Assembly: GCA_015060685.1 (NCBI GenBank) | Contig: SUXZ01000011.1 | Location: forward strand, 1 to 64,000 | DNA from: Mediterranea massiliensis | GTDB lineage: Bacteria; Bacteroidota; Bacteroidia; Bacteroidales; Bacteroidaceae | Length of the DNA stretch: 64,000 nucleotides | Direction of reading: 5' to 3' | Shown: positions 1-64,000 of the stretch, piece by piece | Layout: the number at the start of each line of letters is the position of its first letter | Numbering within the stretch: position 1 is the first letter of the stretch | Translations under genes and position numbers: made by a program | The notes under the pieces: model-generated | Seen by the model: only the letters and a program-made list of their open reading frames with translations | Told to the model about the DNA's origin: nothing | The model's database searches: none

Positions 1-160
1 AAAACGTGTGCAAGAAAAATGCGGTTTTAAGTATATGTTCACGAAATGCAACGTGTCATCACAATTGGTTGGTGAGTTGCGGACGGAACACATTACTTGC
101 CTAACAAAGATGGAATGGTTAACAAGTCCTTCTGCCGAAATTAACAATATGGTGAGGTAA
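1..160 (+). CDS. GNAT family N-acetyltransferase, C-terminal end (partial)
   Basis: The frame is open from the left window edge (first whole codon at base 2) to a TAA at 158-160, giving 52 residues. It reads KRVQEKCGFKYMF, then ELRTEHITCLTKMEW. The V-x-EK-x-GF pattern is the last helix and strand of the acetyl-CoA-binding GNAT fold, and the RTEH...LT/K-x-EW tail is common in RimJ/RimL-like members. The substrate cannot be told. The body of the gene lies outside the window. Confidence 0.7.
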   Translation, partial: KRVQEKCGFKYMFTKCNVSSQLVGELRTEHITCLTKMEWLTSPSAEINNMVR

Positions 161-233
161 CACAAAAATGGTATATGTACCAACCACTTATCAAATTTCA
201 CCCTTATCCTGCCATTATTACGCAAGTTTTTTG

Positions 234-241
234 TATCTTTG
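234..241 (+). promoter_or_regulatory. Bacteroidetes -7 box before the nucleotidyltransferase gene
   Basis: TATCTTTG matches TAnnTTTG and lies 26 bases before the ATG at 268, so a short leader is expected. No clear -33 TTTG stands at the usual distance. Confidence 0.55.
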
Positions 242-267
242 CAATGTAATCCTTCGCACCCGCAACC

Positions 268-1371
268 ATGATAGTAGAACAGCTCTTCAACCTCGTTAAA
301 TCGGCCCTTTGGCAAACACCGGCCGACGCCTCGCTCTTCTCGCCGCAAACCGATTGGCAAGCCTTGTACAAGCTGGCACGCAAGCAGACCGTATCGGGCA
401 TCGCCTACGACGCCATGCTGACATTGCCCGCCAACCTCCAGCCGCCCCGCCCCCTACTGCTGCAATGGAGCAACGCGCTGATGATGTGCGAGGATAACAA
501 CCACCTGCTGAACACTCGCATCGAAACGCTTTTCGGCCACTATGAGGCCGTCGGCATCAAGCCGATACTGCTGAAAGGACAAGGCGTGGCGCAATGCTAT
601 CCGCACCCCGAACACCGCCAGCCGGGCGACATAGACATCTACGTAGGCAAGGAGGATTACGAACGCGCCAACCAACTGCTGATTGTGCTGGGAGGAGAGG
701 TGGAGCAGGAGAGCATCAAGCACTCGCACGGCCATTGGGAGGGAGTGACGGTGGAGAACCACCAACTGCTCACGGCGTTTGCATCGCCCCGCGCAAACCG
801 CTTCCTACGACGCGAAATACTGCCCTTGCTACCCGGACAGCGCACGGTAGCCATCGAAGGAAATGACACGCCTGTATTGCCCCTGGAGGTGGATGTGTTC
901 TTCGTGCTGGTACACCTGGCACTGCACTTCCTGAGCGGAGGTATCGGCTTGCGACAACTATGCGACTGGACATGCCTGCTACACGCATCGGCCGACCGGC
1001 TGGACAAAGCCGAGGTGGTGCGCCTGCTACAAGGAGTGGGGCTGCTACAAGCCGCCAAGGCCGTAGGCGCCATCGTGACAAAGCACTTGGGATTGCCGCC
1101 GGAGGAGTTGCCCTTCTGCCTGGACGAAACCGACGAGCAATGCGGCGAGTGGCTATTGGAAGATATTCTGCAAGGAGGGAATTTCGGCTTTCACGGTAGC
1201 TTCCGACGCAACCGGCCAAACGGACGAATCAGCGGACGATGGTACACCTTTACGCAAACCGTGAAGCGATGTCGCCAATACTACACACTGGCACCGGCAG
1301 AGGCCTGCTGGCATCCGCTGAAGCTGATAAAGACGTTTGTATCCATCCGGCTTAACCGATGGTTCTCCTAA
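268..1371 (+). CDS. Nucleotidyltransferase family protein (NTP_transf_5-like)
   Basis: 367 residues. The stretch ILLKGQGVAQCYP followed by RQPGDIDIYV (about residues 97-125) is the G-x-x-x and D-x-D core of the uncharacterised NTP_transf_5 branch of the pol-beta nucleotidyltransferase fold; DIDIYV supplies the metal-binding acidic pair. The C-terminal two thirds is mostly helical with no clear domain. Members of this family recur next to HprK-like kinases and PqqD proteins in peptide-modification clusters, which is the context here. It is convergent with the S24/S26 peptidase gene; the two 3' ends overlap by 20 bases. Transfer of a nucleotide to a peptide or small molecule is inference; the substrate is unknown. 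Confidence 0.85.
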   Translation: MIVEQLFNLVKSALWQTPADASLFSPQTDWQALYKLARKQTVSGIAYDAMLTLPANLQPPRPLLLQWSNALMMCEDNNHLLNTRIETLFGHYEAVGIKPILLKGQGVAQCYPHPEHRQPGDIDIYVGKEDYERANQLLIVLGGEVEQESIKHSHGHWEGVTVENHQLLTAFASPRANRFLRREILPLLPGQRTVAIEGNDTPVLPLEVDVFFVLVHLALHFLSGGIGLRQLCDWTCLLHASADRLDKAEVVRLLQGVGLLQAAKAVGAIVTKHLGLPPEELPFCLDETDEQCGEWLLEDILQGGNFGFHGSFRRNRPNGRISGRWYTFTQTVKRCRQYYTLAPAEACWHPLKLIKTFVSIRLNRWFS

Positions 1372-1798
1372 GCAAGGGAATCAGAAAACGACGCACACCA
1401 CGCAAGCGATACCACCACATGCCGCGCCTTATCCACCGCTTGTCGCTACAATCCTGCACACTACCGTCGGGGTGGTAGAGGGTGCTCAGAATGCCGTAAA
1501 CTGCCGTAGGCTCAACCTCTTCGATGCGCACCAGGTTGCCGTCGCCCATCATCTGCAACAGGCCGTTTTTCGTACCGATATATCGGTGAATCATGTACTT
1601 GCCCTCCCAACAATAGAACGCACAACATCCCAACGGAAGGGGAGCGGTGCCGTCGTAGGGAGCCACCTCCACCTCGTCCTTGCCGCCGCGGATAAAGGGA
1701 TACATGCTCTGTCCGTCGATGTGCAGACGCACCGGCCGGCCGCTTTTCAAAACCTCGGCCGCCTCTTGCAGAAAGATGTTGGGTACTACCTTCTTCAT
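1352..1798 (-). CDS. S24/S26-like peptidase
   Basis: 148 residues, compact. HIDGQSMYPFI (about residues 27-37) is the catalytic-serine motif (G-x-SM-x-P) of the LexA/signal-peptidase superfamily, and YMIHRYIG (about residues 69-76) fits the region holding the general-base lysine, but a histidine-arginine pair stands there, so the dyad is unusual. There is no N-terminal membrane segment of the kind normal signal peptidase I has. The start overlaps the stop of the HprK-like gene by 4 bases (ATGA), so they are translationally coupled. In this setting it may remove a leader peptide; that is inference. Confidence 0.8.
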   Translation of the reverse strand: MKKVVPNIFLQEAAEVLKSGRPVRLHIDGQSMYPFIRGGKDEVEVAPYDGTAPLPLGCCAFYCWEGKYMIHRYIGTKNGLLQMMGDGNLVRIEEVEPTAVYGILSTLYHPDGSVQDCSDKRWIRRGMWWYRLRGVRRFLIPLLRRTIG

Positions 1799-2643
1799 TG
1801 CATCACCGTTTTATGGCTTAACAAAGCCGCTTCTCTGTCCGGCAGACAAGCCAAATGATATACAGGCACCACGGACAATAGCTGGCCAAGAAACGCGCTG
1901 ATATGGTCGTAAAGCGCCTCGTCGTAGGCAAAGTCGGGCGGACACGACGGATGTAGCGAGGCATAGGCCTGCACCAGCTTCAACGGCGTGATGCGATTGT
2001 AGGGCGCTTGCGAAAGGCGTACACAGGCCGCAAGCGGATAGTTCTCTTGCCGGTAGCAGGGCGTTTTGCCGCTCCACGGACTACCGAACACGCGTGGCTT
2101 GCCATCCACGATGCGCACTATCGGACTATCGTCGTTCAGCAGGAAAGCACCCTCGATGTGTTCGCGCCAAAGGCGTGTGTGCGTGCTCTTTCCCGTGCCG
2201 CTCTCGCCAAGGAAGATTACCGCCTTGCCTTGTTGCACAATGCAACTGGTGTGTATGGCTACGGTTTGATGGGGGATGGTTACGATGCCATAGCCTATCC
2301 AAATGGCAAAACGCACCAGCTGCTTGTTCATGTCGCCACGAAAATATACCGTCGGTTCGTTGTAGGGCTTCCAAACGATGATGCTTTCGCCGCAAACATG
2401 CTTGCTTTCGAACAGGTAGCCCGTTTCGCTTCGTCCGAAACGATTGCTCACTTGCTCGGTTTCGGAGCTATACAACACATCCTTAAAGCAGGGAGAAACC
2501 TCCTTGCTATCGGTCATAATGGCTATGGGAATTCCTTCTTCTGTTGCTCGAAAAGGTGCGAATCCTTCCAAACTTTCTATAGTCTCCAGCCATTCGCTAC
2601 TTCCGTCGAACCGTATACGGTGTTCGGCTATGATGTAATCCAT
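1795..2643 (-). CDS. HprK-like serine kinase domain protein
   Basis: 282 residues. Walker A GESGTGKSTHTRLW (about residues 147-160) and LNDDSPIVR (about 172-180), followed by GSPWSGKTPCY, are the signature of the HPr-kinase/PEP-carboxykinase-like proteins found in peptide-modification clusters (lasso-peptide kinases and relatives). The N-terminal half lacks the regulatory domain of true HPr kinase, and no HPr gene is near, so phosphorylation of a peptide precursor is more likely than carbon regulation; this is inference. It is transcribed leftward after the ABC exporter gene across a 197-base gap rich in short repeats, and coupled to the peptidase gene. Confidence 0.8.
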   Translation of the reverse strand: MDYIIAEHRIRFDGSSEWLETIESLEGFAPFRATEEGIPIAIMTDSKEVSPCFKDVLYSSETEQVSNRFGRSETGYLFESKHVCGESIIVWKPYNEPTVYFRGDMNKQLVRFAIWIGYGIVTIPHQTVAIHTSCIVQQGKAVIFLGESGTGKSTHTRLWREHIEGAFLLNDDSPIVRIVDGKPRVFGSPWSGKTPCYRQENYPLAACVRLSQAPYNRITPLKLVQAYASLHPSCPPDFAYDEALYDHISAFLGQLLSVVPVYHLACLPDREAALLSHKTVMQ

Positions 2644-2840
2644 ATCTTAAGTTATTAATTACTAACACACTAACTCGCTAACACACTCGGACGCAGCACG
2701 CTACGTCCCTACTATATCACCAACTCACTAATTCACTAACTCACTAACTCACTAACTCACTAACTCACTAAAACACTAACTCACTAAAATGTGGACAGTG
2801 TGGACAGTTGACAAACATTCACTTCACTATCCAACCGTGA
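2644..2840. repeat. Tandem octamer repeat between HprK-like and ABC genes
   Basis: From 2722 to 2787 the octamer ACTCACTA and one-base variants run nearly head to tail about seven times. Just to the left (2689-2708) is a near-palindrome, GGACG...CGTCC. No ORF longer than 16 codons reads through the gap on the minus strand, so no precursor peptide is visible here. Confidence 0.75.
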
Positions 2841-4466
2841 TTATATCGTCACAATCCGGTCGCAAAACTTCAGCGAGCTGTCGCGATGGGCAATCACAAT
2901 CAGCGTCAGCTCCTTATGATGCTCCGAAAGCTGTTGCAAGGCATCGGTAATCTCCTGCTCGGTTTGGTTGTCGAGCGCCGAGGTAGCTTCGTCGAAGAAC
3001 AGCACTTCGGCATCCTTATAAAGTGCCCGCGCTATGCCGATGCGTTGCTTCTGTCCGCCCGACAAGCGGTTGCCAAACTCGCCCAGCGAACTATCCATGC
3101 CATCGGGCAGGCTATCGGCCCACTCCTTCAGTTGCACTTGCGCCAACACCCTCTGCAGTTTCTCCTTGTCTATCTTGCAACCCAAGGCAATGTTTTCCGC
3201 CAGGCTGCCTTGAATAATGAAAATCTCTTGCGGCACGTAGCCCACCAGCTTATGCCATCCGCTACGGTTGGCGGTGGTCAGCGTTTGTCCGTCAATGCGT
3301 ATGCAGCCCTCCGTAGGCGCATAAAATCCCAGCATCAGGTTGAATAGGGTAGATTTCCCTGTTCCGCTTGCGCCTTGTATGCCAATGCGTTCGCCGCGGT
3401 TTATCTGCAAGTTGAAATCCTTGAAAACCTTTGTGCCGTCGGGGAAACTGAACGACAGATGCGACGCCTCCAGGCAATGCCTGAAGGTAAATTCAGTCGG
3501 ATTATCCTGCACTTCGCCGCCATCTTCCCGAATGCCGTCGCCCACCACCTGAATGCTATACGAGCAGTTTTGCAACGTGGCCCAGCAATTCAGGATGCTG
3601 CGCACGGCGGGTATCATGCGATAGGCGGCTACGGCAAACACGCCGCTCATCACGCCCAGGTTGCCGTCGCCCGTCAGCAGCAACAAGGCAATGCCCACAA
3701 TGATAGCCATTTCCGACAGGCACGAGGGCAACAGTTGCAAGGTCTCCATGCGTAGGCGGTTGCGGTTGATAACCACCAACCCTTTGTTGAACGAATCGAG
3801 CGAGTGGTGGAACGCCTCGCTAATCTCCAGTTCGCTATATCCGCGGAAGGCCTCTACCACCGTGCGGCTCTGTTGCCTGCGCGCTTCCAGCTCCTGCACG
3901 CCGTATGCACGCAACCGCTTGCGCGCCACCGTAACATAAAACATTACCAACGGCAGGAATCCCAGGCAAAGCAGCAACCCCGATAGCGGTTCCCACACCA
4001 CCAGGGCGGTAATCATCATCAGCAGTAGCAAGGCCTCGCCACAAAGTTTGAAAAGGGGAGAGAGGATGCTCAGACTGAATACGTAGCACACAAAGTTCAC
4101 TTCGTGTCCCAGCTGCACGCTGCTCTTTCCCTTCAGGAAAAGCAATCCGCGGCGATAGTAGTTCACAAACATCCTACGGCTGAAATCCTTGTACAAATCG
4201 AGCAGATAGCGGCTTTGGAAACGCGCCAAGAGCAATACAACGCCGTTCTTAATCAAGATAAACACCAGCACACAACCGCAAAGCATCAGCGCACGCGCCT
4301 TGTTGCTATCCTCCTTGAACAGCACCAGCAGCATCGGAATCAATGCCGCCACGCCGGCAAAGTCGAGCAAGGCACGCAGCAACACGCTGAGCGACACACC
4401 AATGCCCCGCTTGCGCGCTTCGGGCGATAGTAGCCGGTAAATCTGTTTCAGCATATCACGCCACAA
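2841..4466 (-). CDS. ABC transporter, fused membrane and ATPase domains
   Basis: 541 residues. About six membrane segments lie in the first 310 residues, then a nucleotide-binding domain: Walker A GASGTGKST (about 370), Q-loop VPQEIF, signature LSGGQKQR, Walker B VLFFDEATSALD and H-loop IAHRDS, all intact. There is no N-terminal C39 peptidase domain, so it should export without cleaving a leader. ATG at 4466 overlaps the PqqD gene by 19 bases; an ATG at 4454 is the alternative start. It belongs to the exporter type (MsbA/LagD-like) paired with PqqD, kinase and peptidase genes. Confidence 0.93.
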   Translation of the reverse strand: MWRDMLKQIYRLLSPEARKRGIGVSLSVLLRALLDFAGVAALIPMLLVLFKEDSNKARALMLCGCVLVFILIKNGVVLLLARFQSRYLLDLYKDFSRRMFVNYYRRGLLFLKGKSSVQLGHEVNFVCYVFSLSILSPLFKLCGEALLLLMMITALVVWEPLSGLLLCLGFLPLVMFYVTVARKRLRAYGVQELEARRQQSRTVVEAFRGYSELEISEAFHHSLDSFNKGLVVINRNRLRMETLQLLPSCLSEMAIIVGIALLLLTGDGNLGVMSGVFAVAAYRMIPAVRSILNCWATLQNCSYSIQVVGDGIREDGGEVQDNPTEFTFRHCLEASHLSFSFPDGTKVFKDFNLQINRGERIGIQGASGTGKSTLFNLMLGFYAPTEGCIRIDGQTLTTANRSGWHKLVGYVPQEIFIIQGSLAENIALGCKIDKEKLQRVLAQVQLKEWADSLPDGMDSSLGEFGNRLSGGQKQRIGIARALYKDAEVLFFDEATSALDNQTEQEITDALQQLSEHHKELTLIVIAHRDSSLKFCDRIVTI

Positions 4467-4714
4467 CTAATCAATCGTTCGGCCCATACCTGTGCATCGG
4501 CTTTTGCACGTTCGGCGTCGATGCCATAGAGGTCGGTCAATACCTTGGCGGCATCGTCGAGCGTAAACTCCTTGTCGGCCAAGGCTTCCCACAACTTCAC
4601 GGCCGATTGGTTCAATGAAATCACTTTCGTCATGTCCGCCACGCCACGGCCTTGACTGATTACCAAGTTTTCGCCGGCAATCTGGCGAATCTTATAATTC
4701 TCTTTAATCTTCAT
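4448..4714 (-). CDS. PqqD family peptide-binding protein
   Basis: 88 residues, the normal PqqD size. The winged-helix pattern is clear: VISLNQSAVKLWEAL in the middle (N-x-x-A-x-x-LWEAL) and a helical end with VWAERLISCGVI. PqqD-like proteins are RiPP recognition elements that hold the leader of a precursor peptide and present it to modifying enzymes. It is the first gene of the leftward PqqD-ABC-HprK-S24 run. A TAATTTCG, weakly like the -7 box, lies just upstream on the minus strand. No precursor peptide gene is apparent within 300 bases. Confidence 0.88.
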   Translation of the reverse strand: MKIKENYKIRQIAGENLVISQGRGVADMTKVISLNQSAVKLWEALADKEFTLDDAAKVLTDLYGIDAERAKADAQVWAERLISCGVIC

Positions 4715-4800
4715 TTTATTCTTGTTTGCTAAATTTTATGCGAAATTACAATAAATATCCGAAGTATGGCGAATAATCGTTATTTTTCTAAATAAATCAC

Positions 4801-4808
4801 TATCTTTA
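4801..4808 (+). promoter_or_regulatory. Probable -7 box before the CotH gene
   Basis: TATCTTTA differs from TAnnTTTG only at the last base and stands 39 bases before the ATG at 4848. Confidence 0.4.
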
Positions 4809-4847
4809 CGCACTAAAACCGATTATAAATCTATAATACTATACACA

Positions 4848-6695
4848 ATGAAGAAAAACAGACTTTTATTATTGTTTACATTCGCATTGGCTTTAACGTT
4901 GACTACCTGTTCCGACGATGAGCCGATAACTCCCGAAGAACCAACCCCCGAACTGCCGCAAGAGCCGGAACCGGAACCTGAGCCAGAACCAGAACCGGAA
5001 CCCGAACCAGACCCCGATCCTACGCCAGATAACGGCTCGTTGAAGGGTAGCATCATCGGCTCGGAGTGGTCGGTAGATTATAGCAACAACAGCCGCTCGA
5101 ACACGGTAAACACCAAGGAGAATGTGTTCGACGGCAATTTCGATACCTACTTCGCCTCGTACGACCGCTCGGGCACTTGGGTAGGCCTTGATTTGGGCGA
5201 GAAACACGTCATCACCAAGATAGGCTATTCGCCTCGCATCACTCAGAAACATCGCGTGCAACTGGCCGTTATCCAAGGTGCCAACAATCCCGACTTCAGC
5301 GATGCATTGCCCATCCTCCTTATCAAGAACGAGGGTGTGGAGTATCAGATGAGCTACGAAGAGGTGAACTGCTCGCGAGGCTTCCGCTACGTGCGCTATG
5401 TATCGCCCAACGACGTGCGTTGCAACCTTGCCGAATTGGAGTTTTATGGAACAAAAGGCGAGGGAGACGACTCGCAACTATACCAGGTTACCAACCTCCC
5501 CACGGTGGTTATCAATACTAAAGGAGCGCAAGACATTACCTCTAAGGAGAACGAAATCCCTTCGCTTGTCTATATCATCTCCAACGATGGCAAAGAGCTA
5601 TTCGAAGCCGCCAATACCGGTGTGCGCGGACGCGGAAACGCCAGCTGGCAATTCCCTAAGAAACCCTACCGCTTGAAGTTCGAAAGCAAGCAACAACTGC
5701 TCGATGCACCCGCCAAGGCAAAGAAATGGACGCTTATCAATAACTATGGCGACAAAACATTGATGCGCAACATCCTGGCATTCGAAATCAGCCGCCGCAT
5801 GCAGATGCCTTATACTCCCTATTGCCGCCCGGTAGAGGTGATTCTGAACGGTGAGTATCGCGGATGCTACCAGCTTTGCGACCAGGTAGAGGTGAACAAA
5901 AACCGCATCAACATCACCGAGATGGAACCCGAAGACATCGAACTGCCCGAGTTGAGTGGGGGATATCACATCGAAATCGACTCGTATGCCTGGAGCGAGA
6001 AATCGATGTTCGTTTCAGAGCGCGGCATACCCGTCACTATCAAGTCGCCCGACGAAGACGACATCGTGTCGCAACAATACAACTACATCAGCAACTACTT
6101 CAACCAATGGGAACGAGCCCTCTTTGCCGATAACTTCACCGACGAGGCCGAGGGCTATCGCAAGTACATCGAATTGGATAGCTACCTGCGCTACTTCATG
6201 ATTGGCGAGCTATGCGGCAATCCCGACATCTTCTGGAGTGTACACATGACCAAGGACCGCAATAGCGACAAGTTCGTATTTGGCCCCGTGTGGGATTTCG
6301 ACATCGCCTTCGACAACGAAAAGCGTGCATACCCCACCGACCGCTTCAACGACTTCCTCTATACCACCAGCGTGAACTTGGCCAGCCATACCATGCGCGA
6401 CATAGCCAACCGCATCGTGAAGGAGGATACAGCCGCCCGCAAGCGCTTGATAGAGATGTGGAAAACAGCTCGCACCGAGCAAAACATCACGGCAGAATCG
6501 TTGCTCGACTATATCGACCAAACCGCCCAACTACTGGACGAGGCGCAAACCTTGAACTTCCTTCGTTGGAAAATACTGAATCAGAAGGTACACGAAAATC
6601 CGCAAGCCGCCGGTTCATATAAAGGCGAAGTGGATGTGCTGAAGAACTACATCAGCAAGCGCGTACCTAAACTGGATATTTTAATAGGCGAATAA
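4848..6695 (+). CDS. CotH kinase family lipoprotein with F5/8-type C domain
   Basis: 615 residues. A signal peptide ends in a lipobox (LTTC, Cys 21), followed by a linker of alternating Pro and Glu/Asp (about residues 27-62). Residues about 70-200 look like a discoidin (F5/8 type C) domain: FDGNFDTYFASYDRSGTWVG, then FRYVRYVSPND and LAELEFYG. Residues about 215-560 are the CotH kinase-like fold, with VRGRGNASW, LCDQVEVNKNRINITEME and GPVWDFDIAFDNE, the last holding the conserved W-D-F-D. Surface lipoprotein; CotH proteins are atypical protein kinases in spore formers, but the target in Bacteroidales is unknown. Divergent from the PqqD cluster. Confidence 0.9.
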   Translation: MKKNRLLLLFTFALALTLTTCSDDEPITPEEPTPELPQEPEPEPEPEPEPEPEPDPDPTPDNGSLKGSIIGSEWSVDYSNNSRSNTVNTKENVFDGNFDTYFASYDRSGTWVGLDLGEKHVITKIGYSPRITQKHRVQLAVIQGANNPDFSDALPILLIKNEGVEYQMSYEEVNCSRGFRYVRYVSPNDVRCNLAELEFYGTKGEGDDSQLYQVTNLPTVVINTKGAQDITSKENEIPSLVYIISNDGKELFEAANTGVRGRGNASWQFPKKPYRLKFESKQQLLDAPAKAKKWTLINNYGDKTLMRNILAFEISRRMQMPYTPYCRPVEVILNGEYRGCYQLCDQVEVNKNRINITEMEPEDIELPELSGGYHIEIDSYAWSEKSMFVSERGIPVTIKSPDEDDIVSQQYNYISNYFNQWERALFADNFTDEAEGYRKYIELDSYLRYFMIGELCGNPDIFWSVHMTKDRNSDKFVFGPVWDFDIAFDNEKRAYPTDRFNDFLYTTSVNLASHTMRDIANRIVKEDTAARKRLIEMWKTARTEQNITAESLLDYIDQTAQLLDEAQTLNFLRWKILNQKVHENPQAAGSYKGEVDVLKNYISKRVPKLDILIGE

Positions 6696-6717
6696 CCAAC
6701 TAACACCCCTGAATAAA

Positions 6718-8130
6718 ATGGAAAACGGCTATTACAAACTTTCCTGGCGTCAACGCATCGGCTTCAGTGCCGGCGATTTGGCTCAAAATCTTATCTATCA
6801 GACGGTCAGCATCTGGCTGTTGTTTTTCTACACCAATGTTTACGGACTGAAGGCCAGTGCGGCGGCGGTGATGTTCCTGGTAGTGCGCATCGTGGATGTG
6901 ATTTGGGACCCCATTGTAGGCGCCTTTGTGGATAAGGCGAATCCAAGGTGGGGAAAGTATCGCTCGTGGCTCATCTTTGCCGGTGTGCCGTTGGCGGGCT
7001 TTGCCATGCTATGTTTTTGGAACGGATTCAGCGGCTCGTTGCTTTACGCCTACATCACCTACGTGGGGATGAGCATGTGCTTCACGTTGATAAACGTACC
7101 TTATGGCGCATTGAACTCTTCGCTTACACGCGATACCGACGAGATAACGATTCTGACCAGTGTGAGGATGATTTTTGCCAACCTTGCCGGCTTGCTGATA
7201 AAGACTTTGCCGCTGGTGATTGCCATCTTTGCTCCGAAAGCATATAACGCCTCTACCGGCAAGATGGAGGCGGTTTACAATACACCCGAGTCGGCTTCGG
7301 CATGGTTTATCACGATGAGTATCTTTGCGTTGGTGGGATTGGCGTTGCTCGTCTTCTGCTTCTTCGAAAGCAAGGAACGCATTGTGATGGATGCCAGCGA
7401 AACGGCGCATGTAAAGGTGAGCGATCTCTGGATGGAGCTGGTGCGCAACCGTCCGCTACGCATCCTCTCCATCTTCTTTGTCATTGCCTTTACCACGATG
7501 AGCATCAGCAATGCGGCCGACTCCTATTTCATGTCGTACAACATCGGGGCTACTCCCATGATGACTACCGTATTCATGTGGCTTGGCACGATACCGGCAT
7601 TTATCTTCCTTCCGCTTCTGCCGGCCATCAAGAAGAAGATTGGCAAGGCGGCTATGTTCCGCCTCTTCTTAGGCATCTCGATTGTGGGCATGCTGCTGAT
7701 GTATCTGGTTATCTCGGTGCCGTCGCTGAAGAATTGTTTTCCGCTTGTCTGCGTGGTACAACTGGTGAAGAGTGTCGGCATACTGGTTGCTACAGGCTAT
7801 ATGTGGGCACTTGTGCCGGAGGTAGTAACCTTTGGCGAATACACTACCGGCCGACGGGTAGCGGCCATTGTGAACGCCATTATCTGCATCTTCATGAAAG
7901 CCGGTATGGCGTTGGGCGGTGTAATTCCCGGCCTTGTGCTTGCGTGGGTAGGATTTGATGCCGCCAACCAAATACAGACGCCGCTTGCCTTGCAAGGTAT
8001 TCTTTGGCTTGTCACGCTGATACCTGCGGCACTCTTCGTTGTGGCCATCTTCGTGATAGGCAAGTATGAACTGTCCGACGAGAAAATGGATGAAATAAAT
8101 AAGGAAATCACTAAAAAACAATCGTTATGA
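6718..8130 (+). CDS. MFS sugar:cation symporter (GPH family)
   Basis: 470 residues with 12 predicted membrane segments. The N-terminus (YYKLSWRQRIGFSAGDLAQNLIY) and VVRIVDVIWDPIVGAFVDKAN, including the D-P-x-x-G motif and R-W-G-K-Y-R-S/P-W, are hallmarks of the glycoside-pentoside-hexuronide:cation symporters (MelB/XynP-like). Likely imports a mono- or oligosaccharide across the inner membrane; the sugar cannot be told. It begins 22 bases after the CotH gene and its stop overlaps the next ATG (ATGA at 8127), so it forms a transcription unit with the two enzymes that follow. Confidence 0.93.
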   Translation: MENGYYKLSWRQRIGFSAGDLAQNLIYQTVSIWLLFFYTNVYGLKASAAAVMFLVVRIVDVIWDPIVGAFVDKANPRWGKYRSWLIFAGVPLAGFAMLCFWNGFSGSLLYAYITYVGMSMCFTLINVPYGALNSSLTRDTDEITILTSVRMIFANLAGLLIKTLPLVIAIFAPKAYNASTGKMEAVYNTPESASAWFITMSIFALVGLALLVFCFFESKERIVMDASETAHVKVSDLWMELVRNRPLRILSIFFVIAFTTMSISNAADSYFMSYNIGATPMMTTVFMWLGTIPAFIFLPLLPAIKKKIGKAAMFRLFLGISIVGMLLMYLVISVPSLKNCFPLVCVVQLVKSVGILVATGYMWALVPEVVTFGEYTTGRRVAAIVNAIICIFMKAGMALGGVIPGLVLAWVGFDAANQIQTPLALQGILWLVTLIPAALFVVAIFVIGKYELSDEKMDEINKEITKKQSL

Positions 8131-9014
8131 AATACGCTTCTAATCCCGATACCATAACACGCGATTATTTCGATTCGCTGCTTTTGGAAACCCGCTACAT
8201 CGACTCGGTGTTGCCTACGACTAAAATGAATCTGTTTGGCGAAGAATTTGATACGCCGATAATGACGGCCGCCTTGTCGCACCTTAATAACAGTACTTCA
8301 CCCGACGGAATGGCCGTCTATGCCAAGGGTGCCAAACTATCGAATGCTGTACATTGGATGGGCATGGGCGAGGATGATGAACTGGAAAAGGTAGTGGCTA
8401 CCGGTGCCCGAACTATTAAAATCATCAAGCCGCATGCCGATAATGCCGAGGTGTTCCGCAAGATTGAACATGCAGTATCTAATGGTTGCTTTGCCGTAGG
8501 AATGGATACCGACCATGCCTTCAACTCGGAGGGTGGATACGACAATGTGATGGGGTTGCGGATGAAACCGAAATCTATGGCCGAGATTGCCGAGTTTGTA
8601 CAAGCCGCCAAGGTGCCTTTTATAGTGAAGGGAGTGCTTAGTCCGCACGATGCAGAGAAATGCGCTAAGGTAGGATGTGCAGGTATTGTAGTGTCTCATC
8701 ATCATGGCATGGTGCAATATTCCGTGCCGCCGTTGATGATGATAGAAGAGATTCTATCGGCCGTTGGCAAGGAAGTAGAGGTGTTCATCGATTGCGGCAT
8801 TGTGAGCGGTATGGATGCCTACAAATGCCTGGCACTTGGTGCAAAGGCAGTATCTGTAGGACGCCACCTGATGCCGCTTCTGAAGTTAGGACCGGAGGCG
8901 GTATCTGAACGGATAAACGCTATGACCGCCGAACTTGCCGGTATCATGGCGCGTACAGGCGTGAAGTGTCTCGACGATATGGATGCATCGGTAATACATA
9001 GGAGGAAATTCTGA
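8127..9014 (+). CDS. FMN-dependent alpha-hydroxy-acid dehydrogenase-like protein
   Basis: 295 residues, a TIM-barrel. FDTPIMTAALSHLN near residue 42 corresponds to the N-terminal FMN-binding strand of the lactate/glycolate oxidase family; VPFIVKGVLSPHDAEKCAKVGCAGIVVSHHHG carries the FMN-binding lysine and the region where the family normally has S-N-H-G-G-R, here S-H-H-H-G-M; VFIDCGIVSGMDAYKCLALGAKAVSVGRHL is the phosphate-binding end. The missing arginine of that motif normally binds a carboxylate, so the substrate may differ. It is coupled to the symporter (4-base overlap) and to the next gene (TGATG). Confidence 0.82.
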   Translation: MKYASNPDTITRDYFDSLLLETRYIDSVLPTTKMNLFGEEFDTPIMTAALSHLNNSTSPDGMAVYAKGAKLSNAVHWMGMGEDDELEKVVATGARTIKIIKPHADNAEVFRKIEHAVSNGCFAVGMDTDHAFNSEGGYDNVMGLRMKPKSMAEIAEFVQAAKVPFIVKGVLSPHDAEKCAKVGCAGIVVSHHHGMVQYSVPPLMMIEEILSAVGKEVEVFIDCGIVSGMDAYKCLALGAKAVSVGRHLMPLLKLGPEAVSERINAMTAELAGIMARTGVKCLDDMDASVIHRRKF

Positions 9015-9835
9015 TGAAGCTGGGCATCTCTTCAAGATTGGAGCATTCGTCTCCTCAAGATTGGGCATTCAAGCACAAGGCACTTGGCTTGAAAAGCGTT
9101 AATTTCCCCGTCTGCTATCTCGATGGCGAAGAAACGTTTATGGCCTATAAACAAGCGGCTGATGAGGCGGGATTGACCATTGCCGAGGTAGGTGTGTGGC
9201 GCAATACGCTTGCCGCCGACAAGCAGGAAAGGCGCAAGTGGATTGACTATGCCGTGCAACAACTGCGGATGGCCGATGCAATTGGTGCTTTGTGTTGCGT
9301 TAATGTAGTAGGCACGCCGTATGGCCCTCGGTGGGATGGGGGATATCGCGAGAACTTCAGCAAAGAGCTATGGACAATGGCGGTGGAGATGATTCGCGAG
9401 GTGATTGATACTGCCCGTCCCAAGCAGACAAAGTTTTGTATCGAGTCGATGCCGTGGATGATACCGAGCAGTCCCGACGAATATGCCCGATTGATTGAGG
9501 ATGTCAACCGCACCGAGTTTGGTACACACCTTGATGTCGTCAACATGATTACCTCTCCCCAACGCTACTTTTTCAACGACGAATTTCTGCACGAATGTTT
9601 CGAAAAGCTGAAAGGTACCATCTGTAGTTGCCACCTGAAGGATGTGCGCTTAAAGGAGGAATACACCTTCCAGTTGGAAGAGTGTGCTTGCGGACAAGGA
9701 GCGTTGGATATCGAGCTATATGCACGCCTTGCCGATGCAGAGAATCCCGATATGCCGATGATTATCGAACATCTCACTACCGATGAAGAGTATGCCGAAA
9801 GCGTGAGGTATGTTCGCGGTAGATTGAATATATAG
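9014..9835 (+). CDS. Sugar phosphate isomerase/epimerase-like TIM-barrel protein
   Basis: 273 residues, the usual length of AP-endonuclease-2/xylose-isomerase-like barrels. FCIESMPWMIPSSPDEYARLIEDV contains the metal-binding glutamate, GTHLDVVNMI the aspartate, CSCHLKDVRL the H-x-K-D pattern, and PMIIEHL the final glutamate, so the metal site looks complete. The start shares a base with the stop of the upstream gene (TGATG). With the symporter and the FMN enzyme it probably handles an imported sugar or sugar acid; the exact reaction is unknown. Confidence 0.85.
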   Translation: MKLGISSRLEHSSPQDWAFKHKALGLKSVNFPVCYLDGEETFMAYKQAADEAGLTIAEVGVWRNTLAADKQERRKWIDYAVQQLRMADAIGALCCVNVVGTPYGPRWDGGYRENFSKELWTMAVEMIREVIDTARPKQTKFCIESMPWMIPSSPDEYARLIEDVNRTEFGTHLDVVNMITSPQRYFFNDEFLHECFEKLKGTICSCHLKDVRLKEEYTFQLEECACGQGALDIELYARLADAENPDMPMIIEHLTTDEEYAESVRYVRGRLNI

Positions 9836-9844
9836 AGTTATAGT

Positions 9845-9876
9845 AAAGGGCTGTGTCATGATTGATACAGCCCTTT
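9845..9876. terminator. Bidirectional intrinsic terminator
   Basis: AAAGGGCTGT (9845-9854) pairs with ACAGCCCTTT (9867-9876). The hairpin lies between the convergent TIM-barrel and GH43 genes and can serve both strands. Confidence 0.85.
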
Positions 9877-9895
9877 ATATTCACTAATAGCTACC

Positions 9896-11293
9896 TTACT
9901 TAATAAATTTCCAATAATCGAAGTTATAGAGTTCCTTGTCGCCACCGCGGAAGAGGAAGTACACATCGTGAACACCCTTGATGGGGCGTCTCGAACGGAT
10001 TTGCGCTTCCACCTCTTTCCAAACATCCTCGGCACCGGTGTTCGGCACCTTGATGGTTGCAATCACATTTCCGTTCAATGCATCCAGTCTGACTTCAATC
10101 AAACCGCCATCTTCCTCGCTGGCTACACAAGCCATGAACGAAGTCGGTGCGCTATCTCCGAAATCGACTGCACGCACCTTTATCCAATCACCCGTGTGGA
10201 TGCTGGTGATGTAATGATGTGTACCCGGTTGGCGGTCGTTCTTCAATCCGTATGAGTAGGCAATGGTTTCGGCTTCCACCCGCTTGTAAGGATTCAAGTT
10301 GGCGATAGGCTCTTTAACACCCTCTTTGGTGAACGGAATAAATGGAATTGAGCCGTCTTCGTTGAATTTGAACTCTTCTACACAAGTAGAGCGACGGAAT
10401 CCATCACCGTTAGGCAACATGCCGTTGTGATAGAACATAAAGTGTCTTCCCTTAAACTCGATGTTTCCTCCGTGGATAGTAAAGCTGTTTTCGGCTTCGT
10501 CCATGATTCGTCCGCGGAATGTCCAAGGACCATGAACCGTTGGTGCGGTAGAGTATCCCATGTATTCAGGTACGCCGCCGGCAGGATAGGAGAGGTAGTA
10601 AGTGCCATTACGCTTCATCAACCAGGGACCCTCTTCGTATTGCGTCATCATTTCGTTCTCGCCCTTTTGCCAATTCATCTTCGATTGCAATTCGCCAAAC
10701 GATTTCGGATCGCGATAGCCGGGAACTTCCTTATAGCCATCTTTGAACGAAATCATGTCGTCGTTCAGTTCGCCATACCACAATCCTTTGTTTCCCCAGA
10801 ACAGGTAGGCCTTTCCGTCATCATCGATAAACACGGTGGGGTCAATGTATCCCCATCCTGTAGCAAGCGGTCCACCGATGGCATCCTTCCAAGGACCTGT
10901 AGGAGAATCAGCCACGGCTACGGCCAGCGCATCGCCACCTTCGGCGGTGTTGCAACAAACATACCAATACCACTTGCCGTTTCGTTCGACGGCTTGTTGC
11001 GCCCAGGCTCTGTCGCCTTGCTTGGCCCAACTGAATGTAGCGGTAGTTACTTGTGTGCCGCGGTATGTCCAGTTTACCATGTCTTCCGACGAGTAGAGCA
11101 TCCAATCCTTCATGCTGAAGTATTGTGCATCGTCTTCGTCGTGGTCGACAAACAGGAATACGGTGTCGTTATACACAAATGGGGCAGGGTCGGGTGTAAA
11201 CATGGTTTGGATGATGGGATTTTGTGCCGATAGGCTTCCCGACAGCAATAAGCCCGACAAAATTGAGAGGTTACGAATCAAACTGTGTTTCAT
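9896..11293 (-). CDS. Glycoside hydrolase family 43 with C-terminal CBM6
   Basis: 465 residues with a signal peptide ending at LSAQ (no lipobox), so periplasmic or secreted. The five-blade catalytic domain spans about residues 25-310: TPDPAPFVYND holds the base aspartate, YIDPTVFIDDDGKAYLFWGN the pKa-tuning aspartate, and YEEGPWLMKRNGTYYLSY the acid glutamate. From about 335 a CBM6 beta-sandwich begins (RVEAETIAYSYG, TGDWIKVRAVDFG, ending YNFDYWKFIK). Members act on arabinan, arabinoxylan or xylan; the linkage cannot be told. Monocistronic by context, with a terminator at its 3' side. Confidence 0.93.
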   Translation of the reverse strand: MKHSLIRNLSILSGLLLSGSLSAQNPIIQTMFTPDPAPFVYNDTVFLFVDHDEDDAQYFSMKDWMLYSSEDMVNWTYRGTQVTTATFSWAKQGDRAWAQQAVERNGKWYWYVCCNTAEGGDALAVAVADSPTGPWKDAIGGPLATGWGYIDPTVFIDDDGKAYLFWGNKGLWYGELNDDMISFKDGYKEVPGYRDPKSFGELQSKMNWQKGENEMMTQYEEGPWLMKRNGTYYLSYPAGGVPEYMGYSTAPTVHGPWTFRGRIMDEAENSFTIHGGNIEFKGRHFMFYHNGMLPNGDGFRRSTCVEEFKFNEDGSIPFIPFTKEGVKEPIANLNPYKRVEAETIAYSYGLKNDRQPGTHHYITSIHTGDWIKVRAVDFGDSAPTSFMACVASEEDGGLIEVRLDALNGNVIATIKVPNTGAEDVWKEVEAQIRSRRPIKGVHDVYFLFRGGDKELYNFDYWKFIK

Positions 11294-11322
11294 GGTTAAA
11301 TAGATTTTTTAATTAGATGTTG

Positions 11323-11330
11323 CAAATATA
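11323..11330 (-). promoter_or_regulatory. -7 box for the GH43 gene
   Basis: On the minus strand this reads TATATTTG, an exact TAnnTTTG, 29 bases before the ATG at 11293. It lies only 5 bases beyond the DUF4298 stop. Confidence 0.6.
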
Positions 11331-11334
11331 GTAA

Positions 11335-11604
11335 TTATTTTGAATTCAACGCTTTCCAATCGGTTAATAAGTTCCAGATACCATCTTCGGAAAGTACGCC
11401 ACGTTTCAATCTTTTAGGCAAGCGTCCGGCTTCGTCGTCGGCATAATCCTGCTTCCAATCGTCGCTGCCATAGTATGAAGATAGCATTTCGATGGCCTCC
11501 TCTACCTCTTGATGCCGCTCATTACTCATGGGAAGTTCCTTGATTGCTTTCAATGCAAAGTCGAACAACCTCTCCATCCGACGAATCCTTTTTATCTGTT
11601 CCAT
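11335..11604 (-). CDS. DUF4298-like small protein
   Basis: 89 residues, mainly helical and charged. It starts MEQIKRIRRMERLFD and has a conserved-looking WKQDYADDEAGRLPKRLKRG stretch and a C-terminal L-S-E-D-G-I-W-N-L-L. This arrangement agrees with the DUF4298 family, whose function is not known. No signal peptide or membrane segment. An exact -7 box (TAGTTTTG on the minus strand, 11626-11633) lies 21 bases upstream. Confidence 0.75.
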   Translation of the reverse strand: MEQIKRIRRMERLFDFALKAIKELPMSNERHQEVEEAIEMLSSYYGSDDWKQDYADDEAGRLPKRLKRGVLSEDGIWNLLTDWKALNSK

Positions 11605-11625
11605 CTCTTTTTGATTTCTTCAGTA

Positions 11626-11633
11626 CAAAACTA
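11626..11633 (-). promoter_or_regulatory. -7 box for the DUF4298 gene
   Basis: Reads TAGTTTTG on the minus strand, matching TAnnTTTG, 21 bases before the ATG at 11604. Confidence 0.5.
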
Positions 11634-11721
11634 CAGATAAAATACTATATATGCAAACTATTCGTTTTTTGTTTCTGAACAGTTTGTTGTTTACGTCTGA
11701 AGTATTTGTTCGTCAGCCGTG

Positions 11722-11891
11722 AACTATTTGTTGTTCAGAAATCTGGATGAATCGAAAGGCATCTATTGGGTAGCCAAAGCGAACGATAAAGCCATAGGAA
11801 GTCTGATGCTGACGCGCGAGTGGAGGATTGGAACTACCACCAACTTGGCATGCACGAAAGCCACTATTTAATGTTTGAGGAGAATTTATAG
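11722..11891 (+). pseudogene. GNAT acetyltransferase remnant, internally deleted
   Basis: From 11722 the sequence reads NYLLFRNLDESKGIYWVAKA, then NDKAIGSLMLTREW, which is the N-terminal half of a GNAT domain. In another frame from about 11808 it reads EDWNYHQLGMHESHYLMFEE and stops at 11889-11891, which is a GNAT C-terminal end. The acetyl-CoA-binding middle is missing and the halves are out of frame, with no start codon. The last 82 bases are repeated 1041 bp to the right. Confidence 0.65.
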
Positions 11892-11902
11892 TTTTAAATC
11901 TT
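11810..11902 (+). repeat. Left copy of a 93-bp direct repeat
   Basis: Nearly identical to 12851-12943: only a few differences in 93 bases, and none from TGGAGGATTGG through the next 50 bases except C/T at one site. It covers the GNAT 3' end. The two copies bound a 1041-bp unit containing the DUF4373 gene and its downstream iteron-like repeats. Confidence 0.85.
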
Positions 11903-11953
11903 AAAAATTATTAAATTTTCAAATGTACACTTTAGCGCACTTTTTTAACATCT

Positions 11954-11985
11954 CACCCCTCTCAGAAGTACTTCTCGCAGGGGTG
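11954..11985. repeat. Perfect-stem hairpin (CACCCCT ... AGGGGTG)
   Basis: CACCCCT (11954-11960) pairs with AGGGGTG (11979-11985), and the palindrome AGAAGTACTTCT (11964-11975) fills the middle. It sits about 55 bases before the promoter of the DUF4373 gene. It could be a terminator relic or a dispersed repeat. Confidence 0.6.
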
Positions 11986-12038
11986 GGTAGTCAACGAAGT
12001 GGGCATTTGTGAACTTGACAAACGGGGTGCCGATTTTG

Positions 12039-12046
12039 TATATTTG
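12039..12046 (+). promoter_or_regulatory. Promoter of the DUF4373 gene, which sets its start
   Basis: TATATTTG is an exact -7 box, with TTG at 12015-12017 (21-base spacing) as -33. It lies inside the longest open frame, so the ATG at 11999 would precede the promoter and cannot be the start. The ATG at 12059 or 12065 is used, with a very short leader. Confidence 0.6.
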
Positions 12047-12058
12047 TGCAAAAAACAA

Positions 12059-12721
12059 ATGTATATGAAAACTCATTGGTTTAAGCACCCGTTAGGGTTG
12101 TCGGAAAGGCAACAGATGGCTTCGCTCATTTGCGAAGAGGGCATGAAGGCATATGGAACGTATGTATATTTGATAGAAAAGTTAATGCAAGAGCCTGACA
12201 GGAAATTGCAGGTAAACAAATTGAAGGGATTCGTGCGCAAAGGTGTCAGCTTGCGATATTTGGAGAAATTTATTACCAATCATCCCGATCTATTCTGCAT
12301 AAATGGTAACTACTTTTATGCAAAAGATAGTATGTTTTCGCCAAACTTTTGCGAAGAATTTGATGAAAGTTTATCAAAAGTTGAGCAAAATCAGAATAAA
12401 TCACAAGGTGATAATTCCTTGAACAACAGTGAAGTGTGTGCCTATTCGCGCGTACGCGTAAGAGAAGAGAAGAATAGAGAAGAGAAGAATCATCATCAAG
12501 AGAAGATGAAGAACAGCCGTTTCGAAGAGTTGCATGACAAGTTGCAAGCATTGGAACGAAAGCGGCAACAGAACAACGGCAATCCCTATCGCTACGAACA
12601 ACGCATCGACGGCAGGCGGTGCTACATGGGTTGTCCGTTGCCCGATGACGCACCTCCGCGCCCTTCGCCCAAAGCAATTTGGAATGAGCGCGAAGCATAT
12701 TGGTTTGAGCCCACAGCTTAG
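12059..12721 (+). CDS. DUF4373 (Lin1244/Lin1753-like) initiator-type protein
   Basis: 220 residues from the ATG at 12059. The N-terminal domain, THWFKHPLGLSERQQMASL ... GTYVYLIEKLM, with the HWF-H and G-x-Y/x-x-Y-x-L-I-E pattern, is the winged-helix fold shared by phage and plasmid replication proteins (Lin1244/Lin1753-like). The middle (about 125-165) is a low-complexity Gln/Asn/Glu/Lys linker; the C-terminus ends in an R/P-rich tail with GCPLPDDAPPRPSPKAIW. DNA binding in replication is the best guess. Five 22-bp-phased repeats start 7 bases after the stop, and 93-bp direct repeats flank the unit, which supports a mobile replicon origin. Confidence 0.75.
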   Translation: MYMKTHWFKHPLGLSERQQMASLICEEGMKAYGTYVYLIEKLMQEPDRKLQVNKLKGFVRKGVSLRYLEKFITNHPDLFCINGNYFYAKDSMFSPNFCEEFDESLSKVEQNQNKSQGDNSLNNSEVCAYSRVRVREEKNREEKNHHQEKMKNSRFEELHDKLQALERKRQQNNGNPYRYEQRIDGRRCYMGCPLPDDAPPRPSPKAIWNEREAYWFEPTA

Positions 12722-12727
12722 CGACCG

Positions 12728-12827
12728 TTTGCTGCGGGCATAGTGGTGGTTTGCTGCGGGCTTACCACTCATTTGGTGCGATGGGAAGAGTGATTTGCTG
12801 CGTGGTTGAGGGTGCTTTGCTGCGTGC
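12728..12827 (+). repeat. Iteron-like array, exact 22-bp period
   Basis: TTTGCTGCGGGC at 12728 and 12750, TTTGCTGCGTGG at 12794, TTTGCTGCGTGC at 12816, and a degenerate TTTGGTGCGATG at 12772. All five starts fall on one 22-bp lattice. The period is not a multiple of three, so the repeats are not coding. The layout resembles iterons of plasmid origins beside an initiator gene. Confidence 0.8.
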
Positions 12828-12932
12828 TTTGTCTATCAGAAAACGGATTATGATGCGCAAATGGAGGATTGGAACTACCACCAACTTGGCATGCACGAAA
12901 GTCACTATTTAATGTTTGAGGAGCATTTATAG
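12828..12932 (+). pseudogene. GNAT 3'-end remnant, right copy
   Basis: Reads FVYQKTDYDAQMEDWNYHQL and on through GMHESHYLMFEEHL to a TAG at 12930-12932. It is the C-terminal end of a GNAT domain with no N-terminal part or start codon, matching the left copy at 11808-11891 and reaching slightly further upstream. Confidence 0.6.
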
Positions 12933-12943
12933 TTTTAAATCTT
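12851..12943 (+). repeat. Right copy of the 93-bp direct repeat
   Basis: Matches 11810-11902 at an offset of 1041 bp without gaps. Confidence 0.85.
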
Positions 12944-13113
12944 TAAAATCAAAAGAGTGTCTGCCGTTTATCATCAATACAACGTTGAAGAAAATATACG
13001 GTAGCGTCAATCATGTTATATTATTTATCAGGGAATGGTGTGTTTGTTCTGTTTTTGGTGGGGGTAATGATTATGAAAACCGTTATTTTCAACAATATTT
13101 CATATAAATTCAA

Positions 13114-13206
13114 CCCGAAAGGGGCGATTTTCAAAGAAAATACATTATATTTGTACCCGAAAGGGATAATTTGATTTTGTTTTAAAGTTAATTGTACCCG
13201 AAAGGG
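13114..13206 (+). promoter_or_regulatory. Three operator-like repeats before the hip operon
   Basis: CCCGAAAGGG occurs at 13114-13123, 13156-13165 and 13197-13206. The last two extend to TACCCGAAAGGGATA, a dyad of TA-CCC and GGG-(A)TA around GAAA. Spacing is 42 and 41 bp, about four helical turns, so a bound repressor would sit on one face. The dyad resembles the TATCC-N8-GGATA operators of E. coli HipB. Copy 2 lies just after the -7 box, where binding would block transcription. Confidence 0.75.
13146..13153 (+). promoter_or_regulatory. -7 box of the hip operon
   Basis: TATATTTG matches TAnnTTTG, with operator 2 starting 3 bases downstream and operator 1 near the -33 region. The leader to the ATG at 13222 would be about 60 bases and contains operator 3. 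Confidence 0.6.
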
Positions 13207-13221
13207 ATAATATAAAGGAAT

Positions 13222-13422
13222 ATGAGATTAGATGAATACATTCGTGATAAGCGTAAGCTACATAACTTGACCCAACAAGAGTTGGCGGAAAGAGCCGGTG
13301 TAGGGTATAGGTTCATTAGAGAATTGGAAAATGGTAAGCCAACTGTTCGGATGGATAAGGTTAATCAAGTCTTGAATTTGTTCGGTGAAGAACTTCAACC
13401 AACTAAAATCAGTAAGCAATGA
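13222..13422 (+). CDS. hipB: XRE-family antitoxin/repressor, HipB-like
   Basis: 66 residues. A helix-turn-helix spans about residues 14-45 (LTQQELAERAGVGYRFIREL, then ENGKPTVRMDKV), close to the Y4mF/HipB type; the C-terminus LNLFGEELQPTKI fits the short dimerisation strand of HipB. It lies first in the operon, behind three repeats of its likely operator, and its TGA overlaps the ATG of the next gene (ATGA at 13419). Expected role: DNA-binding autorepressor of the module. The region is AT-rich compared with the neighbouring core genes. Confidence 0.9.
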   Translation: MRLDEYIRDKRKLHNLTQQELAERAGVGYRFIRELENGKPTVRMDKVNQVLNLFGEELQPTKISKQ

Positions 13423-13739
13423 AGCGTGCTAGAATTTATATAGATGATTTGTTCTGTGGTATTTTAACAGAAGATCCAGAAGGTTATCATTTTAAATATG
13501 ATGAACAATACATGTCAATGCCAAATGCAAAAGCCTTGAGTCCTACAATGCCATTTCAAGAGGAAGAATATGAAAAGGAAATGATGTTTCCTGTGTTTGA
13601 CGGGTTGATTCCTGAAGGATGGATGTTGGATATTGTTCACAATACCTGGAAGATTGATCCGAGAGACCGTATGAGTTTATTATTGGCTTGTTGTAAGGAT
13701 TGTATTGGTAATATTAGCGTAAGAGGATATGATGAATGA
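13419..13739 (+). CDS. hipS: HipA N-terminal-domain protein, HipS-like
   Basis: 106 residues. It carries only the small N-terminal subdomain of HipA: a strand opening (ARIYIDDLFCGILTED), then KALSPTMPF, FPVFDGLIPEGWMLDI (the F-x-G-L-P-E-G-W motif) and LLLACCKDCIGNISVRG. In single-chain HipA this part is fused to the kinase; here it stops before it. In the E. coli O127 HipBST system the separate HipS acts as antitoxin for the HipT kinase. ATGA overlap with hipB and 11-base overlap with the kinase gene. Confidence 0.88.
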   Translation: MKRARIYIDDLFCGILTEDPEGYHFKYDEQYMSMPNAKALSPTMPFQEEEYEKEMMFPVFDGLIPEGWMLDIVHNTWKIDPRDRMSLLLACCKDCIGNISVRGYDE

Positions 13740-14706
13740 ATTTGAAAATAAATGCTTATGCTGTTATAAGGAATTGAAGAAAGGTGAAACCGGATACCAT
13801 GCTTCGTGTGCTCATAAATTGTTTGGAAGCAAGCAAGCACCTATATTGCCCTATACCAGAGACAATATTGACAAACTGGCACTTGAAGTATTGAAATCAA
13901 GCACTTCTGTTACCGGTGTTCAAGCAAAACTTTCGTTAGACATAAATCGGGGTGGTAAGAATGAGCCTGATAGACTTACCATCGTGGGATTATGGGGTAA
14001 TTATATACTAAAGCCGCAAAGTCCTAAGTTTGCCGCTATGCCTGAGTTAGAAGATCTTACTATGAAAATGGCGGAAGCGGCCAAGATAGAAACGGCTACA
14101 CATTCTTTGATTAGGATGGCAGATGGGGAATTGGCCTACATTACACGACGGATGGATAGGAATAGCGATGGCACTAAACGCTCAATGTTAGATATGTGTC
14201 AATTAAGTAATAGGCTGACAGAACATAAATATCGGGGAGCCTATACCCAATTAGCAGATATAATCAGAAATTATTCCTCTACTCCTATGTTGGACATACA
14301 GCGTTTCTGGGAAATGGTCATTTTCTCATGGATTACGGGAAATTCTGATATGCATTGCAAGAACTTTTCTCTACTTGATAGGGAAGGGATTGGATACACG
14401 CTTTCTCCTGCTTATGACCTACTTGCTGTTGCACTAACTGGTATTGATGATAAAGATGAATTGGCAATGCCATTAACCGGTTATGGTGTGGATGATATTC
14501 AGTATATTGCAGGTTTTGATAGGGCATCGTTTATAGAAGCGATGGAAATCAGTGATATAGAATCTAATGTTGGCAATAAGCTCATCAATAGGCTGATAAA
14601 GAATCGAACCAAATGGCTGGATCTTATTGACAATTCATTCCTTTCTGCAAATTTGAAGGAGGCGTATAAAAAACTTGTAAGCGAAAGGATTGAAAGAATC
14701 AGCTAA
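13729..14706 (+). CDS. hipT: HipA-family serine/threonine kinase toxin, HipT-like
   Basis: 325 residues, lacking the HipA N-subdomain. It begins with a Cys cluster (CLCCYKEL ... HASCAHKLFG) that may bind zinc. The glycine-rich loop is SVTGVQAKLS (about residues 60-69); the S-V-T before GVQ sits where HipT proteins have an S-x-S autophosphorylation motif. Catalytic loop TGNSDMHCKNFSLL (about 202-215) keeps Asp and Asn; SPAYDLL (about 225) supplies the metal-binding Asp. It should be an active kinase, by analogy aimed at an aminoacyl-tRNA synthetase, but the target is unknown. Start is ATG 13729 or ATG 13732. A terminator follows at 14745. Confidence 0.9.
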   Translation: MMNEFENKCLCCYKELKKGETGYHASCAHKLFGSKQAPILPYTRDNIDKLALEVLKSSTSVTGVQAKLSLDINRGGKNEPDRLTIVGLWGNYILKPQSPKFAAMPELEDLTMKMAEAAKIETATHSLIRMADGELAYITRRMDRNSDGTKRSMLDMCQLSNRLTEHKYRGAYTQLADIIRNYSSTPMLDIQRFWEMVIFSWITGNSDMHCKNFSLLDREGIGYTLSPAYDLLAVALTGIDDKDELAMPLTGYGVDDIQYIAGFDRASFIEAMEISDIESNVGNKLINRLIKNRTKWLDLIDNSFLSANLKEAYKKLVSERIERIS

Positions 14707-14744
14707 TGATTTATCAATACAATAGTTTTACCATGTAAAAACAA

Positions 14745-14778
14745 AAATCCCTGTAACTCGTGTGAATTACAGGGATTT
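14745..14778. terminator. Bidirectional terminator after hipT
   Basis: AAATCCCTGTAA (14745-14756) pairs with TTACAGGGATTT (14767-14778) over a 10-base loop. An identical hairpin stands at 20235-20268. Confidence 0.85.
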
Positions 14779-14799
14779 ATTATTGTAATTAGTTCTTAA

Positions 14800-14908
14800 T
14801 TACTTATTCAATGCTTGAGCAACGTCAACGGCACAAGCTACTGTACAACCTACCATCGGGTTGTTACCGATACCCAAGAAGCCCATCATTTCTACGTGAG
14901 CAGGAACT
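14800..14908 (-). pseudogene. GGGtGRT gene 3' fragment
   Basis: On the minus strand this encodes VPAHVEMMGFLGIGNNPMVG and the rest of the C-terminus to AQALNK and a stop at 14800-14802, the same peptide as the end of the intact gene at 20290. Upstream sequence (beyond 14908) is unrelated, so it is a fragment of about 36 codons. Confidence 0.88.
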
Positions 14909-15045
14909 CAAAAAATCAAAGAACGAATATAAATAACTATATATTAATAACTTAAATAGATTTGATGCGAAGTTAGCGCATCACTAATATTTGGCAATCA
15001 AATTTAATATTACAAAAGAATATTAGCTAAAAGGCAAAAAGTTCT

Positions 15046-15053
15046 TATCTTTG
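15046..15053 (+). promoter_or_regulatory. -7 box of the methyltransferase gene
   Basis: TATCTTTG matches TAnnTTTG. The ATG follows at 15204, so the leader is about 145 bases, unusually long here. Confidence 0.6.
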
Positions 15054-15093
15054 CCCTCGGATGATTAATACGAATTCGGATATTGTGATGTAA

Positions 15094-15161
15094 ATAACCG
15101 TTTCGGCCAAATGGTTGACGGTTATCATTTGGATTTCTCAGACAGGCATTTCCTTTCTGAG
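15094..15161 (+). promoter_or_regulatory. Structured 5' leader with mutually exclusive hairpins
   Basis: ATAACCGT (15094-15101) can pair with ACGGTTAT (15118-15125), and CCAAATG (15107-15113) with CATTTGG (15126-15132). The arms interleave with no linker between the two 3' arms, so only one stem can form at a time. A third hairpin, CTCAGA/TCTGAG (15137-15142/15156-15161), follows. This looks like a two-state RNA, possibly a riboswitch or attenuator; no known class was recognised. Confidence 0.5.
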
Positions 15162-15203
15162 CTAAAATTTATATCTCAATATTAACCCTAAAAATGAACA
15201 ATT

Positions 15204-15974
15204 ATGAGTAATGATAATCATTCCATCAACGAATTCGATTTCCAATTAATTTGTGAATACTTCTCCAGTACCGACCGACAAGGACCGGGTAGTGAAGCAT
15301 GTACTTTAAAAGCTTTTTCCTATTTAAAAGACTTACCGAATAATCCTCATATAGCCGATTTGGGATGTGGAACCGGGTCATCTTCACTTGCCATAGCAAA
15401 ACATAACAAGGTACAAATTACAGCCATCGATCTATTCCCGCAATTCATTGAAAAACTGAGTGTTCGTACTAATCAAACTATTTTATTAGGAAAGATAGAC
15501 ACAATGGTTGGCGACATGGGAAAGCTTCCTTTTGAAAAAGAATCATTCGACGCGATATGGTCAGAAGGAGCCATTTATAACATTGGTTTTCAACGGGGAA
15601 TAAAAGAATGGTATCATTTCATTAAGACCTATGGATATATTGCCGTAACCGAAGCAACCTGGCTTACCAACAATCGTCCGAAAGAAATAGAAGACTTTTG
15701 GACAGATGCTTATCCGGAAATAGACACATTACCCAATAAAGTAAGACAGATGGAAGAAGCTGGATATAAGAATATCATCACTTTCGTATTACCAGAAGAT
15801 TGTTGGACGAAAGAATATTATATTCCTCAACAGAAAGCACAAGAAATCTTCTTACAGAAATATATGGATAATCCAACGGCACAAGCTTTGATAATCAATC
15901 AGCGTTATGAAGCAAAATTATATCAAAAATACAAGGAATTTTATGGATATGTATTCTATATAGGCCAAAAGTGA
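15204..15974 (+). CDS. Class I SAM-dependent methyltransferase
   Basis: 256 residues. Motif I is IADLGCGTGSSSLAIA (about residues 53-68), followed by ITAIDLFPQFIEKL (motif II), MVGDMGKLPFEKESFDAIWSEGAIYNIGF (motifs III-IV) and GYIAVTEATWL. The Rossmann core is complete, in the UbiE/Cyclopropane-type subgroup of small-molecule methyltransferases. Substrate unknown. It is the first gene of the island between the 173-bp repeats and is AT-rich. Expression may be controlled by the leader at 15094-15161. Confidence 0.92.
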   Translation: MSNDNHSINEFDFQLICEYFSSTDRQGPGSEACTLKAFSYLKDLPNNPHIADLGCGTGSSSLAIAKHNKVQITAIDLFPQFIEKLSVRTNQTILLGKIDTMVGDMGKLPFEKESFDAIWSEGAIYNIGFQRGIKEWYHFIKTYGYIAVTEATWLTNNRPKEIEDFWTDAYPEIDTLPNKVRQMEEAGYKNIITFVLPEDCWTKEYYIPQQKAQEIFLQKYMDNPTAQALIINQRYEAKLYQKYKEFYGYVFYIGQK

Positions 15975-16014
15975 TTTATCATATGAGTGGATGGGAGTGG
16001 GAACAAACATCCAC

Positions 16015-16332
16015 TCATTTCTTCTTGACTTTCGGTTCAGGAAGTTCCTTGCAAGTAACTTGAGCCAACGCCACAAGCAACTCATGGTCATCTACATTCT
16101 CGATGTAGAAACAAGGTTTGGCACCGGGATAAGGCAATTGGAGAACAGGAGTACCCAATAGAGCCCGACCACCTTCTGTGGGTTTGAAAAGCAAGCGGTC
16201 ATCACACACCATCGCAAAGAACTTTCCGTTGCAATAGAGTCCATACTCACCAAACATTTTCTTGGATGTGATTTCGCCAGCCCGATTCATCTGGTCGGCA
16301 ATGTATTGTACTAAATCGGGATTGCTTGCCAT
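16015..16332 (-). CDS. TfoX/Sxy N-terminal domain protein
   Basis: 105 residues, matching the size of the isolated TfoX_N domain: ITSKKMFGEYGLYCNGKFFA, then VCDDRLLFKPTE, and LPYPGAKPCFYIENVDD. Proteobacterial Sxy/TfoX regulates competence, but stand-alone TfoX_N proteins in Bacteroidales have no assigned role. The C-terminus is a short Lys/Pro tail. It converges with the methyltransferase gene, 40 bases apart. Confidence 0.88.
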   Translation of the reverse strand: MASNPDLVQYIADQMNRAGEITSKKMFGEYGLYCNGKFFAMVCDDRLLFKPTEGGRALLGTPVLQLPYPGAKPCFYIENVDDHELLVALAQVTCKELPEPKVKKK

Positions 16333-16363
16333 TTTCCTTCTTCATAGGATTATTTATCTAAAG

Positions 16364-16401
16364 GCCTAAAGGTGAGACAGTTCGTGGTCTCACCTTTAGG
16401 C
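16364..16401. terminator. Strong hairpin at the end of the GC-rich operon
   Basis: GCCTAAAGGTGAGAC (16364-16378) pairs perfectly with GTCTCACCTTTAGGC (16387-16401) over an 8-base loop. It lies downstream of the 18228-16514 leftward operon. There is no U-tract beyond four bases. Confidence 0.75.
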
Positions 16402-16424
16402 ATTCTATTGATTACCGAGAAGTC

Positions 16425-16512
16425 ATGATGGACAATCGGAATGATGTTGAGTATCTGTTATCAGCGGAAGGACGTGAAGCTATAATCAATAGCCACATTC
16501 AAGGGAAAGTCG
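16425..16512 (+). other. Possible truncated ORF at the island GC junction
   Basis: An ATG at 16425 opens MMDNRNDVEYLLSAEG, then REAIINSHIQGK, after which the frame runs into the antisense of the GC-rich lipoprotein gene. Base composition changes sharply near 16510. It may be the 5' end of a gene cut by insertion of the GC-rich block, but no family was recognised. Confidence 0.25.
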
Positions 16513-16513
16513 C

Positions 16514-17086
16514 CTATTCAACTTCCCCTATTATTTCTTTTACCAAGACTCCCGTGCCGATGAATTTTTCTCCGTAGTCCTTTTTAAACTTACGGAAATA
16601 GGCTTTGTGCCCGGCGCTGATATAGAACCACATTCCGTCGTGCTGATAGAGATACATCACGGAAGCTGAAGGCTTATCTGCAGTTGGAGCCTGCTTCACT
16701 TCTTCGCCCCTCTGGTTATCAAACATGCCTTTCTGGTAATAAACTACTCCACCATCGGCTGCCTTTTTTACTGCATAATAAACTTGCTGCAGATAAGCCT
16801 GAACTTTGGCGGCAGGGATAGCCGTGATGTCCGGGCCGGTATAGAAGAAGACCTCATCTTTCATGGGCTTGCTCTCTGAACGGGAATCCGTCTCAAGTTC
16901 GCTCAGTTCGGTGGCGAAGTCCGGGACCAGCTGGTCGCTTTCCAGTCCGGCAAAAGCGAATTTATCGTCGATGGAGATTTTTGCGCCGCTGCCGTTAACA
17001 TCCTTTTCATTAGTGCCATTCTGGCCATTGCCGCCGCAGGACAGCATCATGGCTGTTACGGCGATGAGTGCGAATACTTTTTTCAT
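16514..17086 (-). CDS. Putative lipoprotein, third gene of the GC-rich operon
   Basis: 190 residues from the ATG at 17086, which lies 4 bases after the upstream stop; a longer frame to 17203 would overlap the upstream gene. Signal peptide with lipobox MLSC (Cys 17), then a Gly/Asn-rich linker. The rest contains DEVFFYTGPDITAIPAAKVQ, a Tyr-rich helix, and a C-terminal GEKFIGTGVLVKEIIGEVE. No known domain was recognised. Likely envelope-attached and acting with the coiled-coil and OmpA-like proteins encoded upstream. Confidence 0.75.
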   Translation of the reverse strand: MKKVFALIAVTAMMLSCGGNGQNGTNEKDVNGSGAKISIDDKFAFAGLESDQLVPDFATELSELETDSRSESKPMKDEVFFYTGPDITAIPAAKVQAYLQQVYYAVKKAADGGVVYYQKGMFDNQRGEEVKQAPTADKPSASVMYLYQHDGMWFYISAGHKAYFRKFKKDYGEKFIGTGVLVKEIIGEVE

Positions 17087-17090
17087 GCTG

Positions 17091-18221
17091 TTATTCTTTA
17101 TATAGTTCATCTTCCAGTTCGAATTCCGTAATTTTTTCGGAGAGCTCAAAGTACATGGATGAGGCTTCAAAGGGGACGGAGTCGGAGAGGGCGTATTCGG
17201 CACTCCGGGTGAGTGCGTAGAGCTTTTCCATCACCTCCTTATGCTGCCTTTTGACGGGGAGAAGCTGAGCGCGGCAGCAGTCCATGGCTCCGGCCACGGC
17301 ATCGCGGTACATGGGGATGTACTCTGCGTAGAAACGGCTCATGTTATTGAACCATCCAGATTGGGCCGCACGCAGGCGCGCCTGGGCGGCTTTCACGTCG
17401 GCTGCGCTAATGGCCTCTTCTGCCTCGAAATTAGCCCTTGATATCTGCGCCTGGTATTCCGCGTCCGCCTTCCGGTACTTCCGGTCAAACAGGGCCACGC
17501 CTTCCTTCTTGGCCGATTCAATCATCTCGATGGCCTTCTGCTGGAGGCTATGCTCCTTTTGACCAAGAGAAATCAATTCCGTAGCCAACTGATACTGCTT
17601 CTGAGAAGAAGCCCGCTTGCCTTTGTCGGCATTCATCTTGGCGGTCATGGATTCTCCCAGGCCGGATTCCTGCATGAAGGCGGCACGCTCTTCGTCGCTC
17701 ATGTGGGACATGGCCTCGATGTCCTTTGCCGTGAGCCCGCCCATTTGTTTGGCCATCACTTTGCTGGCCATGGCCATGGCTTCCTCATCAGAAAGATTGC
17801 CGCCCTGGAGCTTGGCGAAATCGGCCTGGCTGAGTCCCATGCTGGAAATGCGTCCTTTCATGGTGGACATGGCCAGGGCTTTTGCCTCCGCCTCGCTCAT
17901 ATTGGCAACCTCGCCTGCCGTTTTGTTTGTTCCGGCAACTAATCCGGCCATCGCATTTTTCTTCATGCCTGATGCGAGGGTCTTTTCCTGCATGTCCTGA
18001 ATCTGGTCATTGGCGGTATTCCAGGCTTCCATGAACTCGTTCAAGAGGTCTGAATTGGGATATTCATTATGAAACGGGTCGTTATGATTTTTCCAGTAAT
18101 TGAGAAGGGCTGCGGTGGAGGGCAAATCAGGCGTCATGCCCATCACGGCTTCGGGGGTCATCTGGGCCTTGGCGGGAAGCATCATCGCCAGGGCGAAAAG
18201 GGTAATGATTATCTTTTTCAT
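17091..18221 (-). CDS. Secreted helical protein of unknown function, GC-rich operon
   Basis: 376 residues. Signal peptide ending at PAKAQ, so exported without lipid. The mature protein is almost entirely helical and rich in Ala, Met, Glu and Lys. Residues about 90-190 hold repeated DEEAMAMASKV / DEERAAFMQES-like segments, and about 205-300 look like a long coiled coil (KGKRASSQKQYQLATELISL ... FEAEEAISAADVKAAQARL). No enzyme motif is visible. It lies 6 bases after the OmpA-like gene and 4 before the lipoprotein gene, so the three form one operon. GC-rich third positions set it apart from its surroundings. Confidence 0.8.
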   Translation of the reverse strand: MKKIIITLFALAMMLPAKAQMTPEAVMGMTPDLPSTAALLNYWKNHNDPFHNEYPNSDLLNEFMEAWNTANDQIQDMQEKTLASGMKKNAMAGLVAGTNKTAGEVANMSEAEAKALAMSTMKGRISSMGLSQADFAKLQGGNLSDEEAMAMASKVMAKQMGGLTAKDIEAMSHMSDEERAAFMQESGLGESMTAKMNADKGKRASSQKQYQLATELISLGQKEHSLQQKAIEMIESAKKEGVALFDRKYRKADAEYQAQISRANFEAEEAISAADVKAAQARLRAAQSGWFNNMSRFYAEYIPMYRDAVAGAMDCCRAQLLPVKRQHKEVMEKLYALTRSAEYALSDSVPFEASSMYFELSEKITEFELEDELYKE

Positions 18222-18227
18222 GGTATG

Positions 18228-19523
18228 TTATTTTTTGATGAATTCTACTCTGCGGTTCTTGGCACGGCCTTCGTCCGTACTGTTGGAGGCGATGGGCTGG
18301 TGGGAGCCCTTTCCGACGGCCGTCAGGCGGGCTTCGGCGATGCCCTCCTCAACCAGGGCGGCTACGATGGCTTCGGCCCGCTTCTGGCTCAGCGGGTCAT
18401 TGACTTTGTCGCTTCCGGTGGCGTCACAATGGCCCTGTACCTCGAACTCCAGGCCAGGGTTCTCCTTCATCAATTTGGCCACACGGTTTATCTCCACCAT
18501 GGATTCAGGCTTGAGATCGGCCTTGCCGGTCTCGAAGGTAATGGCGTAAGTGATAATCTTGCCTTCGGACATCAGGCGGTCGTAGAGCGGCACGGCGCCC
18601 TTGGCCATGCGGATGTTCTTCAGGTAGAAGCGGTCCTTTTCTTCACAGTTCGACACGGAGCGCAGGGCCATCCGGGTGGGACGCATGACATTCGGGAGGT
18701 TGATCATCCGCACGCCGTTCACGTAATACTTGAATGCGCGCTTGTTGAAAGAGACGGCGACGTGCAGCCAACTGTCGGGCTGGATGAGCGGGGTCAGGGA
18801 TTCACCCTTGGCCAACCCTTGGCGAGGGTCTCCAGCGGGAGAGCGGAAGGAATAGGAAATATCGCTCTGTGCCCCCTCCTCCGCCGGGTTTTCGTTAAAG
18901 GCCGGGTTCAAGGTGACGACTACGAGCTCTTCCGTTTCTGCCGATCCCAGGAGCAGGTCGATGTGGTCATTGTTCGAACTACCGTACTTGTCGTTGGACC
19001 AGACATCGAACTCGATGGTGAAATCTTCCGGAAGGTAGTCGGCCTCTTTCATCAGCGGGCTGATGATGCTGTACCAGCCGGAGAGTTTGATGACCTGCTC
19101 TCCGTTCAGCGTGATGATCTCACATTCCTCGCCGCTGACAAAGTCCCAGCGGGAAGGGAATTCCCCGACCTTCTCGCCCTCGACCGGGTCGTCGAAGAAG
19201 ATCTCGTCGCCGGGCACAAAGTCGGTCTTGGCATAGGAGGTCTCCACCTGCTTCTTAGGCTGGGCAGGAACTTTTGCGTCAGGCATGGCGACAGCGTCCT
19301 GGCTGAAGGGATCGGCCGTCTGTTCATCGGCCTTCTTCTTCTTTTTCTTCTTGCTGTTTTTTCCGTCCAGGGCATCATTCACTCCCTGTTCTACTTTCTC
19401 TCCCAATTTGTTCTCCACGGCGTTCTTGGCACGCTGGCCCAGCCGTTTCAGCAAGCTCTGTCCGTTTGCGTCAAAGCAGGACACTAGCAGCGCAGAAATG
19501 ATAAAAACTAAAATTCTTCTCAT
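18228..19523 (-). CDS. OmpA-family lipoprotein with LamG-like domain
   Basis: 431 residues from the ATG at 19523. Signal peptide with lipobox LVSC (about Cys 16), then a Lys-rich stretch near residues 55-65. Residues about 100-300 resemble a concanavalin/LamG-type sandwich (FTIEFDVWSND, SWLHVAVSFNKRAFKYYVNG). The C-terminal OmpA domain is clear: ITFETGKADLKPESMVEINRVA ... VQGHCDATGSDKVNDPLSQKRAEAIV ... GRAKNRRVEF, with the peptidoglycan-binding D and R residues. It should tether the outer membrane to peptidoglycan. First gene of the GC-rich operon within the island. Confidence 0.9.
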   Translation of the reverse strand: MRRILVFIISALLVSCFDANGQSLLKRLGQRAKNAVENKLGEKVEQGVNDALDGKNSKKKKKKKADEQTADPFSQDAVAMPDAKVPAQPKKQVETSYAKTDFVPGDEIFFDDPVEGEKVGEFPSRWDFVSGEECEIITLNGEQVIKLSGWYSIISPLMKEADYLPEDFTIEFDVWSNDKYGSSNNDHIDLLLGSAETEELVVVTLNPAFNENPAEEGAQSDISYSFRSPAGDPRQGLAKGESLTPLIQPDSWLHVAVSFNKRAFKYYVNGVRMINLPNVMRPTRMALRSVSNCEEKDRFYLKNIRMAKGAVPLYDRLMSEGKIITYAITFETGKADLKPESMVEINRVAKLMKENPGLEFEVQGHCDATGSDKVNDPLSQKRAEAIVAALVEEGIAEARLTAVGKGSHQPIASNSTDEGRAKNRRVEFIKK

Positions 19524-19543
19524 AACTTTAAACTTTATAAACA

Positions 19544-20039
19544 CTAATAATCTAAAGAATTTATATTTTGCATTTTATATATATGACTATGTATTGCGCC
19601 CATAATATAATCTCCTGGACTATTATTCGTTATTACAGCTCTTTCATAAATCTCAGTCAAACTATTTTCATAGGTAATAACCAATTTTTTGTCATAATAG
19701 TATTTGTTGAAAAAGCTTAATAAAAGACCTTTCCCCTCTTCATTAAAATCCTCTAATACAGCATAGTATAAAGTTAATAAATAAAGAAAGGCGTGAGGAC
19801 TTTATCACTTAATCATCTGGAATATAGGCTCTGGAAAAACCTGTGTAGAAATGAAAAGTAACAAATAAACCCACGCCATATCGTTAACCTAAGGATACAG
19901 CATGGGCATCTCTGTAAGTATATACGACAGGATGAGCGTCTTCGTCTTTTAACTCTTCTACAAAATTTTCCAGATTTTATATTCCAAGAGATAAAAGCAA
20001 TAACGCTTTTCTATCTGAGATTTCTCCCTCAGACGCTAC
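19544..20039 (-). pseudogene. Decayed gene of unknown family
   Basis: On the minus strand readable pieces follow one another in different frames and with internal stops: VASEGEISDRKALLLLSLG, then NLENFVEELKDEDAHPVVYT and YGVGLFVTFHFYTGFSRAY (separated by a stop), then after a frameshift AFLYLLTLYYAVLEDFNEEG ... SLTEIYERAVITNNSPGDYI, with a final stop at 19544. The pieces look protein-like and AT-rich. No family was recognised. The remaining gap to 20225 holds only an 18-base word seen twice (19844 and 20147). Confidence 0.5.
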
Positions 20040-20225
20040 AAAGTTATGAATTTATATTAAATGCAAAAATTATTGGGTAATTTTTGTTGCTTAAGTTACC
20101 ATTTTTTAATATATAACCGCCCCATTTCCCCTCAAACCCTTATACATGTAGAAATGAAAAGTAATCACTAGTGTATTAAAATCTTAAAAACAATGAGGAG
20201 TAATAGGAGGGAAGTTCAATTATAA

Positions 20226-20398
20226 TAAAAACAAAAATCCCTGTAACTCGTGTGAATTACAGGGATTTATTATTGTAATTAGTATTTAATTACTTGTTCA
20301 ACGCTTGAGCAACGTCAACGGCACAAGCTACTGTACAACCTACCATCGGGTTGTTACCGATACCCAAGAAGCCCATCATTTCTACGTGAGCAGGAACT
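20226..20398. repeat. Right copy of the 173-bp direct repeat
   Basis: Matches 14736-14908 with four mismatches. It contains the terminator and the end of the intact GGGtGRT gene. Confidence 0.92.
20235..20268. terminator. Terminator of the GGGtGRT/NifU-like operon
   Basis: AAATCCCTGTAA pairs with TTACAGGGATTT over a 10-base loop; 22 bases after the stop of the leftward gene. Confidence 0.88.
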
Positions 20399-21300
20399 GA
20401 TGAAGAACCAGCGAATTGAGCATCAGAGTGCATACGACCCATAGTATCTGTCATACCGTAAGAAGCAGGACCAGCAGCCATGTTGTCTGGGTGAAGTGTA
20501 CGACCTGTACCACCACCTGAAGCTACTGAGAAGTATGGCTTACCTGCCAATACGCGTTCCTTCTTATATGTACCAGCTGTTGGGTGTTGGAAGCGTGTTG
20601 GGTTAGTAGAGTTACCTGTGATTGATACATCTACGCCTTCGTGCCACATGATAGCTACACCTTCGCGAACGTCGTCTGCACCGTAGCAGTTAACCTTAGC
20701 GCGAGGACCGTCTGAGTAGGCGATGCGTTGTACTTCTTTCAATTCGCCTGTGAAGTAGTCGAATTGAGTTTGTACGTATGTGAAGCCGTTGATACGGGCG
20801 ATGATTTGTGCGGCATCCTTACCAAGACCGTTCAAGATAACGCGGAGAGGTTCTTTGCGTACTTTGTCTGCCTTAGCAGCAATCTTGATAGCACCTTCGG
20901 CAGCAGCGAATGATTCGTGACCTGCGAGGAATGCGAAACACTTGGTTTCTTCGCGCAACAACATGGCGGCGAGGTTACCGTGGCCAATACCTACCTTACG
21001 GTCGTCGGCTACTGAACCTGGGATACAGAATGCTTGCAAACCGATACCGATAGCTTCAGCAGCTTCGGCAGCTGTCTTAACGCCCTTCTTGATTGCGATG
21101 GCGCAACCTACAACGTATGCCCACTTTGCGTTTTCGAAACAGATAGGTTGAGTTTCTTCACATGCTAAATAAGGATCGAGACCATATTCTTCGCAGATAG
21201 CGTTAGCTTCTTCGATGTCCTTAATACCGTATTCGTTCAATGCAGCAAGAATTTGCTTGATACGACGGTCTTGGCTTTCAAATTTCACTTCTCTAATCAT
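20290..21300 (-). CDS. GGGtGRT family protein
   Basis: 336 residues. The family-naming motif appears as SVASGGGTGRTLHPDN near residue 262. Other dense features are HGNLAAMLLREETKCFAFLAGHESFAAAEGA and a Cys in the C-terminal NPMVGCTVACAVDVAQ. Cytoplasmic, no signal peptide. The family is nearly always paired with a NifU-like scaffold protein, as here, which lies 18 bases upstream; a role around iron-sulfur or sulfur chemistry is suggested by this link but is not proven. The final 36 codons are duplicated 5.5 kb to the left. Confidence 0.92.
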   Translation of the reverse strand: MIREVKFESQDRRIKQILAALNEYGIKDIEEANAICEEYGLDPYLACEETQPICFENAKWAYVVGCAIAIKKGVKTAAEAAEAIGIGLQAFCIPGSVADDRKVGIGHGNLAAMLLREETKCFAFLAGHESFAAAEGAIKIAAKADKVRKEPLRVILNGLGKDAAQIIARINGFTYVQTQFDYFTGELKEVQRIAYSDGPRAKVNCYGADDVREGVAIMWHEGVDVSITGNSTNPTRFQHPTAGTYKKERVLAGKPYFSVASGGGTGRTLHPDNMAAGPASYGMTDTMGRMHSDAQFAGSSSVPAHVEMMGFLGIGNNPMVGCTVACAVDVAQALNK

Positions 21301-21318
21301 ATATCTTTCCTCCTTATA

Positions 21319-22020
21319 TTATTCGTGACGTGGGTCAATGTGTTTAACTGCACCTTGCTCGGCAGTGAAGCGGCCGTAAGTACCGGTTACCTTCTTCAAT
21401 GCTTCGTTAGCGTCGGTTCCCTTCTTAATCTCATCCATGAACTTGCCCAGATGAACGAATTCATAGCCACAAACTTGGTCGTCCTTATCGAGGGCGATGC
21501 GCTTGATGTAACCTTCGGCCATTTCCAAGTAACGAGGACCCTTAGCCAATGTACCATAGAGTGTACCTACTTGGCTACGGAGACCCTTACCGAGGTCTTC
21601 CAAACCAGCACCAATCATCAAACCACCTTCAGAGAAAGCAGATTGCGTGCGGCCGTAAACGATTTGCAAGAAGAGTTCGCGCATAGCGGTGTTGATAGCG
21701 TCGCACACCAAGTCGGTGTTCAATGCTTCGAGGATAGTCTTACCTGGAAGAATTTCTGATGCCATAGCAGCAGAGTGAGTCATACCAGAGCAACCGATTG
21801 TTTCAACCAATGCTTCTTGGATAACACCTTCCTTAACGTTCAAAGTAAGCTTGCAAGCACCTTGTTGAGGAGCGCACCAGCCGATACCATGAGTTAAACC
21901 TGAGATGTCTACAATTTCTTTGGCTTTTACCCACTTACCTTCTTCAGGTATTGGAGCCGGTCCGTGGTTAGGACCTTTCTTCACAACACACATGTGTTCA
22001 ACTTCGTGTGAATAAGTCAT
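21319..22020 (-). CDS. NifU-like iron-sulfur cluster assembly scaffold protein
   Basis: 233 residues from the ATG at 22020, which begins MTYSHEVEHMC; the frame reaches to 22275 but that part is the promoter region. The core has CAPQQGACKLTLNVKEGVIQ, then TIGCSGMTHSAAMASEILPG and TDLVCDAINTAMRELF, the three-Cys pattern of the NifU N-terminal/IscU fold. It ends with a helical C-terminus. Operon partner of the GGGtGRT gene. Confidence 0.88.
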   Translation of the reverse strand: MTYSHEVEHMCVVKKGPNHGPAPIPEEGKWVKAKEIVDISGLTHGIGWCAPQQGACKLTLNVKEGVIQEALVETIGCSGMTHSAAMASEILPGKTILEALNTDLVCDAINTAMRELFLQIVYGRTQSAFSEGGLMIGAGLEDLGKGLRSQVGTLYGTLAKGPRYLEMAEGYIKRIALDKDDQVCGYEFVHLGKFMDEIKKGTDANEALKKVTGTYGRFTAEQGAVKHIDPRHE

Positions 22021-22079
22021 AATTAACTCTTTTTTTAAGTGATATAAATAAAACTTTATAGTGTTTCTTAATTTCGCTA

Positions 22080-22087
22080 CAAAATTA
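22080..22087 (-). promoter_or_regulatory. -7 box of the NifU-like/GGGtGRT operon
   Basis: Reads TAATTTTG on the minus strand, an exact TAnnTTTG. It is 59 bases before the ATG at 22020 and lies inside the longest open frame, which supports the shorter start. Confidence 0.55.
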
Positions 22088-22265
22088 GTGTTTTTCCGTG
22101 TATCGCACAACCTCTTGCTTGTTTTTTTTAGAAAAGATTGCGCCAACGCTCGATAAATAACGATTTTGCCGATGAAATGGTTTCGGCTATCGTTTCTAAT
22201 TTTGATGACGGATATTCTATAAGGAATTTGTTTTACATCGAAAAACAGGCCAAAAACGAAGATTA

Positions 22266-22331
22266 TTTTTCCCAACTGAGAAAAAATATCTTCCCTACTA
22301 GGAAAAAATATTTTCCCTACTGGGTAAATTT
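22266..22331. repeat. Palindromic array A: three units, exact 22-bp period
   Basis: Three imperfect palindromes of the form TTTTCCCwACTGGGAAAA have centres at 22275.5, 22297.5 and 22319.5. They lie between the end of the pectate lyase gene and the NifU-like promoter region. The rest of this gap (22088-22265) shows nothing recognisable. Confidence 0.85.
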
Positions 22332-22393
22332 TCGGCCATTATTCGGCCCTGTTCCCGTTTGCTGATAATAGTTTACAAATAGTCATCTTTTAG

Positions 22394-23536
22394 TTACGGC
22401 TCACTAAAGGATAATGTGGCGCCGGCATAGGCCGATACTACGGCTTCTACCTCGTCGGCATTGAGCGATGTGGGTAGGGAGTAGGTGGGTGTGAACGAGC
22501 TGCCTGTGCCGTTGGTAGAGGGCGTGCCGTTGGTGAACAGACAATCGTCGAAACGCAAGTTGCCATCGTCGTTGTGCGTCTTGTATGCCTTCTTGGGTCC
22601 GGAGAAGACGGTGCGGTCGACATAGATATCGGCTTCCTTGCCTACACCGATGCAAGCGCTGGGCGTTTGGGTGGAGTAGAGGCAATTGGCTATGTGAACC
22701 TTACCGAAGCGTACACGCGGCATGCGTTCGCGGCATCCCTCGTCCCACCAGCAATATTGGAAGGTGGTGTTCAGATGTTCTCTGTCGCCGGTTTGACTAT
22801 CGCTGCTTCCCCAAAGATTTGAGAAGCGGTGGTCGTCGCTACCGCCGCTTCCTCCGGATTGCGGCTCGATGAGGTAGCGGAAGCGGCACCAGGTTACGGC
22901 TACGTTGTCCGATGCATTCTTGCAATCGAAATTACCATCTACGCCATCCTGGAAATCGCAATGATCTACCCACACGTTGGTGGTGCCGTCTATGCAAAGA
23001 TTGTCTCGGCCATCCACATCGTAGGCACCGGCACTCTTGAAGGTTAGGTTGCGCAAGATAAGGTTGCTGGAACCTTTCTTGAAATACAGGATGCCCGATT
23101 GGCTTTGCGTGCGGTTGGGGTTGACAAGTGCCGAGCCTTTCAAGCCAAAAATGGTTTTGTCGGTTGAAAGCACTGAGATGACGTTGTTCACGGTAATTTC
23201 TCCCTTGATGTAGATGATGAGTGCATCCTCTTGTTTCAGTGCGTTTTGCAACTCGGTAGCCGTAGTCACAACAACGCTCTCTCCACCTTCGCCTCCGGTG
23301 ATTCCTTCACCGAAACCTACGGGTGCATTGGCATCGCATGCGGCCATGTCGTTGGAAGGCGGCTGGGGCGATGGGTCGGGAGTTGGCTCAGGCTCAGGCG
23401 TTGGTGTAGGCTTTGTTTCTTCTTGTTGCGGCTTGTCGGGCAGTTCGTCGATAGGGCTATCGCCTCCGCAAGCGCCGAAAACAAACATTAGTATAATAAC
23501 AAATAGTGGTTTGATGGTTAAATTCAAGTATTTCAT
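22394..23536 (-). CDS. Pectate lyase, polysaccharide lyase family 1
   Basis: 380 residues. Lipobox FGAC (Cys 23) then a Pro/Glu/Thr linker to about residue 62, as in surface-exposed Bacteroides enzymes. The parallel beta-helix domain shows the PL1 motifs: TNVWVDHCDFQDGVDGNFD (calcium site), the HHRFSNLWG-type loop (here DDHRFSNLWGSSD) and RERMPRVRFGKVHIANCLY, which holds the catalytic arginine. It should cleave polygalacturonan by beta-elimination at the cell surface. Divergent from the GH3 gene, each with a clear promoter. Confidence 0.93.
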   Translation of the reverse strand: MKYLNLTIKPLFVIILMFVFGACGGDSPIDELPDKPQQEETKPTPTPEPEPTPDPSPQPPSNDMAACDANAPVGFGEGITGGEGGESVVVTTATELQNALKQEDALIIYIKGEITVNNVISVLSTDKTIFGLKGSALVNPNRTQSQSGILYFKKGSSNLILRNLTFKSAGAYDVDGRDNLCIDGTTNVWVDHCDFQDGVDGNFDCKNASDNVAVTWCRFRYLIEPQSGGSGGSDDHRFSNLWGSSDSQTGDREHLNTTFQYCWWDEGCRERMPRVRFGKVHIANCLYSTQTPSACIGVGKEADIYVDRTVFSGPKKAYKTHNDDGNLRFDDCLFTNGTPSTNGTGSSFTPTYSLPTSLNADEVEAVVSAYAGATLSFSEP

Positions 23537-23566
23537 TTCTTGTTCAGCATTTGATAATCAATGGTG

Positions 23567-23597
23567 CAAAATTACTCTTTTCGCTTCGTTTATCAAA
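23567..23597 (-). promoter_or_regulatory. Promoter of the pectate lyase gene
   Basis: On the minus strand TTTG (23594-23597) and TAATTTTG (23567-23574) are separated by 19 bases, an exact match to the Bacteroidetes primary promoter. The ATG is 30 bases downstream. Confidence 0.75.
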
Positions 23598-23636
23598 GGC
23601 AATCGTTAATTATTTCTCGGATATTTCAGCAGGGTG

Positions 23637-23667
23637 TTGCAGAAGTACAAAACATTCCTTACATTTG
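23637..23667 (+). promoter_or_regulatory. Promoter of the GH3 gene
   Basis: TTG (23637-23639), a 20-base gap, then TACATTTG (23660-23667). The ATG is at 23707. Confidence 0.7.
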
Positions 23668-23706
23668 TGGCTAATTTGATTAACCGAAAAATTACATCTG
23701 ATTAGT

Positions 23707-26040
23707 ATGAAGTCTAAAACATTAATAATGAGTAGCATGATACTGATGGCCGGTTGTAGCCTTCCGAAGACCGACATCGAAAGCCAAGTGAACGAATTAT
23801 ACGATAAAATGCCTCAAGAAGAGCGCATTGCACAGTTGAAAAGTTGCTATATGGACGACTTCTTCGACGAAGCAGGCAACCTGGATACTTTGAAGTGCAA
23901 AGAGCTGATGCCCTATGGCATGGGACACTTTTCGCAATATGCCAGCCAGAAGACGATGGAAGCAAATGTGTTGCGCGATCGCGTAGCCGCCATGCAAGAG
24001 TGGCTGATGAATCACACTCCCAACGGCATACCGGCTTTGTTTCATGAAGAGGTGCTTTCGGGCATCAATACCCGTGGTGCAACCATCTATCCGCAACAAA
24101 TCGGTCAGGCATGTTCGTTCAATCCCGAACTGGCCGAGTTGAAAACGTTGCAAACCGGCATCGCCATGCGCAAGATGGGTGGCGTTTTGTCGCTATCGCC
24201 CATGGTGGATGTGTGTCGCATACCCAGTTTCAACCGCTTGGAAGAGTCGTATGGCGAAGATGCTTATCTGTCGGCCGTGATGGGTACTGCTTTTGTGAAG
24301 GGCTTGCAACAAGGCGACCTTAAGAAAGGCGTTGGCGCTTGCTCGAAGCACTACCTGGGCTATGGCGGTGGAGGCGATGCCGACGAAAAAGAGATGATGG
24401 AAGAGATTCTGATGCCTCACGAGGCAATGATTCGTTTGGCGGGAAGTAAGGTGCTGATGCCGGGCTATCATGCCGTGCATGGCACTAATTGTGTGGCCAA
24501 TAGCGAGATACTACAAGACATTCTTCGCGGCTATTTAGGTTTCGACGGCATGGTAGTGAGCGACTATACCGCCATCGACCAGTTGCCCGGTTATGAAACC
24601 ACTATGCAAAAGGCCGCCGCAGCTATCAACAACGGAAACGATGTGGATTTCCCCAAGGGAGAAAACTACCAATATCTGCAAGAGGCTATCGACCAGGGTC
24701 TGGTGAAGCCTGAAGTACTGGAAAGAGCCGTAAAGAACGTGTTGCGTCATAAATTCCGTGCAGGCTTGTTCGATGAGAATCCTTATTTATATAGCAACGA
24801 GCAGATTGTATTGGATACCCCGGAAGAACGTAAAACAGCCTACGAAATAGCTACTCAATCGGTGGTACTTTTAGAGAATAACGGCATCTTGCCGCTGAAG
24901 GATGTAAAGAATGTTTTGGTGACTGGCCCTAATGCCAACTCGATGTGGGCTATGTGTGGCGACTACTCCTTCCCATCTATGTCTTACTTCTGGAAGCATA
25001 ATACCGAAGATTTGGAGCATGCACCTATCGTGAAGTTGCTCGAAGGGATGAATGCACGCAAACCCGAAGGCGTGAACATCCTTTACTCACGCGGATGCGA
25101 TTGGACGGAAGAGATTGAAACCAAATATACCGAAACCGGCGACGAGCGTGCTTGGGAGTACACCCTGTTGCATCGCAAGGTGGATTCGGGCGAGGTGGCC
25201 GATAAGAAAGAGGCACTTGGCATGGCCAAGCAAAGCGATGTCATCATAGCCGCTATGGGCGAGAATGTGATGCTTTGCGGTGAAAACCGCGACCGCCAAG
25301 GGCTTCGTTTGCCGGGCAAGCAAGAACAGTATGTAGAAGAGTTGTTGGCAACAGGTAAGCCGGTTGTACTGATTCTGTTCGGTGGACGTGCGCAAGTTGT
25401 TGCGGGCATCGCCGAACGCTGTGCGGCGGTTATCCAAGCCTGGTATCCGGGCGAGGAGGGTGGTAATGCCGTAGCCGACATTCTTTACGGCAATGTTTCG
25501 CCTTCGGCAAAGCTATCTGTAAGCTATCCGAATACAGAGGTGTATGAACCGCTTTGCTACAACTACTCGGCCGAAAAGGATGCGCGCGTAGCATGGCCGT
25601 TCGGTTATGGTTTGAGTTATACAACTTTTGAATATGCCAACTTGTCGATGAACAATGAAGCAGCTACTACCGATAAAACCATTACACTTGCATTCGATGT
25701 GACAAACACCGGCTCGGTGAAAAGCGATGAGATTGCGCAGATTTATCTCTCGCCGGCCGATGGCAATACAAACATTCGTCCTATTCAATTACAAGGATTT
25801 GCCCGCGTGTCGCTTGCACCCGGCGAAACCAAGAGGGTGGAAGTGGCGATGCACGTCGAGCAATTCGGTTATTATAGCAATGAAGGACAACGCCAATGGA
25901 ACATCGCGCCGGGCGAATATACGCTTAAGGTGGGCGCATCGTCGCAAGACATCAAGTTGAGCGGAAACATCCGTTTGCAAGGCGAAAAGGTGGTAAAACC
26001 GCTTAGAGAGTATTATTTCTCGGAAAGTGTTGTGAAATAG
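23707..26040 (+). CDS. Glycoside hydrolase family 3, lipoprotein
   Basis: 777 residues. Lipobox MAGC (Cys 17). The N-terminal barrel (about 60-360) carries GATIYPQQIGQAC, LSLSPMVDVCRIPSFNRLEESYGED, KHYLGYG and FDGMVVSDYTAIDQLPG, whose Asp in SDY is the nucleophile. The alpha/beta sandwich (about 390-610) includes VVLLENNGILPLKDV and GENRDRQGLRLPGKQEQYVEEL. A fibronectin-III-like domain ends the protein (from about 660: LAFDVTNTGSVKSDEIAQIYLS). Sequence style is close to beta-xylosidase/beta-glucosidase members; the sugar is uncertain. Confidence 0.95.
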   Translation: MKSKTLIMSSMILMAGCSLPKTDIESQVNELYDKMPQEERIAQLKSCYMDDFFDEAGNLDTLKCKELMPYGMGHFSQYASQKTMEANVLRDRVAAMQEWLMNHTPNGIPALFHEEVLSGINTRGATIYPQQIGQACSFNPELAELKTLQTGIAMRKMGGVLSLSPMVDVCRIPSFNRLEESYGEDAYLSAVMGTAFVKGLQQGDLKKGVGACSKHYLGYGGGGDADEKEMMEEILMPHEAMIRLAGSKVLMPGYHAVHGTNCVANSEILQDILRGYLGFDGMVVSDYTAIDQLPGYETTMQKAAAAINNGNDVDFPKGENYQYLQEAIDQGLVKPEVLERAVKNVLRHKFRAGLFDENPYLYSNEQIVLDTPEERKTAYEIATQSVVLLENNGILPLKDVKNVLVTGPNANSMWAMCGDYSFPSMSYFWKHNTEDLEHAPIVKLLEGMNARKPEGVNILYSRGCDWTEEIETKYTETGDERAWEYTLLHRKVDSGEVADKKEALGMAKQSDVIIAAMGENVMLCGENRDRQGLRLPGKQEQYVEELLATGKPVVLILFGGRAQVVAGIAERCAAVIQAWYPGEEGGNAVADILYGNVSPSAKLSVSYPNTEVYEPLCYNYSAEKDARVAWPFGYGLSYTTFEYANLSMNNEAATTDKTITLAFDVTNTGSVKSDEIAQIYLSPADGNTNIRPIQLQGFARVSLAPGETKRVEVAMHVEQFGYYSNEGQRQWNIAPGEYTLKVGASSQDIKLSGNIRLQGEKVVKPLREYYFSESVVK

Positions 26041-26052
26041 AATGTTATTGAT

Positions 26053-26550
26053 ATGATAGAAGTGAGTGATGCGGCTTTGCGTCAAGCCGCCGGAGAGGGA
26101 ATGGATGCCTTTATCCAAGTATTTACCGATGCCTATAAGCAGGTGATTGGCGATGAATGGAATGCCGAAAAAATGGCGTTACTCAATGCCGAGCAACACA
26201 CTTTGCTGGCCTACCAGTTGTTTCGCGACGAGGTGATGGAAGGAGGCTTCTGCCAGCTTATCCAGAATGGTTATGGCGGATACATCTTTATGAATCCGTT
26301 TGCCAAGGCACTCCGTTTATGGGGTGTGGGCGAGCTGACCAAGATTATTTATAGTGCGAGGGAAATTTATGTGGCAAACAAGCAGGATTTGGAACGCGAA
26401 CGCACCGACGATGAGTTTATGGCCATGTACGAACAATACGAGGCTTTCGACGACCTGGAGGATAAGTTTTTAGAGAAAGAAGAGCAATTCACCGCCTTGG
26501 TTGCACAATATGTAGATGACCATTTGGCACAATTTGCTGCGATTATTTAA
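26053..26550 (+). CDS. DMP19 family protein (DUF4375)
   Basis: 165 residues. QHTLLAYQLFRDEVMEGGFCQLIQNGYGGYIF with FAKALRLWGVGELTKII is the DMP19-like core: a short helical domain with an N-G-Y/F-G-x-Y loop. The C-terminus is acidic. Cytoplasmic, function unknown; the name comes from a DNA-mimic protein of Neisseria, but most relatives are not shown to act so. It starts 12 bases after the GH3 gene, so it may be read through from it. Confidence 0.85.
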   Translation: MIEVSDAALRQAAGEGMDAFIQVFTDAYKQVIGDEWNAEKMALLNAEQHTLLAYQLFRDEVMEGGFCQLIQNGYGGYIFMNPFAKALRLWGVGELTKIIYSAREIYVANKQDLERERTDDEFMAMYEQYEAFDDLEDKFLEKEEQFTALVAQYVDDHLAQFAAII

Positions 26551-26612
26551 ACAACATTTATTAAAAACATTGAAAAAAGGGTTAATGTAGGCATAATATT
26601 GATTCTTTTGAC

Positions 26613-26620
26613 TATTTTTG
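26613..26620 (+). promoter_or_regulatory. -7 box of the 26649 lipoprotein gene
   Basis: TATTTTTG matches TAnnTTTG, 28 bases before the ATG. Confidence 0.55.
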
Positions 26621-26648
26621 CACCGCAAAATTTAAACATAATACAAGA

Positions 26649-27461
26649 ATGAAACATTTGAAATTAATGATGGCAGCCCTTGCCATAATGATGGGCTTAA
26701 CTATGACTTCTTGCTTGGGTGATGAAGAAGAAGTGGCACCGACTATTACTACTGTTGCAAAACTTAGATCAGCATTTCCTTGCGAGTTTGTTACCGACGA
26801 TGGTTTTGTAATTGTTCCCAGTTCATCTTCTGTAAGCAAATTCGAGGCAAACAATAGCATCTCATTGTCGAAATACTTGAACAATGTGTGCTACATCATT
26901 TATACTTTACCTGCCGGTAAAGAGATTAAAGAGGGAGATAAGGGCGTGGAAGATGTAACGCTCGAAGGCTTGGCTACGCTGAATTCGAAGGTTGAAAGAG
27001 TAAGCGAAAAGGGTGCGGTAAACGACTCGATCAACAAGGCCGCTATTATCTCGTTAGGTAAAGAGGGCAACGAATATCTGAAACCTGCCATGTTCGATGC
27101 TACAACCGTTTTCTTGTGCATCGATTATTTCTTGCTGAACAAGGGACACGACTTTACATTGGTGGATTATCTTAGCGAACAACCCGAAGATGAAGAAGGT
27201 GTGTTGACTTTCTATCTGCGTCATAACAACAACGACGACTCAATGATGAACACATCAACCACATCATATACATGGGCTAAGAACGGATATGTATGGTTCT
27301 TGTATCACGGCTTTGATATTACTGCTTCGATGATGGATTATCAAATGCAGAATGGAGGAAAGAAGCCTGAGGCTATAAAGATTGTGACCTACGAAAATGC
27401 AACAACTCCTTCATTGGAATCGGCTAAGCCAATGATGCACTACATCGAGTATAAGTATTAA
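26649..27461 (+). CDS. Putative lipoprotein of unknown function
   Basis: 270 residues. Lipobox MTSC (Cys 22) followed by an acidic stretch (LGDEEEV), the surface-export pattern of Bacteroidetes lipoproteins. The mature part seems to be a beta-rich domain, with ITTVAKLRSAFPCEFVTDD near the start and TYTWAKNGYVWFLYHGFDIT-like aromatic strands near the end (the first is TSYTWAKNGYVWFLYHGFDI). It resembles the many NigD/DUF4840-like lipoproteins but a family could not be fixed. It stands alone with its own promoter, 24 bases before the Yip1-like gene. Confidence 0.75.
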   Translation: MKHLKLMMAALAIMMGLTMTSCLGDEEEVAPTITTVAKLRSAFPCEFVTDDGFVIVPSSSSVSKFEANNSISLSKYLNNVCYIIYTLPAGKEIKEGDKGVEDVTLEGLATLNSKVERVSEKGAVNDSINKAAIISLGKEGNEYLKPAMFDATTVFLCIDYFLLNKGHDFTLVDYLSEQPEDEEGVLTFYLRHNNNDDSMMNTSTTSYTWAKNGYVWFLYHGFDITASMMDYQMQNGGKKPEAIKIVTYENATTPSLESAKPMMHYIEYKY

Positions 27462-27485
27462 TGTTAAAACATTCACTACGGTAAA

Positions 27486-28061
27486 TTGAATTACAAGGAA
27501 TTATTTCATATTGCCCTACAACTGATTTCCTCCCCGGCTACCGCTTGGGAGGAAATTCGTTTGGAAGAGGATAAGCGGAAAGTGTTCACTTCGTTCGTTT
27601 ATCCCATGATAGGCTTGTGTGGTTTATCCGTCTTCTTGGGCACTATCTTCAGCATGGGATGGAGCGGGCCGCAAAGTTTCCAAATGGCTATGACCAAGTG
27701 TTGTGCCGTGGCCGTATCGTTGTTTGGTGGATACTATTTGGCCGCTTACCTGCTGAACGAAGTCTCTATGCGTATGCTTGGACGCGATGACGACCACTTG
27801 CTGATGCAACAATTTGCCGGATATGCCATGGTAGTGCCTTTTGCACTACAAATCATTATCGGCCTGTTGCCCGATTTCAACATTGTGGCCATCTTGTTGC
27901 AATTCTATATCGCCGTACTTATTTGGGAAGGAAGTGAAAAACTGTTGCAAATAGAGGAAAAAGAACGTTTGCGCTTCACTATCTTCGCTACGGCATTGCT
28001 CATCGGATGCCCCGCAATTATACAATTTGTATTCAATAAGTTAACCGCTGTACTGAACTAA
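27486..28061 (+). CDS. Yip1-family membrane protein, TTG start
   Basis: 191 residues with about five membrane segments (around 40-65, 75-100, 110-135, 135-155, 165-190). LISSPATAWEEIRLEED at the N-terminus is typical of bacterial Yip1/DUF1282 proteins. The start is TTG at 27486: an in-frame TAA at 27465-27467 excludes any upstream ATG, and the next ATG is residue 40, inside the first membrane segment. Its stop directly abuts the ATG of smpB. Function unknown. Confidence 0.82.
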   Translation: MNYKELFHIALQLISSPATAWEEIRLEEDKRKVFTSFVYPMIGLCGLSVFLGTIFSMGWSGPQSFQMAMTKCCAVAVSLFGGYYLAAYLLNEVSMRMLGRDDDHLLMQQFAGYAMVVPFALQIIIGLLPDFNIVAILLQFYIAVLIWEGSEKLLQIEEKERLRFTIFATALLIGCPAIIQFVFNKLTAVLN

Positions 28062-28514
28062 ATGAAACAACCGGCAATAAATATCAAGAACAAACGTGCT
28101 ACCTTCGATTACGAACTAATCGATACCTACACGGCGGGCATTGTGCTGACGGGTACAGAGATTAAATCTATCCGATTGGGTAAGGCAAGCCTTGTAGATA
28201 CTTATTGCTATTTTGTTAACAACGAGTTGTGGGTGAAGAATATGCACATTGCCGAATACTTCTACGGCTCGTACAATAACCACACCGCCCGTCGCGAACG
28301 AAAACTGTTGCTGACTAAAAAAGAACTTGATAAACTGAAACGAGGTTCGCTCGATCCTGGTTTTACACTAATTCCCGTCAGGATGTTTATCAACGAAAAG
28401 GGATTGGCAAAGGTGGTAGTAGCGCTTGCAAAGGGTAAGAAGCAATTCGACAAGCGACAATCGCTGAAGGAAAAAGACGACAAACGCGACATGGCTCGTA
28501 TGTTCAAATACTAA
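28062..28514 (+). CDS. smpB: SsrA-binding protein SmpB
   Basis: 150 residues, normal length. [29 protein letters not shown] is the conserved N-terminal strand set, followed by [23 protein letters not shown] (tmRNA-binding) and a basic tail ending [11 protein letters not shown]. It carries tmRNA to stalled ribosomes for trans-translation. Directly abutted by the Yip1-like gene and followed after 14 bases by metH, so the three are probably co-transcribed. Confidence 0.97.
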
Positions 28515-28528
28515 CAAAACAACTGACA

Positions 28529-31270
28529 ATGAAGCTGAACGAGGAGGTGCGCAAACGCATCTTGATATTGGATGGTGCCATGGGCACCATGATTCAACAA
28601 TACAACTTGAAGGAAGAGGATTTTCGAGGCGAACGCTTCGCAAACCTTCCCGGACAGATGAAGGGAAACAACGATTTACTTTGTCTGACATGTCCCGATG
28701 TGGTGATGGATATTCACCGCAAATATCTTCAAGCCGGTGCCGATATTGTTGAAACCAATTCGTTCAACGCTACACGCATTAGTATGGCCGACTATCGTGT
28801 CGAGGAATACATTGCGGAAATAAACCTCGCGGCTGCTCGATTGGCGCGCGAAGTTGCCGATGAATTTACGGCGGTTACTCCCGAAAAACCGCGTTTCGTT
28901 GCCGGTTCGGTAGGCCCAACGAATAAAACTCTCTCATTAAGTCCCGACGTTAATAATCCTGCTTTGCGTAACATTACCTACGATGAATTGCTCAATGCCT
29001 ATGTTGAGCAGATGGAGGCATTGTTGCAAGGTGGGGTAGATGTGCTACTGATTGAGACTATTTTCGATACACTGAATGCGAAAGCTGCTATTCATGCCGC
29101 ACAATTGGCGATGGAAAAAGTTGGTAGAGAGGTGCCATTGATGCTTTCGGTCACCGTTTCGGATATTGCAGGGCGCACATTGTCTGGTCAAACGCTCGAT
29201 GCTTTTCTGGCATCGGTGCAACATGCTAAGTTGTTTTCAGTCGGTTTGAATTGCTCGTTTGGTGCGCGTCAGATGAAACCATTCTTGCGCCAACTTGCCG
29301 AGCGCGCACCTTATTATATATCTGTTTATCCCAATGCTGGTTTACCCAATAACTTAGGGCAATACGACCAATCGCCCGAAGAAATGGCGGCGGAAGTGCG
29401 CGAATACATCGAAGAGGGATTGGTGAATATTGTAGGCGGTTGTTGTGGCACTACGCACGAATATATAGCTCAGTTCGGTGCATTGATAGAAGGTGCGCAA
29501 CCGCATGTACCGGTAAGTGAATCGCCCAATATGTGGTTATCGGGTTTGGAATTGCTCGAAATGCGCCCAGAGATTAACTTCTTGAATGTGGGCGAACGAT
29601 GCAACGTAGCAGGCTCGCGCAAATTCTTGCGATTGATAAACGAAAAAAACTATGACGAGGCGTTAAGCATTGCTCGCAAGCAAGTGGAAGATGGCGCGTT
29701 AGTAATAGATATCAATATGGACGACGGCTTGCTGGATGCAGAAAAGGAGATGACTACCTTCTTGAATTTGCTTGCTTCCGAGCCGGAAATAGCTAAGGTG
29801 CCTGTGATGATTGACTCGTCCAATTGGCGTGTTATCGAAGCAGGCTTGAAATGTGTACAAGGAAAACCGATTGTAAACTCTATTTCGTTGAAGGAAGGCG
29901 AGGAAATTTTCACGCAACGTGCTTCGTGCATCCGCGCAATGGGTGCGGCGGTTGTGGTGATGGCGTTCGATGAAAATGGGCAAGCCGATACGTATGAACG
30001 CAAAATTGCGGTGTGCGAACGAGCCTATCGTTTGCTTACCGAAAAGGTGGGTTTCCGTGCATGCGACATTATCTTTGACCCCAATGTGTTGGCTATTGCT
30101 ACGGGCATGGAAGAGCATAATAACTATGCGCTGGATTTTATTCGTGCGACAAAGTGGATAAAGCAAAACCTGCCGGGTGCACACGTTAGCGGTGGAGTAA
30201 GTAATCTCTCTTTCTCTTTCCGCGGCAATAACTATATTCGTGAGGCGATGCATGCCGTATTCTTGTATCATGCTATTGAGGCTGGTATGGATATGGGTAT
30301 TGTAAATCCTTCTACATCTGTGTTGTATAGCGATATTCCTACCGATTTATTGGTGTTGTTGGAAGATGTGGTGTTGAATCGTCGCCCCGACGCAACCGAG
30401 CGATTGATAGAAGCGGCAACAACCTATAAACAACAAGCCACTAATAGTGCGCAAGCCGATACATCTTCAGTAAATGCATGGCGCAACGAATCGCTGAACG
30501 AACGTTTGCAACAAGCATTGATTAAGGGTGTTGCCGATTATTTGCAAGCTGATTTGACGGAGGCGTTGCAACAATACGAACGTGCGGTAGATATTATCGA
30601 AGGCCCGTTGATGGCCGGCATGAATAGGGTAGGCGAATTGTTTGGCGCGGGTAAGATGTTTTTGCCGCAAGTGGTGAAGACGGCTCGCACTATGAAACAA
30701 GCGGTAGCTATTCTTCAGCCTACTATTGAAGCACAAAAGCTGAGCGCAACAACTTCATCGGGAAAGGTACTTCTTGCTACGGTTAAGGGCGATGTGCATG
30801 ATATAGGTAAAAACATCGTGTCGGTGGTAATGGCTTGCAACGGCTATGAAATAATCGACTTGGGCGTAATGGTGCCGCCAGAAACAATTGTGCAATGCGC
30901 TATCGAAGAAAAGGTGGATATGATTGGGCTTAGCGGTTTGATTACACCTTCGCTCGAAGAGATGGTGAATGTAGCCAAAGCATTGCAAATGGCGGGGCAA
31001 GAGATTCCGTTGCTGATTGGCGGCGCAACAACCTCTTTGCTACATACGGCTTTGAAGATTGCACCTGTGTATCAAGCGCCGGTTGTACATATGAAGGACG
31101 CTTCGCAAAATGCCGGTGTAGCAGCTCGCTTAATGAATGCTACTCAACGCAAAGAGTTGGTAGCTGAATTGAATGCAACATACGAACGCTTGCGCAACGA
31201 ACATGCTGTGCAACAAACGGAGATTTTGTCGTTTGAAGAAGCCAACAAACGAAAGCCCAATTTCTTCTAA
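28529..31270 (+). CDS. metH: Cobalamin-dependent methionine synthase lacking the activation domain
   Basis: 913 residues against about 1230 in E. coli. Homocysteine domain: [10 protein letters not shown] at the start, and [15 protein letters not shown] with the zinc cysteines near 310. Folate domain from about 345 ([18 protein letters not shown]). B12 cap and Rossmann domain from about 650 to 880, with [11 protein letters not shown] holding the cobalt-ligating His. It ends with [12 protein letters not shown], so the SAM-dependent reactivation domain is absent. Transfers methyl from methyltetrahydrofolate to homocysteine. No cobalamin riboswitch was found before it. Confidence 0.95.
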
Positions 31271-31289
31271 TTCTTTTTCAAACCGATTT

Positions 31290-32711
31290 TTATTCGTCCG
31301 ATGGCAATAGCTTGGCGGCTATGCGCTTTTTGGGCGATAGGCTCATGTCGCGTAGTTGTTCGGCTTGGCGAACAATGTTTCCCGGGCCATCTTTGAATTG
31401 GTTTACTGCTTTTTGATAATCTTTCTGTAATGCATCTACGCGGTCGCCTATAGTAAGAAGCGTGTCGCCAAAGCCCGCAATTTTTTCGTAAAGTTTCGTG
31501 CCGCGGTCGATGATGTTTTGCACATTCTTTACTTGATTTTCCCGTTTCCAGAGGTCGAGCGATAGGCGCAAAGCACTGATTAAGTTTGTGGGATTCATAA
31601 GAACCACCTTCTTGTTGTAGGCATACTCCCAAAGGTTGTTATCGGCTTGAATAGCTTGCAGATAAGCGCCTTCGGTAGGGATGAACATCATGACGAAATC
31701 GGGCGCTTTGATGTCGTATCGCGAGTAGTCTTTGCGACTTAGCTCGTCGATATGGCTATGCACCGATTGTAAATGTGCTTTCAGTAGTCGTTCTTGCTCG
31801 GTGCGGTCGTCGGTGGCGGTAAGTGCGGCATAGGCCGTGAGCGATACTTTCGAGTCGATGATGATGTCGCGGTCGTCTGGATAGCGGATGATGATGTCGG
31901 GTTGCATGCGTTGACCGCTCTCTTCGTTGATGAGTATTTCGCCCGTTTCGTCTTTAATAAACTCTTGGCGGAAGTAGTGTTCGCCTTCGATGAGGCCGGA
32001 CGATTGCAGGATGCGTTCAAGAATCATCTCTCCCCAGTTTCCTTGTTGTTTAGAGTCGCCTTTCAGCGCGCGTGTCAGGTTGTTGGCCTCTTCGCTAAGG
32101 CGGTTGTTCAGTTCGCGCAATTCTTTGATGTGCTCGCCCAGCGAGTGACGTTCTTTAGCTTCGGTGGTGTAGGCTTGTTCTACCTTTTCGCGAAACTCTT
32201 TGATGTCCTTATCCAGTGGGCGTAGCAGGTTGTTGATGTGTTCACTATTCAGTTTGGTAAAGTCTTCCGTCTTGCTTTGGAAGATGCGATTCGAGATGTT
32301 CTCGAATTCGGTATTCATGCGCTTGTGTAGGCTTTCTACCTCTTCTTTCTGTTGTTTCAAGCGCGTTTCCCATTGCTCTTGTTGCTGATTGAGGCGTTCG
32401 ATGAAGGATGTTTCTTGTGCATTTATGCGCTCTTTGAACGAACGCTCTTGCTCGGCCAATCGCTTTTCGTATTGTTGGCGTTGTTCGTTCAGTAGTGCTT
32501 CGGCTTGCTTCTCTTGTAGGGCAATTCGTTCGTTGGCATTTTGTCGTTCGCGCATCAGTGTTTCGTCGGCATTATGCTTTAGCAATGCTTCTTGTGAAGC
32601 TGCTGCGTCGAGCTTTGCTTTGAGCGAAGTGCTTTTTCGAGATTCATAGATATATCCTACAAGTAGCACTATAAGGATGATAGCGGCCGGTATAATAAAT
32701 GCAATATCCAT
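31290..32711 (-). CDS. rmuC: DNA recombination protein RmuC
   Basis: 473 residues. One N-terminal membrane segment ([18 protein letters not shown]), then a long Glu/Gln/Arg-rich coiled coil (about 30-180), then the conserved endonuclease-like domain: [38 protein letters not shown] and [16 protein letters not shown]. RmuC limits DNA inversion at short repeats. The gene is convergent with metH, 19 bases apart. Confidence 0.95.
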
Positions 32712-32790
32712 CTTTAATAAATTATTTCGCGTTTATATATAAATGTAAAATGAATTTATACCTAAATTATTTTGCAAATAGGCATAGCTT

Positions 32791-33645
32791 TTATTCGGTC
32801 AGTACTTCGTGACCATCTTCGGTTATCAGCACCATGCTTTCCCATTGTGCGCTGGGTAGTCCGTCTTCGGTGCAAACCGTCCATCCGTCGGCTTCGTCTA
32901 TGAAGACTTCGTAGCTGCCCATGTTTATCATGGGTTCGATGGTGAAGGTCATGCCGGGCACTATCATCATGCCGGTGCCGCGCTTGCCAAAGTGCTCAAC
33001 GTCGGGCTCTTCGTGAAATTTCACGCCTACGCCATGTCCGCACAAATCGCGCACCACGCTATAGCCGTTCTTTTCGGCATGTTCTTGTATGGCGGCACCG
33101 ATATCGCCCAGTCGTATCCATGGACGTGCCATCTCCACACCGATGTCGCGGCACTCTTTGGCTACTTGTACCAGCCGTTGCCATTCGGGTGGCACGTTGC
33201 CTATCATGAACATGCGGCTTGCATCGGAGAAATAGCCTTTGTAGATGGTAGAAACATCCACGTTCAGTATATCGCCGTTGCGCAACACCTCCTTGGTGCT
33301 GGGTATGCCATGGCACACCACGTCGTTGATGCTTGTGCAGACACTTTTCGGGAAACCTTCGTAGCCGAAGGGTGCCGGTATGGCATCGTGATCGGTGGTG
33401 AAGCAATACACCATGTGGTCGATTTCGGCCGTTGTCATACCCTCTTTGATATGTTCGCTCAGGTAATCGAGTAGGGCAGTGTTTATTTTTGCACTTTCAC
33501 GTATGCCGGCCAGTTGCTCGGCGGTGCGAAGCAAGTGGCGCTGAGGCAATCTCACTCCATCGCGCTTGTATTGTTGTATCTTAGCCTCCACCTCGTCGGA
33601 GTATCCTTTGGGGCAGAAACGGATGTTTTTACCTTGTTTTTTCAT
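32791..33645 (-). CDS. map: Methionine aminopeptidase, type I
   Basis: 284 residues, with an N-terminal extension of about 35 residues beginning MKKQGKNIRFCPKG. The pita-bread fold is intact: VCHGIPS (active-site His), LNVDVSTIYKGYFSDASRMF (both metal Asp), CGHGVGVKFHEEPDV (metal His), MTFTIEPMI and SAQWESMVLIT (metal Glu residues). Removes N-terminal methionine from nascent proteins. Stands alone rather than in the secY cluster, so a second copy may exist elsewhere. Confidence 0.95.
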   Translation of the reverse strand: MKKQGKNIRFCPKGYSDEVEAKIQQYKRDGVRLPQRHLLRTAEQLAGIRESAKINTALLDYLSEHIKEGMTTAEIDHMVYCFTTDHDAIPAPFGYEGFPKSVCTSINDVVCHGIPSTKEVLRNGDILNVDVSTIYKGYFSDASRMFMIGNVPPEWQRLVQVAKECRDIGVEMARPWIRLGDIGAAIQEHAEKNGYSVVRDLCGHGVGVKFHEEPDVEHFGKRGTGMMIVPGMTFTIEPMINMGSYEVFIDEADGWTVCTEDGLPSAQWESMVLITEDGHEVLTE

Positions 33646-33675
33646 TGTCTGAACAGATTGTCGTTTTATTTTCTA

Positions 33676-33683
33676 CAAAAATA
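33676..33683 (-). promoter_or_regulatory. -7 box of map
   Basis: Reads TATTTTTG on the minus strand, 30 bases before the ATG at 33645. Confidence 0.5.
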
Positions 33684-33761
33684 GGGATAATAATGCAGAT
33701 GCACAATAATAAATAGAAAGAAAATGTTTATCTTCGCCACGAAAACAAAACATTTACGAAG

Positions 33762-34421
33762 ATGAAAAAACTACTATTCTCGCTTTGTGTGATTATGCTG
33801 CTTAGCACAAGTTGTGTAACCACCCGAAATGCCGGTGCCGTGATGACCGGTGCTGCAATCGGTAACAATGTAGGAGGAACTATCGGTGGCTTGATAGGAA
33901 GTGGAAGCGGTGGCCGTCATGGCGCTTTCCGCGGCTCGTCTATCGGTAGCCTGATTGGTACGATGGCCGGTGCGGTGATTGCCAACGAAATGACTAAACC
34001 TCGCGAACAAAAAGAATCGGCCGAGGTAAGGCCGCAACGCCGTCCGTCCTCGTCTTATTCTCAACCTTTGGAAAACAACCACTTGAAAATCCGTAATATA
34101 CGTTTTATTGATGAGGGACGAAACCAAACCATCAATTCGGGCGAAGTGTGCAAGATTGTATTCGAAATTGTGAACGAAGGCAACCGTCCGGCACACAACG
34201 TAGTACCTGTTGTAGAAGAGGTTTCGGGTATGAAAAACCTATATATTTCGCCCTCTACCATGGTAGAGCGTATAGGCCCTGACGATGGCATCCGCTATAC
34301 CGCTACCCTTGAAGCCGGTAAGCGCATCAAGAATGGTGTTGCCGTTATCCACGTTGGCGTAGGCAACGAATTTGGCGATGAATACGATTGGCAGGAGTTT
34401 GAAATACCTACCCGACGATAA
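33762..34421 (+). CDS. Glycine-zipper lipoprotein
   Basis: 219 residues. Lipobox STSC (Cys 18). Residues about 24-75 are a glycine zipper (GAVMTGAAIGNNVGGTIGGLIG and a second GSLIGTMAGAVIANE), able to insert in or span a membrane. After a Pro/Ser/Gln linker, residues about 110-219 form an Ig-like beta domain (VCKIVFEIVNEGNRPAHNVV, DGIRYTATLEAG). Outer-membrane lipoprotein of unknown role, perhaps envelope maintenance. Confidence 0.8.
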   Translation: MKKLLFSLCVIMLLSTSCVTTRNAGAVMTGAAIGNNVGGTIGGLIGSGSGGRHGAFRGSSIGSLIGTMAGAVIANEMTKPREQKESAEVRPQRRPSSSYSQPLENNHLKIRNIRFIDEGRNQTINSGEVCKIVFEIVNEGNRPAHNVVPVVEEVSGMKNLYISPSTMVERIGPDDGIRYTATLEAGKRIKNGVAVIHVGVGNEFGDEYDWQEFEIPTRR

Positions 34422-34490
34422 TCATAGTAATCAGACATCTTTTTGTAAAACTATTTTAGGCTTTTAAAATAGCCTTAATATAGCCGATTA

Positions 34491-34556
34491 ATTTTCCCTA
34501 CTGAGAAAAAATATTTTCCTAGTAGGGAAAATTATTTTTCCCAACTGGGAAAATTT
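34491..34556. repeat. Palindromic array B: three units, exact 22-bp period
   Basis: Centres at 34500.5, 34522.5 and 34544.5. Units are TTTTCCCTACTGAGAAAA, TTTTCCTAGTAGGGAAAA (inverted form) and TTTTCCCAACTGGGAAAA. The word is that of array A, 12 kb away. The rest of the gap (34422-34695) shows no gene. Confidence 0.87.
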
Positions 34557-34695
34557 TACTTCCCTTCCACCGGATTTTGGGTGTTGCAAATAATTACTTC
34601 TCTTCGTCTCTCCTGAACAATACTTATTATAATAATGTATTGCCTGCTTTACTATAATGTCTCTTGTTAATTAGTGTTAATACTTTATGAATTTA

Positions 34696-34720
34696 TACTA
34701 CTATGTATTGCATAGTACTA
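34696..34720 (+). promoter_or_regulatory. Probable PadR operator
   Basis: ACTATG (34700-34705), a 5-base spacer and CATAGT (34711-34716) form a perfect dyad, extending almost perfectly to ten bases per arm. It lies over the -33 region of the padR promoter, where a repressor would block initiation. Confidence 0.6.
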
Positions 34721-34730
34721 AAGTTTGGCA

Positions 34731-34738
34731 TACATTTG
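34731..34738 (+). promoter_or_regulatory. -7 box of padR-pspC
   Basis: TACATTTG matches TAnnTTTG, 26 bases before the ATG at 34765. Confidence 0.6.
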
Positions 34739-34764
34739 TGCCATGCAAACTAAATGAATAGAAA

Positions 34765-35100
34765 ATGGACGTAAACAATGTAAAGTCGCAAATGCGCAAG
34801 GGGATGCTTGAATATTGCATTTTGTTGCTGCTACACAAACAACCGGCCTATGCTTCGGACATCATCCTGAAACTGAAAGAGGCCAAGCTGATTGTAGTGG
34901 AAGGCACTCTCTATCCGCTGCTTACCCGTTTGAAGAACGATGCTCTTCTTAGCTATGAGTGGGTAGAATCTACTCAAGGGCCCCCACGCAAATACTATAA
35001 ACTGACCGCCACCGGCGAACAGTTTTTAGGTGAACTGGAAGCCTCGTGGTGCGAATTGAGCAATACCGTCGAACACTTAAAAGCCATACAAGTTGAATAG
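34765..35100 (+). CDS. PadR family transcriptional regulator
   Basis: 111 residues, the short PadR type. Winged helix: RKGMLEYCILLLLHKQPAYASDIILKL, then VVEGTLYPLLTRLKNDALLSYEWVES, the wing GPPRKYYKLTATGEQFL, and a C-terminal dimer helix. Likely represses its own operon through the dyad at 34696-34720. The neighbouring PspC-domain membrane protein, 26 bases on, is its probable co-regulated partner; PadR-PspC pairs are common and are linked with envelope stress. Confidence 0.92.
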   Translation: MDVNNVKSQMRKGMLEYCILLLLHKQPAYASDIILKLKEAKLIVVEGTLYPLLTRLKNDALLSYEWVESTQGPPRKYYKLTATGEQFLGELEASWCELSNTVEHLKAIQVE

Positions 35101-35126
35101 AAATCATTAATCAGATAAAGAACATT

Positions 35127-36191
35127 ATGAAGAAGACATTAACCATAAATTTATCCGGCACCGTTTATCATATCGATGAAGATGCTTATAATCTGCTCGA
35201 TAGCTATCTTACTAATCTAAAACATTACTTCCGCAAAGAGGAGGGAGGCGATGAGATTATCGATGACATAGAAAGACGCATTGCCGAATTGTGTGCTGAA
35301 AAACAAAATGCTGGCAAACAGATAATTGCTATAGAAGACGTAGAAGAGATAATAGCACAGATAGGCAAGCCCGAACAGATGGGTTGCGAAGAAGATAGTG
35401 CCCATTCGCACTCGACTGATGGAGATGGAAACAGCGGTGAAGCAATAAAGAAGAATCGCCGTCTTTACCGTAATCCCGACGACAAGATATTGGGAGGCGT
35501 AACAAGCGGACTATCCCTTTATTTCGGCGTGGATGTGACAATTGCCCGTTTGTTTTTATTGTTGTTCCTTATTTTGGGATACGGTACGTTGGTACCCGTC
35601 TACATCATTTGCTGGATATTAATTCCCGAAGCAACTACCGCTGCCGAAAAACTGAGCATGCGAGGCGAATCGGTTACCGTTGAAAACATCGGCAAGACAG
35701 TGACCAATGCTTATGAGAAAGTAGCCGATGGCGTAAACGAATACATGAATTCAGACAAGCCACGCACCCATATGCAAAAGTTGGGCGATGTGCTGATGGG
35801 CATTGTCCAAGTGTTGCTGAAAATAGGCATGATAGCCTTTGTCGTAATATGTTCGCCCGTAATTTTTGTATTGGCAATAGCCCTTTTCGTTTTGATTGTA
35901 TTAACTGCCATTACACTGATAAAGGGTAGTGCTGTTTTAATAGCAACCGGCATGACACTGCCTCCCAATCCACTCTCGTTTATGCTGATGTGCATTGCAG
36001 GTGTGCTGGTAGTAGGAATTCCTATTGCTATCTTGTTGTGGCTGGCATTGGGATGGCTATGCAATTGGAAGCAAAGCACTACTCCTAAATGGGGATTGCT
36101 GATACTTTGGATTGTAAGCATAGTATGCTTAGTGATTACTTTTGCACACAACGGATCTACCCTTGCCGAGATGGGTTGGTTGAATTGCTGA
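35127..36191 (+). CDS. PspC-domain membrane protein
   Basis: 354 residues. Residues about 1-100 are a cytoplasmic helical region (NLSGTVYHIDEDAYNLLDSYLTNLKHYF, DDIERRIAELCAEK). Residues about 108-172 are the PspC domain: RRLYRNPDDKILGGVTSGLSLYFGVD, then a membrane helix to IICWILIPEA. Three or four more membrane helices follow, up to the C-terminus. Probably responds to membrane stress under PadR control. True function in Bacteroidales is not established. Confidence 0.9.
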   Translation: MKKTLTINLSGTVYHIDEDAYNLLDSYLTNLKHYFRKEEGGDEIIDDIERRIAELCAEKQNAGKQIIAIEDVEEIIAQIGKPEQMGCEEDSAHSHSTDGDGNSGEAIKKNRRLYRNPDDKILGGVTSGLSLYFGVDVTIARLFLLLFLILGYGTLVPVYIICWILIPEATTAAEKLSMRGESVTVENIGKTVTNAYEKVADGVNEYMNSDKPRTHMQKLGDVLMGIVQVLLKIGMIAFVVICSPVIFVLAIALFVLIVLTAITLIKGSAVLIATGMTLPPNPLSFMLMCIAGVLVVGIPIAILLWLALGWLCNWKQSTTPKWGLLILWIVSIVCLVITFAHNGSTLAEMGWLNC

Positions 36192-36252
36192 TTTTATCGT
36201 TATCGCACACAATTAATTCAGTTTTTATGCCTTGTATTTTATAAATAATGTG

Positions 36253-36260
36253 TACATTTG
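36253..36260 (+). promoter_or_regulatory. -7 box of the rseC-rnf operon
   Basis: TACATTTG, with TTG at 36232-36234 as -33 (18-base gap). The ATG of rseC is at 36288. Confidence 0.6.
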
Positions 36261-36287
36261 CAGCAAATGTAATGCAAACTTTGCAAA

Positions 36288-36704
36288 ATGGCAACGACTA
36301 TAAAGCATCAAGGTGTAATAGAAACAATAGAAGACTCTCATATACAAGTACGTATCTTGCAAACATCGGCATGTGCGTCGTGTAGCATCAAGGGACATTG
36401 TACTTCGGTAGATGTTGACGAGAAACTGATAGACATCCATACTTCCGATGCCCATACCTATCAGGTGGGCGAGTCGGTTTGGGTGATGGGTGCCTTGTCT
36501 ATGGGCATGAAAGCGGTACTGTTGGCATTTGTATTGCCCCTGGTCATTTTGGTAGCCGCATTATTTATTTTGATGAATGTACTGGAAGACGAACTATTAG
36601 CCGTAGCAGGCTCGATAGTTTGTCTTTCAGTTTATTATATATTGTTGAGATTGCTTTTTAAAAGCGTATGGAAGGGTAAGTTCTCTTTCTACATCCAACG
36701 TTGA
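36288..36704 (+). CDS. rseC: RseC/MucC family protein
   Basis: 138 residues. The N-terminal part has the cysteine pattern CASCSIKGHC (C-x2-C-x5-C) with an upstream HQGVIETIEDSHIQVRI strand; two membrane helices follow (about 75-95 and 100-122). RseC homologues routinely head rnf operons, where they may help reduce or assemble redox centres. It starts the operon here, with 39 bases to rnfB. Confidence 0.88.
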   Translation: MATTIKHQGVIETIEDSHIQVRILQTSACASCSIKGHCTSVDVDEKLIDIHTSDAHTYQVGESVWVMGALSMGMKAVLLAFVLPLVILVAALFILMNVLEDELLAVAGSIVCLSVYYILLRLLFKSVWKGKFSFYIQR

Positions 36705-36743
36705 AACAAACAAATAAACAAATAATTATAAACTACTTTTTCT

Positions 36744-37679
36744 ATGAATGTAATTCTGATTGCTGTGATTTCGTTAGGTGCTATTGCACTGGTGCTGGCC
36801 GCCGTGCTGTTTGTAGCCTCTAAGAAATTCGCTGTGTACGAAGATCCGCGTATTGCGCAGGTAAGCGAAGTCTTGCCCCAAGCAAACTGCGGTGGATGTG
36901 GTTATCCCGGTTGTAGTGGATTTGCCGATGCATGTGTAAAAGCCGGTTCGTTGGAAGGCAAACTTTGTCCGGTAGGGGGTCAGCCCGTTATGGATAAGAT
37001 TGCCGATATCTTAGGATTGGCCGCTACAGCATCCGAACCAAAAGTAGCCGTAGTAAGATGTAACGGTACTTGTGAAAATCGTCCCCGATTGAATCAGTAC
37101 GATAGCGCCAAAAGTTGCGCCATCGCCGCTGCACTATACGGAGGCGAAACAGGTTGTAGTTACGGATGTTTAGGATGTGGCGATTGCGTTGAAGTATGCC
37201 AATTCGGTGCCATCAAGATGAATCCCGAAACAGGAATTCCTGAAGTGGACGAATCGAAATGTACCGCTTGTGGCGCTTGCGTAAAGGCATGTCCAAAGAG
37301 CATCATCGAAATCCGTCCGGTAGGAAAGAAGTCGCGTCGCATCTATGTACAATGCGTAAACAAAGACAAGGGTGCCATTGCCCGCAAGGCATGTACCGTT
37401 GCATGTATCGGTTGCGGCAAGTGCGTGAAAGTGTGTGCATTCGAAGCCATTACACTTGAAAACAACTTGGCATACATCGACTACAACAAGTGTAAGTCGT
37501 GCCGCAAGTGTGAAGAGGCTTGTCCGCAAGGCTCAATCATTGCCTTGAACTTTCCTCCGCGCAAACCGAAAGCCGAAGGTGAAGCAACACCCGAAGTGAA
37601 GCCTGTAGTTGTAAAGCCGGCTAAACCGGCCGAAGCAGTTGCTCCTAAGGCCGAAGCGAAGCCTGAAACAGAGGCATAA
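36744..37679 (+). CDS. rnfB: Rnf complex iron-sulfur subunit B
   Basis: 311 residues. One N-terminal membrane helix, then the [4Fe-4S] site CGGCGYPGCSGFADAC (about 48-63), and several ferredoxin motifs: CLGCGDCVEVC, CTACGACVKACP, CIGCGKCVKVC and CKSCRKCEEACP, giving four more cluster ligand sets. The C-terminal tail (about 275-311) is rich in Pro, Ala, Lys and Glu. Takes electrons from ferredoxin. Confidence 0.97.
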   Translation: MNVILIAVISLGAIALVLAAVLFVASKKFAVYEDPRIAQVSEVLPQANCGGCGYPGCSGFADACVKAGSLEGKLCPVGGQPVMDKIADILGLAATASEPKVAVVRCNGTCENRPRLNQYDSAKSCAIAAALYGGETGCSYGCLGCGDCVEVCQFGAIKMNPETGIPEVDESKCTACGACVKACPKSIIEIRPVGKKSRRIYVQCVNKDKGAIARKACTVACIGCGKCVKVCAFEAITLENNLAYIDYNKCKSCRKCEEACPQGSIIALNFPPRKPKAEGEATPEVKPVVVKPAKPAEAVAPKAEAKPETEA

Positions 37680-37710
37680 TCCCAATAGTAAATCGTAAAA
37701 AACTAAGAAT

Positions 37711-39048
37711 ATGACGTTGAAGACATTTTCAATCGGTGGTGCTCATCCACACGAAAATAAACTTTCAGCTCATCAGCCCATACAAGTGGCAGAGGTTCCG
37801 TCGAAAGCGGTAATCCTTTTAGGTCAGCACATCGGTGCACCGGCCAAGCCTATTGTTGCCAAGGGCGATGTAGTGAAAGTAGGTACCAAAATCGCCGAGC
37901 CGGGCGGTTTCGTATCAGCAGCAATCCACTCGTCAGTTAGTGGTAAAGTGGCAAAAATAGATTCGATCGTTGATGCCAGCGGCTATCCTAAACCAGCTAT
38001 CTTTATTGATGTAGAAGGCGACGAATGGGAAGAAAGCATCGATCGTAGCGAAACATTGGTGAAAGAGTGCAATCTTACACCAGAAGAGATTATCAAGAAG
38101 ATTACCGATGCCGGTATCGTAGGTTTGGGTGGTGCATGTTTCCCCACTCACGTAAAACTTTGTCCGCCACCGGCATTCAAGGCCGAGTGCGTGATTATTA
38201 ATGCCGTAGAGTGTGAACCGTACCTCACTGCCGACCATCAGCTGATGCTTGAACATGCCGAAGAGATTATTGTAGGCGTAAACATCCTGATGAAAGCGGT
38301 TAAGGTAAACAAGGCCTTCATCGGTATTGAAAACAATAAGCCCGATGCCATCCAACTGATGTCGAAAATTGCTGCATCATGTCCTGGCATCGAGGTAGTG
38401 CCCTTGAAAGTTAAATATCCGCAAGGAGGTGAGAAACAATTGATCGATGCTATCACCAAGCGTCAGGTAGCAAGCGGTGCATTGCCTATTTCGACCGGTG
38501 CAGTAGTACAAAACGTCGGTACTGCATTTGCCGTATATCAAGCCGTGCAAAAGAACAAGCCTTTGTTCGAACGTGTAATTACCGTTACCGGTAAATCGCT
38601 TGCCAAGCCATCGAACTTCCTGGCTCGTATCGGTACACCGATGAAGCAACTTATCGATGCTTGCGGTGGCTTGCCCGAAGATACCGGAAAGATTATCGGT
38701 GGTGGCCCAATGATGGGTAAGGCATTGGTTAATACTGAAGTTCCTACTGCAAAAGGTAGTTCGGGTATCCTAATTATGAATAAGAAAGAGGCTAAACGCG
38801 GTGAAGCACAAACTTGTATCCGTTGCGCAAAATGTGTCAGTGCATGTCCGATGGGATTGGAATCCTATCTGTTGGGCTTGCTGGCCGAAAACCGCGACTT
38901 CGAACGCATGGAGAAAGAACGGATTATGGATTGCATCGAGTGTGGTTCATGCCAATTCACCTGTCCGGCCAATCGTCCGTTGTTAGACTATTGCCGTCTT
39001 GGTAAGAATAAAGTAGGTGCAATGATACGTGCACGTCAAGCAAAATAA
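37711..39048 (+). CDS. rnfC: Rnf complex subunit C
   Basis: 445 residues. The NADH/FMN-binding core includes GIVGLGGACFPTHVKL, VINAVECEPYLTADHQLML and VKYPQGGEKQLI; two [4Fe-4S] motifs near the C-terminus are CIRCAKCVSACP and CIECGSCQFTCP. Shorter than E. coli RsxC because it lacks the long Ala/Lys repeat tail. Peripheral subunit on the cytoplasmic side; passes electrons to NAD+. Confidence 0.97.
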   Translation: MTLKTFSIGGAHPHENKLSAHQPIQVAEVPSKAVILLGQHIGAPAKPIVAKGDVVKVGTKIAEPGGFVSAAIHSSVSGKVAKIDSIVDASGYPKPAIFIDVEGDEWEESIDRSETLVKECNLTPEEIIKKITDAGIVGLGGACFPTHVKLCPPPAFKAECVIINAVECEPYLTADHQLMLEHAEEIIVGVNILMKAVKVNKAFIGIENNKPDAIQLMSKIAASCPGIEVVPLKVKYPQGGEKQLIDAITKRQVASGALPISTGAVVQNVGTAFAVYQAVQKNKPLFERVITVTGKSLAKPSNFLARIGTPMKQLIDACGGLPEDTGKIIGGGPMMGKALVNTEVPTAKGSSGILIMNKKEAKRGEAQTCIRCAKCVSACPMGLESYLLGLLAENRDFERMEKERIMDCIECGSCQFTCPANRPLLDYCRLGKNKVGAMIRARQAK

Positions 39049-39058
39049 ATTATAGACT

Positions 39059-40033
39059 ATGGAAAATAAATTGATTATATCCAATTCGCCCCACGTACAC
39101 AGTGGCGATAGCGTAAAAAAGAATATGTACGGTGTGATTATCGCACTGATACCGGCTTTTATTGCATCGCTTCTTGTCTTTGGAATGGGTGCGTTGATTG
39201 TTACGCTCACCTCTGTTGCAGCTTGCGTTTTCTTCGAGTGGGCTATTGTGAAATTCTTGTTGAAGAAAGATACTTGTACCGTTTGCGACGGCTCGGCTAT
39301 CCTTACCGGTGTGTTGTTGGCATTTAACCTGCCTTCAAACCTGCCTCTGTGGATTATCATCATTGGCGCGTTGTTTGCCATTGGTGTAGGCAAGTTGTCG
39401 TTCGGTGGTTTGGGATGCAATCCTTTCAATCCTGCATTGGTAGGTCGTGTATTCCTGTTGCTTTCATTCCCTGTACAGATGACCTCTTGGCCAACTGCTA
39501 TCCAATTCGACGGAACAACAGCAGCCACACCGTTGGCACTTATCAAAGCCGGCAAGTTCGAAGAACTGCCCGATGCAATCTCATTGCTGTTGGGTAATGG
39601 TATCGAAGGCGTTGGTGCCGGCTGTATCGGTGAAGTCAGCGAGTTGGCGTTGATTATCGGTCTGGTATATATGTTGTGGAAGAAGATTATCACTTGGCAC
39701 ATTCCGGTATCTATTCTGCTTACCGTATTCGTGTTTGGTGGTGTCATGCACTTGGCTAACCCTGCTGCATATGCATCTCCTATGTATCATCTGCTTTCGG
39801 GTGGTTTGCTTTTGGGTGCATGCTTCATGGCTACCGACTATGTGACATCGCCGATGAATCATAAAGGTATGCTGATTTACGGTGTATGCATCGGTATGCT
39901 CACAGTCATCATCCGTTTGTGGGGTGCATATCCCGAAGGTATGTCGTTCGCTATTCTTATTATGAATGCGTTCACTCCGCTTATCAACACCTATGTTAAA
40001 CCTAAACGTTTCGGGGAGGTTGTGAAGAAATGA
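39059..40033 (+). CDS. rnfD: Rnf complex membrane subunit D
   Basis: 324 residues, about nine membrane helices. Motifs: SNSPHVHSGDSVKKNMYGV at the start, LTGVLLAFNLP, GLGCNPFNPALVGRVFLL and AATPLALIKAG, the last containing the threonine that normally takes covalent FMN. Its stop overlaps the rnfG start by 4 bases. Confidence 0.97.
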   Translation: MENKLIISNSPHVHSGDSVKKNMYGVIIALIPAFIASLLVFGMGALIVTLTSVAACVFFEWAIVKFLLKKDTCTVCDGSAILTGVLLAFNLPSNLPLWIIIIGALFAIGVGKLSFGGLGCNPFNPALVGRVFLLLSFPVQMTSWPTAIQFDGTTAATPLALIKAGKFEELPDAISLLLGNGIEGVGAGCIGEVSELALIIGLVYMLWKKIITWHIPVSILLTVFVFGGVMHLANPAAYASPMYHLLSGGLLLGACFMATDYVTSPMNHKGMLIYGVCIGMLTVIIRLWGAYPEGMSFAILIMNAFTPLINTYVKPKRFGEVVKK

Positions 40034-40695
40034 AAAAGTTAGAATCATCTTTGAAGAATATGTTGCTGGTGCTTACGGGCATTACGGCAATTTGTGTAGC
40101 CTTGCTGGCTTATGTAAATGAATTGACTAAGGAGCCTATCGCGCAAGCCAATGCCAAAACATTGAGCGATGCAGTGAAAGCTGTTGTGCCAGGTTTTGAC
40201 AATGACCCTATTGCTGAAAAGAAAGTGCAAATGGTAGATGGTGTTGAGTATGCCGTTTATCCGGCTTCGAAGGGTGGCGAATTTATTGGTGCTGCTGTTG
40301 AATCGAAGGCGATGGGATTTGGTGGTGACTTGAAGGTGTTGGTAGGTTTCGATGCACAAGGAAACATTATCGACTACTCGTTGTTGTCGCATGCAGAAAC
40401 CCCAGGACTTGGTTCGAAAGCAGATGTATGGTTCAAAAAGGGAGAAAAAGGTGATATTACCGGTAAGAATCCTGGCGAAACACCTTTGACCGTGACTAAT
40501 AAGGATAATGGTCATATTGATGCTATTACTGCCTCTACCATTACATCGCGCGCATTTTTGAATGCTGTGAATCTTGCTTATGCTGCCTATGACGGACAGA
40601 ATGAAGCCGATGCAGTTTCGGCGGGTGCTACACAAAAGATTGTTGAACAACCAACTGAAGAAACTGCCGTGGCAGATTCTACCAGTGTAAATTAA
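40030..40695 (+). CDS. rnfG: Rnf complex subunit G
   Basis: 221 residues. One N-terminal membrane helix, then a periplasmic flavin domain. The flavin-anchoring motif is TASTITSRAF (S-x-x-T-x-T-S) near residue 175, with the threonine expected to bear FMN. GFGGDLKVLVGFDAQGNIIDYSLLSHAETPGLG is the conserved FMN-binding strand pair. The C-terminus (about 200-221) is Thr/Glu-rich. Confidence 0.96.
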   Translation: MKKLESSLKNMLLVLTGITAICVALLAYVNELTKEPIAQANAKTLSDAVKAVVPGFDNDPIAEKKVQMVDGVEYAVYPASKGGEFIGAAVESKAMGFGGDLKVLVGFDAQGNIIDYSLLSHAETPGLGSKADVWFKKGEKGDITGKNPGETPLTVTNKDNGHIDAITASTITSRAFLNAVNLAYAAYDGQNEADAVSAGATQKIVEQPTEETAVADSTSVN

Positions 40696-40713
40696 AGAAA
40701 GGAGTATAAAGAT

Positions 40714-41298
40714 ATGAATAACTTAAAAGTATTGATGAATGGTATCATCAAAGAAAATCCTACGTTTGTACTCCTATTAGGTATGTGTCCTACGTTGGGT
40801 ACTACTTCTTCGGCTATTAACGGTATGGGTATGGGCTTGGCTACTATGTTTGTATTAGTATGCTCAAACGTGGTTATTTCGGCCATTAAGAATTTGATTC
40901 CCGACATGGTTCGTATTCCCTCTTTCATCGTAGTTATTGCATCGTTTGTAACTTTGTTGCAGATGATGATGCAGGCTTACGTTCCCGATTTATATGCTAC
41001 TCTCGGTTTGTTCATTCCGCTGATTGTAGTAAACTGTATCGTGTTGGGTCGTGCCGAAGCCTTTGCTGCTAAGAATGGTCCTCTTGCATCAGCTTTCGAT
41101 GGCTTGGGTATGGGACTTGGTTTTACATTGGCTTTGACACTTCTCGGTGCTGTTCGCGAATTCTTAGGAACAGGTAAAATCTTTGATGTTGCTATCATGC
41201 CCGAAGAATATGGTATGTTGGTATTCGTACTTGCTCCTGGTGCCTTTATCGCTTTGGGCTATTTGATTGCACTTATCAACAGCATGAAGAAAGCATAA
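40714..41298 (+). CDS. rnfE: Rnf complex membrane subunit E
   Basis: 194 residues, six membrane helices. NGIIKENPTFVLLLGMCPTLGTTSSAINGMGMG carries the conserved Cys that shares an iron-sulfur cluster with RnfA, and VNCIVLGRAEAFAAKNG the second one. No leader region; 18 bases after rnfG. Confidence 0.97.
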   Translation: MNNLKVLMNGIIKENPTFVLLLGMCPTLGTTSSAINGMGMGLATMFVLVCSNVVISAIKNLIPDMVRIPSFIVVIASFVTLLQMMMQAYVPDLYATLGLFIPLIVVNCIVLGRAEAFAAKNGPLASAFDGLGMGLGFTLALTLLGAVREFLGTGKIFDVAIMPEEYGMLVFVLAPGAFIALGYLIALINSMKKA

Positions 41299-41317
41299 CA
41301 TTTAAAACAGAAGAATT

Positions 41318-41896
41318 ATGGAATATATATTGATATTTATCTCGGCAATCTTTGTAAACAACATCGTGTTGTCGCAATTCTTGGGTATTTGTCCATTCTT
41401 AGGTGTATCTAAGAAAGTAGATACTGCATTGGGTATGTCGGCAGCAGTAGCATTTGTGCTTACCATTGCTACTATTGTAACTTTCCTTATCCAAAAGTTT
41501 GTGCTCGATGCTTTTGATTTGGGTTACTTGCAAACCATTACCTTTATTCTTGTTATTGCAGCTTTGGTGCAAATGGTAGAAATCGTGTTGAAGAAGGTTT
41601 CTCCTGCGCTTTATCAAGCTTTGGGCGTATTCTTGCCTTTGATTACAACAAACTGCTGTATCCTTGGTGTAGCTATTTTGGTTATCCAAAAGGATTACGA
41701 TTTGTTGACAGGTGTGGTTTATGCTATCTCTACTGCATTGGGATTTGGTTTGGCATTGACTTTGTTTGCCGGTCTTCGCGAACAAATGAGTTTGGTGAAG
41801 GTTCCTAAGGGAATGCAAGGAACACCAATTGCACTGATTACAGCAGGATTGCTTGCAATGGCCTTTATGGGATTTTCTGGTGTAGTAAAAATTTGA
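41318..41896 (+). CDS. rnfA: Rnf complex membrane subunit A
   Basis: 192 residues, six membrane helices. IFVNNIVLSQFLGICPFLGVSKK and PLITTNCCILGVAI hold the conserved cysteines for the cluster shared with RnfE. Last gene of the Rnf set; 31 bases separate it from galE, which has its own promoter. Confidence 0.97.
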   Translation: MEYILIFISAIFVNNIVLSQFLGICPFLGVSKKVDTALGMSAAVAFVLTIATIVTFLIQKFVLDAFDLGYLQTITFILVIAALVQMVEIVLKKVSPALYQALGVFLPLITTNCCILGVAILVIQKDYDLLTGVVYAISTALGFGLALTLFAGLREQMSLVKVPKGMQGTPIALITAGLLAMAFMGFSGVVKI

Positions 41897-41915
41897 TATT
41901 TAGAAAAGTTTTGTT

Positions 41916-41923
41916 TATATTTG
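41916..41923 (+). promoter_or_regulatory. -7 box of galE, very near the start codon
   Basis: TATATTTG matches TAnnTTTG and ends only 4 bases before the ATG at 41928, so any transcript from it would be leaderless or nearly so. Confidence 0.5.
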
Positions 41924-41927
41924 CGAA

Positions 41928-42962
41928 ATGAAACAAAGAATATTAGTTACAGGTGGTACCGGATACATCGGTTCGCATACAGTAGTCGAACTGCAAAATG
42001 CCGGATACGAGGTTATTATCATCGATAATCTCGCTAATTCAAGTGCAGATGTAGTAGATAATATAGAAAAGGTAACAGGCATTCGTCCAACGTTCGAGAA
42101 GTTGGATTGCTTGGATTTCCAAGGCTTGGATAACCTCTTCACTAAGTATGCCGGCATAAAGGCTATCATCCATTTTGCTGCAAGTAAAGCTGTAGGAGAG
42201 TCGGTAGAGAAGCCATTGTTGTACTATCGTAATAATTTGGTTTCGCTCATTAATTTGCTCGAGCTGATGCCTAAGCATGGGGTAGAGGGTATTGTATTCT
42301 CTTCTTCTTGTACGGTGTATGGCCAGCCCGATGAATTGCCAGTAACCGAGAAGGCTCCTACAAAGAAAGCCGAATCTCCATATGGCAATACGAAGCAGAT
42401 TAACGAAGAGATTGTGCGCGATGTGGTAACATCGGGTGCTCCAATCAATGCAATCCTGTTGCGCTACTTCAATCCGATTGGCGCCCATCCATCAGCATTG
42501 CTGGGAGAGTTGCCAAACGGTGTGCCACAAAACCTGATTCCTTTCCTCACTCAAACAGCCATTGGTATTCGCGAAAAGCTGAGTGTATTCGGCAACGACT
42601 ACAATACACCCGATGGCTCTTGTATTCGCGACTATATCAATGTGGTCGATTTGGCAAAGGCTCATGTCATTGCTATCAATCGCATTTTGGAGAAGAAACA
42701 GAAGGAACAGGTAGAAGTATTCAATATCGGTACAGGACGCGGTTTGTCGGTGCTTGAATTGATTCATGCTTTCGAAGAATCGACCGGTGTGAAGTTGAAC
42801 TACCAGATAGTTGGTCGTCGTGCCGGTGATATCGAACAAGTTTGGGCAAATCCAGACTATGCAAACAATGAATTAGGATGGAAGGCCGAAACAAGCATCG
42901 AAGATACGTTGCGTTCTGCTTGGAATTGGCAAGTGAAGCTTCGTGAGCGAGGCATTCAATAA
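41928..42962 (+). CDS. galE: UDP-glucose 4-epimerase
   Basis: 344 residues. NAD-binding GGTGYIGSHTVVEL (residues 8-21) and catalytic Ser-Tyr-x3-Lys (SSSCTVYGQ, SPYGNTKQINEE). FNPIGAHPSALLGELPNGVPQNLIPF and YIRDYINVVDLAKAH-like segments match GalE closely. Interconverts UDP-glucose and UDP-galactose in the cytoplasm for surface-glycan synthesis. Confidence 0.96.
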   Translation: MKQRILVTGGTGYIGSHTVVELQNAGYEVIIIDNLANSSADVVDNIEKVTGIRPTFEKLDCLDFQGLDNLFTKYAGIKAIIHFAASKAVGESVEKPLLYYRNNLVSLINLLELMPKHGVEGIVFSSSCTVYGQPDELPVTEKAPTKKAESPYGNTKQINEEIVRDVVTSGAPINAILLRYFNPIGAHPSALLGELPNGVPQNLIPFLTQTAIGIREKLSVFGNDYNTPDGSCIRDYINVVDLAKAHVIAINRILEKKQKEQVEVFNIGTGRGLSVLELIHAFEESTGVKLNYQIVGRRAGDIEQVWANPDYANNELGWKAETSIEDTLRSAWNWQVKLRERGIQ

Positions 42963-43043
42963 ATGACTTTTTAGATGATTAATACCATAATGAACAATTA
43001 CGATTTGTAATTGTTATATGAAACGAGTTGATGGGAGTTCGGG

Positions 43044-43175
43044 TATGTTTGAATATACGAAATCACTACTTATACCGCTCTTTGGTATAGACAATTCGAT
43101 TTCATAGTAGTTTTGTCGTGTTTTATTTTGTGTTTGTGTTGTTAATAAGCCCTGTCGCGAGACAGGGCTTATTTC
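43044..43175 (+). ncRNA. Candidate small RNA between galE and gmd
   Basis: TATGTTTG (43044-43051) is an exact -7 box not followed by any ORF. Downstream, ACTACT-TATACC (43065-43076) pairs with GGTATA (43084-43089) and AGTAGT (43106-43111) with an internal loop, and a strong terminator ends at 43173. A transcript of about 115 bases would result. No -33 box is visible, and no known RNA family was recognised. Confidence 0.35.
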
Positions 43176-43181
43176 TTTTTT
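43144..43181 (+). terminator. Intrinsic terminator before gmd
   Basis: AATAAGCCCTGTC (43144-43156), loop GCGA, GACAGGGCTTATT (43161-43173), then a T-rich run. A textbook rho-independent terminator. Confidence 0.92.
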
Positions 43182-43203
43182 TTGATAATTGTCACTGAAT
43201 TAC

Positions 43204-43211
43204 TATCTTTG
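43204..43211 (+). promoter_or_regulatory. -7 box of gmd-fcl, fixing the gmd start
   Basis: TATCTTTG matches TAnnTTTG, 21 bases before the ATG at 43233. The longer open frame starting at 43182 would begin before the promoter and in the terminator tail, so it is rejected. Confidence 0.65.
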
Positions 43212-43232
43212 CGACATCTAATTGATAGAATC

Positions 43233-44327
43233 ATGAAAAAAGTAGCATTAATTACTGGTATTACCGGTCAGGATGGTTCTTTCTTGGCCGAGTTTCTAAT
43301 TGATAAAGGATATGAAGTTCACGGCATTCTTCGCCGTTCATCCTCTTTCAATACTGCGCGTATCGAGCACCTCTATTTGGACGAGTGGGTGCGTGATATG
43401 AAGAAACAGCGTTTGATAAATCTTCATTATGGAGACATGACAGATAGCAGTTCGCTGATTCGCATCATTCAAACTGTGCAACCCGATGAAATATATAATC
43501 TGGCAGCTCAAAGCCATGTGAAGGTTTCGTTCGATGTGCCTGAATATACGGCAGAAACCGATGCTGTAGGTACCTTGCGTATGCTCGAAGCCGTGCGCAT
43601 TCTCGGTTTGGAAAAGAAAACAAAAATCTATCAGGCTTCTACCTCCGAACTTTACGGTAAAGTACAAGAGGTTCCTCAAAGCGAAACAACTCCATTCTAT
43701 CCGCGTAGCCCGTATGGTGTAGCCAAGCAATATGGTTTCTGGATTACCAAGAACTATCGCGAAAGCTATGGTATGTTTGCCGTGAATGGTATCCTGTTCA
43801 ATCATGAAAGCGAACGCCGTGGCGAGACTTTTGTTACCCGCAAAATCACGTTGGCTGCTGCACGCATTGCACAAGGTTTCCAGGACAAACTCTATCTGGG
43901 TAATTTGGATGCCCGACGCGACTGGGGATATGCCAAGGACTATGTAGAGTGTATGTGGCTGATTATGCAACACGATGAACCCGAAGACTTTGTTATTGCA
44001 ACAGGCGAGATGCACACCGTTCGTGAGTTTGCTACATTGGCGTTCCGCGAAGTGGGTATTGATTTGCTGTGGCAAGGAGTTGGAGTGGAAGAGAAGGGCA
44101 TCGATGCGGCTACCGGAAGAGTGCTGGTAGAGGTCGATCCTAAATACTTCCGTCCGTGCGAGGTGGAACAATTGTTGGGCAATCCGGCTAAGGCCAAGAA
44201 ACTGTTGGGTTGGAATCCAACCAAAACAAGTTTCCCCGAGTTGGTGAAGATTATGGTGGCCAACGATATGCGCTTTGTTAAGAAACTCTATTTAAGGAGC
44301 CAGATAAGTGATGAAAAAGGATGCTAA
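43233..44327 (+). CDS. gmd: GDP-mannose 4,6-dehydratase
   Basis: 364 residues from the ATG at 43233 (E. coli Gmd 373). NADP-binding [21 protein letters not shown] and catalytic [22 protein letters not shown] (Tyr-x3-Lys), with [18 protein letters not shown] and [15 protein letters not shown] for substrate binding. First step from GDP-mannose to GDP-L-fucose. Its 3' end overlaps fcl by 17 bases. Confidence 0.97.
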
Positions 44328-45252
44328 GATATATGTAGCCGGTCATCGGGGCATGGTGGGTAGTGCCATTGTGCGCGAACTGAAGCGTCAAGGCTATACC
44401 AACATCATCACCCGTACCCACAAGGAACTTGACCTTACCCGACAAGAGGCGGTCGAACGTTTCTTTGCCGAAGAGAAGCCGGAGTATGTCTTCCTTGCTG
44501 CCGCCAAGGTAGGTGGAATCATTGCCAATCAGACTGCTTTGGCCGACTTTATGTACGAGAATATGATTCTGGAGATGAATGTCATTCATTCGGCTTGGAA
44601 GAATGGCTGCAAGAAGTTGGAATTCTTAGGATCATCGTGCATCTATCCAAAGTTTGCTCCTCAGCCTATGCCCGAAAGCTGCCTGCTTACCTCTTCTTTG
44701 GAACCCACCAACGAGGCGTATGCGTTGGCTAAGATTAGCGGATTGAAGTATTGCGAATACTTGAACCGTCAGTATGGCACCGACTTTATCTCGGTGATGC
44801 CCACTAATTTATATGGGCCTAATGATAACTATCATCCTACGCATAGCCATGTGCTGCCAGCTCTGATTCGTCGTTTCCACGAAGCCAAAGAGGCCGGATT
44901 AAAGGAAGTGACTTGCTGGGGAGATGGCAGTCCGTATCGTGAATTCCTATATGTGGACGATTTGGCTAACCTTTGTGTCTTCCTGATGAATAACTACAGC
45001 GGTAATGAAACGGTGAATGCCGGTACCGGCAAGGAGATTTCCATTAAGGAACTGACACAATTAGTCGCAAAGGTGGTAGGCTATGAAGGGGAAATCCTTT
45101 GGGATACCAGTAAACCGAACGGCACACCACGCAAGTTGCTCGATGTATCGAAAGCCACTGCGTTGGGATGGACATATCGTACCGAACTCGAAGAAGGAAT
45201 CCGGTTGAGTTATCAAGACTTCTTGGAGAATCCCATGCGGGCGGAAAGATAA
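44311..45252 (+). CDS. fcl: GDP-L-fucose synthase
   Basis: 313 residues from the ATG at 44311; a GTG at 44308 is the alternative start, both behind AAGGAG at 44294-44299. [16 protein letters not shown] is the NADP-binding loop, [16 protein letters not shown] and [18 protein letters not shown] the catalytic region with Tyr-x3-Lys. Epimerises and reduces the gmd product; GDP-fucose is used to decorate capsule and surface proteins. Confidence 0.97.
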
Positions 45253-45298
45253 TCCGTATATTTTAGATAGTTTTCAAGGCTGTTTGTGCCTTGGATTT

Positions 45299-45375
45299 AC
45301 ATTAAACCTTTTTGTTCATTAGGTTAAACCTTTTGGGCAAAAAGGTTTAACCTTTTCATGCTTTAGGTTTAACCT
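45299..45375. repeat. Palindromic array C: four units, exact 22-bp period
   Basis: Units of AGGTTTAACCT form, centres at 45304 (degenerate), 45326, 45348 and 45370. The array lies between the convergent fcl and FadL-type genes. Confidence 0.88.
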
Positions 45376-45409
45376 TTTTAGAGAGCATGAATAGGGGAAT
45401 AAAAAAGAA

Positions 45410-45431
45410 GGCATTCCCTTGTAGGAACGCC
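45410..45431 (-). terminator. Terminator of the FadL-type gene
   Basis: GGCATTCC (45410-45417) and GGAACGCC (45424-45431) form a hairpin, with an A-run to the left that is a U-run on the minus transcript. Confidence 0.65.
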
Positions 45432-45475
45432 CTCTAAACCACTGATTTATTAACTTTATTATCAACTATGAAAAA

Positions 45476-46843
45476 TCAGAAACGGATGTCGAAGCTAACA
45501 CCTACTACATCGTTCTTGCGAGTGTAGTTTGTCTTCTTAGCCTCTACAAAGTGGTCGCCATAGAACGAGTGCATGTAGCCGAAGTTCAACTTCATGTCTT
45601 CGTTGAATTTGTATGCACCACCTACCAATACGGCATTTGAGTTGATGTTGAAACCGGTATCAGTCATGTCGGCATCTTCGAAACCATAGTTTGTAGTTTG
45701 GAAACCGGCACTAACCAACCACTTGTTGTTAATGTCCCATTCAGCACCGAAGTTAGCTTCCCAAGTATTGTCTGAAACGGCAGTTGCACTACCTTTAGCA
45801 TCCTTGTCGAAGTATTGGTGATAACCGGCCATTACGCGAACGGCAGGAGTGATGCTGTATTGTGCACCGATAGTCAGCAAAGCAGGGATGTCCGAGCGAA
45901 CCTTAGCACCGTCAGCATATACTGCAACGGCAGGAACTTGAGTGGCAAGAGCAGCCAGGTTTTCACTGTTGTTGGCTTCGTTTTCCAAATCAATCTTAGT
46001 GCGGAATTCATACTTCACACCCAGGTTCAACTTGCCAAGCATCCAGTCGAAACCAATGATTGGAGTGATGCCGAAGTCTTTTTGTGAGCAATCCAACTTG
46101 TAATCTTTAATCATTACAGCAGCTTTACCAGCATCTGCTGCAGCGGCAGCATATTGAGCAGCTAACTCATTCATGCCAGCTTCAGTAGCTTTTTGGGCGG
46201 CATCTGCTGCTTGTGCCGACAATTCTGCATATTGGGCGGCATTCTTTCCATCCAAAGTGATGTTTGTCAAAGCACCAACATAGCTGTTGCTTGCCATCAC
46301 ACCGCGCAAACCACCAAATACAGAGAAGTTGTCTGTTACTTTATAAGTAGCACCAATTTGCAATGCATAGATATATTGTTCACCGGTCAATGTTTGGTTC
46401 AAAGAGTAGGGCTTGCTACCGGCAAGACCAGAAATCACTTGTTCAAACATCGGAAGACCATCGGCAAATTCACACTTACCACCGCCACCGCCAATAGCGA
46501 ATTGGGCAGAGAGCGACCACTTGTCGTTGAATACATAAGCAGCTTGTAAAGAAGGAATTACAGGAGCCTTGGCTTCGCCTTCAAAAAGCTTTTCTGTTCC
46601 TAAGTTTGCTGTAATCTGGCGTTTTTGCCAAGCGGCTTGCCAGCTTAAAGATAAATGAAAACCTTCGGGCAAGAAAGCAATACCGGCAGGGTTGCTATAT
46701 ACGCCATCGATGGCAATTACGGCACCGCGAGCAGGGTTGCGAAGGAAAGCTGCATTTTGGTTAGTATTGGTCAATAGACCACCTGCGATAGTTGGAAGTG
46801 AAACGATTAGCATCGCAAAACTAATCAATAAATTCTTTCTCAT
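45476..46843 (-). CDS. OmpP1/FadL-type outer membrane transport protein
   Basis: 455 residues. Signal peptide ending near SLPTIA, then GGLLTNTNQNAAFLRNPARGA and YSNPAGIAFLPEGFHLSLSWQA, the conserved FadL hatch start (S-N-P-A). A 14-strand barrel is expected; the protein ends in Phe (GVSFDIRF), the usual outer-membrane signal. Between about residues 205 and 250 there is an Ala-rich helical insert (YAELSAQAADAAQKATEAG ... AAAAADAGKAAV) that interrupts the barrel. Takes up hydrophobic compounds. Confidence 0.9.
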   Translation of the reverse strand: MRKNLLISFAMLIVSLPTIAGGLLTNTNQNAAFLRNPARGAVIAIDGVYSNPAGIAFLPEGFHLSLSWQAAWQKRQITANLGTEKLFEGEAKAPVIPSLQAAYVFNDKWSLSAQFAIGGGGGKCEFADGLPMFEQVISGLAGSKPYSLNQTLTGEQYIYALQIGATYKVTDNFSVFGGLRGVMASNSYVGALTNITLDGKNAAQYAELSAQAADAAQKATEAGMNELAAQYAAAAADAGKAAVMIKDYKLDCSQKDFGITPIIGFDWMLGKLNLGVKYEFRTKIDLENEANNSENLAALATQVPAVAVYADGAKVRSDIPALLTIGAQYSITPAVRVMAGYHQYFDKDAKGSATAVSDNTWEANFGAEWDINNKWLVSAGFQTTNYGFEDADMTDTGFNINSNAVLVGGAYKFNEDMKLNFGYMHSFYGDHFVEAKKTNYTRKNDVVGVSFDIRF

Positions 46844-46870
46844 TTAAATCTTTTTTTAAGTTTTCGGGCG

Positions 46871-46901
46871 CAAAGGTACTACATTTCTGCACAACTACAA
46901 A
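46871..46901 (-). promoter_or_regulatory. Promoter of the FadL-type gene
   Basis: On the minus strand TTTG (about 46898-46901) and TACCTTTG (46871-46878) are about 19 bases apart. The ATG follows 27 bases on. Confidence 0.65.
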
Positions 46902-47018
46902 GGTTTTGCGCAAAAAATGCATTACCCGTCCGGTTTTCTATGAATAATTGTTAATTGTTTCATTTGAAACATTCGGATTCTTCATACCCTATTCTTTCAC
47001 GCGCGCGTATATATAAAT

Positions 47019-47049
47019 AAGGTGTAACCCCAAAATGAGGCTACACCTT
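47019..47049 (-). terminator. Terminator of ddh
   Basis: AAGGTGTA (47019-47026) pairs with TACACCTT (47042-47049), with CC/GG adding to the stem. It lies 33 bases beyond the ddh stop. Confidence 0.7.
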
Positions 47050-47082
47050 AATTATATATATGAAAAAAGATTTGTGTCTTGC

Positions 47083-47982
47083 TTATACCAAGTGTGCTAT
47101 CCATTCATCGCGTTCGCCGGGTAGCAAATCTACTACGGGCACTTCGATGAGGGTGTAGCATCCGGGTTGTTGGCGCATGGTGGCGCGGGCGGCACATACC
47201 AATACCTGACCGGTGAGGGCAGGGTTGTTGATGCGCATGTTGAACTCGAAGAGTTGGTTTTGTGTTTTTCCGCTAACACCTTTGCGTGTCAGGTTTACGC
47301 CATGTCCCATGTCGAGCAAGGCATCAACACTATCCACTTGCTTCACGTGCGTTTCGTCGTTCACGAAGTAGGCATCTGCCTTGATGGCGGCAGCTACTTT
47401 GTCGAAGTCATATCCTTCCTTCACTTCGATGTACACCATGCGACGGTGAATACCGGTGCCGGTGGGGATGGTCATGGAGAGAGCAGCCTTCACGCCTTCG
47501 ATGGCTTTCACAGCTACGGTGTGTCCCATACTCATTCCAGGGCCGAAGTTGGTGTAGGTGATGCCCTTTGGTGCAACGGCTTCGAGCATGGTGCGTACGA
47601 TGGAGTCGCTACCCGGATCCCATCCGGCGGAGATGATAGCAACGGCACCATTCTCCTTGGCCGATTGGCTAAGTGATTGTCGCAAAGCAGGGATGGCCGA
47701 GTGGATGTCGAAACTATCCACCGTATTGATGCCTTGGGCAAGTATCTCTTTGGCATATTGCTCAACGCTTCGGGTAGGGGTGCAGAGCAAGGCTACATCC
47801 ACTTGTCCTAACTCCTTGATATCTTTTACAACTTGATAAGCTTTCAGCTCTTCGGGACAGTTTTCGGCACCTGCACGACGTACAATGCCGGCTACTTCAA
47901 AGTCGGGTGCAGCCTCTAAGGCTTGCAACGCATATTGTCCGATGTTGCCATATCCAACGATGGCGGCTCTTACTTTTTTCAT
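47083..47982 (-). CDS. ddh: meso-Diaminopimelate dehydrogenase
   Basis: 299 residues. NADP-binding [21 protein letters not shown] at the start; [43 protein letters not shown] and [16 protein letters not shown] are diagnostic of Ddh. Makes meso-DAP for peptidoglycan and lysine in one step from tetrahydrodipicolinate. Monocistronic, with promoter and terminator visible. Confidence 0.96.
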
Positions 47983-48024
47983 CTTTTCTGTTGTTTTATT
48001 AGTCAGTTTTCTGTTTTATCGCTG

Positions 48025-48032
48025 CAAAAATA
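48025..48032 (-). promoter_or_regulatory. -7 box of ddh
   Basis: Reads TATTTTTG on the minus strand, 42 bases before the ATG at 47982. Confidence 0.5.
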
Positions 48033-48114
48033 ATCATTTTATTTTAGAAATAACATAAATGTATTCGTTTTGATTATCTTTTACCTGTTTTTTTGAATAT
48101 TTCAAGAAAAGAAT

Positions 48115-48122
48115 TACCTTTG
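48115..48122 (+). promoter_or_regulatory. -7 box of ruvA, fixing its start
   Basis: TACCTTTG matches TAnnTTTG. The longer open frame begins with GTG at 48122, inside this box, so the ATG at 48152 is the start. Confidence 0.6.
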
Positions 48123-48151
48123 TGCATGAATCCATAAAAGCAAAAGCGAAA

Positions 48152-48751
48152 ATGATAGAATATGTAAGAGGCGAATTGGCCGAACTGACACCGGCAATGG
48201 CCGTAGTAGATTGTAATGGAGTGGGGTATGCGGCCAATATATCGTTGAACACCTATGCCGCCATTCAAGGCAAGAAGGAGTGTAAATTGTATATCCACGA
48301 AGCCATCCGCGAAGATGCGTATGTATTGTTTGGCTTTGCCGACAAGCAAGAGCGCGAACTCTTCCTGCTCTTAATCAGTGTGTCGGGCATTGGTGGAAAT
48401 ACGGCTCGCATGATTCTATCCGCTCTTTCGCCTTCGGAACTTATAAACGTCATCAGCAACGAAAATGCCAACCTGCTGAAGTCGGTTAAAGGTATCGGCT
48501 TGAAAACTGCTCAACGCATCATCGTCGAACTGAAGGACAAGATGAAGACCGGAAGTGTAGCCGCCGCAACTGCCGGAATGGGTACGTTGATTACCCCCGA
48601 AAGCACTCAGGTACAAGACGAAGCCGTGTCGGCACTTACCATGCTTGGCTTCCCACAAGCACCTTCGCAAAAAGTGGTGTTGGCCATCTTGAAAGAAGAA
48701 CCCAATGCGCAAGTTGAACAAGTCATCAAACTGGCTTTGAAACGATTATAA
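48152..48751 (+). CDS. ruvA: Holliday junction branch migration protein RuvA
   Basis: 199 residues from the ATG at 48152, beginning [12 protein letters not shown] as RuvA proteins do. OB fold (1-64), helix-hairpin-helix pair [16 protein letters not shown] and [23 protein letters not shown], then after a short linker the C-terminal domain ([20 protein letters not shown]) that contacts RuvB. Followed after 2 bases by a tiny basic ORF. Confidence 0.97.
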
Positions 48752-48753
48752 CC

Positions 48754-48876
48754 ATGAGAGGAACCGCCAATAATCGTCCGAAACGATCAAGCGCCAAGAA
48801 GAAGTCCACCGGAAAGCGAATAGGCAAATCCAAACCGGCTAAAGCAAACAACCAACTGAACAGGAGGGTGAAGTAA
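48754..48876 (+). CDS. Candidate 40-residue highly basic protein
   Basis: ATG at 48754, 2 bases after the ruvA stop, runs 40 codons to TAA at 48874-48876, 2 bases before the next ATG. The product is very basic: MRGTANNRPKRSSAKKKS, then TGKRIGKSKPAKANNQLN and RRVK, with no acidic residue. It fills the intergenic space exactly. Its last codons contain AGGAGG, which can serve as the ribosome-binding site for the next gene, so it may also be just a coupling leader. No family was recognised. Confidence 0.5.
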   Translation: MRGTANNRPKRSSAKKKSTGKRIGKSKPAKANNQLNRRVK

Positions 48877-48878
48877 AG

Positions 48879-50525
48879 ATGATGTGCAACAAGGAAAACC
48901 GTTTTCATCCCTATCAGGCAGACATCAGCCAGGTGGAGTTGCCCGCACGTTTTACCTATCCTTTTTGCTATAAGCCCCATCCGCTCTGTGTGTTGGCCGC
49001 CGAAGAGGTGAAGGAGTATCTTTCCAAACAGACTCAATGGCACGATGAGTTGGCTATGGGTAAGATGTTTGGTGTGTTGGTGGTGGAAAACGAGCAAAAG
49101 CAAGTTGGTTTCCTTGCCGCCTTTTCCGGCATATTGGCAGGCGATAATAATCATCCCTATTTTGTACCTCCCGTTTATGATTTGTTGCATCCCGACGGCT
49201 TTTTCAAACCGGAAGAAGAGGCTATATCCAACATAAACCGGCAGATTAAGCATCTTGAAAACCATCCTCAATATCTGTTGGCGCTGAATAACTTACGCCA
49301 ATTGTCAGAGGAGTGTAAACATAGCTTGACGCAAGAACGATTGAAACTAAAACAGGCCAAAGCTTTGAGGGATGAGCGTCGGCAGAAAGGCAATCTCTCC
49401 GTAGAAGAAGAGGCTGCATTAATCAAAGAAAGCCAATTCCAGAAAGCCGAATTCAAACGTATCGAAAAGGCTTGGAATCAGCGGATGAGCCAATCGCAAC
49501 AGGCCTACGATACCTATAAACATGCCATCGATGAACTGAAACAAGAGCGGCGAATGCGCTCTTCTGCCCTTCAAAAGCGCCTATTCGAGCAGTTCGTTAT
49601 GCTGAATTATCATGGAGAAGAGCAGAACTTGTGTGATATATTTGCCGATACCGTCCAACTGGTTCCGCCGGCAGGAGCCGGTGAGTGTGCCGCCCCCAAG
49701 CTGCTTCAATATGCCTACAAGCAAGGTTGGAAACCATTGGCTATGGCCGAGTTCTGGTGGGGCAATTCGCCTAAATCGGAAATCCGTCATCACGGACAAT
49801 ACTATCCCTCGTGCAAAGGCAAGTGCGAACCTATCTTGAAACACATGCTCAAGGGATTGGATGTTGAGCCCAATCCGATGATAGCGCAACAACAACAATC
49901 CTCCGGTAGCTTGGATGTGGTTTACGAGGATGAGTGGATAGCCGTTGTCAACAAGCCGGCCAATCTCTTGTCTGTTCCGGCAAAAGATGAAGGCGAATCG
50001 GTTTACGCACTTGCTAAAAAGCAATTCCCGCAGGCCGATGGCCCGTTGATAGTACATCGCTTGGATTTTGCCACTTCGGGCATATTGGTGATTACCAAGA
50101 CCAAAGAAGCGCATAAACATTTACAAGATCAGTTTGCCAATCGGACAATCGAAAAGCGATACGTCGCCTTGCTTAAAGGAAGGGTAGCGAAAGAGAGTGG
50201 CGTCATCGATTTGCCATTATCGCTAAACCGGCTCGATCGTCCGCATCAGATGGTTGATTACGAACAAGGCAAGCAAGCCATCACTCGCTATCAAGTATTG
50301 GAGTCTTCGGAAGATACAACCCGCATCGCCTTCTATCCACTTACCGGCCGCACCCATCAGTTGCGCGTACATGCCGCCCATCCCGACGGATTGCATTGTC
50401 CCATCATAGGCGATGACCTCTACGGCACACCCTCCACCCGCCTTTTCCTCCATGCCGAGTACATCCGTTTCTGTCATCCTATGACCAACGAAACTATTTC
50501 CTTTACCATTCCTGCCCCATTTTAA
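48879..50525 (+). CDS. RluA-family pseudouridine synthase with long N-terminal extension
   Basis: 548 residues; start ATG 48879 (or 48882) behind AGGAGG at 48862-48867. The C-terminal 210 residues are the RluA domain: VNKPANLLSVPAKDEG, GPLIVHRLDFATSGILVITKT with the catalytic Asp in HRLD, EKRYVALLKG and TGRTHQLRVHAAHPDG. The first 335 residues hold a Glu/Gln/Arg coiled coil (about 110-215) and a segment with Cys and His (VPPAGAGECAAPKLLQYAYK, YYPSCKGKCEPILKHML). The RNA site is unknown; the extension is seen in a subset of related synthases. Confidence 0.9.
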   Translation: MMCNKENRFHPYQADISQVELPARFTYPFCYKPHPLCVLAAEEVKEYLSKQTQWHDELAMGKMFGVLVVENEQKQVGFLAAFSGILAGDNNHPYFVPPVYDLLHPDGFFKPEEEAISNINRQIKHLENHPQYLLALNNLRQLSEECKHSLTQERLKLKQAKALRDERRQKGNLSVEEEAALIKESQFQKAEFKRIEKAWNQRMSQSQQAYDTYKHAIDELKQERRMRSSALQKRLFEQFVMLNYHGEEQNLCDIFADTVQLVPPAGAGECAAPKLLQYAYKQGWKPLAMAEFWWGNSPKSEIRHHGQYYPSCKGKCEPILKHMLKGLDVEPNPMIAQQQQSSGSLDVVYEDEWIAVVNKPANLLSVPAKDEGESVYALAKKQFPQADGPLIVHRLDFATSGILVITKTKEAHKHLQDQFANRTIEKRYVALLKGRVAKESGVIDLPLSLNRLDRPHQMVDYEQGKQAITRYQVLESSEDTTRIAFYPLTGRTHQLRVHAAHPDGLHCPIIGDDLYGTPSTRLFLHAEYIRFCHPMTNETISFTIPAPF

Positions 50526-50667
50526 AGTATATTTCAATAAAGAAACACCCTTTTTGTCCCCGTCAGGAGCGATTATTACTCAATTCTCGAACAAATTTCT
50601 TTCCCTTCCAATGGAAAATCTTTTCTTCTGCTGAGAAGAAATCATGAACCTACTACATAAAATTAAA

Positions 50668-50743
50668 ATACCGCCTGTATTTTATAAAATATCGTCGGTA
50701 TTTTATAAAATATCAGCGGTATTCTAATAAATACCGTCGGTAT
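50668..50743. repeat. Palindromic array D: four units, exact 21-bp period
   Basis: Units of ATACCGTCGGTAT form, centres at 50674, 50695, 50716 and 50737, separated by TTTATAAA-like palindromes. It lies in the convergent gap between the RluA-family gene and rseP. The rest of the gap (50526-50667, 50744-50966) shows no gene. Confidence 0.87.
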
Positions 50744-50966
50744 TTTAATTATTCTTAATCGAAAACCACTTTTATTGCTTCCTCCCTCCTTTTTTTTCCT
50801 AACAATCCCTAAGAAAATCCTTCGCAAATTCAATATGATTCCCGCACGGATAGAACCCTATTTTGGTGACACGGCATGATGTGTCCGCATATTCACAATC
50901 AGTTATATATAGAGATAGGCTCAGTATTGACTAAGCTACTTTCATCGTTCAACGAAACATAAAAAA

Positions 50967-50995
50967 AGCCTCCGCACTAAAGAAGTACGGAGGCT
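50967..50995 (-). terminator. Terminator of the leftward rseP operon
   Basis: AGCCTCCG and CGGAGGCT arms with three further pairs around a 5-base loop, followed on the minus strand by a run of seven U. Confidence 0.88.
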
Positions 50996-51017
50996 ATATT
51001 TATAGATTATTCTCTTA

Positions 51018-52337
51018 TTAAAACATGCGGAGGATGTCGTTCAAGTTTGCCCAAATGAGGAGGGTGAGGAGTAGTAACATACCAATCATTTGTGCACGCT
51101 CCATGAACTTGTCGCTTGGTTTGCGACGGGCAATGATTTCGTAGAGTAGGAAGAGTACATGTCCGCCATCGAGGGCCGGGATGGGAAGGATGTTCATGAA
51201 GGCAAGGATGATGCTCAAGAATGCCGTCATGTACCAGAATTGATGCCAATCCCAAGTAGAAGGGAAGATGCTACCGATGGCACCAAAGCCACCCAATTGC
51301 TTGGCTCCCTCTTTAGAAAAGAGGTATTTCATTTGGCCTACATAGCCTTTCAAGGTATTAACGCCCAATGCAATACCAGCAGGGAAAGCTTCGAAGAAAC
51401 CATACTCTTTGCGGATGGTTGGCATGACATCGGGATTGACCATTACGCCTATCCGATAGGTTGAATCGGTCATCAAGGTAAGTGTATCGGTCTGATTACG
51501 ACGAATGTATGTCAATTGAATTTCGTGTGGGCCATTTGATTCACGACGTTTGTACATCTCGGAAAGGAATTCGTTGTAGTCGATTGCTTTGCCATCGAGA
51601 TGAGTGATGCGGTCGCCTGCTTGCAATCCGGCATGGAAGGCGGGTGTGTTAGTTACGACACTATCAATAACGTATGGCACACGGAAGGATGCAAAACGTA
51701 CACTATCGGCCATGAGGCGTTGCATCATGTCTTCGGGAATATATACCGATGCTTCTACACCATCTCTCATTACGGTTACCTGACGGGCATCTACCACGGC
51801 CGTTAGCAGGTCGGTATTCATGCGCTCGAAAGGCACGCCATCGGCAGAAATCAGTACGTCGCCATCCTTGAAACCGATTGATTTGGCCGTTTCGTTGAAC
51901 GACATACCAAGAGGTGCTTGCTGAACGGGAATGTATTCGTCGCCCCAAGTAAAGAGAATCATCGAGTAGATGAATAGGGCAAGCAGGAAGTTGAACAACA
52001 CACCACCAATCATGATGAACAAACGTTGCCAAGCCGGCTTTGCACGGAATTCCCACGGTTGCACGGGATGATCCAATTCGTCGGCACTTTGTGTTTCGTC
52101 CACCATACCATCTATTTGTACGTATCCACCTAAGGGTAACCAACCGATGGCATATTCGGTTTCGCTTTTCTTTGGTTTGAACTTGAAAAGTGTAAACCAA
52201 GGATCGAAGAAAAGGCAGAATTTATTGACTCTTGTTTTGAACAGACGGGCAAATAAGAAGTGTCCTCCCTCGTGGATAAGCACCAGCAACGAGAGGCTCA
52301 TGATGAGTTGAATAGCTTTAATAAAGAATGTCTCCAT
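51018..52337 (-). CDS. rseP: RseP-family intramembrane metalloprotease
   Basis: 439 residues. LVLIHEGGHFLFARLF near residue 20 is the HExxH zinc site in the first membrane helix; a PDZ domain lies at about 125-290 (GFKDGDVLISADG; GLQAGDRITHLDGKAI, so perhaps two); NILPIPALDGGHVLFLLYE is the L-D-G motif. Cleaves membrane-bound substrates such as anti-sigma factors. Forty-four bases after dxr; the gap carries a short repeat of GAATTATGA. Confidence 0.95.
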   Translation of the reverse strand: METFFIKAIQLIMSLSLLVLIHEGGHFLFARLFKTRVNKFCLFFDPWFTLFKFKPKKSETEYAIGWLPLGGYVQIDGMVDETQSADELDHPVQPWEFRAKPAWQRLFIMIGGVLFNFLLALFIYSMILFTWGDEYIPVQQAPLGMSFNETAKSIGFKDGDVLISADGVPFERMNTDLLTAVVDARQVTVMRDGVEASVYIPEDMMQRLMADSVRFASFRVPYVIDSVVTNTPAFHAGLQAGDRITHLDGKAIDYNEFLSEMYKRRESNGPHEIQLTYIRRNQTDTLTLMTDSTYRIGVMVNPDVMPTIRKEYGFFEAFPAGIALGVNTLKGYVGQMKYLFSKEGAKQLGGFGAIGSIFPSTWDWHQFWYMTAFLSIILAFMNILPIPALDGGHVLFLLYEIIARRKPSDKFMERAQMIGMLLLLTLLIWANLNDILRMF

Positions 52338-52381
52338 CTATTTTAATTATGAATTATGAATTGTGAATTATGAATTGCGGG

Positions 52382-53530
52382 TTATATTAGTTCGTTGGCC
52401 ATGATGCGCGTCAGCTTATCGGTGGCTACATAATCTTCGTAGGTTGGCTTTTCGATGAAAGAAACCTGTTGCATACATTTCTCTATCACATCGCTCATGC
52501 CAAGGAAGGAGATGCGGTCGTTCAAGAAGGCCGATACAACCACTTCGTTGGCGGCATTGATGATGCAAGGCATGTTTCCGCCTTGATGCAAGGCTTCGTA
52601 GGCTAATGCCAAATTGCGGAAGCGCTTGGTGTCGGGTTGCTCGAAGGTGAGTTGCGTGCAAGTCTTGAAATCCAATCGTGGGAATGATGCACACAAGCGG
52701 TCGGGATAGGAGAATGCATACTGGATGGGCAGACGCATATCGGGTAAACCGAGTTGTGCCTTGATTGAACTGTCTTCGAATTGCACCATGGAGTGTATGA
52801 TGCTTTGCGGATGCACCACTACCTCTATCTGCTCGGGTTGCACACCGAAGAGCCATTTGGCCTCGATTACTTCGAAACCTTTGTTCATCATGGAAGCCGA
52901 ATCGATGGTAATCTTGGCACCCATATCCCAGTTGGGATGTTTCAAGGCTTGCGCTTTGGTTACGGTGGCCAGTTGCTCGAGCGAATAGGTGCGGAAAGGG
53001 CCTCCCGATGCTGTTAATATCACTTTGTCGATAGGGTTGCCTATCTCTCCGGCCAGGCATTGGAAGACGGCCGAGTGTTCGGAATCGACGGGTAGGATAG
53101 GAGTGCCGTATTGTTGTGCCAATTCGTTTACCAATTCACCGGCTACGACAAGCGTCTCTTTGTTGGCCAAGGCGATGGCTTTGCGTGCCCGGATGGCGTT
53201 CATTGTCGGCTTTAGTCCGGCATAGCCCACCATTGCCGTCAGCACCATGTCGATGTTGTCGTCGGTAACTATCTGGCACAATGCCTCTTCTCCGCCATAT
53301 ACCTTGATGGGAAGGTCGGCAAGTGCCTCTTTCAGTTGATTATACTTGGCATCGTTGGCAATGACTACGGCTTCGGGCTTGAACTTCCGGGCTTGTTCAA
53401 TCAACTCATCCACGCGGTTGTTGGCCGTCAGCACATAGGCTTCGTAGAGGTCGGAATGCTCTTCGATAACTTGAAGGGCTTGTGTGCCTATCGAGCCTGT
53501 TGATCCAAGTATGGCTATTTTTTTCTTCAT
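52382..53530 (-). CDS. dxr: 1-Deoxy-D-xylulose-5-phosphate reductoisomerase
   Basis: 382 residues from the ATG at 53530, beginning MKKKIAILGSTGSIGTQAL; the extra 19 codons of the longer frame overlap the M23 gene. NADPH loop GSTGSIG, ALANKETLVVAGELV, LPVDSEHSAVFQCL (metal Asp/Glu) and TASGGPFRTYSLEQLA, MGAKITIDSASMMNKGFEVIEA are all present. Second step of the MEP isoprenoid pathway. Confidence 0.97.
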   Translation of the reverse strand: MKKKIAILGSTGSIGTQALQVIEEHSDLYEAYVLTANNRVDELIEQARKFKPEAVVIANDAKYNQLKEALADLPIKVYGGEEALCQIVTDDNIDMVLTAMVGYAGLKPTMNAIRARKAIALANKETLVVAGELVNELAQQYGTPILPVDSEHSAVFQCLAGEIGNPIDKVILTASGGPFRTYSLEQLATVTKAQALKHPNWDMGAKITIDSASMMNKGFEVIEAKWLFGVQPEQIEVVVHPQSIIHSMVQFEDSSIKAQLGLPDMRLPIQYAFSYPDRLCASFPRLDFKTCTQLTFEQPDTKRFRNLALAYEALHQGGNMPCIINAANEVVVSAFLNDRISFLGMSDVIEKCMQQVSFIEKPTYEDYVATDKLTRIMANELI

Positions 53531-53538
53531 ATTTCGGT

Positions 53539-54399
53539 TTAAAATGCAATTAATGTTTCGGGGTTTACGGCCTTTCCTTTCCTCCAAAGTTCGAAGTGCA
53601 GGTGCGGGCTGTGTGCTAATGTGCCGCTACTACCGGCCAATGCGATTGCCTCTCCGGCTTTAACCGTTTCGCCTTGTTGTTTCAGTAGCAGGCTACAATG
53701 TTTGTACACCGATAGCAAGTCTTGATTGTGTTGTATCATGATGACATAGCCCGTGTCGGCGGTATAGGTGCTCATGATAACCGTGCCGTCGAGTGTAGCC
53801 ACAACGCTTTCGCCATTTTGTGCGGCTATGTCTATGCCAAGGTGTTTCTTTTCGGTATCGAATTTGTTGGTAATGATACCTTGTGTGGGGCGATGGAAAA
53901 GTACTCCCGCCACTTCCGAGCGTTGTCCTATCGAGCTCAGGTTGTACTTCTCGCGCTCTTCATATTCTCTTCTGAAGGCAATTTCGCGTTCGCTACGGTC
54001 GATGAGCGAATCTTGTCGGATGCTGGTGAGTGAATCAATGGATTGTATGGTATCTGCTTTGATGTTTCCGGCAAAGATGTCCTGGATGTTCATGATGTAT
54101 AGGTTTTGCCTGTTGGCCACCTCGATGAGCGAATCTACCTTCAGTGCATTGTTCACCACTTGTGTTCTGATTTCGCTATTCATATATCCGGGCAGGAAGT
54201 TGCGCAGAGGGGTGTAGGCAATCATGATTGATGCCAATGCAAAGATTGTGATGAGGATGATGGCTATTAGCAGGATGCCATTCAGCTTGGTGAATTGCAT
54301 GCTTCCCACCTCTTCCAACGAGTTTTCGTCGGTCAGGGTAAGCTTGTACTTGAACTTGATGTTTTCCCAAAAAGCAATTTGTTGTTTCTTCTTTGCCAT
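53539..54399 (-). CDS. M23 family peptidoglycan endopeptidase
   Basis: 286 residues. One membrane helix near residue 35 (ILLIAIILITIFALASIMIA) anchors it; a helical stalk follows. The LytM domain is complete: KKHLGIDIAAQNGESVVA (metal His and Asp), VIMIQHNQDLLSVYKHC and HSPHLHFELW (catalytic and metal His). Cleaves peptidoglycan cross-links or activates amidases. Twelve bases after rimM and eight before dxr. Confidence 0.93.
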   Translation of the reverse strand: MAKKKQQIAFWENIKFKYKLTLTDENSLEEVGSMQFTKLNGILLIAIILITIFALASIMIAYTPLRNFLPGYMNSEIRTQVVNNALKVDSLIEVANRQNLYIMNIQDIFAGNIKADTIQSIDSLTSIRQDSLIDRSEREIAFRREYEEREKYNLSSIGQRSEVAGVLFHRPTQGIITNKFDTEKKHLGIDIAAQNGESVVATLDGTVIMSTYTADTGYVIMIQHNQDLLSVYKHCSLLLKQQGETVKAGEAIALAGSSGTLAHSPHLHFELWRKGKAVNPETLIAF

Positions 54400-54410
54400 A
54401 TATTCTGTTG

Positions 54411-54926
54411 TTAATCAAGTAGTCCTTCGGGTAGTTGCATCACGATGCGTCGTTCGTCGGGCAGGATGTCCACGACAAACTCCTCGCAAGCGGGCACCAG
54501 CAGCTCGTCTCCTTCGCGGTCGATGACGAAGAGCGTGTTCAAGGTTGTATCATCGATGTCGGTAATCTCTCCGAGCTTTCCGTGCTGAATGTCTTCTGCC
54601 TGGAAGCCTACGAAGAAACTCCAACTGTATTGTCCGTCGCTTGCCTGTTGTGCGGCATCGATGGGGAAATATACCTCGATGTTGGTGAACATGCGCGCCT
54701 TTTCGGCATCGTCAACATCTTCAAGTTTAATCAGTGCGCTATTCTCCGAACGGAAGCGGTACTCTTCGATGAAGAAGGGCACAAGTATGCCGTCCATCAG
54801 GCAGATGATGTATTCGGCCTCGGTGCGGTCGAATATATCGTCGCTGAAGGTGAATTGCAACTCGCCGTGTATGCCATGCGGCTTGTTTAGCACACCTATC
54901 TTATATACTTCATCTTTTCGTATCAA
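54411..54926 (-). CDS. rimM: 16S rRNA processing protein RimM
   Basis: 171 residues. RimM N-domain ([20 protein letters not shown]) and PRC-barrel ([55 protein letters not shown]), ending in the family's typical LPEGL. Binds S19 in 30S assembly. Overlaps the DUF4290 gene by 17 bases. Confidence 0.95.
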
Positions 54927-55557
54927 AGCGTTTACGGTTGTTTTTGTTATTGCCCATCTTGGCTTTTCCGTTGTTCTTGTTGTTGCCGCCAGTTCTTCTC
55001 ATGGCTTCGTCCATCCGTTTCTGCATCAGTTGCAATCTTTCGGGTGTCAGGACGAGCTTGCCTTGAGACAGCTCGTAGAGGTCGTCTACGATTTTCTGTT
55101 CTTCCACCACATCCTTGTTCCAGGTAGTGTATGCTTTCCGCATGTGGTTTCCAATCAGTGCAATCATGTTGTCTTTCTCCACGCCCTCTTCAAAATCGCA
55201 TGCGGCATTGATCAGCATCTCCACCGTGCGTCCGTAGTGGCGGTATTTGATGTTGGAGTTGGGATAGCTCACAAGTTCCGGACGGCTGTCCAAGTGGTCT
55301 TGCGGCACGATTTCGTAGGGATATTCAATGTCGAGCTTGAAGTCGGACATGATAGCCAGATGATCCCAAAGCTTATGGTTGAAGTCTGTTACATCCCGAA
55401 GTTGCGGATTCATGTTTCCCATGATGGAGATGATGGTGTTTGCGCATCGTTGACGCTCTTGTGGGTCTTCGATGGTAATGGCATAATCCACCATGTTCTG
55501 AATGCTGCGTCCGTATTCGGGCAACTTCATCTTTTTCCGTTGAGTGTTATATTGCAT
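54910..55557 (-). CDS. DUF4290 domain protein
   Basis: 215 residues. [39 protein letters not shown] and [17 protein letters not shown] are conserved in DUF4290, a Bacteroidetes-specific helical family found beside rimM. The C-terminus is an Arg/Lys/Asn-rich tail ([18 protein letters not shown]), which suggests RNA or ribosome contact. Function unknown. Confidence 0.92.
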
Positions 55558-55573
55558 CCTTAATCTATTTTTT

Positions 55574-55612
55574 ATTTTCCCTTAAGGGTAAATTTATTTT
55601 TCCTTAAGGGTA
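55574..55612. repeat. Palindromic array E: two units, 22-bp spacing
   Basis: TTTTCCCTTAAGGGTAAA and TTTTTCCTTAAGGGTAA, centres at 55583.5 and 55605.5. In the 72-base gap between the tsaB stop and the DUF4290 start on the minus strand. Confidence 0.8.
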
Positions 55613-55629
55613 ATTGTTTTAGTGTTGTA

Positions 55630-56319
55630 TCAAATCAGTTTTTTCGGTGTGCCGGCAATGAAGTCTTTCAAGTAGAAAGGCTCGAAGTAGGCCACATCCT
55701 TATAATCGCCTTCGGCAATGGCCTTTTCGGCCAATGGAACCATCATGCTTGCCAGCGGTGCGATGTCGTCCACGAAGTGTGCGTTGGGGTGAGTCAGTTT
55801 TTCCTTGCACTTCTGCGCTCCGTTTCCGAAGAAGTAAACCGGTTGCTTGTCCAAGAACTCGGCATACGAATGTTCGTCCACGATGTCGGCACCTATTTCG
55901 CGAACGGTGTTCAGCGCACGGTCGTATATGGCGGCATAAACCTCCATACGGCGGGCATCTATCATGGGACAAAGCAAGGCATCGTCGGGCAAATCCTGAT
56001 AAAGCAGAACGGGCACACACAATACCTTCAGGGTAGGGATGCCTATCAGTTTCAAGTCGCGTCCGTAGCAGATGCCCTTGGCCATGGATACACCGATGCG
56101 CAGGCCGGTGTATGAGCCCGGGCCGCAACTCACCGCCACCGCATCGAGCGGCATGGCATGGCTATCGGCAAACGAGATTGCCTCGTCCACAAACACACCC
56201 AGCGAAACGTTGTGCGATGGGCCTTTCAAATCTTTCTGCTCGAACACGTTTTCTCCTTCGTTGCTGATGGCAACCGAACAAGCCGATGTTGAGGTCTCAA
56301 TATGTAGTATACACGACAT
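55630..56319 (-). CDS. tsaB: tRNA threonylcarbamoyladenosine protein TsaB
   Basis: 229 residues. ILHIETSTSACSVAI opens the ASKHA fold; AVSCGPGSYTGLRIGVSMAKGICYG and PMIDARRMEVYAAIYD are diagnostic of TsaB. Pairs with TsaD to make t6A at tRNA position 37. Divergent from yicC across about 100 bases holding both promoters. Confidence 0.95.
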   Translation of the reverse strand: MSCILHIETSTSACSVAISNEGENVFEQKDLKGPSHNVSLGVFVDEAISFADSHAMPLDAVAVSCGPGSYTGLRIGVSMAKGICYGRDLKLIGIPTLKVLCVPVLLYQDLPDDALLCPMIDARRMEVYAAIYDRALNTVREIGADIVDEHSYAEFLDKQPVYFFGNGAQKCKEKLTHPNAHFVDDIAPLASMMVPLAEKAIAEGDYKDVAYFEPFYLKDFIAGTPKKLI

Positions 56320-56350
56320 GGTTAAAAACTACTTTATATGTTTTAGCTGA

Positions 56351-56358
56351 CAAAAATA
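56351..56358 (-). promoter_or_regulatory. -7 box of tsaB
   Basis: Reads TATTTTTG on the minus strand, 31 bases before the ATG at 56319. Confidence 0.5.
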
Positions 56359-56390
56359 CGTTATTATTTTCACTAATTAAAATATTCGAG

Positions 56391-56398
56391 TAATTTTG
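56391..56398 (+). promoter_or_regulatory. -7 box of the yicC-mfd run
   Basis: TAATTTTG, 20 bases before the ATG at 56419. Confidence 0.55.
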
Positions 56399-56418
56399 CA
56401 CAAAACTTAAGACGTATT

Positions 56419-57297
56419 ATGATACAATCGATGACGGGTTTTGGCAAGTCGACCCTTGAACTTCCCGATAAAAAAGTTCATGTAGAAGTAAAATCACTCA
56501 ACAGTAAGGCGTTGGATTTATCTACACGCCTGGCACCGCTTTATCGCGAAAAGGAGATGGAAATCCGTGCCGAGATTTCCAAGGCGCTCGAACGCGGAAA
56601 GGTGGATTTCTCGTTGTGGATAGAGAAGAACGAGGCCAGCCAGCTGGCTACACCTATCAATGCGGATATTTTAAAGTCATACTATAACCAAATCAAACAG
56701 ATTTCTGAAGTTCAATCCATTCCGGAACCTGGTGATTGGTTTACTACCTTGCTTCGTCTGCCCGATGTGTTGAGCAAAACCGAAGTGGTAGAACTGGATG
56801 AGGCCGAATGGGTGGAAGTGCGCAAGGCCGTACTCGATGCATTGGCTCAACTGGTAGAATTCCGCAAGCAGGAAGGCATTGCACTTGCAAACAAATTCAA
56901 TCAGAATATTTCCAACATCTCCAATCTGCTGGCACAAGTAGAGCCTTATGAAAAAGAGCGTGTGACAAAGATAAAAGAGCGCATCGTGGATGCTTTGGAG
57001 AAAACCATCAGTGTGGATTACGACAAGAACCGCCTTGAACAAGAGCTGATTTATTATATCGAAAAGCTGGATGTGAACGAAGAGAAACAACGCCTCACCA
57101 ACCACTTGAAGTATTTCGTCGACACCATGAACGAAGGCAAGGGACAAGGCAAGAAACTTGGCTTCATTGCTCAGGAAATGGGACGCGAAATCAATACCCT
57201 GGGTAGCAAGTCGAACCATGCCGAAATGCAAAAGATAGTGGTGCAGATGAAAGACGAGTTGGAGCAAATCAAGGAACAAGTATTGAACGTAATGTAA
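56419..57297 (+). CDS. YicC/YloC family endoribonuclease
   Basis: 292 residues. IQSMTGFGKSTLELPDKKVHVEVKSLNSK at the N-terminus and the C-terminal KKLGFIAQEMGREINTLGSKSNHAEMQKIVVQMKDELEQIKEQVLNV are the family signature. Members are metal-dependent RNases linked to stationary phase. The gene is followed after one base by gmk, the usual order. Confidence 0.95.
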   Translation: MIQSMTGFGKSTLELPDKKVHVEVKSLNSKALDLSTRLAPLYREKEMEIRAEISKALERGKVDFSLWIEKNEASQLATPINADILKSYYNQIKQISEVQSIPEPGDWFTTLLRLPDVLSKTEVVELDEAEWVEVRKAVLDALAQLVEFRKQEGIALANKFNQNISNISNLLAQVEPYEKERVTKIKERIVDALEKTISVDYDKNRLEQELIYYIEKLDVNEEKQRLTNHLKYFVDTMNEGKGQGKKLGFIAQEMGREINTLGSKSNHAEMQKIVVQMKDELEQIKEQVLNVM

Positions 57298-57298
57298 T

Positions 57299-57862
57299 AT
57301 GGCAAAACTCATCATATTCTCAGCACCCTCAGGCTCGGGTAAAAGCACCATCATCAACTATCTGTTGAAGCAAAACCTGAACTTGGCATTCTCTATCAGT
57401 GCTACAAGTCGCCCTCCACGCGGCACCGAACAACATGGCGTAGAGTACTTCTTCCTTTCGCCCGAAGAGTTTCGTCAACGCATAGCCAACGACGAATTCC
57501 TTGAATACGAAGAGGTGTACGAAGACCGCTTCTACGGCACACTGAAAGCACAAGTTGAACGCCAATTGGAGGCCGGACAAAACGTTGTGTTCGACGTGGA
57601 TGTAGTGGGTGGATGCAACATCAAGCAATATTACGGCAATCGTGCCTTATCCATATTTATCCAACCACCCAGCATCGAAGAGCTTCGCAAGCGACTCGAA
57701 GGCCGCGGCACCGATGCGCCCGAGGTGATTGAAGACCGCTTGGCAAAAGCATCCTACGAACTGACCTTTGCGCCTAAGTTCGACAAGGTGGTGGTGAACG
57801 ACGATTTGGAGAAAGCACAAGCCGAAACATTGGAGGTATTAAAAGAATTTCTCAACGCATGA
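57299..57862 (+). CDS. gmk: Guanylate kinase
   Basis: 187 residues. P-loop SAPSGSGKSTIINYL, SATSRPPRGTEQHGVEYFFL (GMP-binding), and EVYEDRFYGTLKAQVERQLEAGQNVVFDVDVVG. Phosphorylates GMP to GDP. Its stop overlaps the next ATG by 4 bases. Confidence 0.97.
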   Translation: MAKLIIFSAPSGSGKSTIINYLLKQNLNLAFSISATSRPPRGTEQHGVEYFFLSPEEFRQRIANDEFLEYEEVYEDRFYGTLKAQVERQLEAGQNVVFDVDVVGGCNIKQYYGNRALSIFIQPPSIEELRKRLEGRGTDAPEVIEDRLAKASYELTFAPKFDKVVVNDDLEKAQAETLEVLKEFLNA

Positions 57863-58161
57863 AGAAACTCAAAATAACCGTTGTGCGGAAAGTGTGTCAT
57901 CAAGACTTGATTGACCGTTACGAAAACCCCATTGAGCATGCTTGCGACATGGAGGAGGGACAAGTCTTCATAGCCAACGGATGGGAAAAGCCCGAAGGCA
58001 TGTGCGAAAGTGCCTGGCAAACCATCTCTCCCTTTGCAATGGGGTTGGCACATGGTGCAACAAACTTTTACGACGGTTGGATGAAGAATCCAAAATCGGC
58101 CATGTTGTCGTGCAACGACGGCTTCCGGCCGGTCAGTTTCTTGGTGGAGGTAATAGAATAG
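57859..58161 (+). CDS. TIGR04076 family protein
   Basis: 100 residues. [20 protein letters not shown] opens a small beta-alpha domain, followed by CDMEEGQVF and SFLVEVIE; the C-x-x-x-x-G-Q-x-F and [17 protein letters not shown] patterns are those of TIGR04076. Function unknown. Coupled to gmk by ATGA. Confidence 0.85.
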
Positions 58162-58180
58162 GATAAATAACAGACAACGT

Positions 58181-58759
58181 ATGCAAATAGGAATCTTCAG
58201 CGGATCGTTCAATCCCATACACATCGGACATCTGGCGTTGGCCAACTATCTGTGCGAGTACGAGGCATTGGACGAAGTATGGTTTGTGGTAAGTCCGTGC
58301 AACCCTTTCAAGCAAGGCAATCGGCTGATGCCCGACGAACTTCGCTTGCAACTGGTGCAAACCGCCATTGCCGATTATCCCAAGTTTCGGGCAAGCGATG
58401 TAGAGTTTTCGCTTCCGCGTCCTTCCTATACCATCAATACGCTGAACGAGTTGAAACGCCAATATCCCGAGCATACTTTCCACTTGATTATGGGAAGCGA
58501 TAATTGGCCGGGCTTCCCTCGTTGGTATAAATCCGAGGAGATACTCTCTCGTCACGGCTTGCTGGTTTATCCTCGCCCGGGCTATCCCATCGATGCCACC
58601 TCGCTTCCCGAAGGCGTGCGTATGGTCGAATCGCCCGTTATGGAAATCAGTTCGACATTCATCCGCCAATCGTTGTCCGAAGGCAAGGACATCCGCTTCT
58701 TCTTGCCCGGCGGCATCTACGAAGAATTATTGAAACACAAAAACGAAATACCCGGCTAA
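58181..58759 (+). CDS. nadD: Nicotinate-nucleotide adenylyltransferase
   Basis: 192 residues. [21 protein letters not shown] has the H-x-G-H site, though the first loop reads FSGSF rather than the usual [20 protein letters not shown] and [23 protein letters not shown] (I-S-S-T-x-I-R) complete the active site. Makes NaAD from NaMN in NAD synthesis. Three bases before mfd. Confidence 0.95.
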
Positions 58760-58762
58760 ACG

Positions 58763-61700
58763 ATGACTATCACCCAACTGAAGCAATGCTATGAGGCCCA
58801 TCCGAACATCGAAGCTCTCAATCATGTATTGAGCAATCCTTCGTTGAGCCACCTTTATTGTGGCGGTTTGTCGGCATCCTCCTCCTCGTTGTTGGCCAGT
58901 GTGCTGGTCGGCAAGGGAGAGCATCCTTTTCTCTTCATCTTGGGCGATTTGGAAGAGGCCGGCTACTTCTATCACGATTTAGTGCAATTGATGGGCGAGG
59001 AGAAGGTGTTGTTTTTCCCTTCTTCGTTTCGTCGTGCCATAAAATACGGGCAGAAAGATGCCGCCAACGAGATACTCCGCACCGAGGTGTTGAGCCGTTT
59101 GCAAAAGCAGGAGGCAGGATTGTGCATCGTAACCTATCCCGATGCCCTTGCCGAGAAGGTTGTGTCCAAGCAGGAGTTGCAAGACAAAACCCTCAAGGTG
59201 CATCAAGGCGAGCGGGTGGATATGCAAATCGTGGTAGAGGCTTTGCGCGATTTCGGTTTCGAGTATGTGGATTATGTATATGAACCAGGGCAATATGCCG
59301 TTCGTGGTAGCATCATCGACGTATTCTCTTTCTCTTCGGAATATCCCTATCGCATCGACTTCTTCGGCGATGAGATAGAGAGCTTGCGCACGTTCGAAGT
59401 GCAATCACAACTATCTAAGGAGAAACGGAACGATGTAGTGATTGTGCCCGACTTAAGCCGTGGATTAAGCAAGCAAGGAGGTAATCTAATCTCTTTTCTC
59501 GACTTCCTTCCGGCCGATACCATTCTTGCCATGCGCGACTTCCTATGGTTGCGCGAACGCATCCAAACCGTACACGAAGAGGCACTTACACAACAGGCCA
59601 TCGCTTCCTACGAAGGCGAAGATACCGAATCGCTCTCTTTGGATGGCAAGTTGATTGATGGCGGAGAATTTATGCTTCGCGCACTCGATTTTCGCCGCTT
59701 GGAGTTTGGCGCCCACCCAACAGGTACGGCAGATGCACAGATACTGTTCGACACATCTACGCAACCTATTTGGCACAAGAACTTCGATTTAGTGGCCGAA
59801 AACTTCAAGGATTTCTTGTCGAAAGACTATACCATATATATCTGTAGCGATAGCCAGAAGCAGATTGAGCGCATCCGCAACATCTTCGAAGATAGAGGGG
59901 ATGATATCCGCTTCGAGGCGGTGGACAAAACCCTTCACGAAGGTTTTGTTGACCATGCCATGCGCATCTGCGTCTTTACCGATCACCAGCTGTTCGACCG
60001 CTTCCATAAGTACAACCTGAAGAGCGACAAGGCTCGAAGCGGCAAGGTGGCACTATCGTTGAAAGAGTTGAATCAATTCACCCCCGGCGACTATGTGGTG
60101 CATACCGATCATGGAGTGGGGAAATTTGCCGGTTTGGTGCGTATCCCCAACGGCAATACCACACAAGAGGTCATGAAACTATTGTTTCGCAACGACGATG
60201 TGGTGTTTGTATCCATCCACTCCTTGCACAAGGTTTCCAAGTATAAAGGAAAGGATGGCGAAGCGCCCAACCTGAACAAGCTTGGCACCGGTGCATGGGA
60301 AAAGTTGAAAGACCGTACCAAAAAGAAAATCAAGGACATTGCCCGCGATTTGATATTGCTATACTCTAAACGTCGCGAGGAGAAAGGTTTTCAATTCAGC
60401 CCGGACACCTTTTTGCAAAACGAACTTGAAGCCAGCTTCTTGTACGAAGATACCCCCGACCAAAGCAAGGCTACCGCCGATGTGAAGGCCGACATGGAGA
60501 GTGCTCGCCCAATGGACAGATTGGTGTGTGGCGATGTAGGCTTTGGTAAGACCGAAGTGGCTATACGAGCCGCTTTCAAGGCCGTTTCCGACAATAAGCA
60601 GGTGGCTATATTGGTGCCTACCACCGTGTTGGCTTACCAGCATTTTCAAACCTTTAAGGAGCGTTTGAAGGAGTTTCCTTGTCGGGTGGATTACTTGAGC
60701 CGTGCGCGAACTTCTGCACAAAGCAAACAAGTGCTGAAAGGTGTGGAAAACGGTGAAGTGAATATTCTTATCGGCACGCATCGCATCTTGGGAAAGGATG
60801 TAAAGTTCAAGGATTTGGGATTGCTGATTATCGACGAAGAGCAGAAGTTCGGCGTTAGTGTGAAGGAGAAACTTCGCCAGCTGAAGGTAAATGTTGATAC
60901 GCTTACCATGACCGCAACACCCATCCCCCGCACATTGCAGTTCTCCTTGATGGGTGCCCGCGATTTAAGTGTCATCCAAACGCCACCCCCCAACCGCTAC
61001 CCCATACAGACAGAAGTGCATACCTTCAATCCCGAGGTAATTGTGGATGCCATCAACTTTGAAATGAGCCGCAACGGGCAAGTCTTCTTTGTAAACAACC
61101 GAATCAGCAATTTGCCCGAGTTGAAGGCACTTATCGAACGCAACATCCCCGATTGTCGTGTATGCATCGGTCATGGACAGATGGATCCTGCCGATTTGGA
61201 AAAGATTGTGCTCGACTTTGTGAACTACGATTACGACGTGTTGCTTGCCACTACCATTGTAGAGAGTGGGGTAGATATTCCCAATGCCAATACCATCATC
61301 ATCAATCAGGCGCAACATTTCGGTTTGAGCGATTTGCATCAGATGCGTGGTCGGGTAGGGCGAAGCAACAAAAAGGCTTTCTGCTACTTGTTGGCACCAC
61401 CTTTGTCGTCCTTGACGCAAGAGGCCCGCCGCCGATTGCAAGCCATCGAGAATTTCAGCGATTTGGGTAGCGGTATCCATATCGCCATGCAAGACCTCGA
61501 TATCCGTGGTGCCGGCAACATGCTTGGTGCCGAACAAAGCGGATTCATTGCCGATTTGGGATACGAAACCTATCAGAAGATTCTTTCCGAGGCCGTTCGC
61601 GAATTGAAGAACGACGAATTTGCCAACCTCTACGTTGAGCAAGAGCAACAGAATCTGAATGAAAAAGGTCAGATTAGTGGCGAGCAGTTTGTTGACGAAT

Positions 61701-62146
61701 GTCAGGTGGAAAGCGACCTTGAACTATTGCTTCCGGCCGATTATGTTACCGGTAGTAGCGAGCGCATGCTACTTTATCGCGAACTCGATGGGTTGACATT
61801 AGATAAAGATGTACAAGCCTTCCGCACGCGACTTGAAGACCGTTTCGGGCCTGTACCGCACGAAACCGAAGAACTTCTGCGCATCGTGGCGCTTCGAAGA
61901 TTGGCCGCACGCTTGGGAATAGAGAAGGTATATCTGAAAGGTGGTCGCATGAGCCTCTTCTTTGTGAGCAATCCCGATAGCCCCTATTATCAAAGCGAAG
62001 CCTTTGGCAAGATGATAGATTATATGATGAAATACACTCGTCGTTGCGACTTGCGCGAACAAAACAACCGGCGAAGTATGCTTGTCAAGAATGTCTCTTC
62101 GGTGGAAGAGGCCGTAGCTATCTTGCGCGAGATTGTTGTAATGTGA
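58763..62146 (+). CDS. mfd: Transcription-repair coupling factor Mfd
   Basis: 1127 residues, full length. UvrB-like N-terminal part to about 340 (DVFSFSSEYPYRIDFFGDEIESLRTFE), RNA-polymerase-interaction domain near 440-500 (FTPGDYVVHTDHGVGKFAGLV), RecG-like helicase 590-960 with Walker A CGDVGFGKTEVAIRAAFKA, DEEQ box IIDEEQKFGV, TMTATPIPRTL and QMRGRVGRSNKKAFCYLL, then the C-terminal TRCF domain. Removes stalled RNA polymerase and recruits UvrA. Ends the run begun at yicC. Confidence 0.97.
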   Translation: MTITQLKQCYEAHPNIEALNHVLSNPSLSHLYCGGLSASSSSLLASVLVGKGEHPFLFILGDLEEAGYFYHDLVQLMGEEKVLFFPSSFRRAIKYGQKDAANEILRTEVLSRLQKQEAGLCIVTYPDALAEKVVSKQELQDKTLKVHQGERVDMQIVVEALRDFGFEYVDYVYEPGQYAVRGSIIDVFSFSSEYPYRIDFFGDEIESLRTFEVQSQLSKEKRNDVVIVPDLSRGLSKQGGNLISFLDFLPADTILAMRDFLWLRERIQTVHEEALTQQAIASYEGEDTESLSLDGKLIDGGEFMLRALDFRRLEFGAHPTGTADAQILFDTSTQPIWHKNFDLVAENFKDFLSKDYTIYICSDSQKQIERIRNIFEDRGDDIRFEAVDKTLHEGFVDHAMRICVFTDHQLFDRFHKYNLKSDKARSGKVALSLKELNQFTPGDYVVHTDHGVGKFAGLVRIPNGNTTQEVMKLLFRNDDVVFVSIHSLHKVSKYKGKDGEAPNLNKLGTGAWEKLKDRTKKKIKDIARDLILLYSKRREEKGFQFSPDTFLQNELEASFLYEDTPDQSKATADVKADMESARPMDRLVCGDVGFGKTEVAIRAAFKAVSDNKQVAILVPTTVLAYQHFQTFKERLKEFPCRVDYLSRARTSAQSKQVLKGVENGEVNILIGTHRILGKDVKFKDLGLLIIDEEQKFGVSVKEKLRQLKVNVDTLTMTATPIPRTLQFSLMGARDLSVIQTPPPNRYPIQTEVHTFNPEVIVDAINFEMSRNGQVFFVNNRISNLPELKALIERNIPDCRVCIGHGQMDPADLEKIVLDFVNYDYDVLLATTIVESGVDIPNANTIIINQAQHFGLSDLHQMRGRVGRSNKKAFCYLLAPPLSSLTQEARRRLQAIENFSDLGSGIHIAMQDLDIRGAGNMLGAEQSGFIADLGYETYQKILSEAVRELKNDEFANLYVEQEQQNLNEKGQISGEQFVDECQVESDLELLLPADYVTGSSERMLLYRELDGLTLDKDVQAFRTRLEDRFGPVPHETEELLRIVALRRLAARLGIEKVYLKGGRMSLFFVSNPDSPYYQSEAFGKMIDYMMKYTRRCDLREQNNRRSMLVKNVSSVEEAVAILREIVVM

Positions 62147-62190
62147 CAATTTTGTCCGACACGAGTGACATTTTTGGCATAAATTGTCAC
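62143..62190. promoter_or_regulatory. GTGACA repeats upstream of dnaK
   Basis: GTGACA at 62143 and 62165 and its complement TGTCAC at 62185-62190. The last two form an inverted repeat with a 14-base gap, and GACAA-TT-TTGTC (62145-62156) is a second dyad overlapping the mfd stop. Placement 30-80 bases before the sigma-54-like element fits an activator site; this is inference. Confidence 0.4.
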
Positions 62191-62220
62191 GAAATACAAT
62201 TTTATTTCCCTAAAAACAGT

Positions 62221-62236
62221 TTGGCACGCAATTTGT
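62221..62236 (+). promoter_or_regulatory. Sigma-54-like -24/-12 element before dnaK
   Basis: TTGGCACG-CAAT-TTGT matches YTGGCACG-N4-TTGC at all but the last base, with the required GG-N10-G(C/T) spacing. It lies 84 bases before the ATG of dnaK. No good TAnnTTTG box stands in the same gap. Confidence 0.5.
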
Positions 62237-62319
62237 TATTAAGAATGGTGTCGGGTTATGATAAAAATGAATCCCTGATAAAACATTGAAATTAATAACT
62301 TAAAAAATAGAAAAGAATT

Positions 62320-64000
62320 ATGGGAAAAATTATTGGTATTGACTTAGGAACAACAAACTCTTGTGTTGCAGTTTTCGAAGGTAACGAACCTGTTGTAATC
62401 ACAAATAGTGAAGGTAAGCGCACTACTCCTTCTGTAGTAGCATTCGTTGATGGTGGTGAACGCAAAGTAGGTGATCCTGCTAAACGTCAAGCAATTACTA
62501 ACCCCAAGCGCACCATCTATTCAATCAAACGCTTCATGGGCGAAAATTGGAACCAAGTACAAAAAGAAATCTCTCGCGTACCCTATGTAGTGGTAAACGA
62601 AAACAATATGCCTCGTGTGGACATTGACGGACGTAAATATACCCCACAGGAAATCTCTGCAATGATTCTTCAAAAGATGAAGAAAACTGCCGAAGATTAC
62701 CTCGGACAAGAAGTAACCGAAGCCGTTATCACTGTTCCTGCTTACTTCTCAGACTCTCAACGCCAAGCAACTAAAGAAGCCGGTCAAATTGCAGGTTTGG
62801 AAGTAAAGCGTATCGTGAACGAACCTACAGCTGCTGCATTGGCTTATGGTATCGACAAGGCAAACAAGGATATGAAGATTGCCGTATTTGACCTTGGTGG
62901 TGGTACATTCGATATCTCTATCCTCGAATTCGGTGGTGGTGTATTCGAAGTTCTTTCTACAAACGGTGATACTCACCTTGGTGGTGACGACTTCGACCAA
63001 GTAATCATCAACTGGTTGGTAGAAGAGTTCAAGAACGACGAAGGTGCCGACCTTACTCAAGATCCTATGGCACTTCAACGTTTGAAGGAAGCTGCTGAAA
63101 AGGCTAAGATTGAGTTGTCATCGACTACAACTACCGAAATCAACTTGCCATACATCATGCCGGTAGGTGGTGTGCCCAAGCACTTGGTTAAGACTTTGAC
63201 TCGCGCTAAGTTCGAAGCACTTGCTCACGGTTTGATTCAAGCATGTCTCGAACCATGTAAGAAGGCTATGAGCGATGCCGGTTTGAGCAATGCCGATATC
63301 GACGAAGTAATCCTTGTAGGTGGTTCTTCACGTATTCCTGCTGTTCAAAAGTTGGTAGAAGACTTCTTCGGTAAGGCTCCTTCAAAGGGCGTAAATCCAG
63401 ACGAAGTGGTTGCCGTAGGTGCTGCCGTTCAAGGTGCTGTGTTGACCGACGAAATCAAGGGTGTTGTATTGCTCGACGTTACTCCACTTTCTATGGGTAT
63501 CGAAACCTTGGGTGGTGTAATGACCAAGATGATCGATGCAAACACTACCATCCCTGTTCGCAAGGTAGAAACCTTCTCTACAGCTGCCGACAACCAAACT
63601 GAGGTAACCATCCACGTATTGCAAGGCGAACGCCCTATGGCATCTCAAAACAAGTCAATCGGTCAGTTCAACTTGACAGGCATTGCTCCTGCTCGTCGTG
63701 GTGTTCCTCAAATCGAAGTTGCATTCGACATCGATGCTAACGGTATCCTCAAGGTATCTGCTAAGGACAAGGCTACCGGTAAGGAACAAGCCATCCGCAT
63801 CGAAGCATCAAGCGGTTTGAGCAAGGAAGAAATCGAACGTATGAAGGCAGAAGCCGAAGCAAATGCTGAAGCAGACAAGAAGGAACGTGAAAAGATTGAT
63901 AAGTTGAATCAAGCCGACTCAATGATTTTCACAACCGAAAATCAATTGAAAGAGTTGGGCGACAAACTTCCTGCCGACAAGAAAGCACCTATCGAAGCTG
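62320..64000 (+). CDS. dnaK: Molecular chaperone DnaK (Hsp70), partial at the 3' side
   Basis: ATG at 62320; the frame is open to the right window edge, giving 560 of about 640 codons. [57 protein letters not shown] and [16 protein letters not shown] are the actin-fold ATPase motifs; the substrate domain begins near 385 ([16 protein letters not shown]) and the helical lid has begun at the edge. Folds proteins with DnaJ and GrpE. A 173-base upstream gap holds a sigma-54-like promoter and GTGACA repeats. Confidence 0.97.

Follow-up and report, generated by a model that had tools for sequence, protein, structure and literature searches.

Palindrome rows in the window

The window, the whole 64-kb stretch of DNA analysed here, carries five arrays of short palindromes whose centres lie 22 bp apart (21 bp in one). 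An earlier note on this DNA had claimed as much, and both direct reading and a script bear it out. A sixth row has the same period. The arrays and the genes beside them are as follows.

11675-11738: sixth array, a weakly palindromic row of about three units of the CTGAAC type (consensus CTGAACTATTTGTTGTTCAGC) with a period of 22 bp
22267-22328: array 1, three units of the form TTTTCCC-NNNN-GGGAAAA set 22 bp apart
21319-22275, minus strand: neighbour of array 1, no Pfam match
22394-23536, minus strand: neighbour of array 1, Pectate_lyase_4
34492-34553: array 2, three units of the TTTTCCC/GGGAAAA family at a pitch of 22 bp, of which the middle one is inverted; it lies upstream of a gene for a PadR-type regulator (34765-35100)
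45296-45380: array 3, four AGGTTTAACCT units with centres near 45304, 45326, 45348 and 45370 (22 bp), between convergent genes for an Epimerase and an outer-membrane beta-barrel protein
50664-50747: array 4, four ATACCGTCGGTAT units with centres at 50674, 50695, 50716 and 50737 (21 bp), in a convergent gap downstream of rseP (51018-52337)
55575-55614: array 5, in a convergent gap of 66 bp, with two CCCTTAAGGG units 22 bp apart whose arms are of the TTTTCCC/GGGAAAA type

The earlier note described a word that is homogeneous within each array and different between arrays. Unrelated words do exist in the window, but arrays 1, 2 and 5 have the arms TTTTCCC/GGGAAAA in common and differ in their four central bases. 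Both centres of this family occur within one array at L039 13175 and L122 10352 of the same genome. The idea that each array has a word of its own is not supported in that form, as the words belong to dispersed families. The window's own genome has about 70 sites like TTTTCCCTTAAGGGAAAA, some of them members of a CCCWACTGGG class, against 3 for the reversed word, and whole four-unit arrays are repeated elsewhere. Array 3 has copies at L132 7140 (94%, 83 bp) and L138 6349-6429 (86%, 81 bp), and array 4 at L124 983-1078 (94%, 96 bp, inverted) and L139 7940-8034 (84%, 95 bp). For the words AGGTTTAACCT and ATACCGTCGGTAT, dispersal is concluded from these whole-array matches and not from unit counts, which at up to 3 mismatches were not above control (7 vs 9 and 3 vs 3 loci). 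A three-unit row like array 1 is also found at L036 16016, the three-unit composite of array 2 recurs at L024 8475 between unrelated flanks, and 22-bp rows resembling the sixth array lie at L024 385, L028 11367, L030 15151 and L032 9224.

A common pitch among unrelated words

The geometry was examined in the window's own genome (205 intergenic gaps) and in 796 gaps from 80 other Bacteroides-like genomes, with genes called by a longest-ORF rule. The earlier note had named two outcomes that would count against it, an even spread of spacings over 15-30 bp and an equal frequency in shuffled sequence. Neither outcome was observed. Adjacent centres in the 80-genome set are spaced 22 bp apart 115 times, 23 bp 42 times and 21 bp 18 times, with totals of 13 at 15-20 bp and 19 at 24-30 bp. 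A second peak at 14 bp (62) probably reflects 7-bp microsatellites, as found in the window's genome. A pair of alike palindromes at 22 bp was the best pair in 47 of the 796 gaps, a count that includes orthologous sites of related species, compared with 0.6 in shuffled gaps and 1 of 1297 coding pieces. In a direct-repeat scan of the own genome 43 of the 205 gaps passed the threshold, and in 22 of these the repeat distance was 21, 22 or 44 bp; three gap shuffles gave none and coding sequence 4 of 350 pieces.

A tally that counts each word family once (single-linkage clusters, 14 matching bases; arrays of at least three units) gave the same picture. Exactly 22 bp is the peak for 41 of 95 families, 23 bp for 9 and 21 bp for 8, while every other spacing has at most 4. 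Among the 29 most palindromic families, 25 have a pitch of 21-23 bp. With 58 of 95 unrelated families at this pitch, the geometry is common and the sequence is not, so the earlier proposal of a geometric constraint without a common sequence holds. The dyads lie on one face of the DNA, whole helical turns apart. Orientation is mixed: neighbouring units at 20-24 bp point the same way in 19 of 38 pairs in the own genome and 119 of 179 in the 80-genome set, and are inverted in the remaining 19 and 60.

Chance, by which short palindromes in AT-rich gaps would simply happen to be alike in spacing, is ruled out by the shuffled gaps and coding controls, and the 41 families at exactly 22 bp and the excess of TTTTCCCTTAAGGGAAAA-like sites over the reversed word also leave it practically no probability. 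Two shuffles of the scanned gaps did give 47 rows of at least three units in all, so some off-peak rows are background, as are probably some rows with AT-rich, weak palindromes. Single families are stricter. Over 45 loci the TTTTCCC family has spacings of 22 bp 46 times, 23 bp three times and 20 bp once. A 76-bp element in the genome G003, here the G003 element, is present at about 40 loci (81 rows counting both strands); as a whole it is an inverted repeat, and the 30 copies read all have four units with cores at 22, 22 and 22 bp.

Beyond the family, sampling was thin, with 64 gaps for the order, 113 for the class, 31 for other classes and 46 for E. coli. Some of the class and phylum loci entered the set through TTTTCCC-like matches; the restriction of the arrays to the family is therefore provisional.

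Dispersal, conservation and base pairing

Whole arrays of several families recur at unrelated sites with differing flanks, and their words are restricted to close relatives, forming clade-limited dispersed families. Both observations, together with the many loci of the G003 element, would suit selfish, non-autonomous mobile palindromes of REP or MITE type, in which the complex formed by the moving enzyme sets the pitch and the host gains nothing. The gap downstream of rseP, which holds different word families in two sister species, points the same way. A mover was sought in the transposase family Y1_Tnp (PF01797), which gave no match in the own genome or in six further sampled members of its genus; in the family sample, 21 of 61 genomes have one. 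Inspection by eye of 14 G003 copies lying outside a larger repeat showed no target duplication at their edges, and the few sister loci mapped gave neither a target duplication nor a clean empty site. Two arrays lie in frame within genes. The array region of MnmA is a net 5 residues longer than in distant homologues (23 of 120 listed homologues aligned) and that of DUF4922/SpoIID has the same length as most distant homologues (33 of 120 listed aligned); these comparisons argue against clean 40-bp insertions.

Conservation also tells against purely selfish spread. Both flanks could be mapped for 12 of 37 arrays, and all 12 are recognisable in a sister species about 83% identical. At positions that had not been used in finding the arrays, substitutions number 4 of 108 in centres and 4 of 60 in spacers, compared with 165 of 1346 in the flanks (Fisher p = 0.003); arm conservation is inflated by array selection. 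Indel openings number 1 of 546 in arrays and 20 of 1440 in flanks (p = 0.014). Array 5 is kept at the orthologous place, with one of its two units degenerate there. Mapping by one flank left the array at L021 9263 without a counterpart in the sister, and two further regions gave no alignment. Of 29 rows in the own genome with other words, 25 lacked an orthologous pair in the available sequence; 2 of the others were retained, and the remaining 2 were in gaps that had been rearranged. We consider selfish mobility a contender, though rather unlikely.

The earlier note had also raised copying in steps of 22 bp. On this view units of a preferred length would arise by slippage or template switching, and nothing would read them. 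Of 185 spacer pairs compared, 46 have an identity of 80% or more, as after recent tandem duplication, and the frequency of inverted neighbours is also compatible with copying. Such a step may account for arrays that grew recently and in which the spacers, too, are repeated. It fails for older ones: within arrays the mean identity is 0.57 for spacers and 0.80 for palindromes, and in 60 of the 185 pairs spacers are less than 40% identical while palindrome and length persist. The constancy of four units in the G003 copies and the scarcity of indels in arrays common to both sister species add to the case against it, and as a general account it is improbable.

Pairing was considered for hairpins in RNA or DNA. 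In RNA the rows would end transcription or stabilise 3' ends, each unit pairing with itself or with the next one. Arrays downstream of rseP occupy the position of a plain hairpin terminator in other species, and of six arrays folded as RNA five are more stable than shuffles (z -3.4 to -8.7; array 1, -1.05). All words together are found in 20 of 134 convergent gaps and 5 of 151 divergent ones, an enrichment that suits terminators or harmless insertions. The TTTTCCC family occupies 16 co-directional, 11 divergent and 9 convergent gaps among its 45 loci, roughly following the bases available in each; its divergent loci count against hairpins.

The substitution pattern does not speak for hairpins. 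In 71 own TTTTCCC units, arm changes were one-sided in 117 cases, two-sided in 3 and compensatory in 2, and pairing of arm positions was not above column shuffles. Neighbour hairpins and a whole-element hairpin likewise showed no pairing above shuffles (the 122 'units' of the G003 pairing set include two stray GTAC words from flanks). Two central pairs of TTTTCCC units do pair above shuffles (43 vs 36.6 +- 3.2; 36 vs 24.1 +- 3.6), with the same trend in the sister; we read this excess as the mark of two centre classes (TTAA and WACT), which is not proof against pairing. With the exception of these central pairs, a hairpin as the selected structure is rejected. A known RNA family was rejected, the window having no Rfam match at gathering cut-offs. 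Hairpins also leave the fixed pitch unexplained. We regard them as slightly less probable still than the copying step. A protein reading one face of the DNA, the other possibility raised in the earlier note, fits better, given the lack of arm covariation and the retention of sites and spacing in the sister.

Interpretation and comparison with known systems

The reading that we favour, at a probability of about 0.45, is that the arrays are dispersed, mostly intergenic repeat families whose members are rows of at least two dyads at 21-23 bp. Each palindrome would probably be bound by a protein dimer with sequence specificity, and the two-turn pitch would place successive dimers on the same DNA face, where they could touch and bind cooperatively. 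The proteins that read the different words may themselves differ, or change fast, within one common geometry. The rows presumably moved, now or in the past, to unrelated sites as whole elements, after which many may have been kept by selection. The TTTTCCC family has no clear leaning towards the starts or ends of genes, and chromosome organisation or silencing appears its likeliest role. That several proteins should share one pitch is itself unusual and was counted against this reading. A bolder and more doubtful version would have a geometry-defined element class whose reader is a single protein family, either of oligomerising DNA-binding proteins or of recombinases, the word changing by clade and the pitch staying fixed.

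Repeat families are usually named by their word. Here spacing is the common, conserved property, and searches by word would therefore miss the class. Rows of palindromes about two helical turns apart across many unrelated families suggest that something reads the spacing as well as the letters. If a protein family does read the rows, that family would be an unrecognised part of Bacteroides chromosome organisation, regulation or colonisation. The open-licence literature searched gave no description of such arrays in Bacteroides.

REP, BIME and REPIN elements, which are associated with RAYT transposases (PMC2817692, PMC3733652, PMC3116915), resemble the arrays in their short palindromes, many intergenic copies and regular spacing. 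BIMEs are described as regularly spaced REPs of alternating orientation (PMC2817692, PMC3733652); orientation in arrays of the window type is mixed. The arrays differ in using many unrelated words at one two-turn pitch. By eye, most array words are without the GTAG or CGTC tag of REPs; it is absent from the five window words and present beside a few GTAGGGACGC palindromes elsewhere. A RAYT/REP identity was rejected on the Y1_Tnp result for the own genome. MITEs are similar to the arrays in being short, AT-rich, non-coding and dispersed, and the G003 element is an inverted repeat; the arrays differ in having internal dyads at 22 bp and no target duplication, and no parent transposase was found in the Y1 family searched.

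BrickBuilt of Porphyromonas gingivalis, a member of the same order as the host, consists of tandem 23-nt units in dispersed intergenic copies, and 41-, 23- and 22-nt tandem direct repeats are mentioned for strain W83 (PMC4596501). The likeness lies in the order, the tandem units of about two turns and the dispersed intergenic placement. BrickBuilt is described as spacer-free direct repeats with a leader, a tail and terminal inverted repeats, and the text of that paper has no match to 'palindrom' (PMC4596501). The arrays, compared by description only, have palindromes, variable spacers and many words; their rows are bounded by palindromes with differing flanks, and the window pitch of 22 or 21 bp does not match a 23-nt brick with leader and tail. 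Prokaryote satellites are likewise tandem repeats, and their survey set a minimum of four repeats, with lengths of 10-200 nt; 'bacteroid' does not occur in its main text, and no 22-bp palindrome class was seen there (PMC6749651). As to CRISPR, a 22-bp pitch leaves spacers of a few bases only.

The remaining comparison is with sites of DNA-binding proteins. Noc and SlmA bind tens of dispersed palindromes that have no clear tie to gene direction, and the half ATTTCCC of the Noc site resembles TTTTCCC. We know of no Noc or SlmA sites set in 22-bp rows. A Noc-like ParB paralogue as the reader was rejected, since ParB_N has a single match in the own genome and one in the sister. Lambda operators and plasmid iterons are sites for dimers or other proteins about two turns apart, facing one way, with half-sites that vary independently. 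The arrays resemble them in having phased sites on one face and independent half-sites; they differ in that an operator or iteron row is a single regulatory or replication site with one word per protein, whereas here the rows stand at dozens of loci per genome and are written in many words.

Palindrome rows and their period

Computation of the palindrome centres upheld the five arrays of fixed period described in the earlier note: neighbouring centres lie 22 bp apart in four of them and 21 bp apart in the fifth. The claim that the word differs between arrays stands for the rows at 45.3 and 50.7 kb, each with a word of its own, but not for those at 22.3, 34.5 and 55.6 kb, which have the arms TTTTCCC/GGGAAAA in common (the TTTTCCC family). 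A weaker sixth row lies at 11675-11738. Two rows with a longer step are perhaps a four-turn version of the 22-bp geometry:

Window 13148-13211: palindrome pair of the ACCCGAAAGGGA type, units 41 bp apart
L160 5863 (genome G014, another family of the order): six-unit TTGCCCAAGCTGGGCAA-like row, pitch 41 bp

A 19-bp palindrome, TACTATGTATTGCATAGTA, at window 34699-34717 lies just upstream of a PadR-type gene and is perhaps that gene's own operator. Microsatellites with 8-bp (ACTAACTC type) or 7-bp (CTAATCA type) units, lying between genes at window 2717-2787, L029 3286, L036 7818, L038 9996 and other loci, are a phenomenon separate from the 22-bp rows.

In a sample of 205 gaps (464 kb) from the window's own genome, a direct-repeat scan placed 43 gaps above threshold, among them 13 with a period of 22 bp, 6 with 44 bp and 3 with 21 bp; three shuffles gave none, and coding pieces 4 of 350. 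Palindrome pairs occurred in 64 of these gaps against 24.0 shuffled, with 5, 9, 7 and 6 gaps at 21, 22, 23 and 44 bp against 0.2, 1.2, 0.2 and 0.2. The 80-locus set (796 gaps, one locus per genome record, 80 records from an RseP query) had pairs in 202 gaps against 53.6 shuffled, of which 10 were at 44 bp (1.2 shuffled) and 9 at 42 bp (0.8). The comparison with shuffled intergenic sequence, named beforehand as the check, came out clearly here, 22 bp being far commoner in real gaps (47 against 0.6). A further 15 gaps with a pair at 14 bp (1.6 shuffled) are probably microsatellites. Coding pieces had a pair in 29 of 1297, a single one at 22 bp.

Dispersal and breadth

In the own genome a search allowing up to 3 mismatches found TTTTCCCTTAAGGGAAAA 70 times and the reversed word 3 times, and with 2 mismatches at most the counts were 43 and 0; TTTTCCCWACTGGGAAAA, with up to 2 mismatches, gave 16 + 11 matches on the two strands against 1 + 0. 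Both words had 0-4 matches, about control level, in the other genomes searched, except that of the sister species (G155, the genome containing locus L041), where 50 sites compare with 1. Neighbouring spacings at the 45 own TTTTCCC loci (37 with at least two units) were 22 bp in 46 cases, 23 in 3 and 20 in 1; row edges coincide with palindrome edges and flanks are unlike between loci. One three-unit composite occurs at two unrelated places (window 34492 and L024 8475). Whole-row copies of the 45.3- and 50.7-kb rows occur at other loci with 84-94% identity; single-unit counts of their words were not above controls.

In G003, another genome of the genus, about 40 loci (81 rows, both strands) carry a 76-bp element made up of four TTGTACAA palindromes; 40 of 88 first-look candidates were scored for this count. 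Spacings were 22, 22, 22 in all 30 copies read. Sixteen of these (L249-L262, L265, L271) lie within a larger repeat, itself dispersed, intergenic and containing other palindromes; among the 14 outside it, 4 have one flank in common with one other copy.

Rows of at least three units at a nominal pitch of 20-22 bp (tolerance one base per step) occupied 36/390 gaps in the own genome, 44/796 in the 80-locus set, 9/195 in stretches from five further members of the genus and 4/174 in stretches of fourteen genomes from other genera of the family. Small samples from beyond the family gave 0/64 in other families of the order and 1/113 in other families of the class; none was present in small samples from other classes of the phylum (0/31) or E. 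coli (0/46). The shuffle control, two per gap set, yielded 47 rows at any pitch of 12-60 bp, two of them at 22-23 bp. Clustering of the 142 rows of any pitch gave 95 word families, with a modal spacing of 22 in 41, 23 in 9, 21 in 8 and each other value in 1-4; 25 of the 29 best-palindrome families lie at 21-23. The common period with differing words proposed earlier thus extends across many word families.

Conservation and placement

Both flanks of 12 of the 37 own TTTTCCC rows with at least two units could be mapped in the sister sequence compared, and all 12 rows were recognisable there, the 55.6-kb row with one degenerate unit. Mean identity was 0.936 in rows and 0.793 in 60-bp flanks, the row exceeding its flank in 10 of 12. 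Substitutions numbered 24/377 in arms, 4/108 in centres and 4/60 in spacers against 165/1346 in flanks (Fisher p 0.001 for arms, a value that the row-picking method favours, and 0.003 for centres plus spacers, which are free of such help), and indel openings 1/546 against 20/1440 (p 0.014). Reverse mapping, of largely the same pairs, aligned 12 of 20 sister rows, 11 being retained. Looser one-flank mapping of 10 regions showed six rows to be clearly retained; L021 9263 could not be located in the sister, two regions failed to align, and a lone unit within coding sequence was not conserved. The AGGTTTAACCT row at L138 6350 is also kept, spacing intact. Counter to conservation, the word families in the gap downstream of rseP are not the same in the two species.

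That gap, between convergent genes, holds 22-bp palindrome rows in L042, L044, L051, L054-L057, L060, L063, L075, L076, L091 and L099, a place that in most other species is taken by a plain hairpin terminator.

The spread of TTTTCCC loci over co-directional, divergent and convergent gaps roughly matches the number of bases that each kind of gap offers, whereas all words together favour convergent gaps in the 80-locus set (20/134 against 5/151 divergent), so the role may differ from word to word. Two-unit TTTTCCC rows lie in frame within mnmA and a DUF4922/SpoIID gene (L317 1013-1052, L322 995-1034) and are kept in the sister species. Compared with homologues, one gene is longer by a net 5 residues and the other shows no gain, which speaks against arrival as clean 40-bp insertions.

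Proposed dimer sites, origin and known systems

Across seven arm pairs in 71 own row units, changes were one-sided in 117 cases, two-sided in 3 and compensatory in 2; arm pairing was not above column shuffles. Two central pairs were (43 against 36.6 +- 3.2; 36 against 24.1 +- 3.6), which we read as reflecting two centre classes, TTAA and WACT. Forty-one sister units agreed on both points. In G003, unit, neighbour and whole-element hairpins were none of them paired above shuffles, a lone high pair stemming from two stray flank words. Folded as RNA, five of six sequences were far more stable than shuffles, as is bound to be so for rows of palindromes. Half-sites that vary independently are the behaviour of protein-dimer sites.

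The geometry is real, common to many words and conserved wherever comparison was possible. Its most economical cause, to which we give slightly less than even odds (about 0.45), would be rows of putative dimer sites, with successive dimers predicted to sit along one DNA face.

Within rows, neighbour identity was 0.80 for palindromes and 0.57 for spacers, against 0.26 for spacers across different rows; part of the rows are therefore recent tandem expansions, and elsewhere spacer length alone is left. A Y1 transposase had no match in the own genome or six others of the genus, and the one ParB_N protein of the own genome has no paralogue able to act like Noc. Palindromes of the form GTAGGGACGC..GCGTCCC (L040 1682, L030 15249, L026 13070) resemble GTAG-tagged REPs and sit in a genome without a Y1 transposase match.

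In the main text of a survey of prokaryote satellites the term 'bacteroid' is absent (PMC6749651). Among published systems in the parts of the literature consulted, REP/BIME elements and, in P. gingivalis, the BrickBuilt minisatellite (PMC4596501) come nearest. The BrickBuilt paper mentions that strain W83 has tandem repeats of 41, 23 and 22 nt, consistent with a broader habit across the order.
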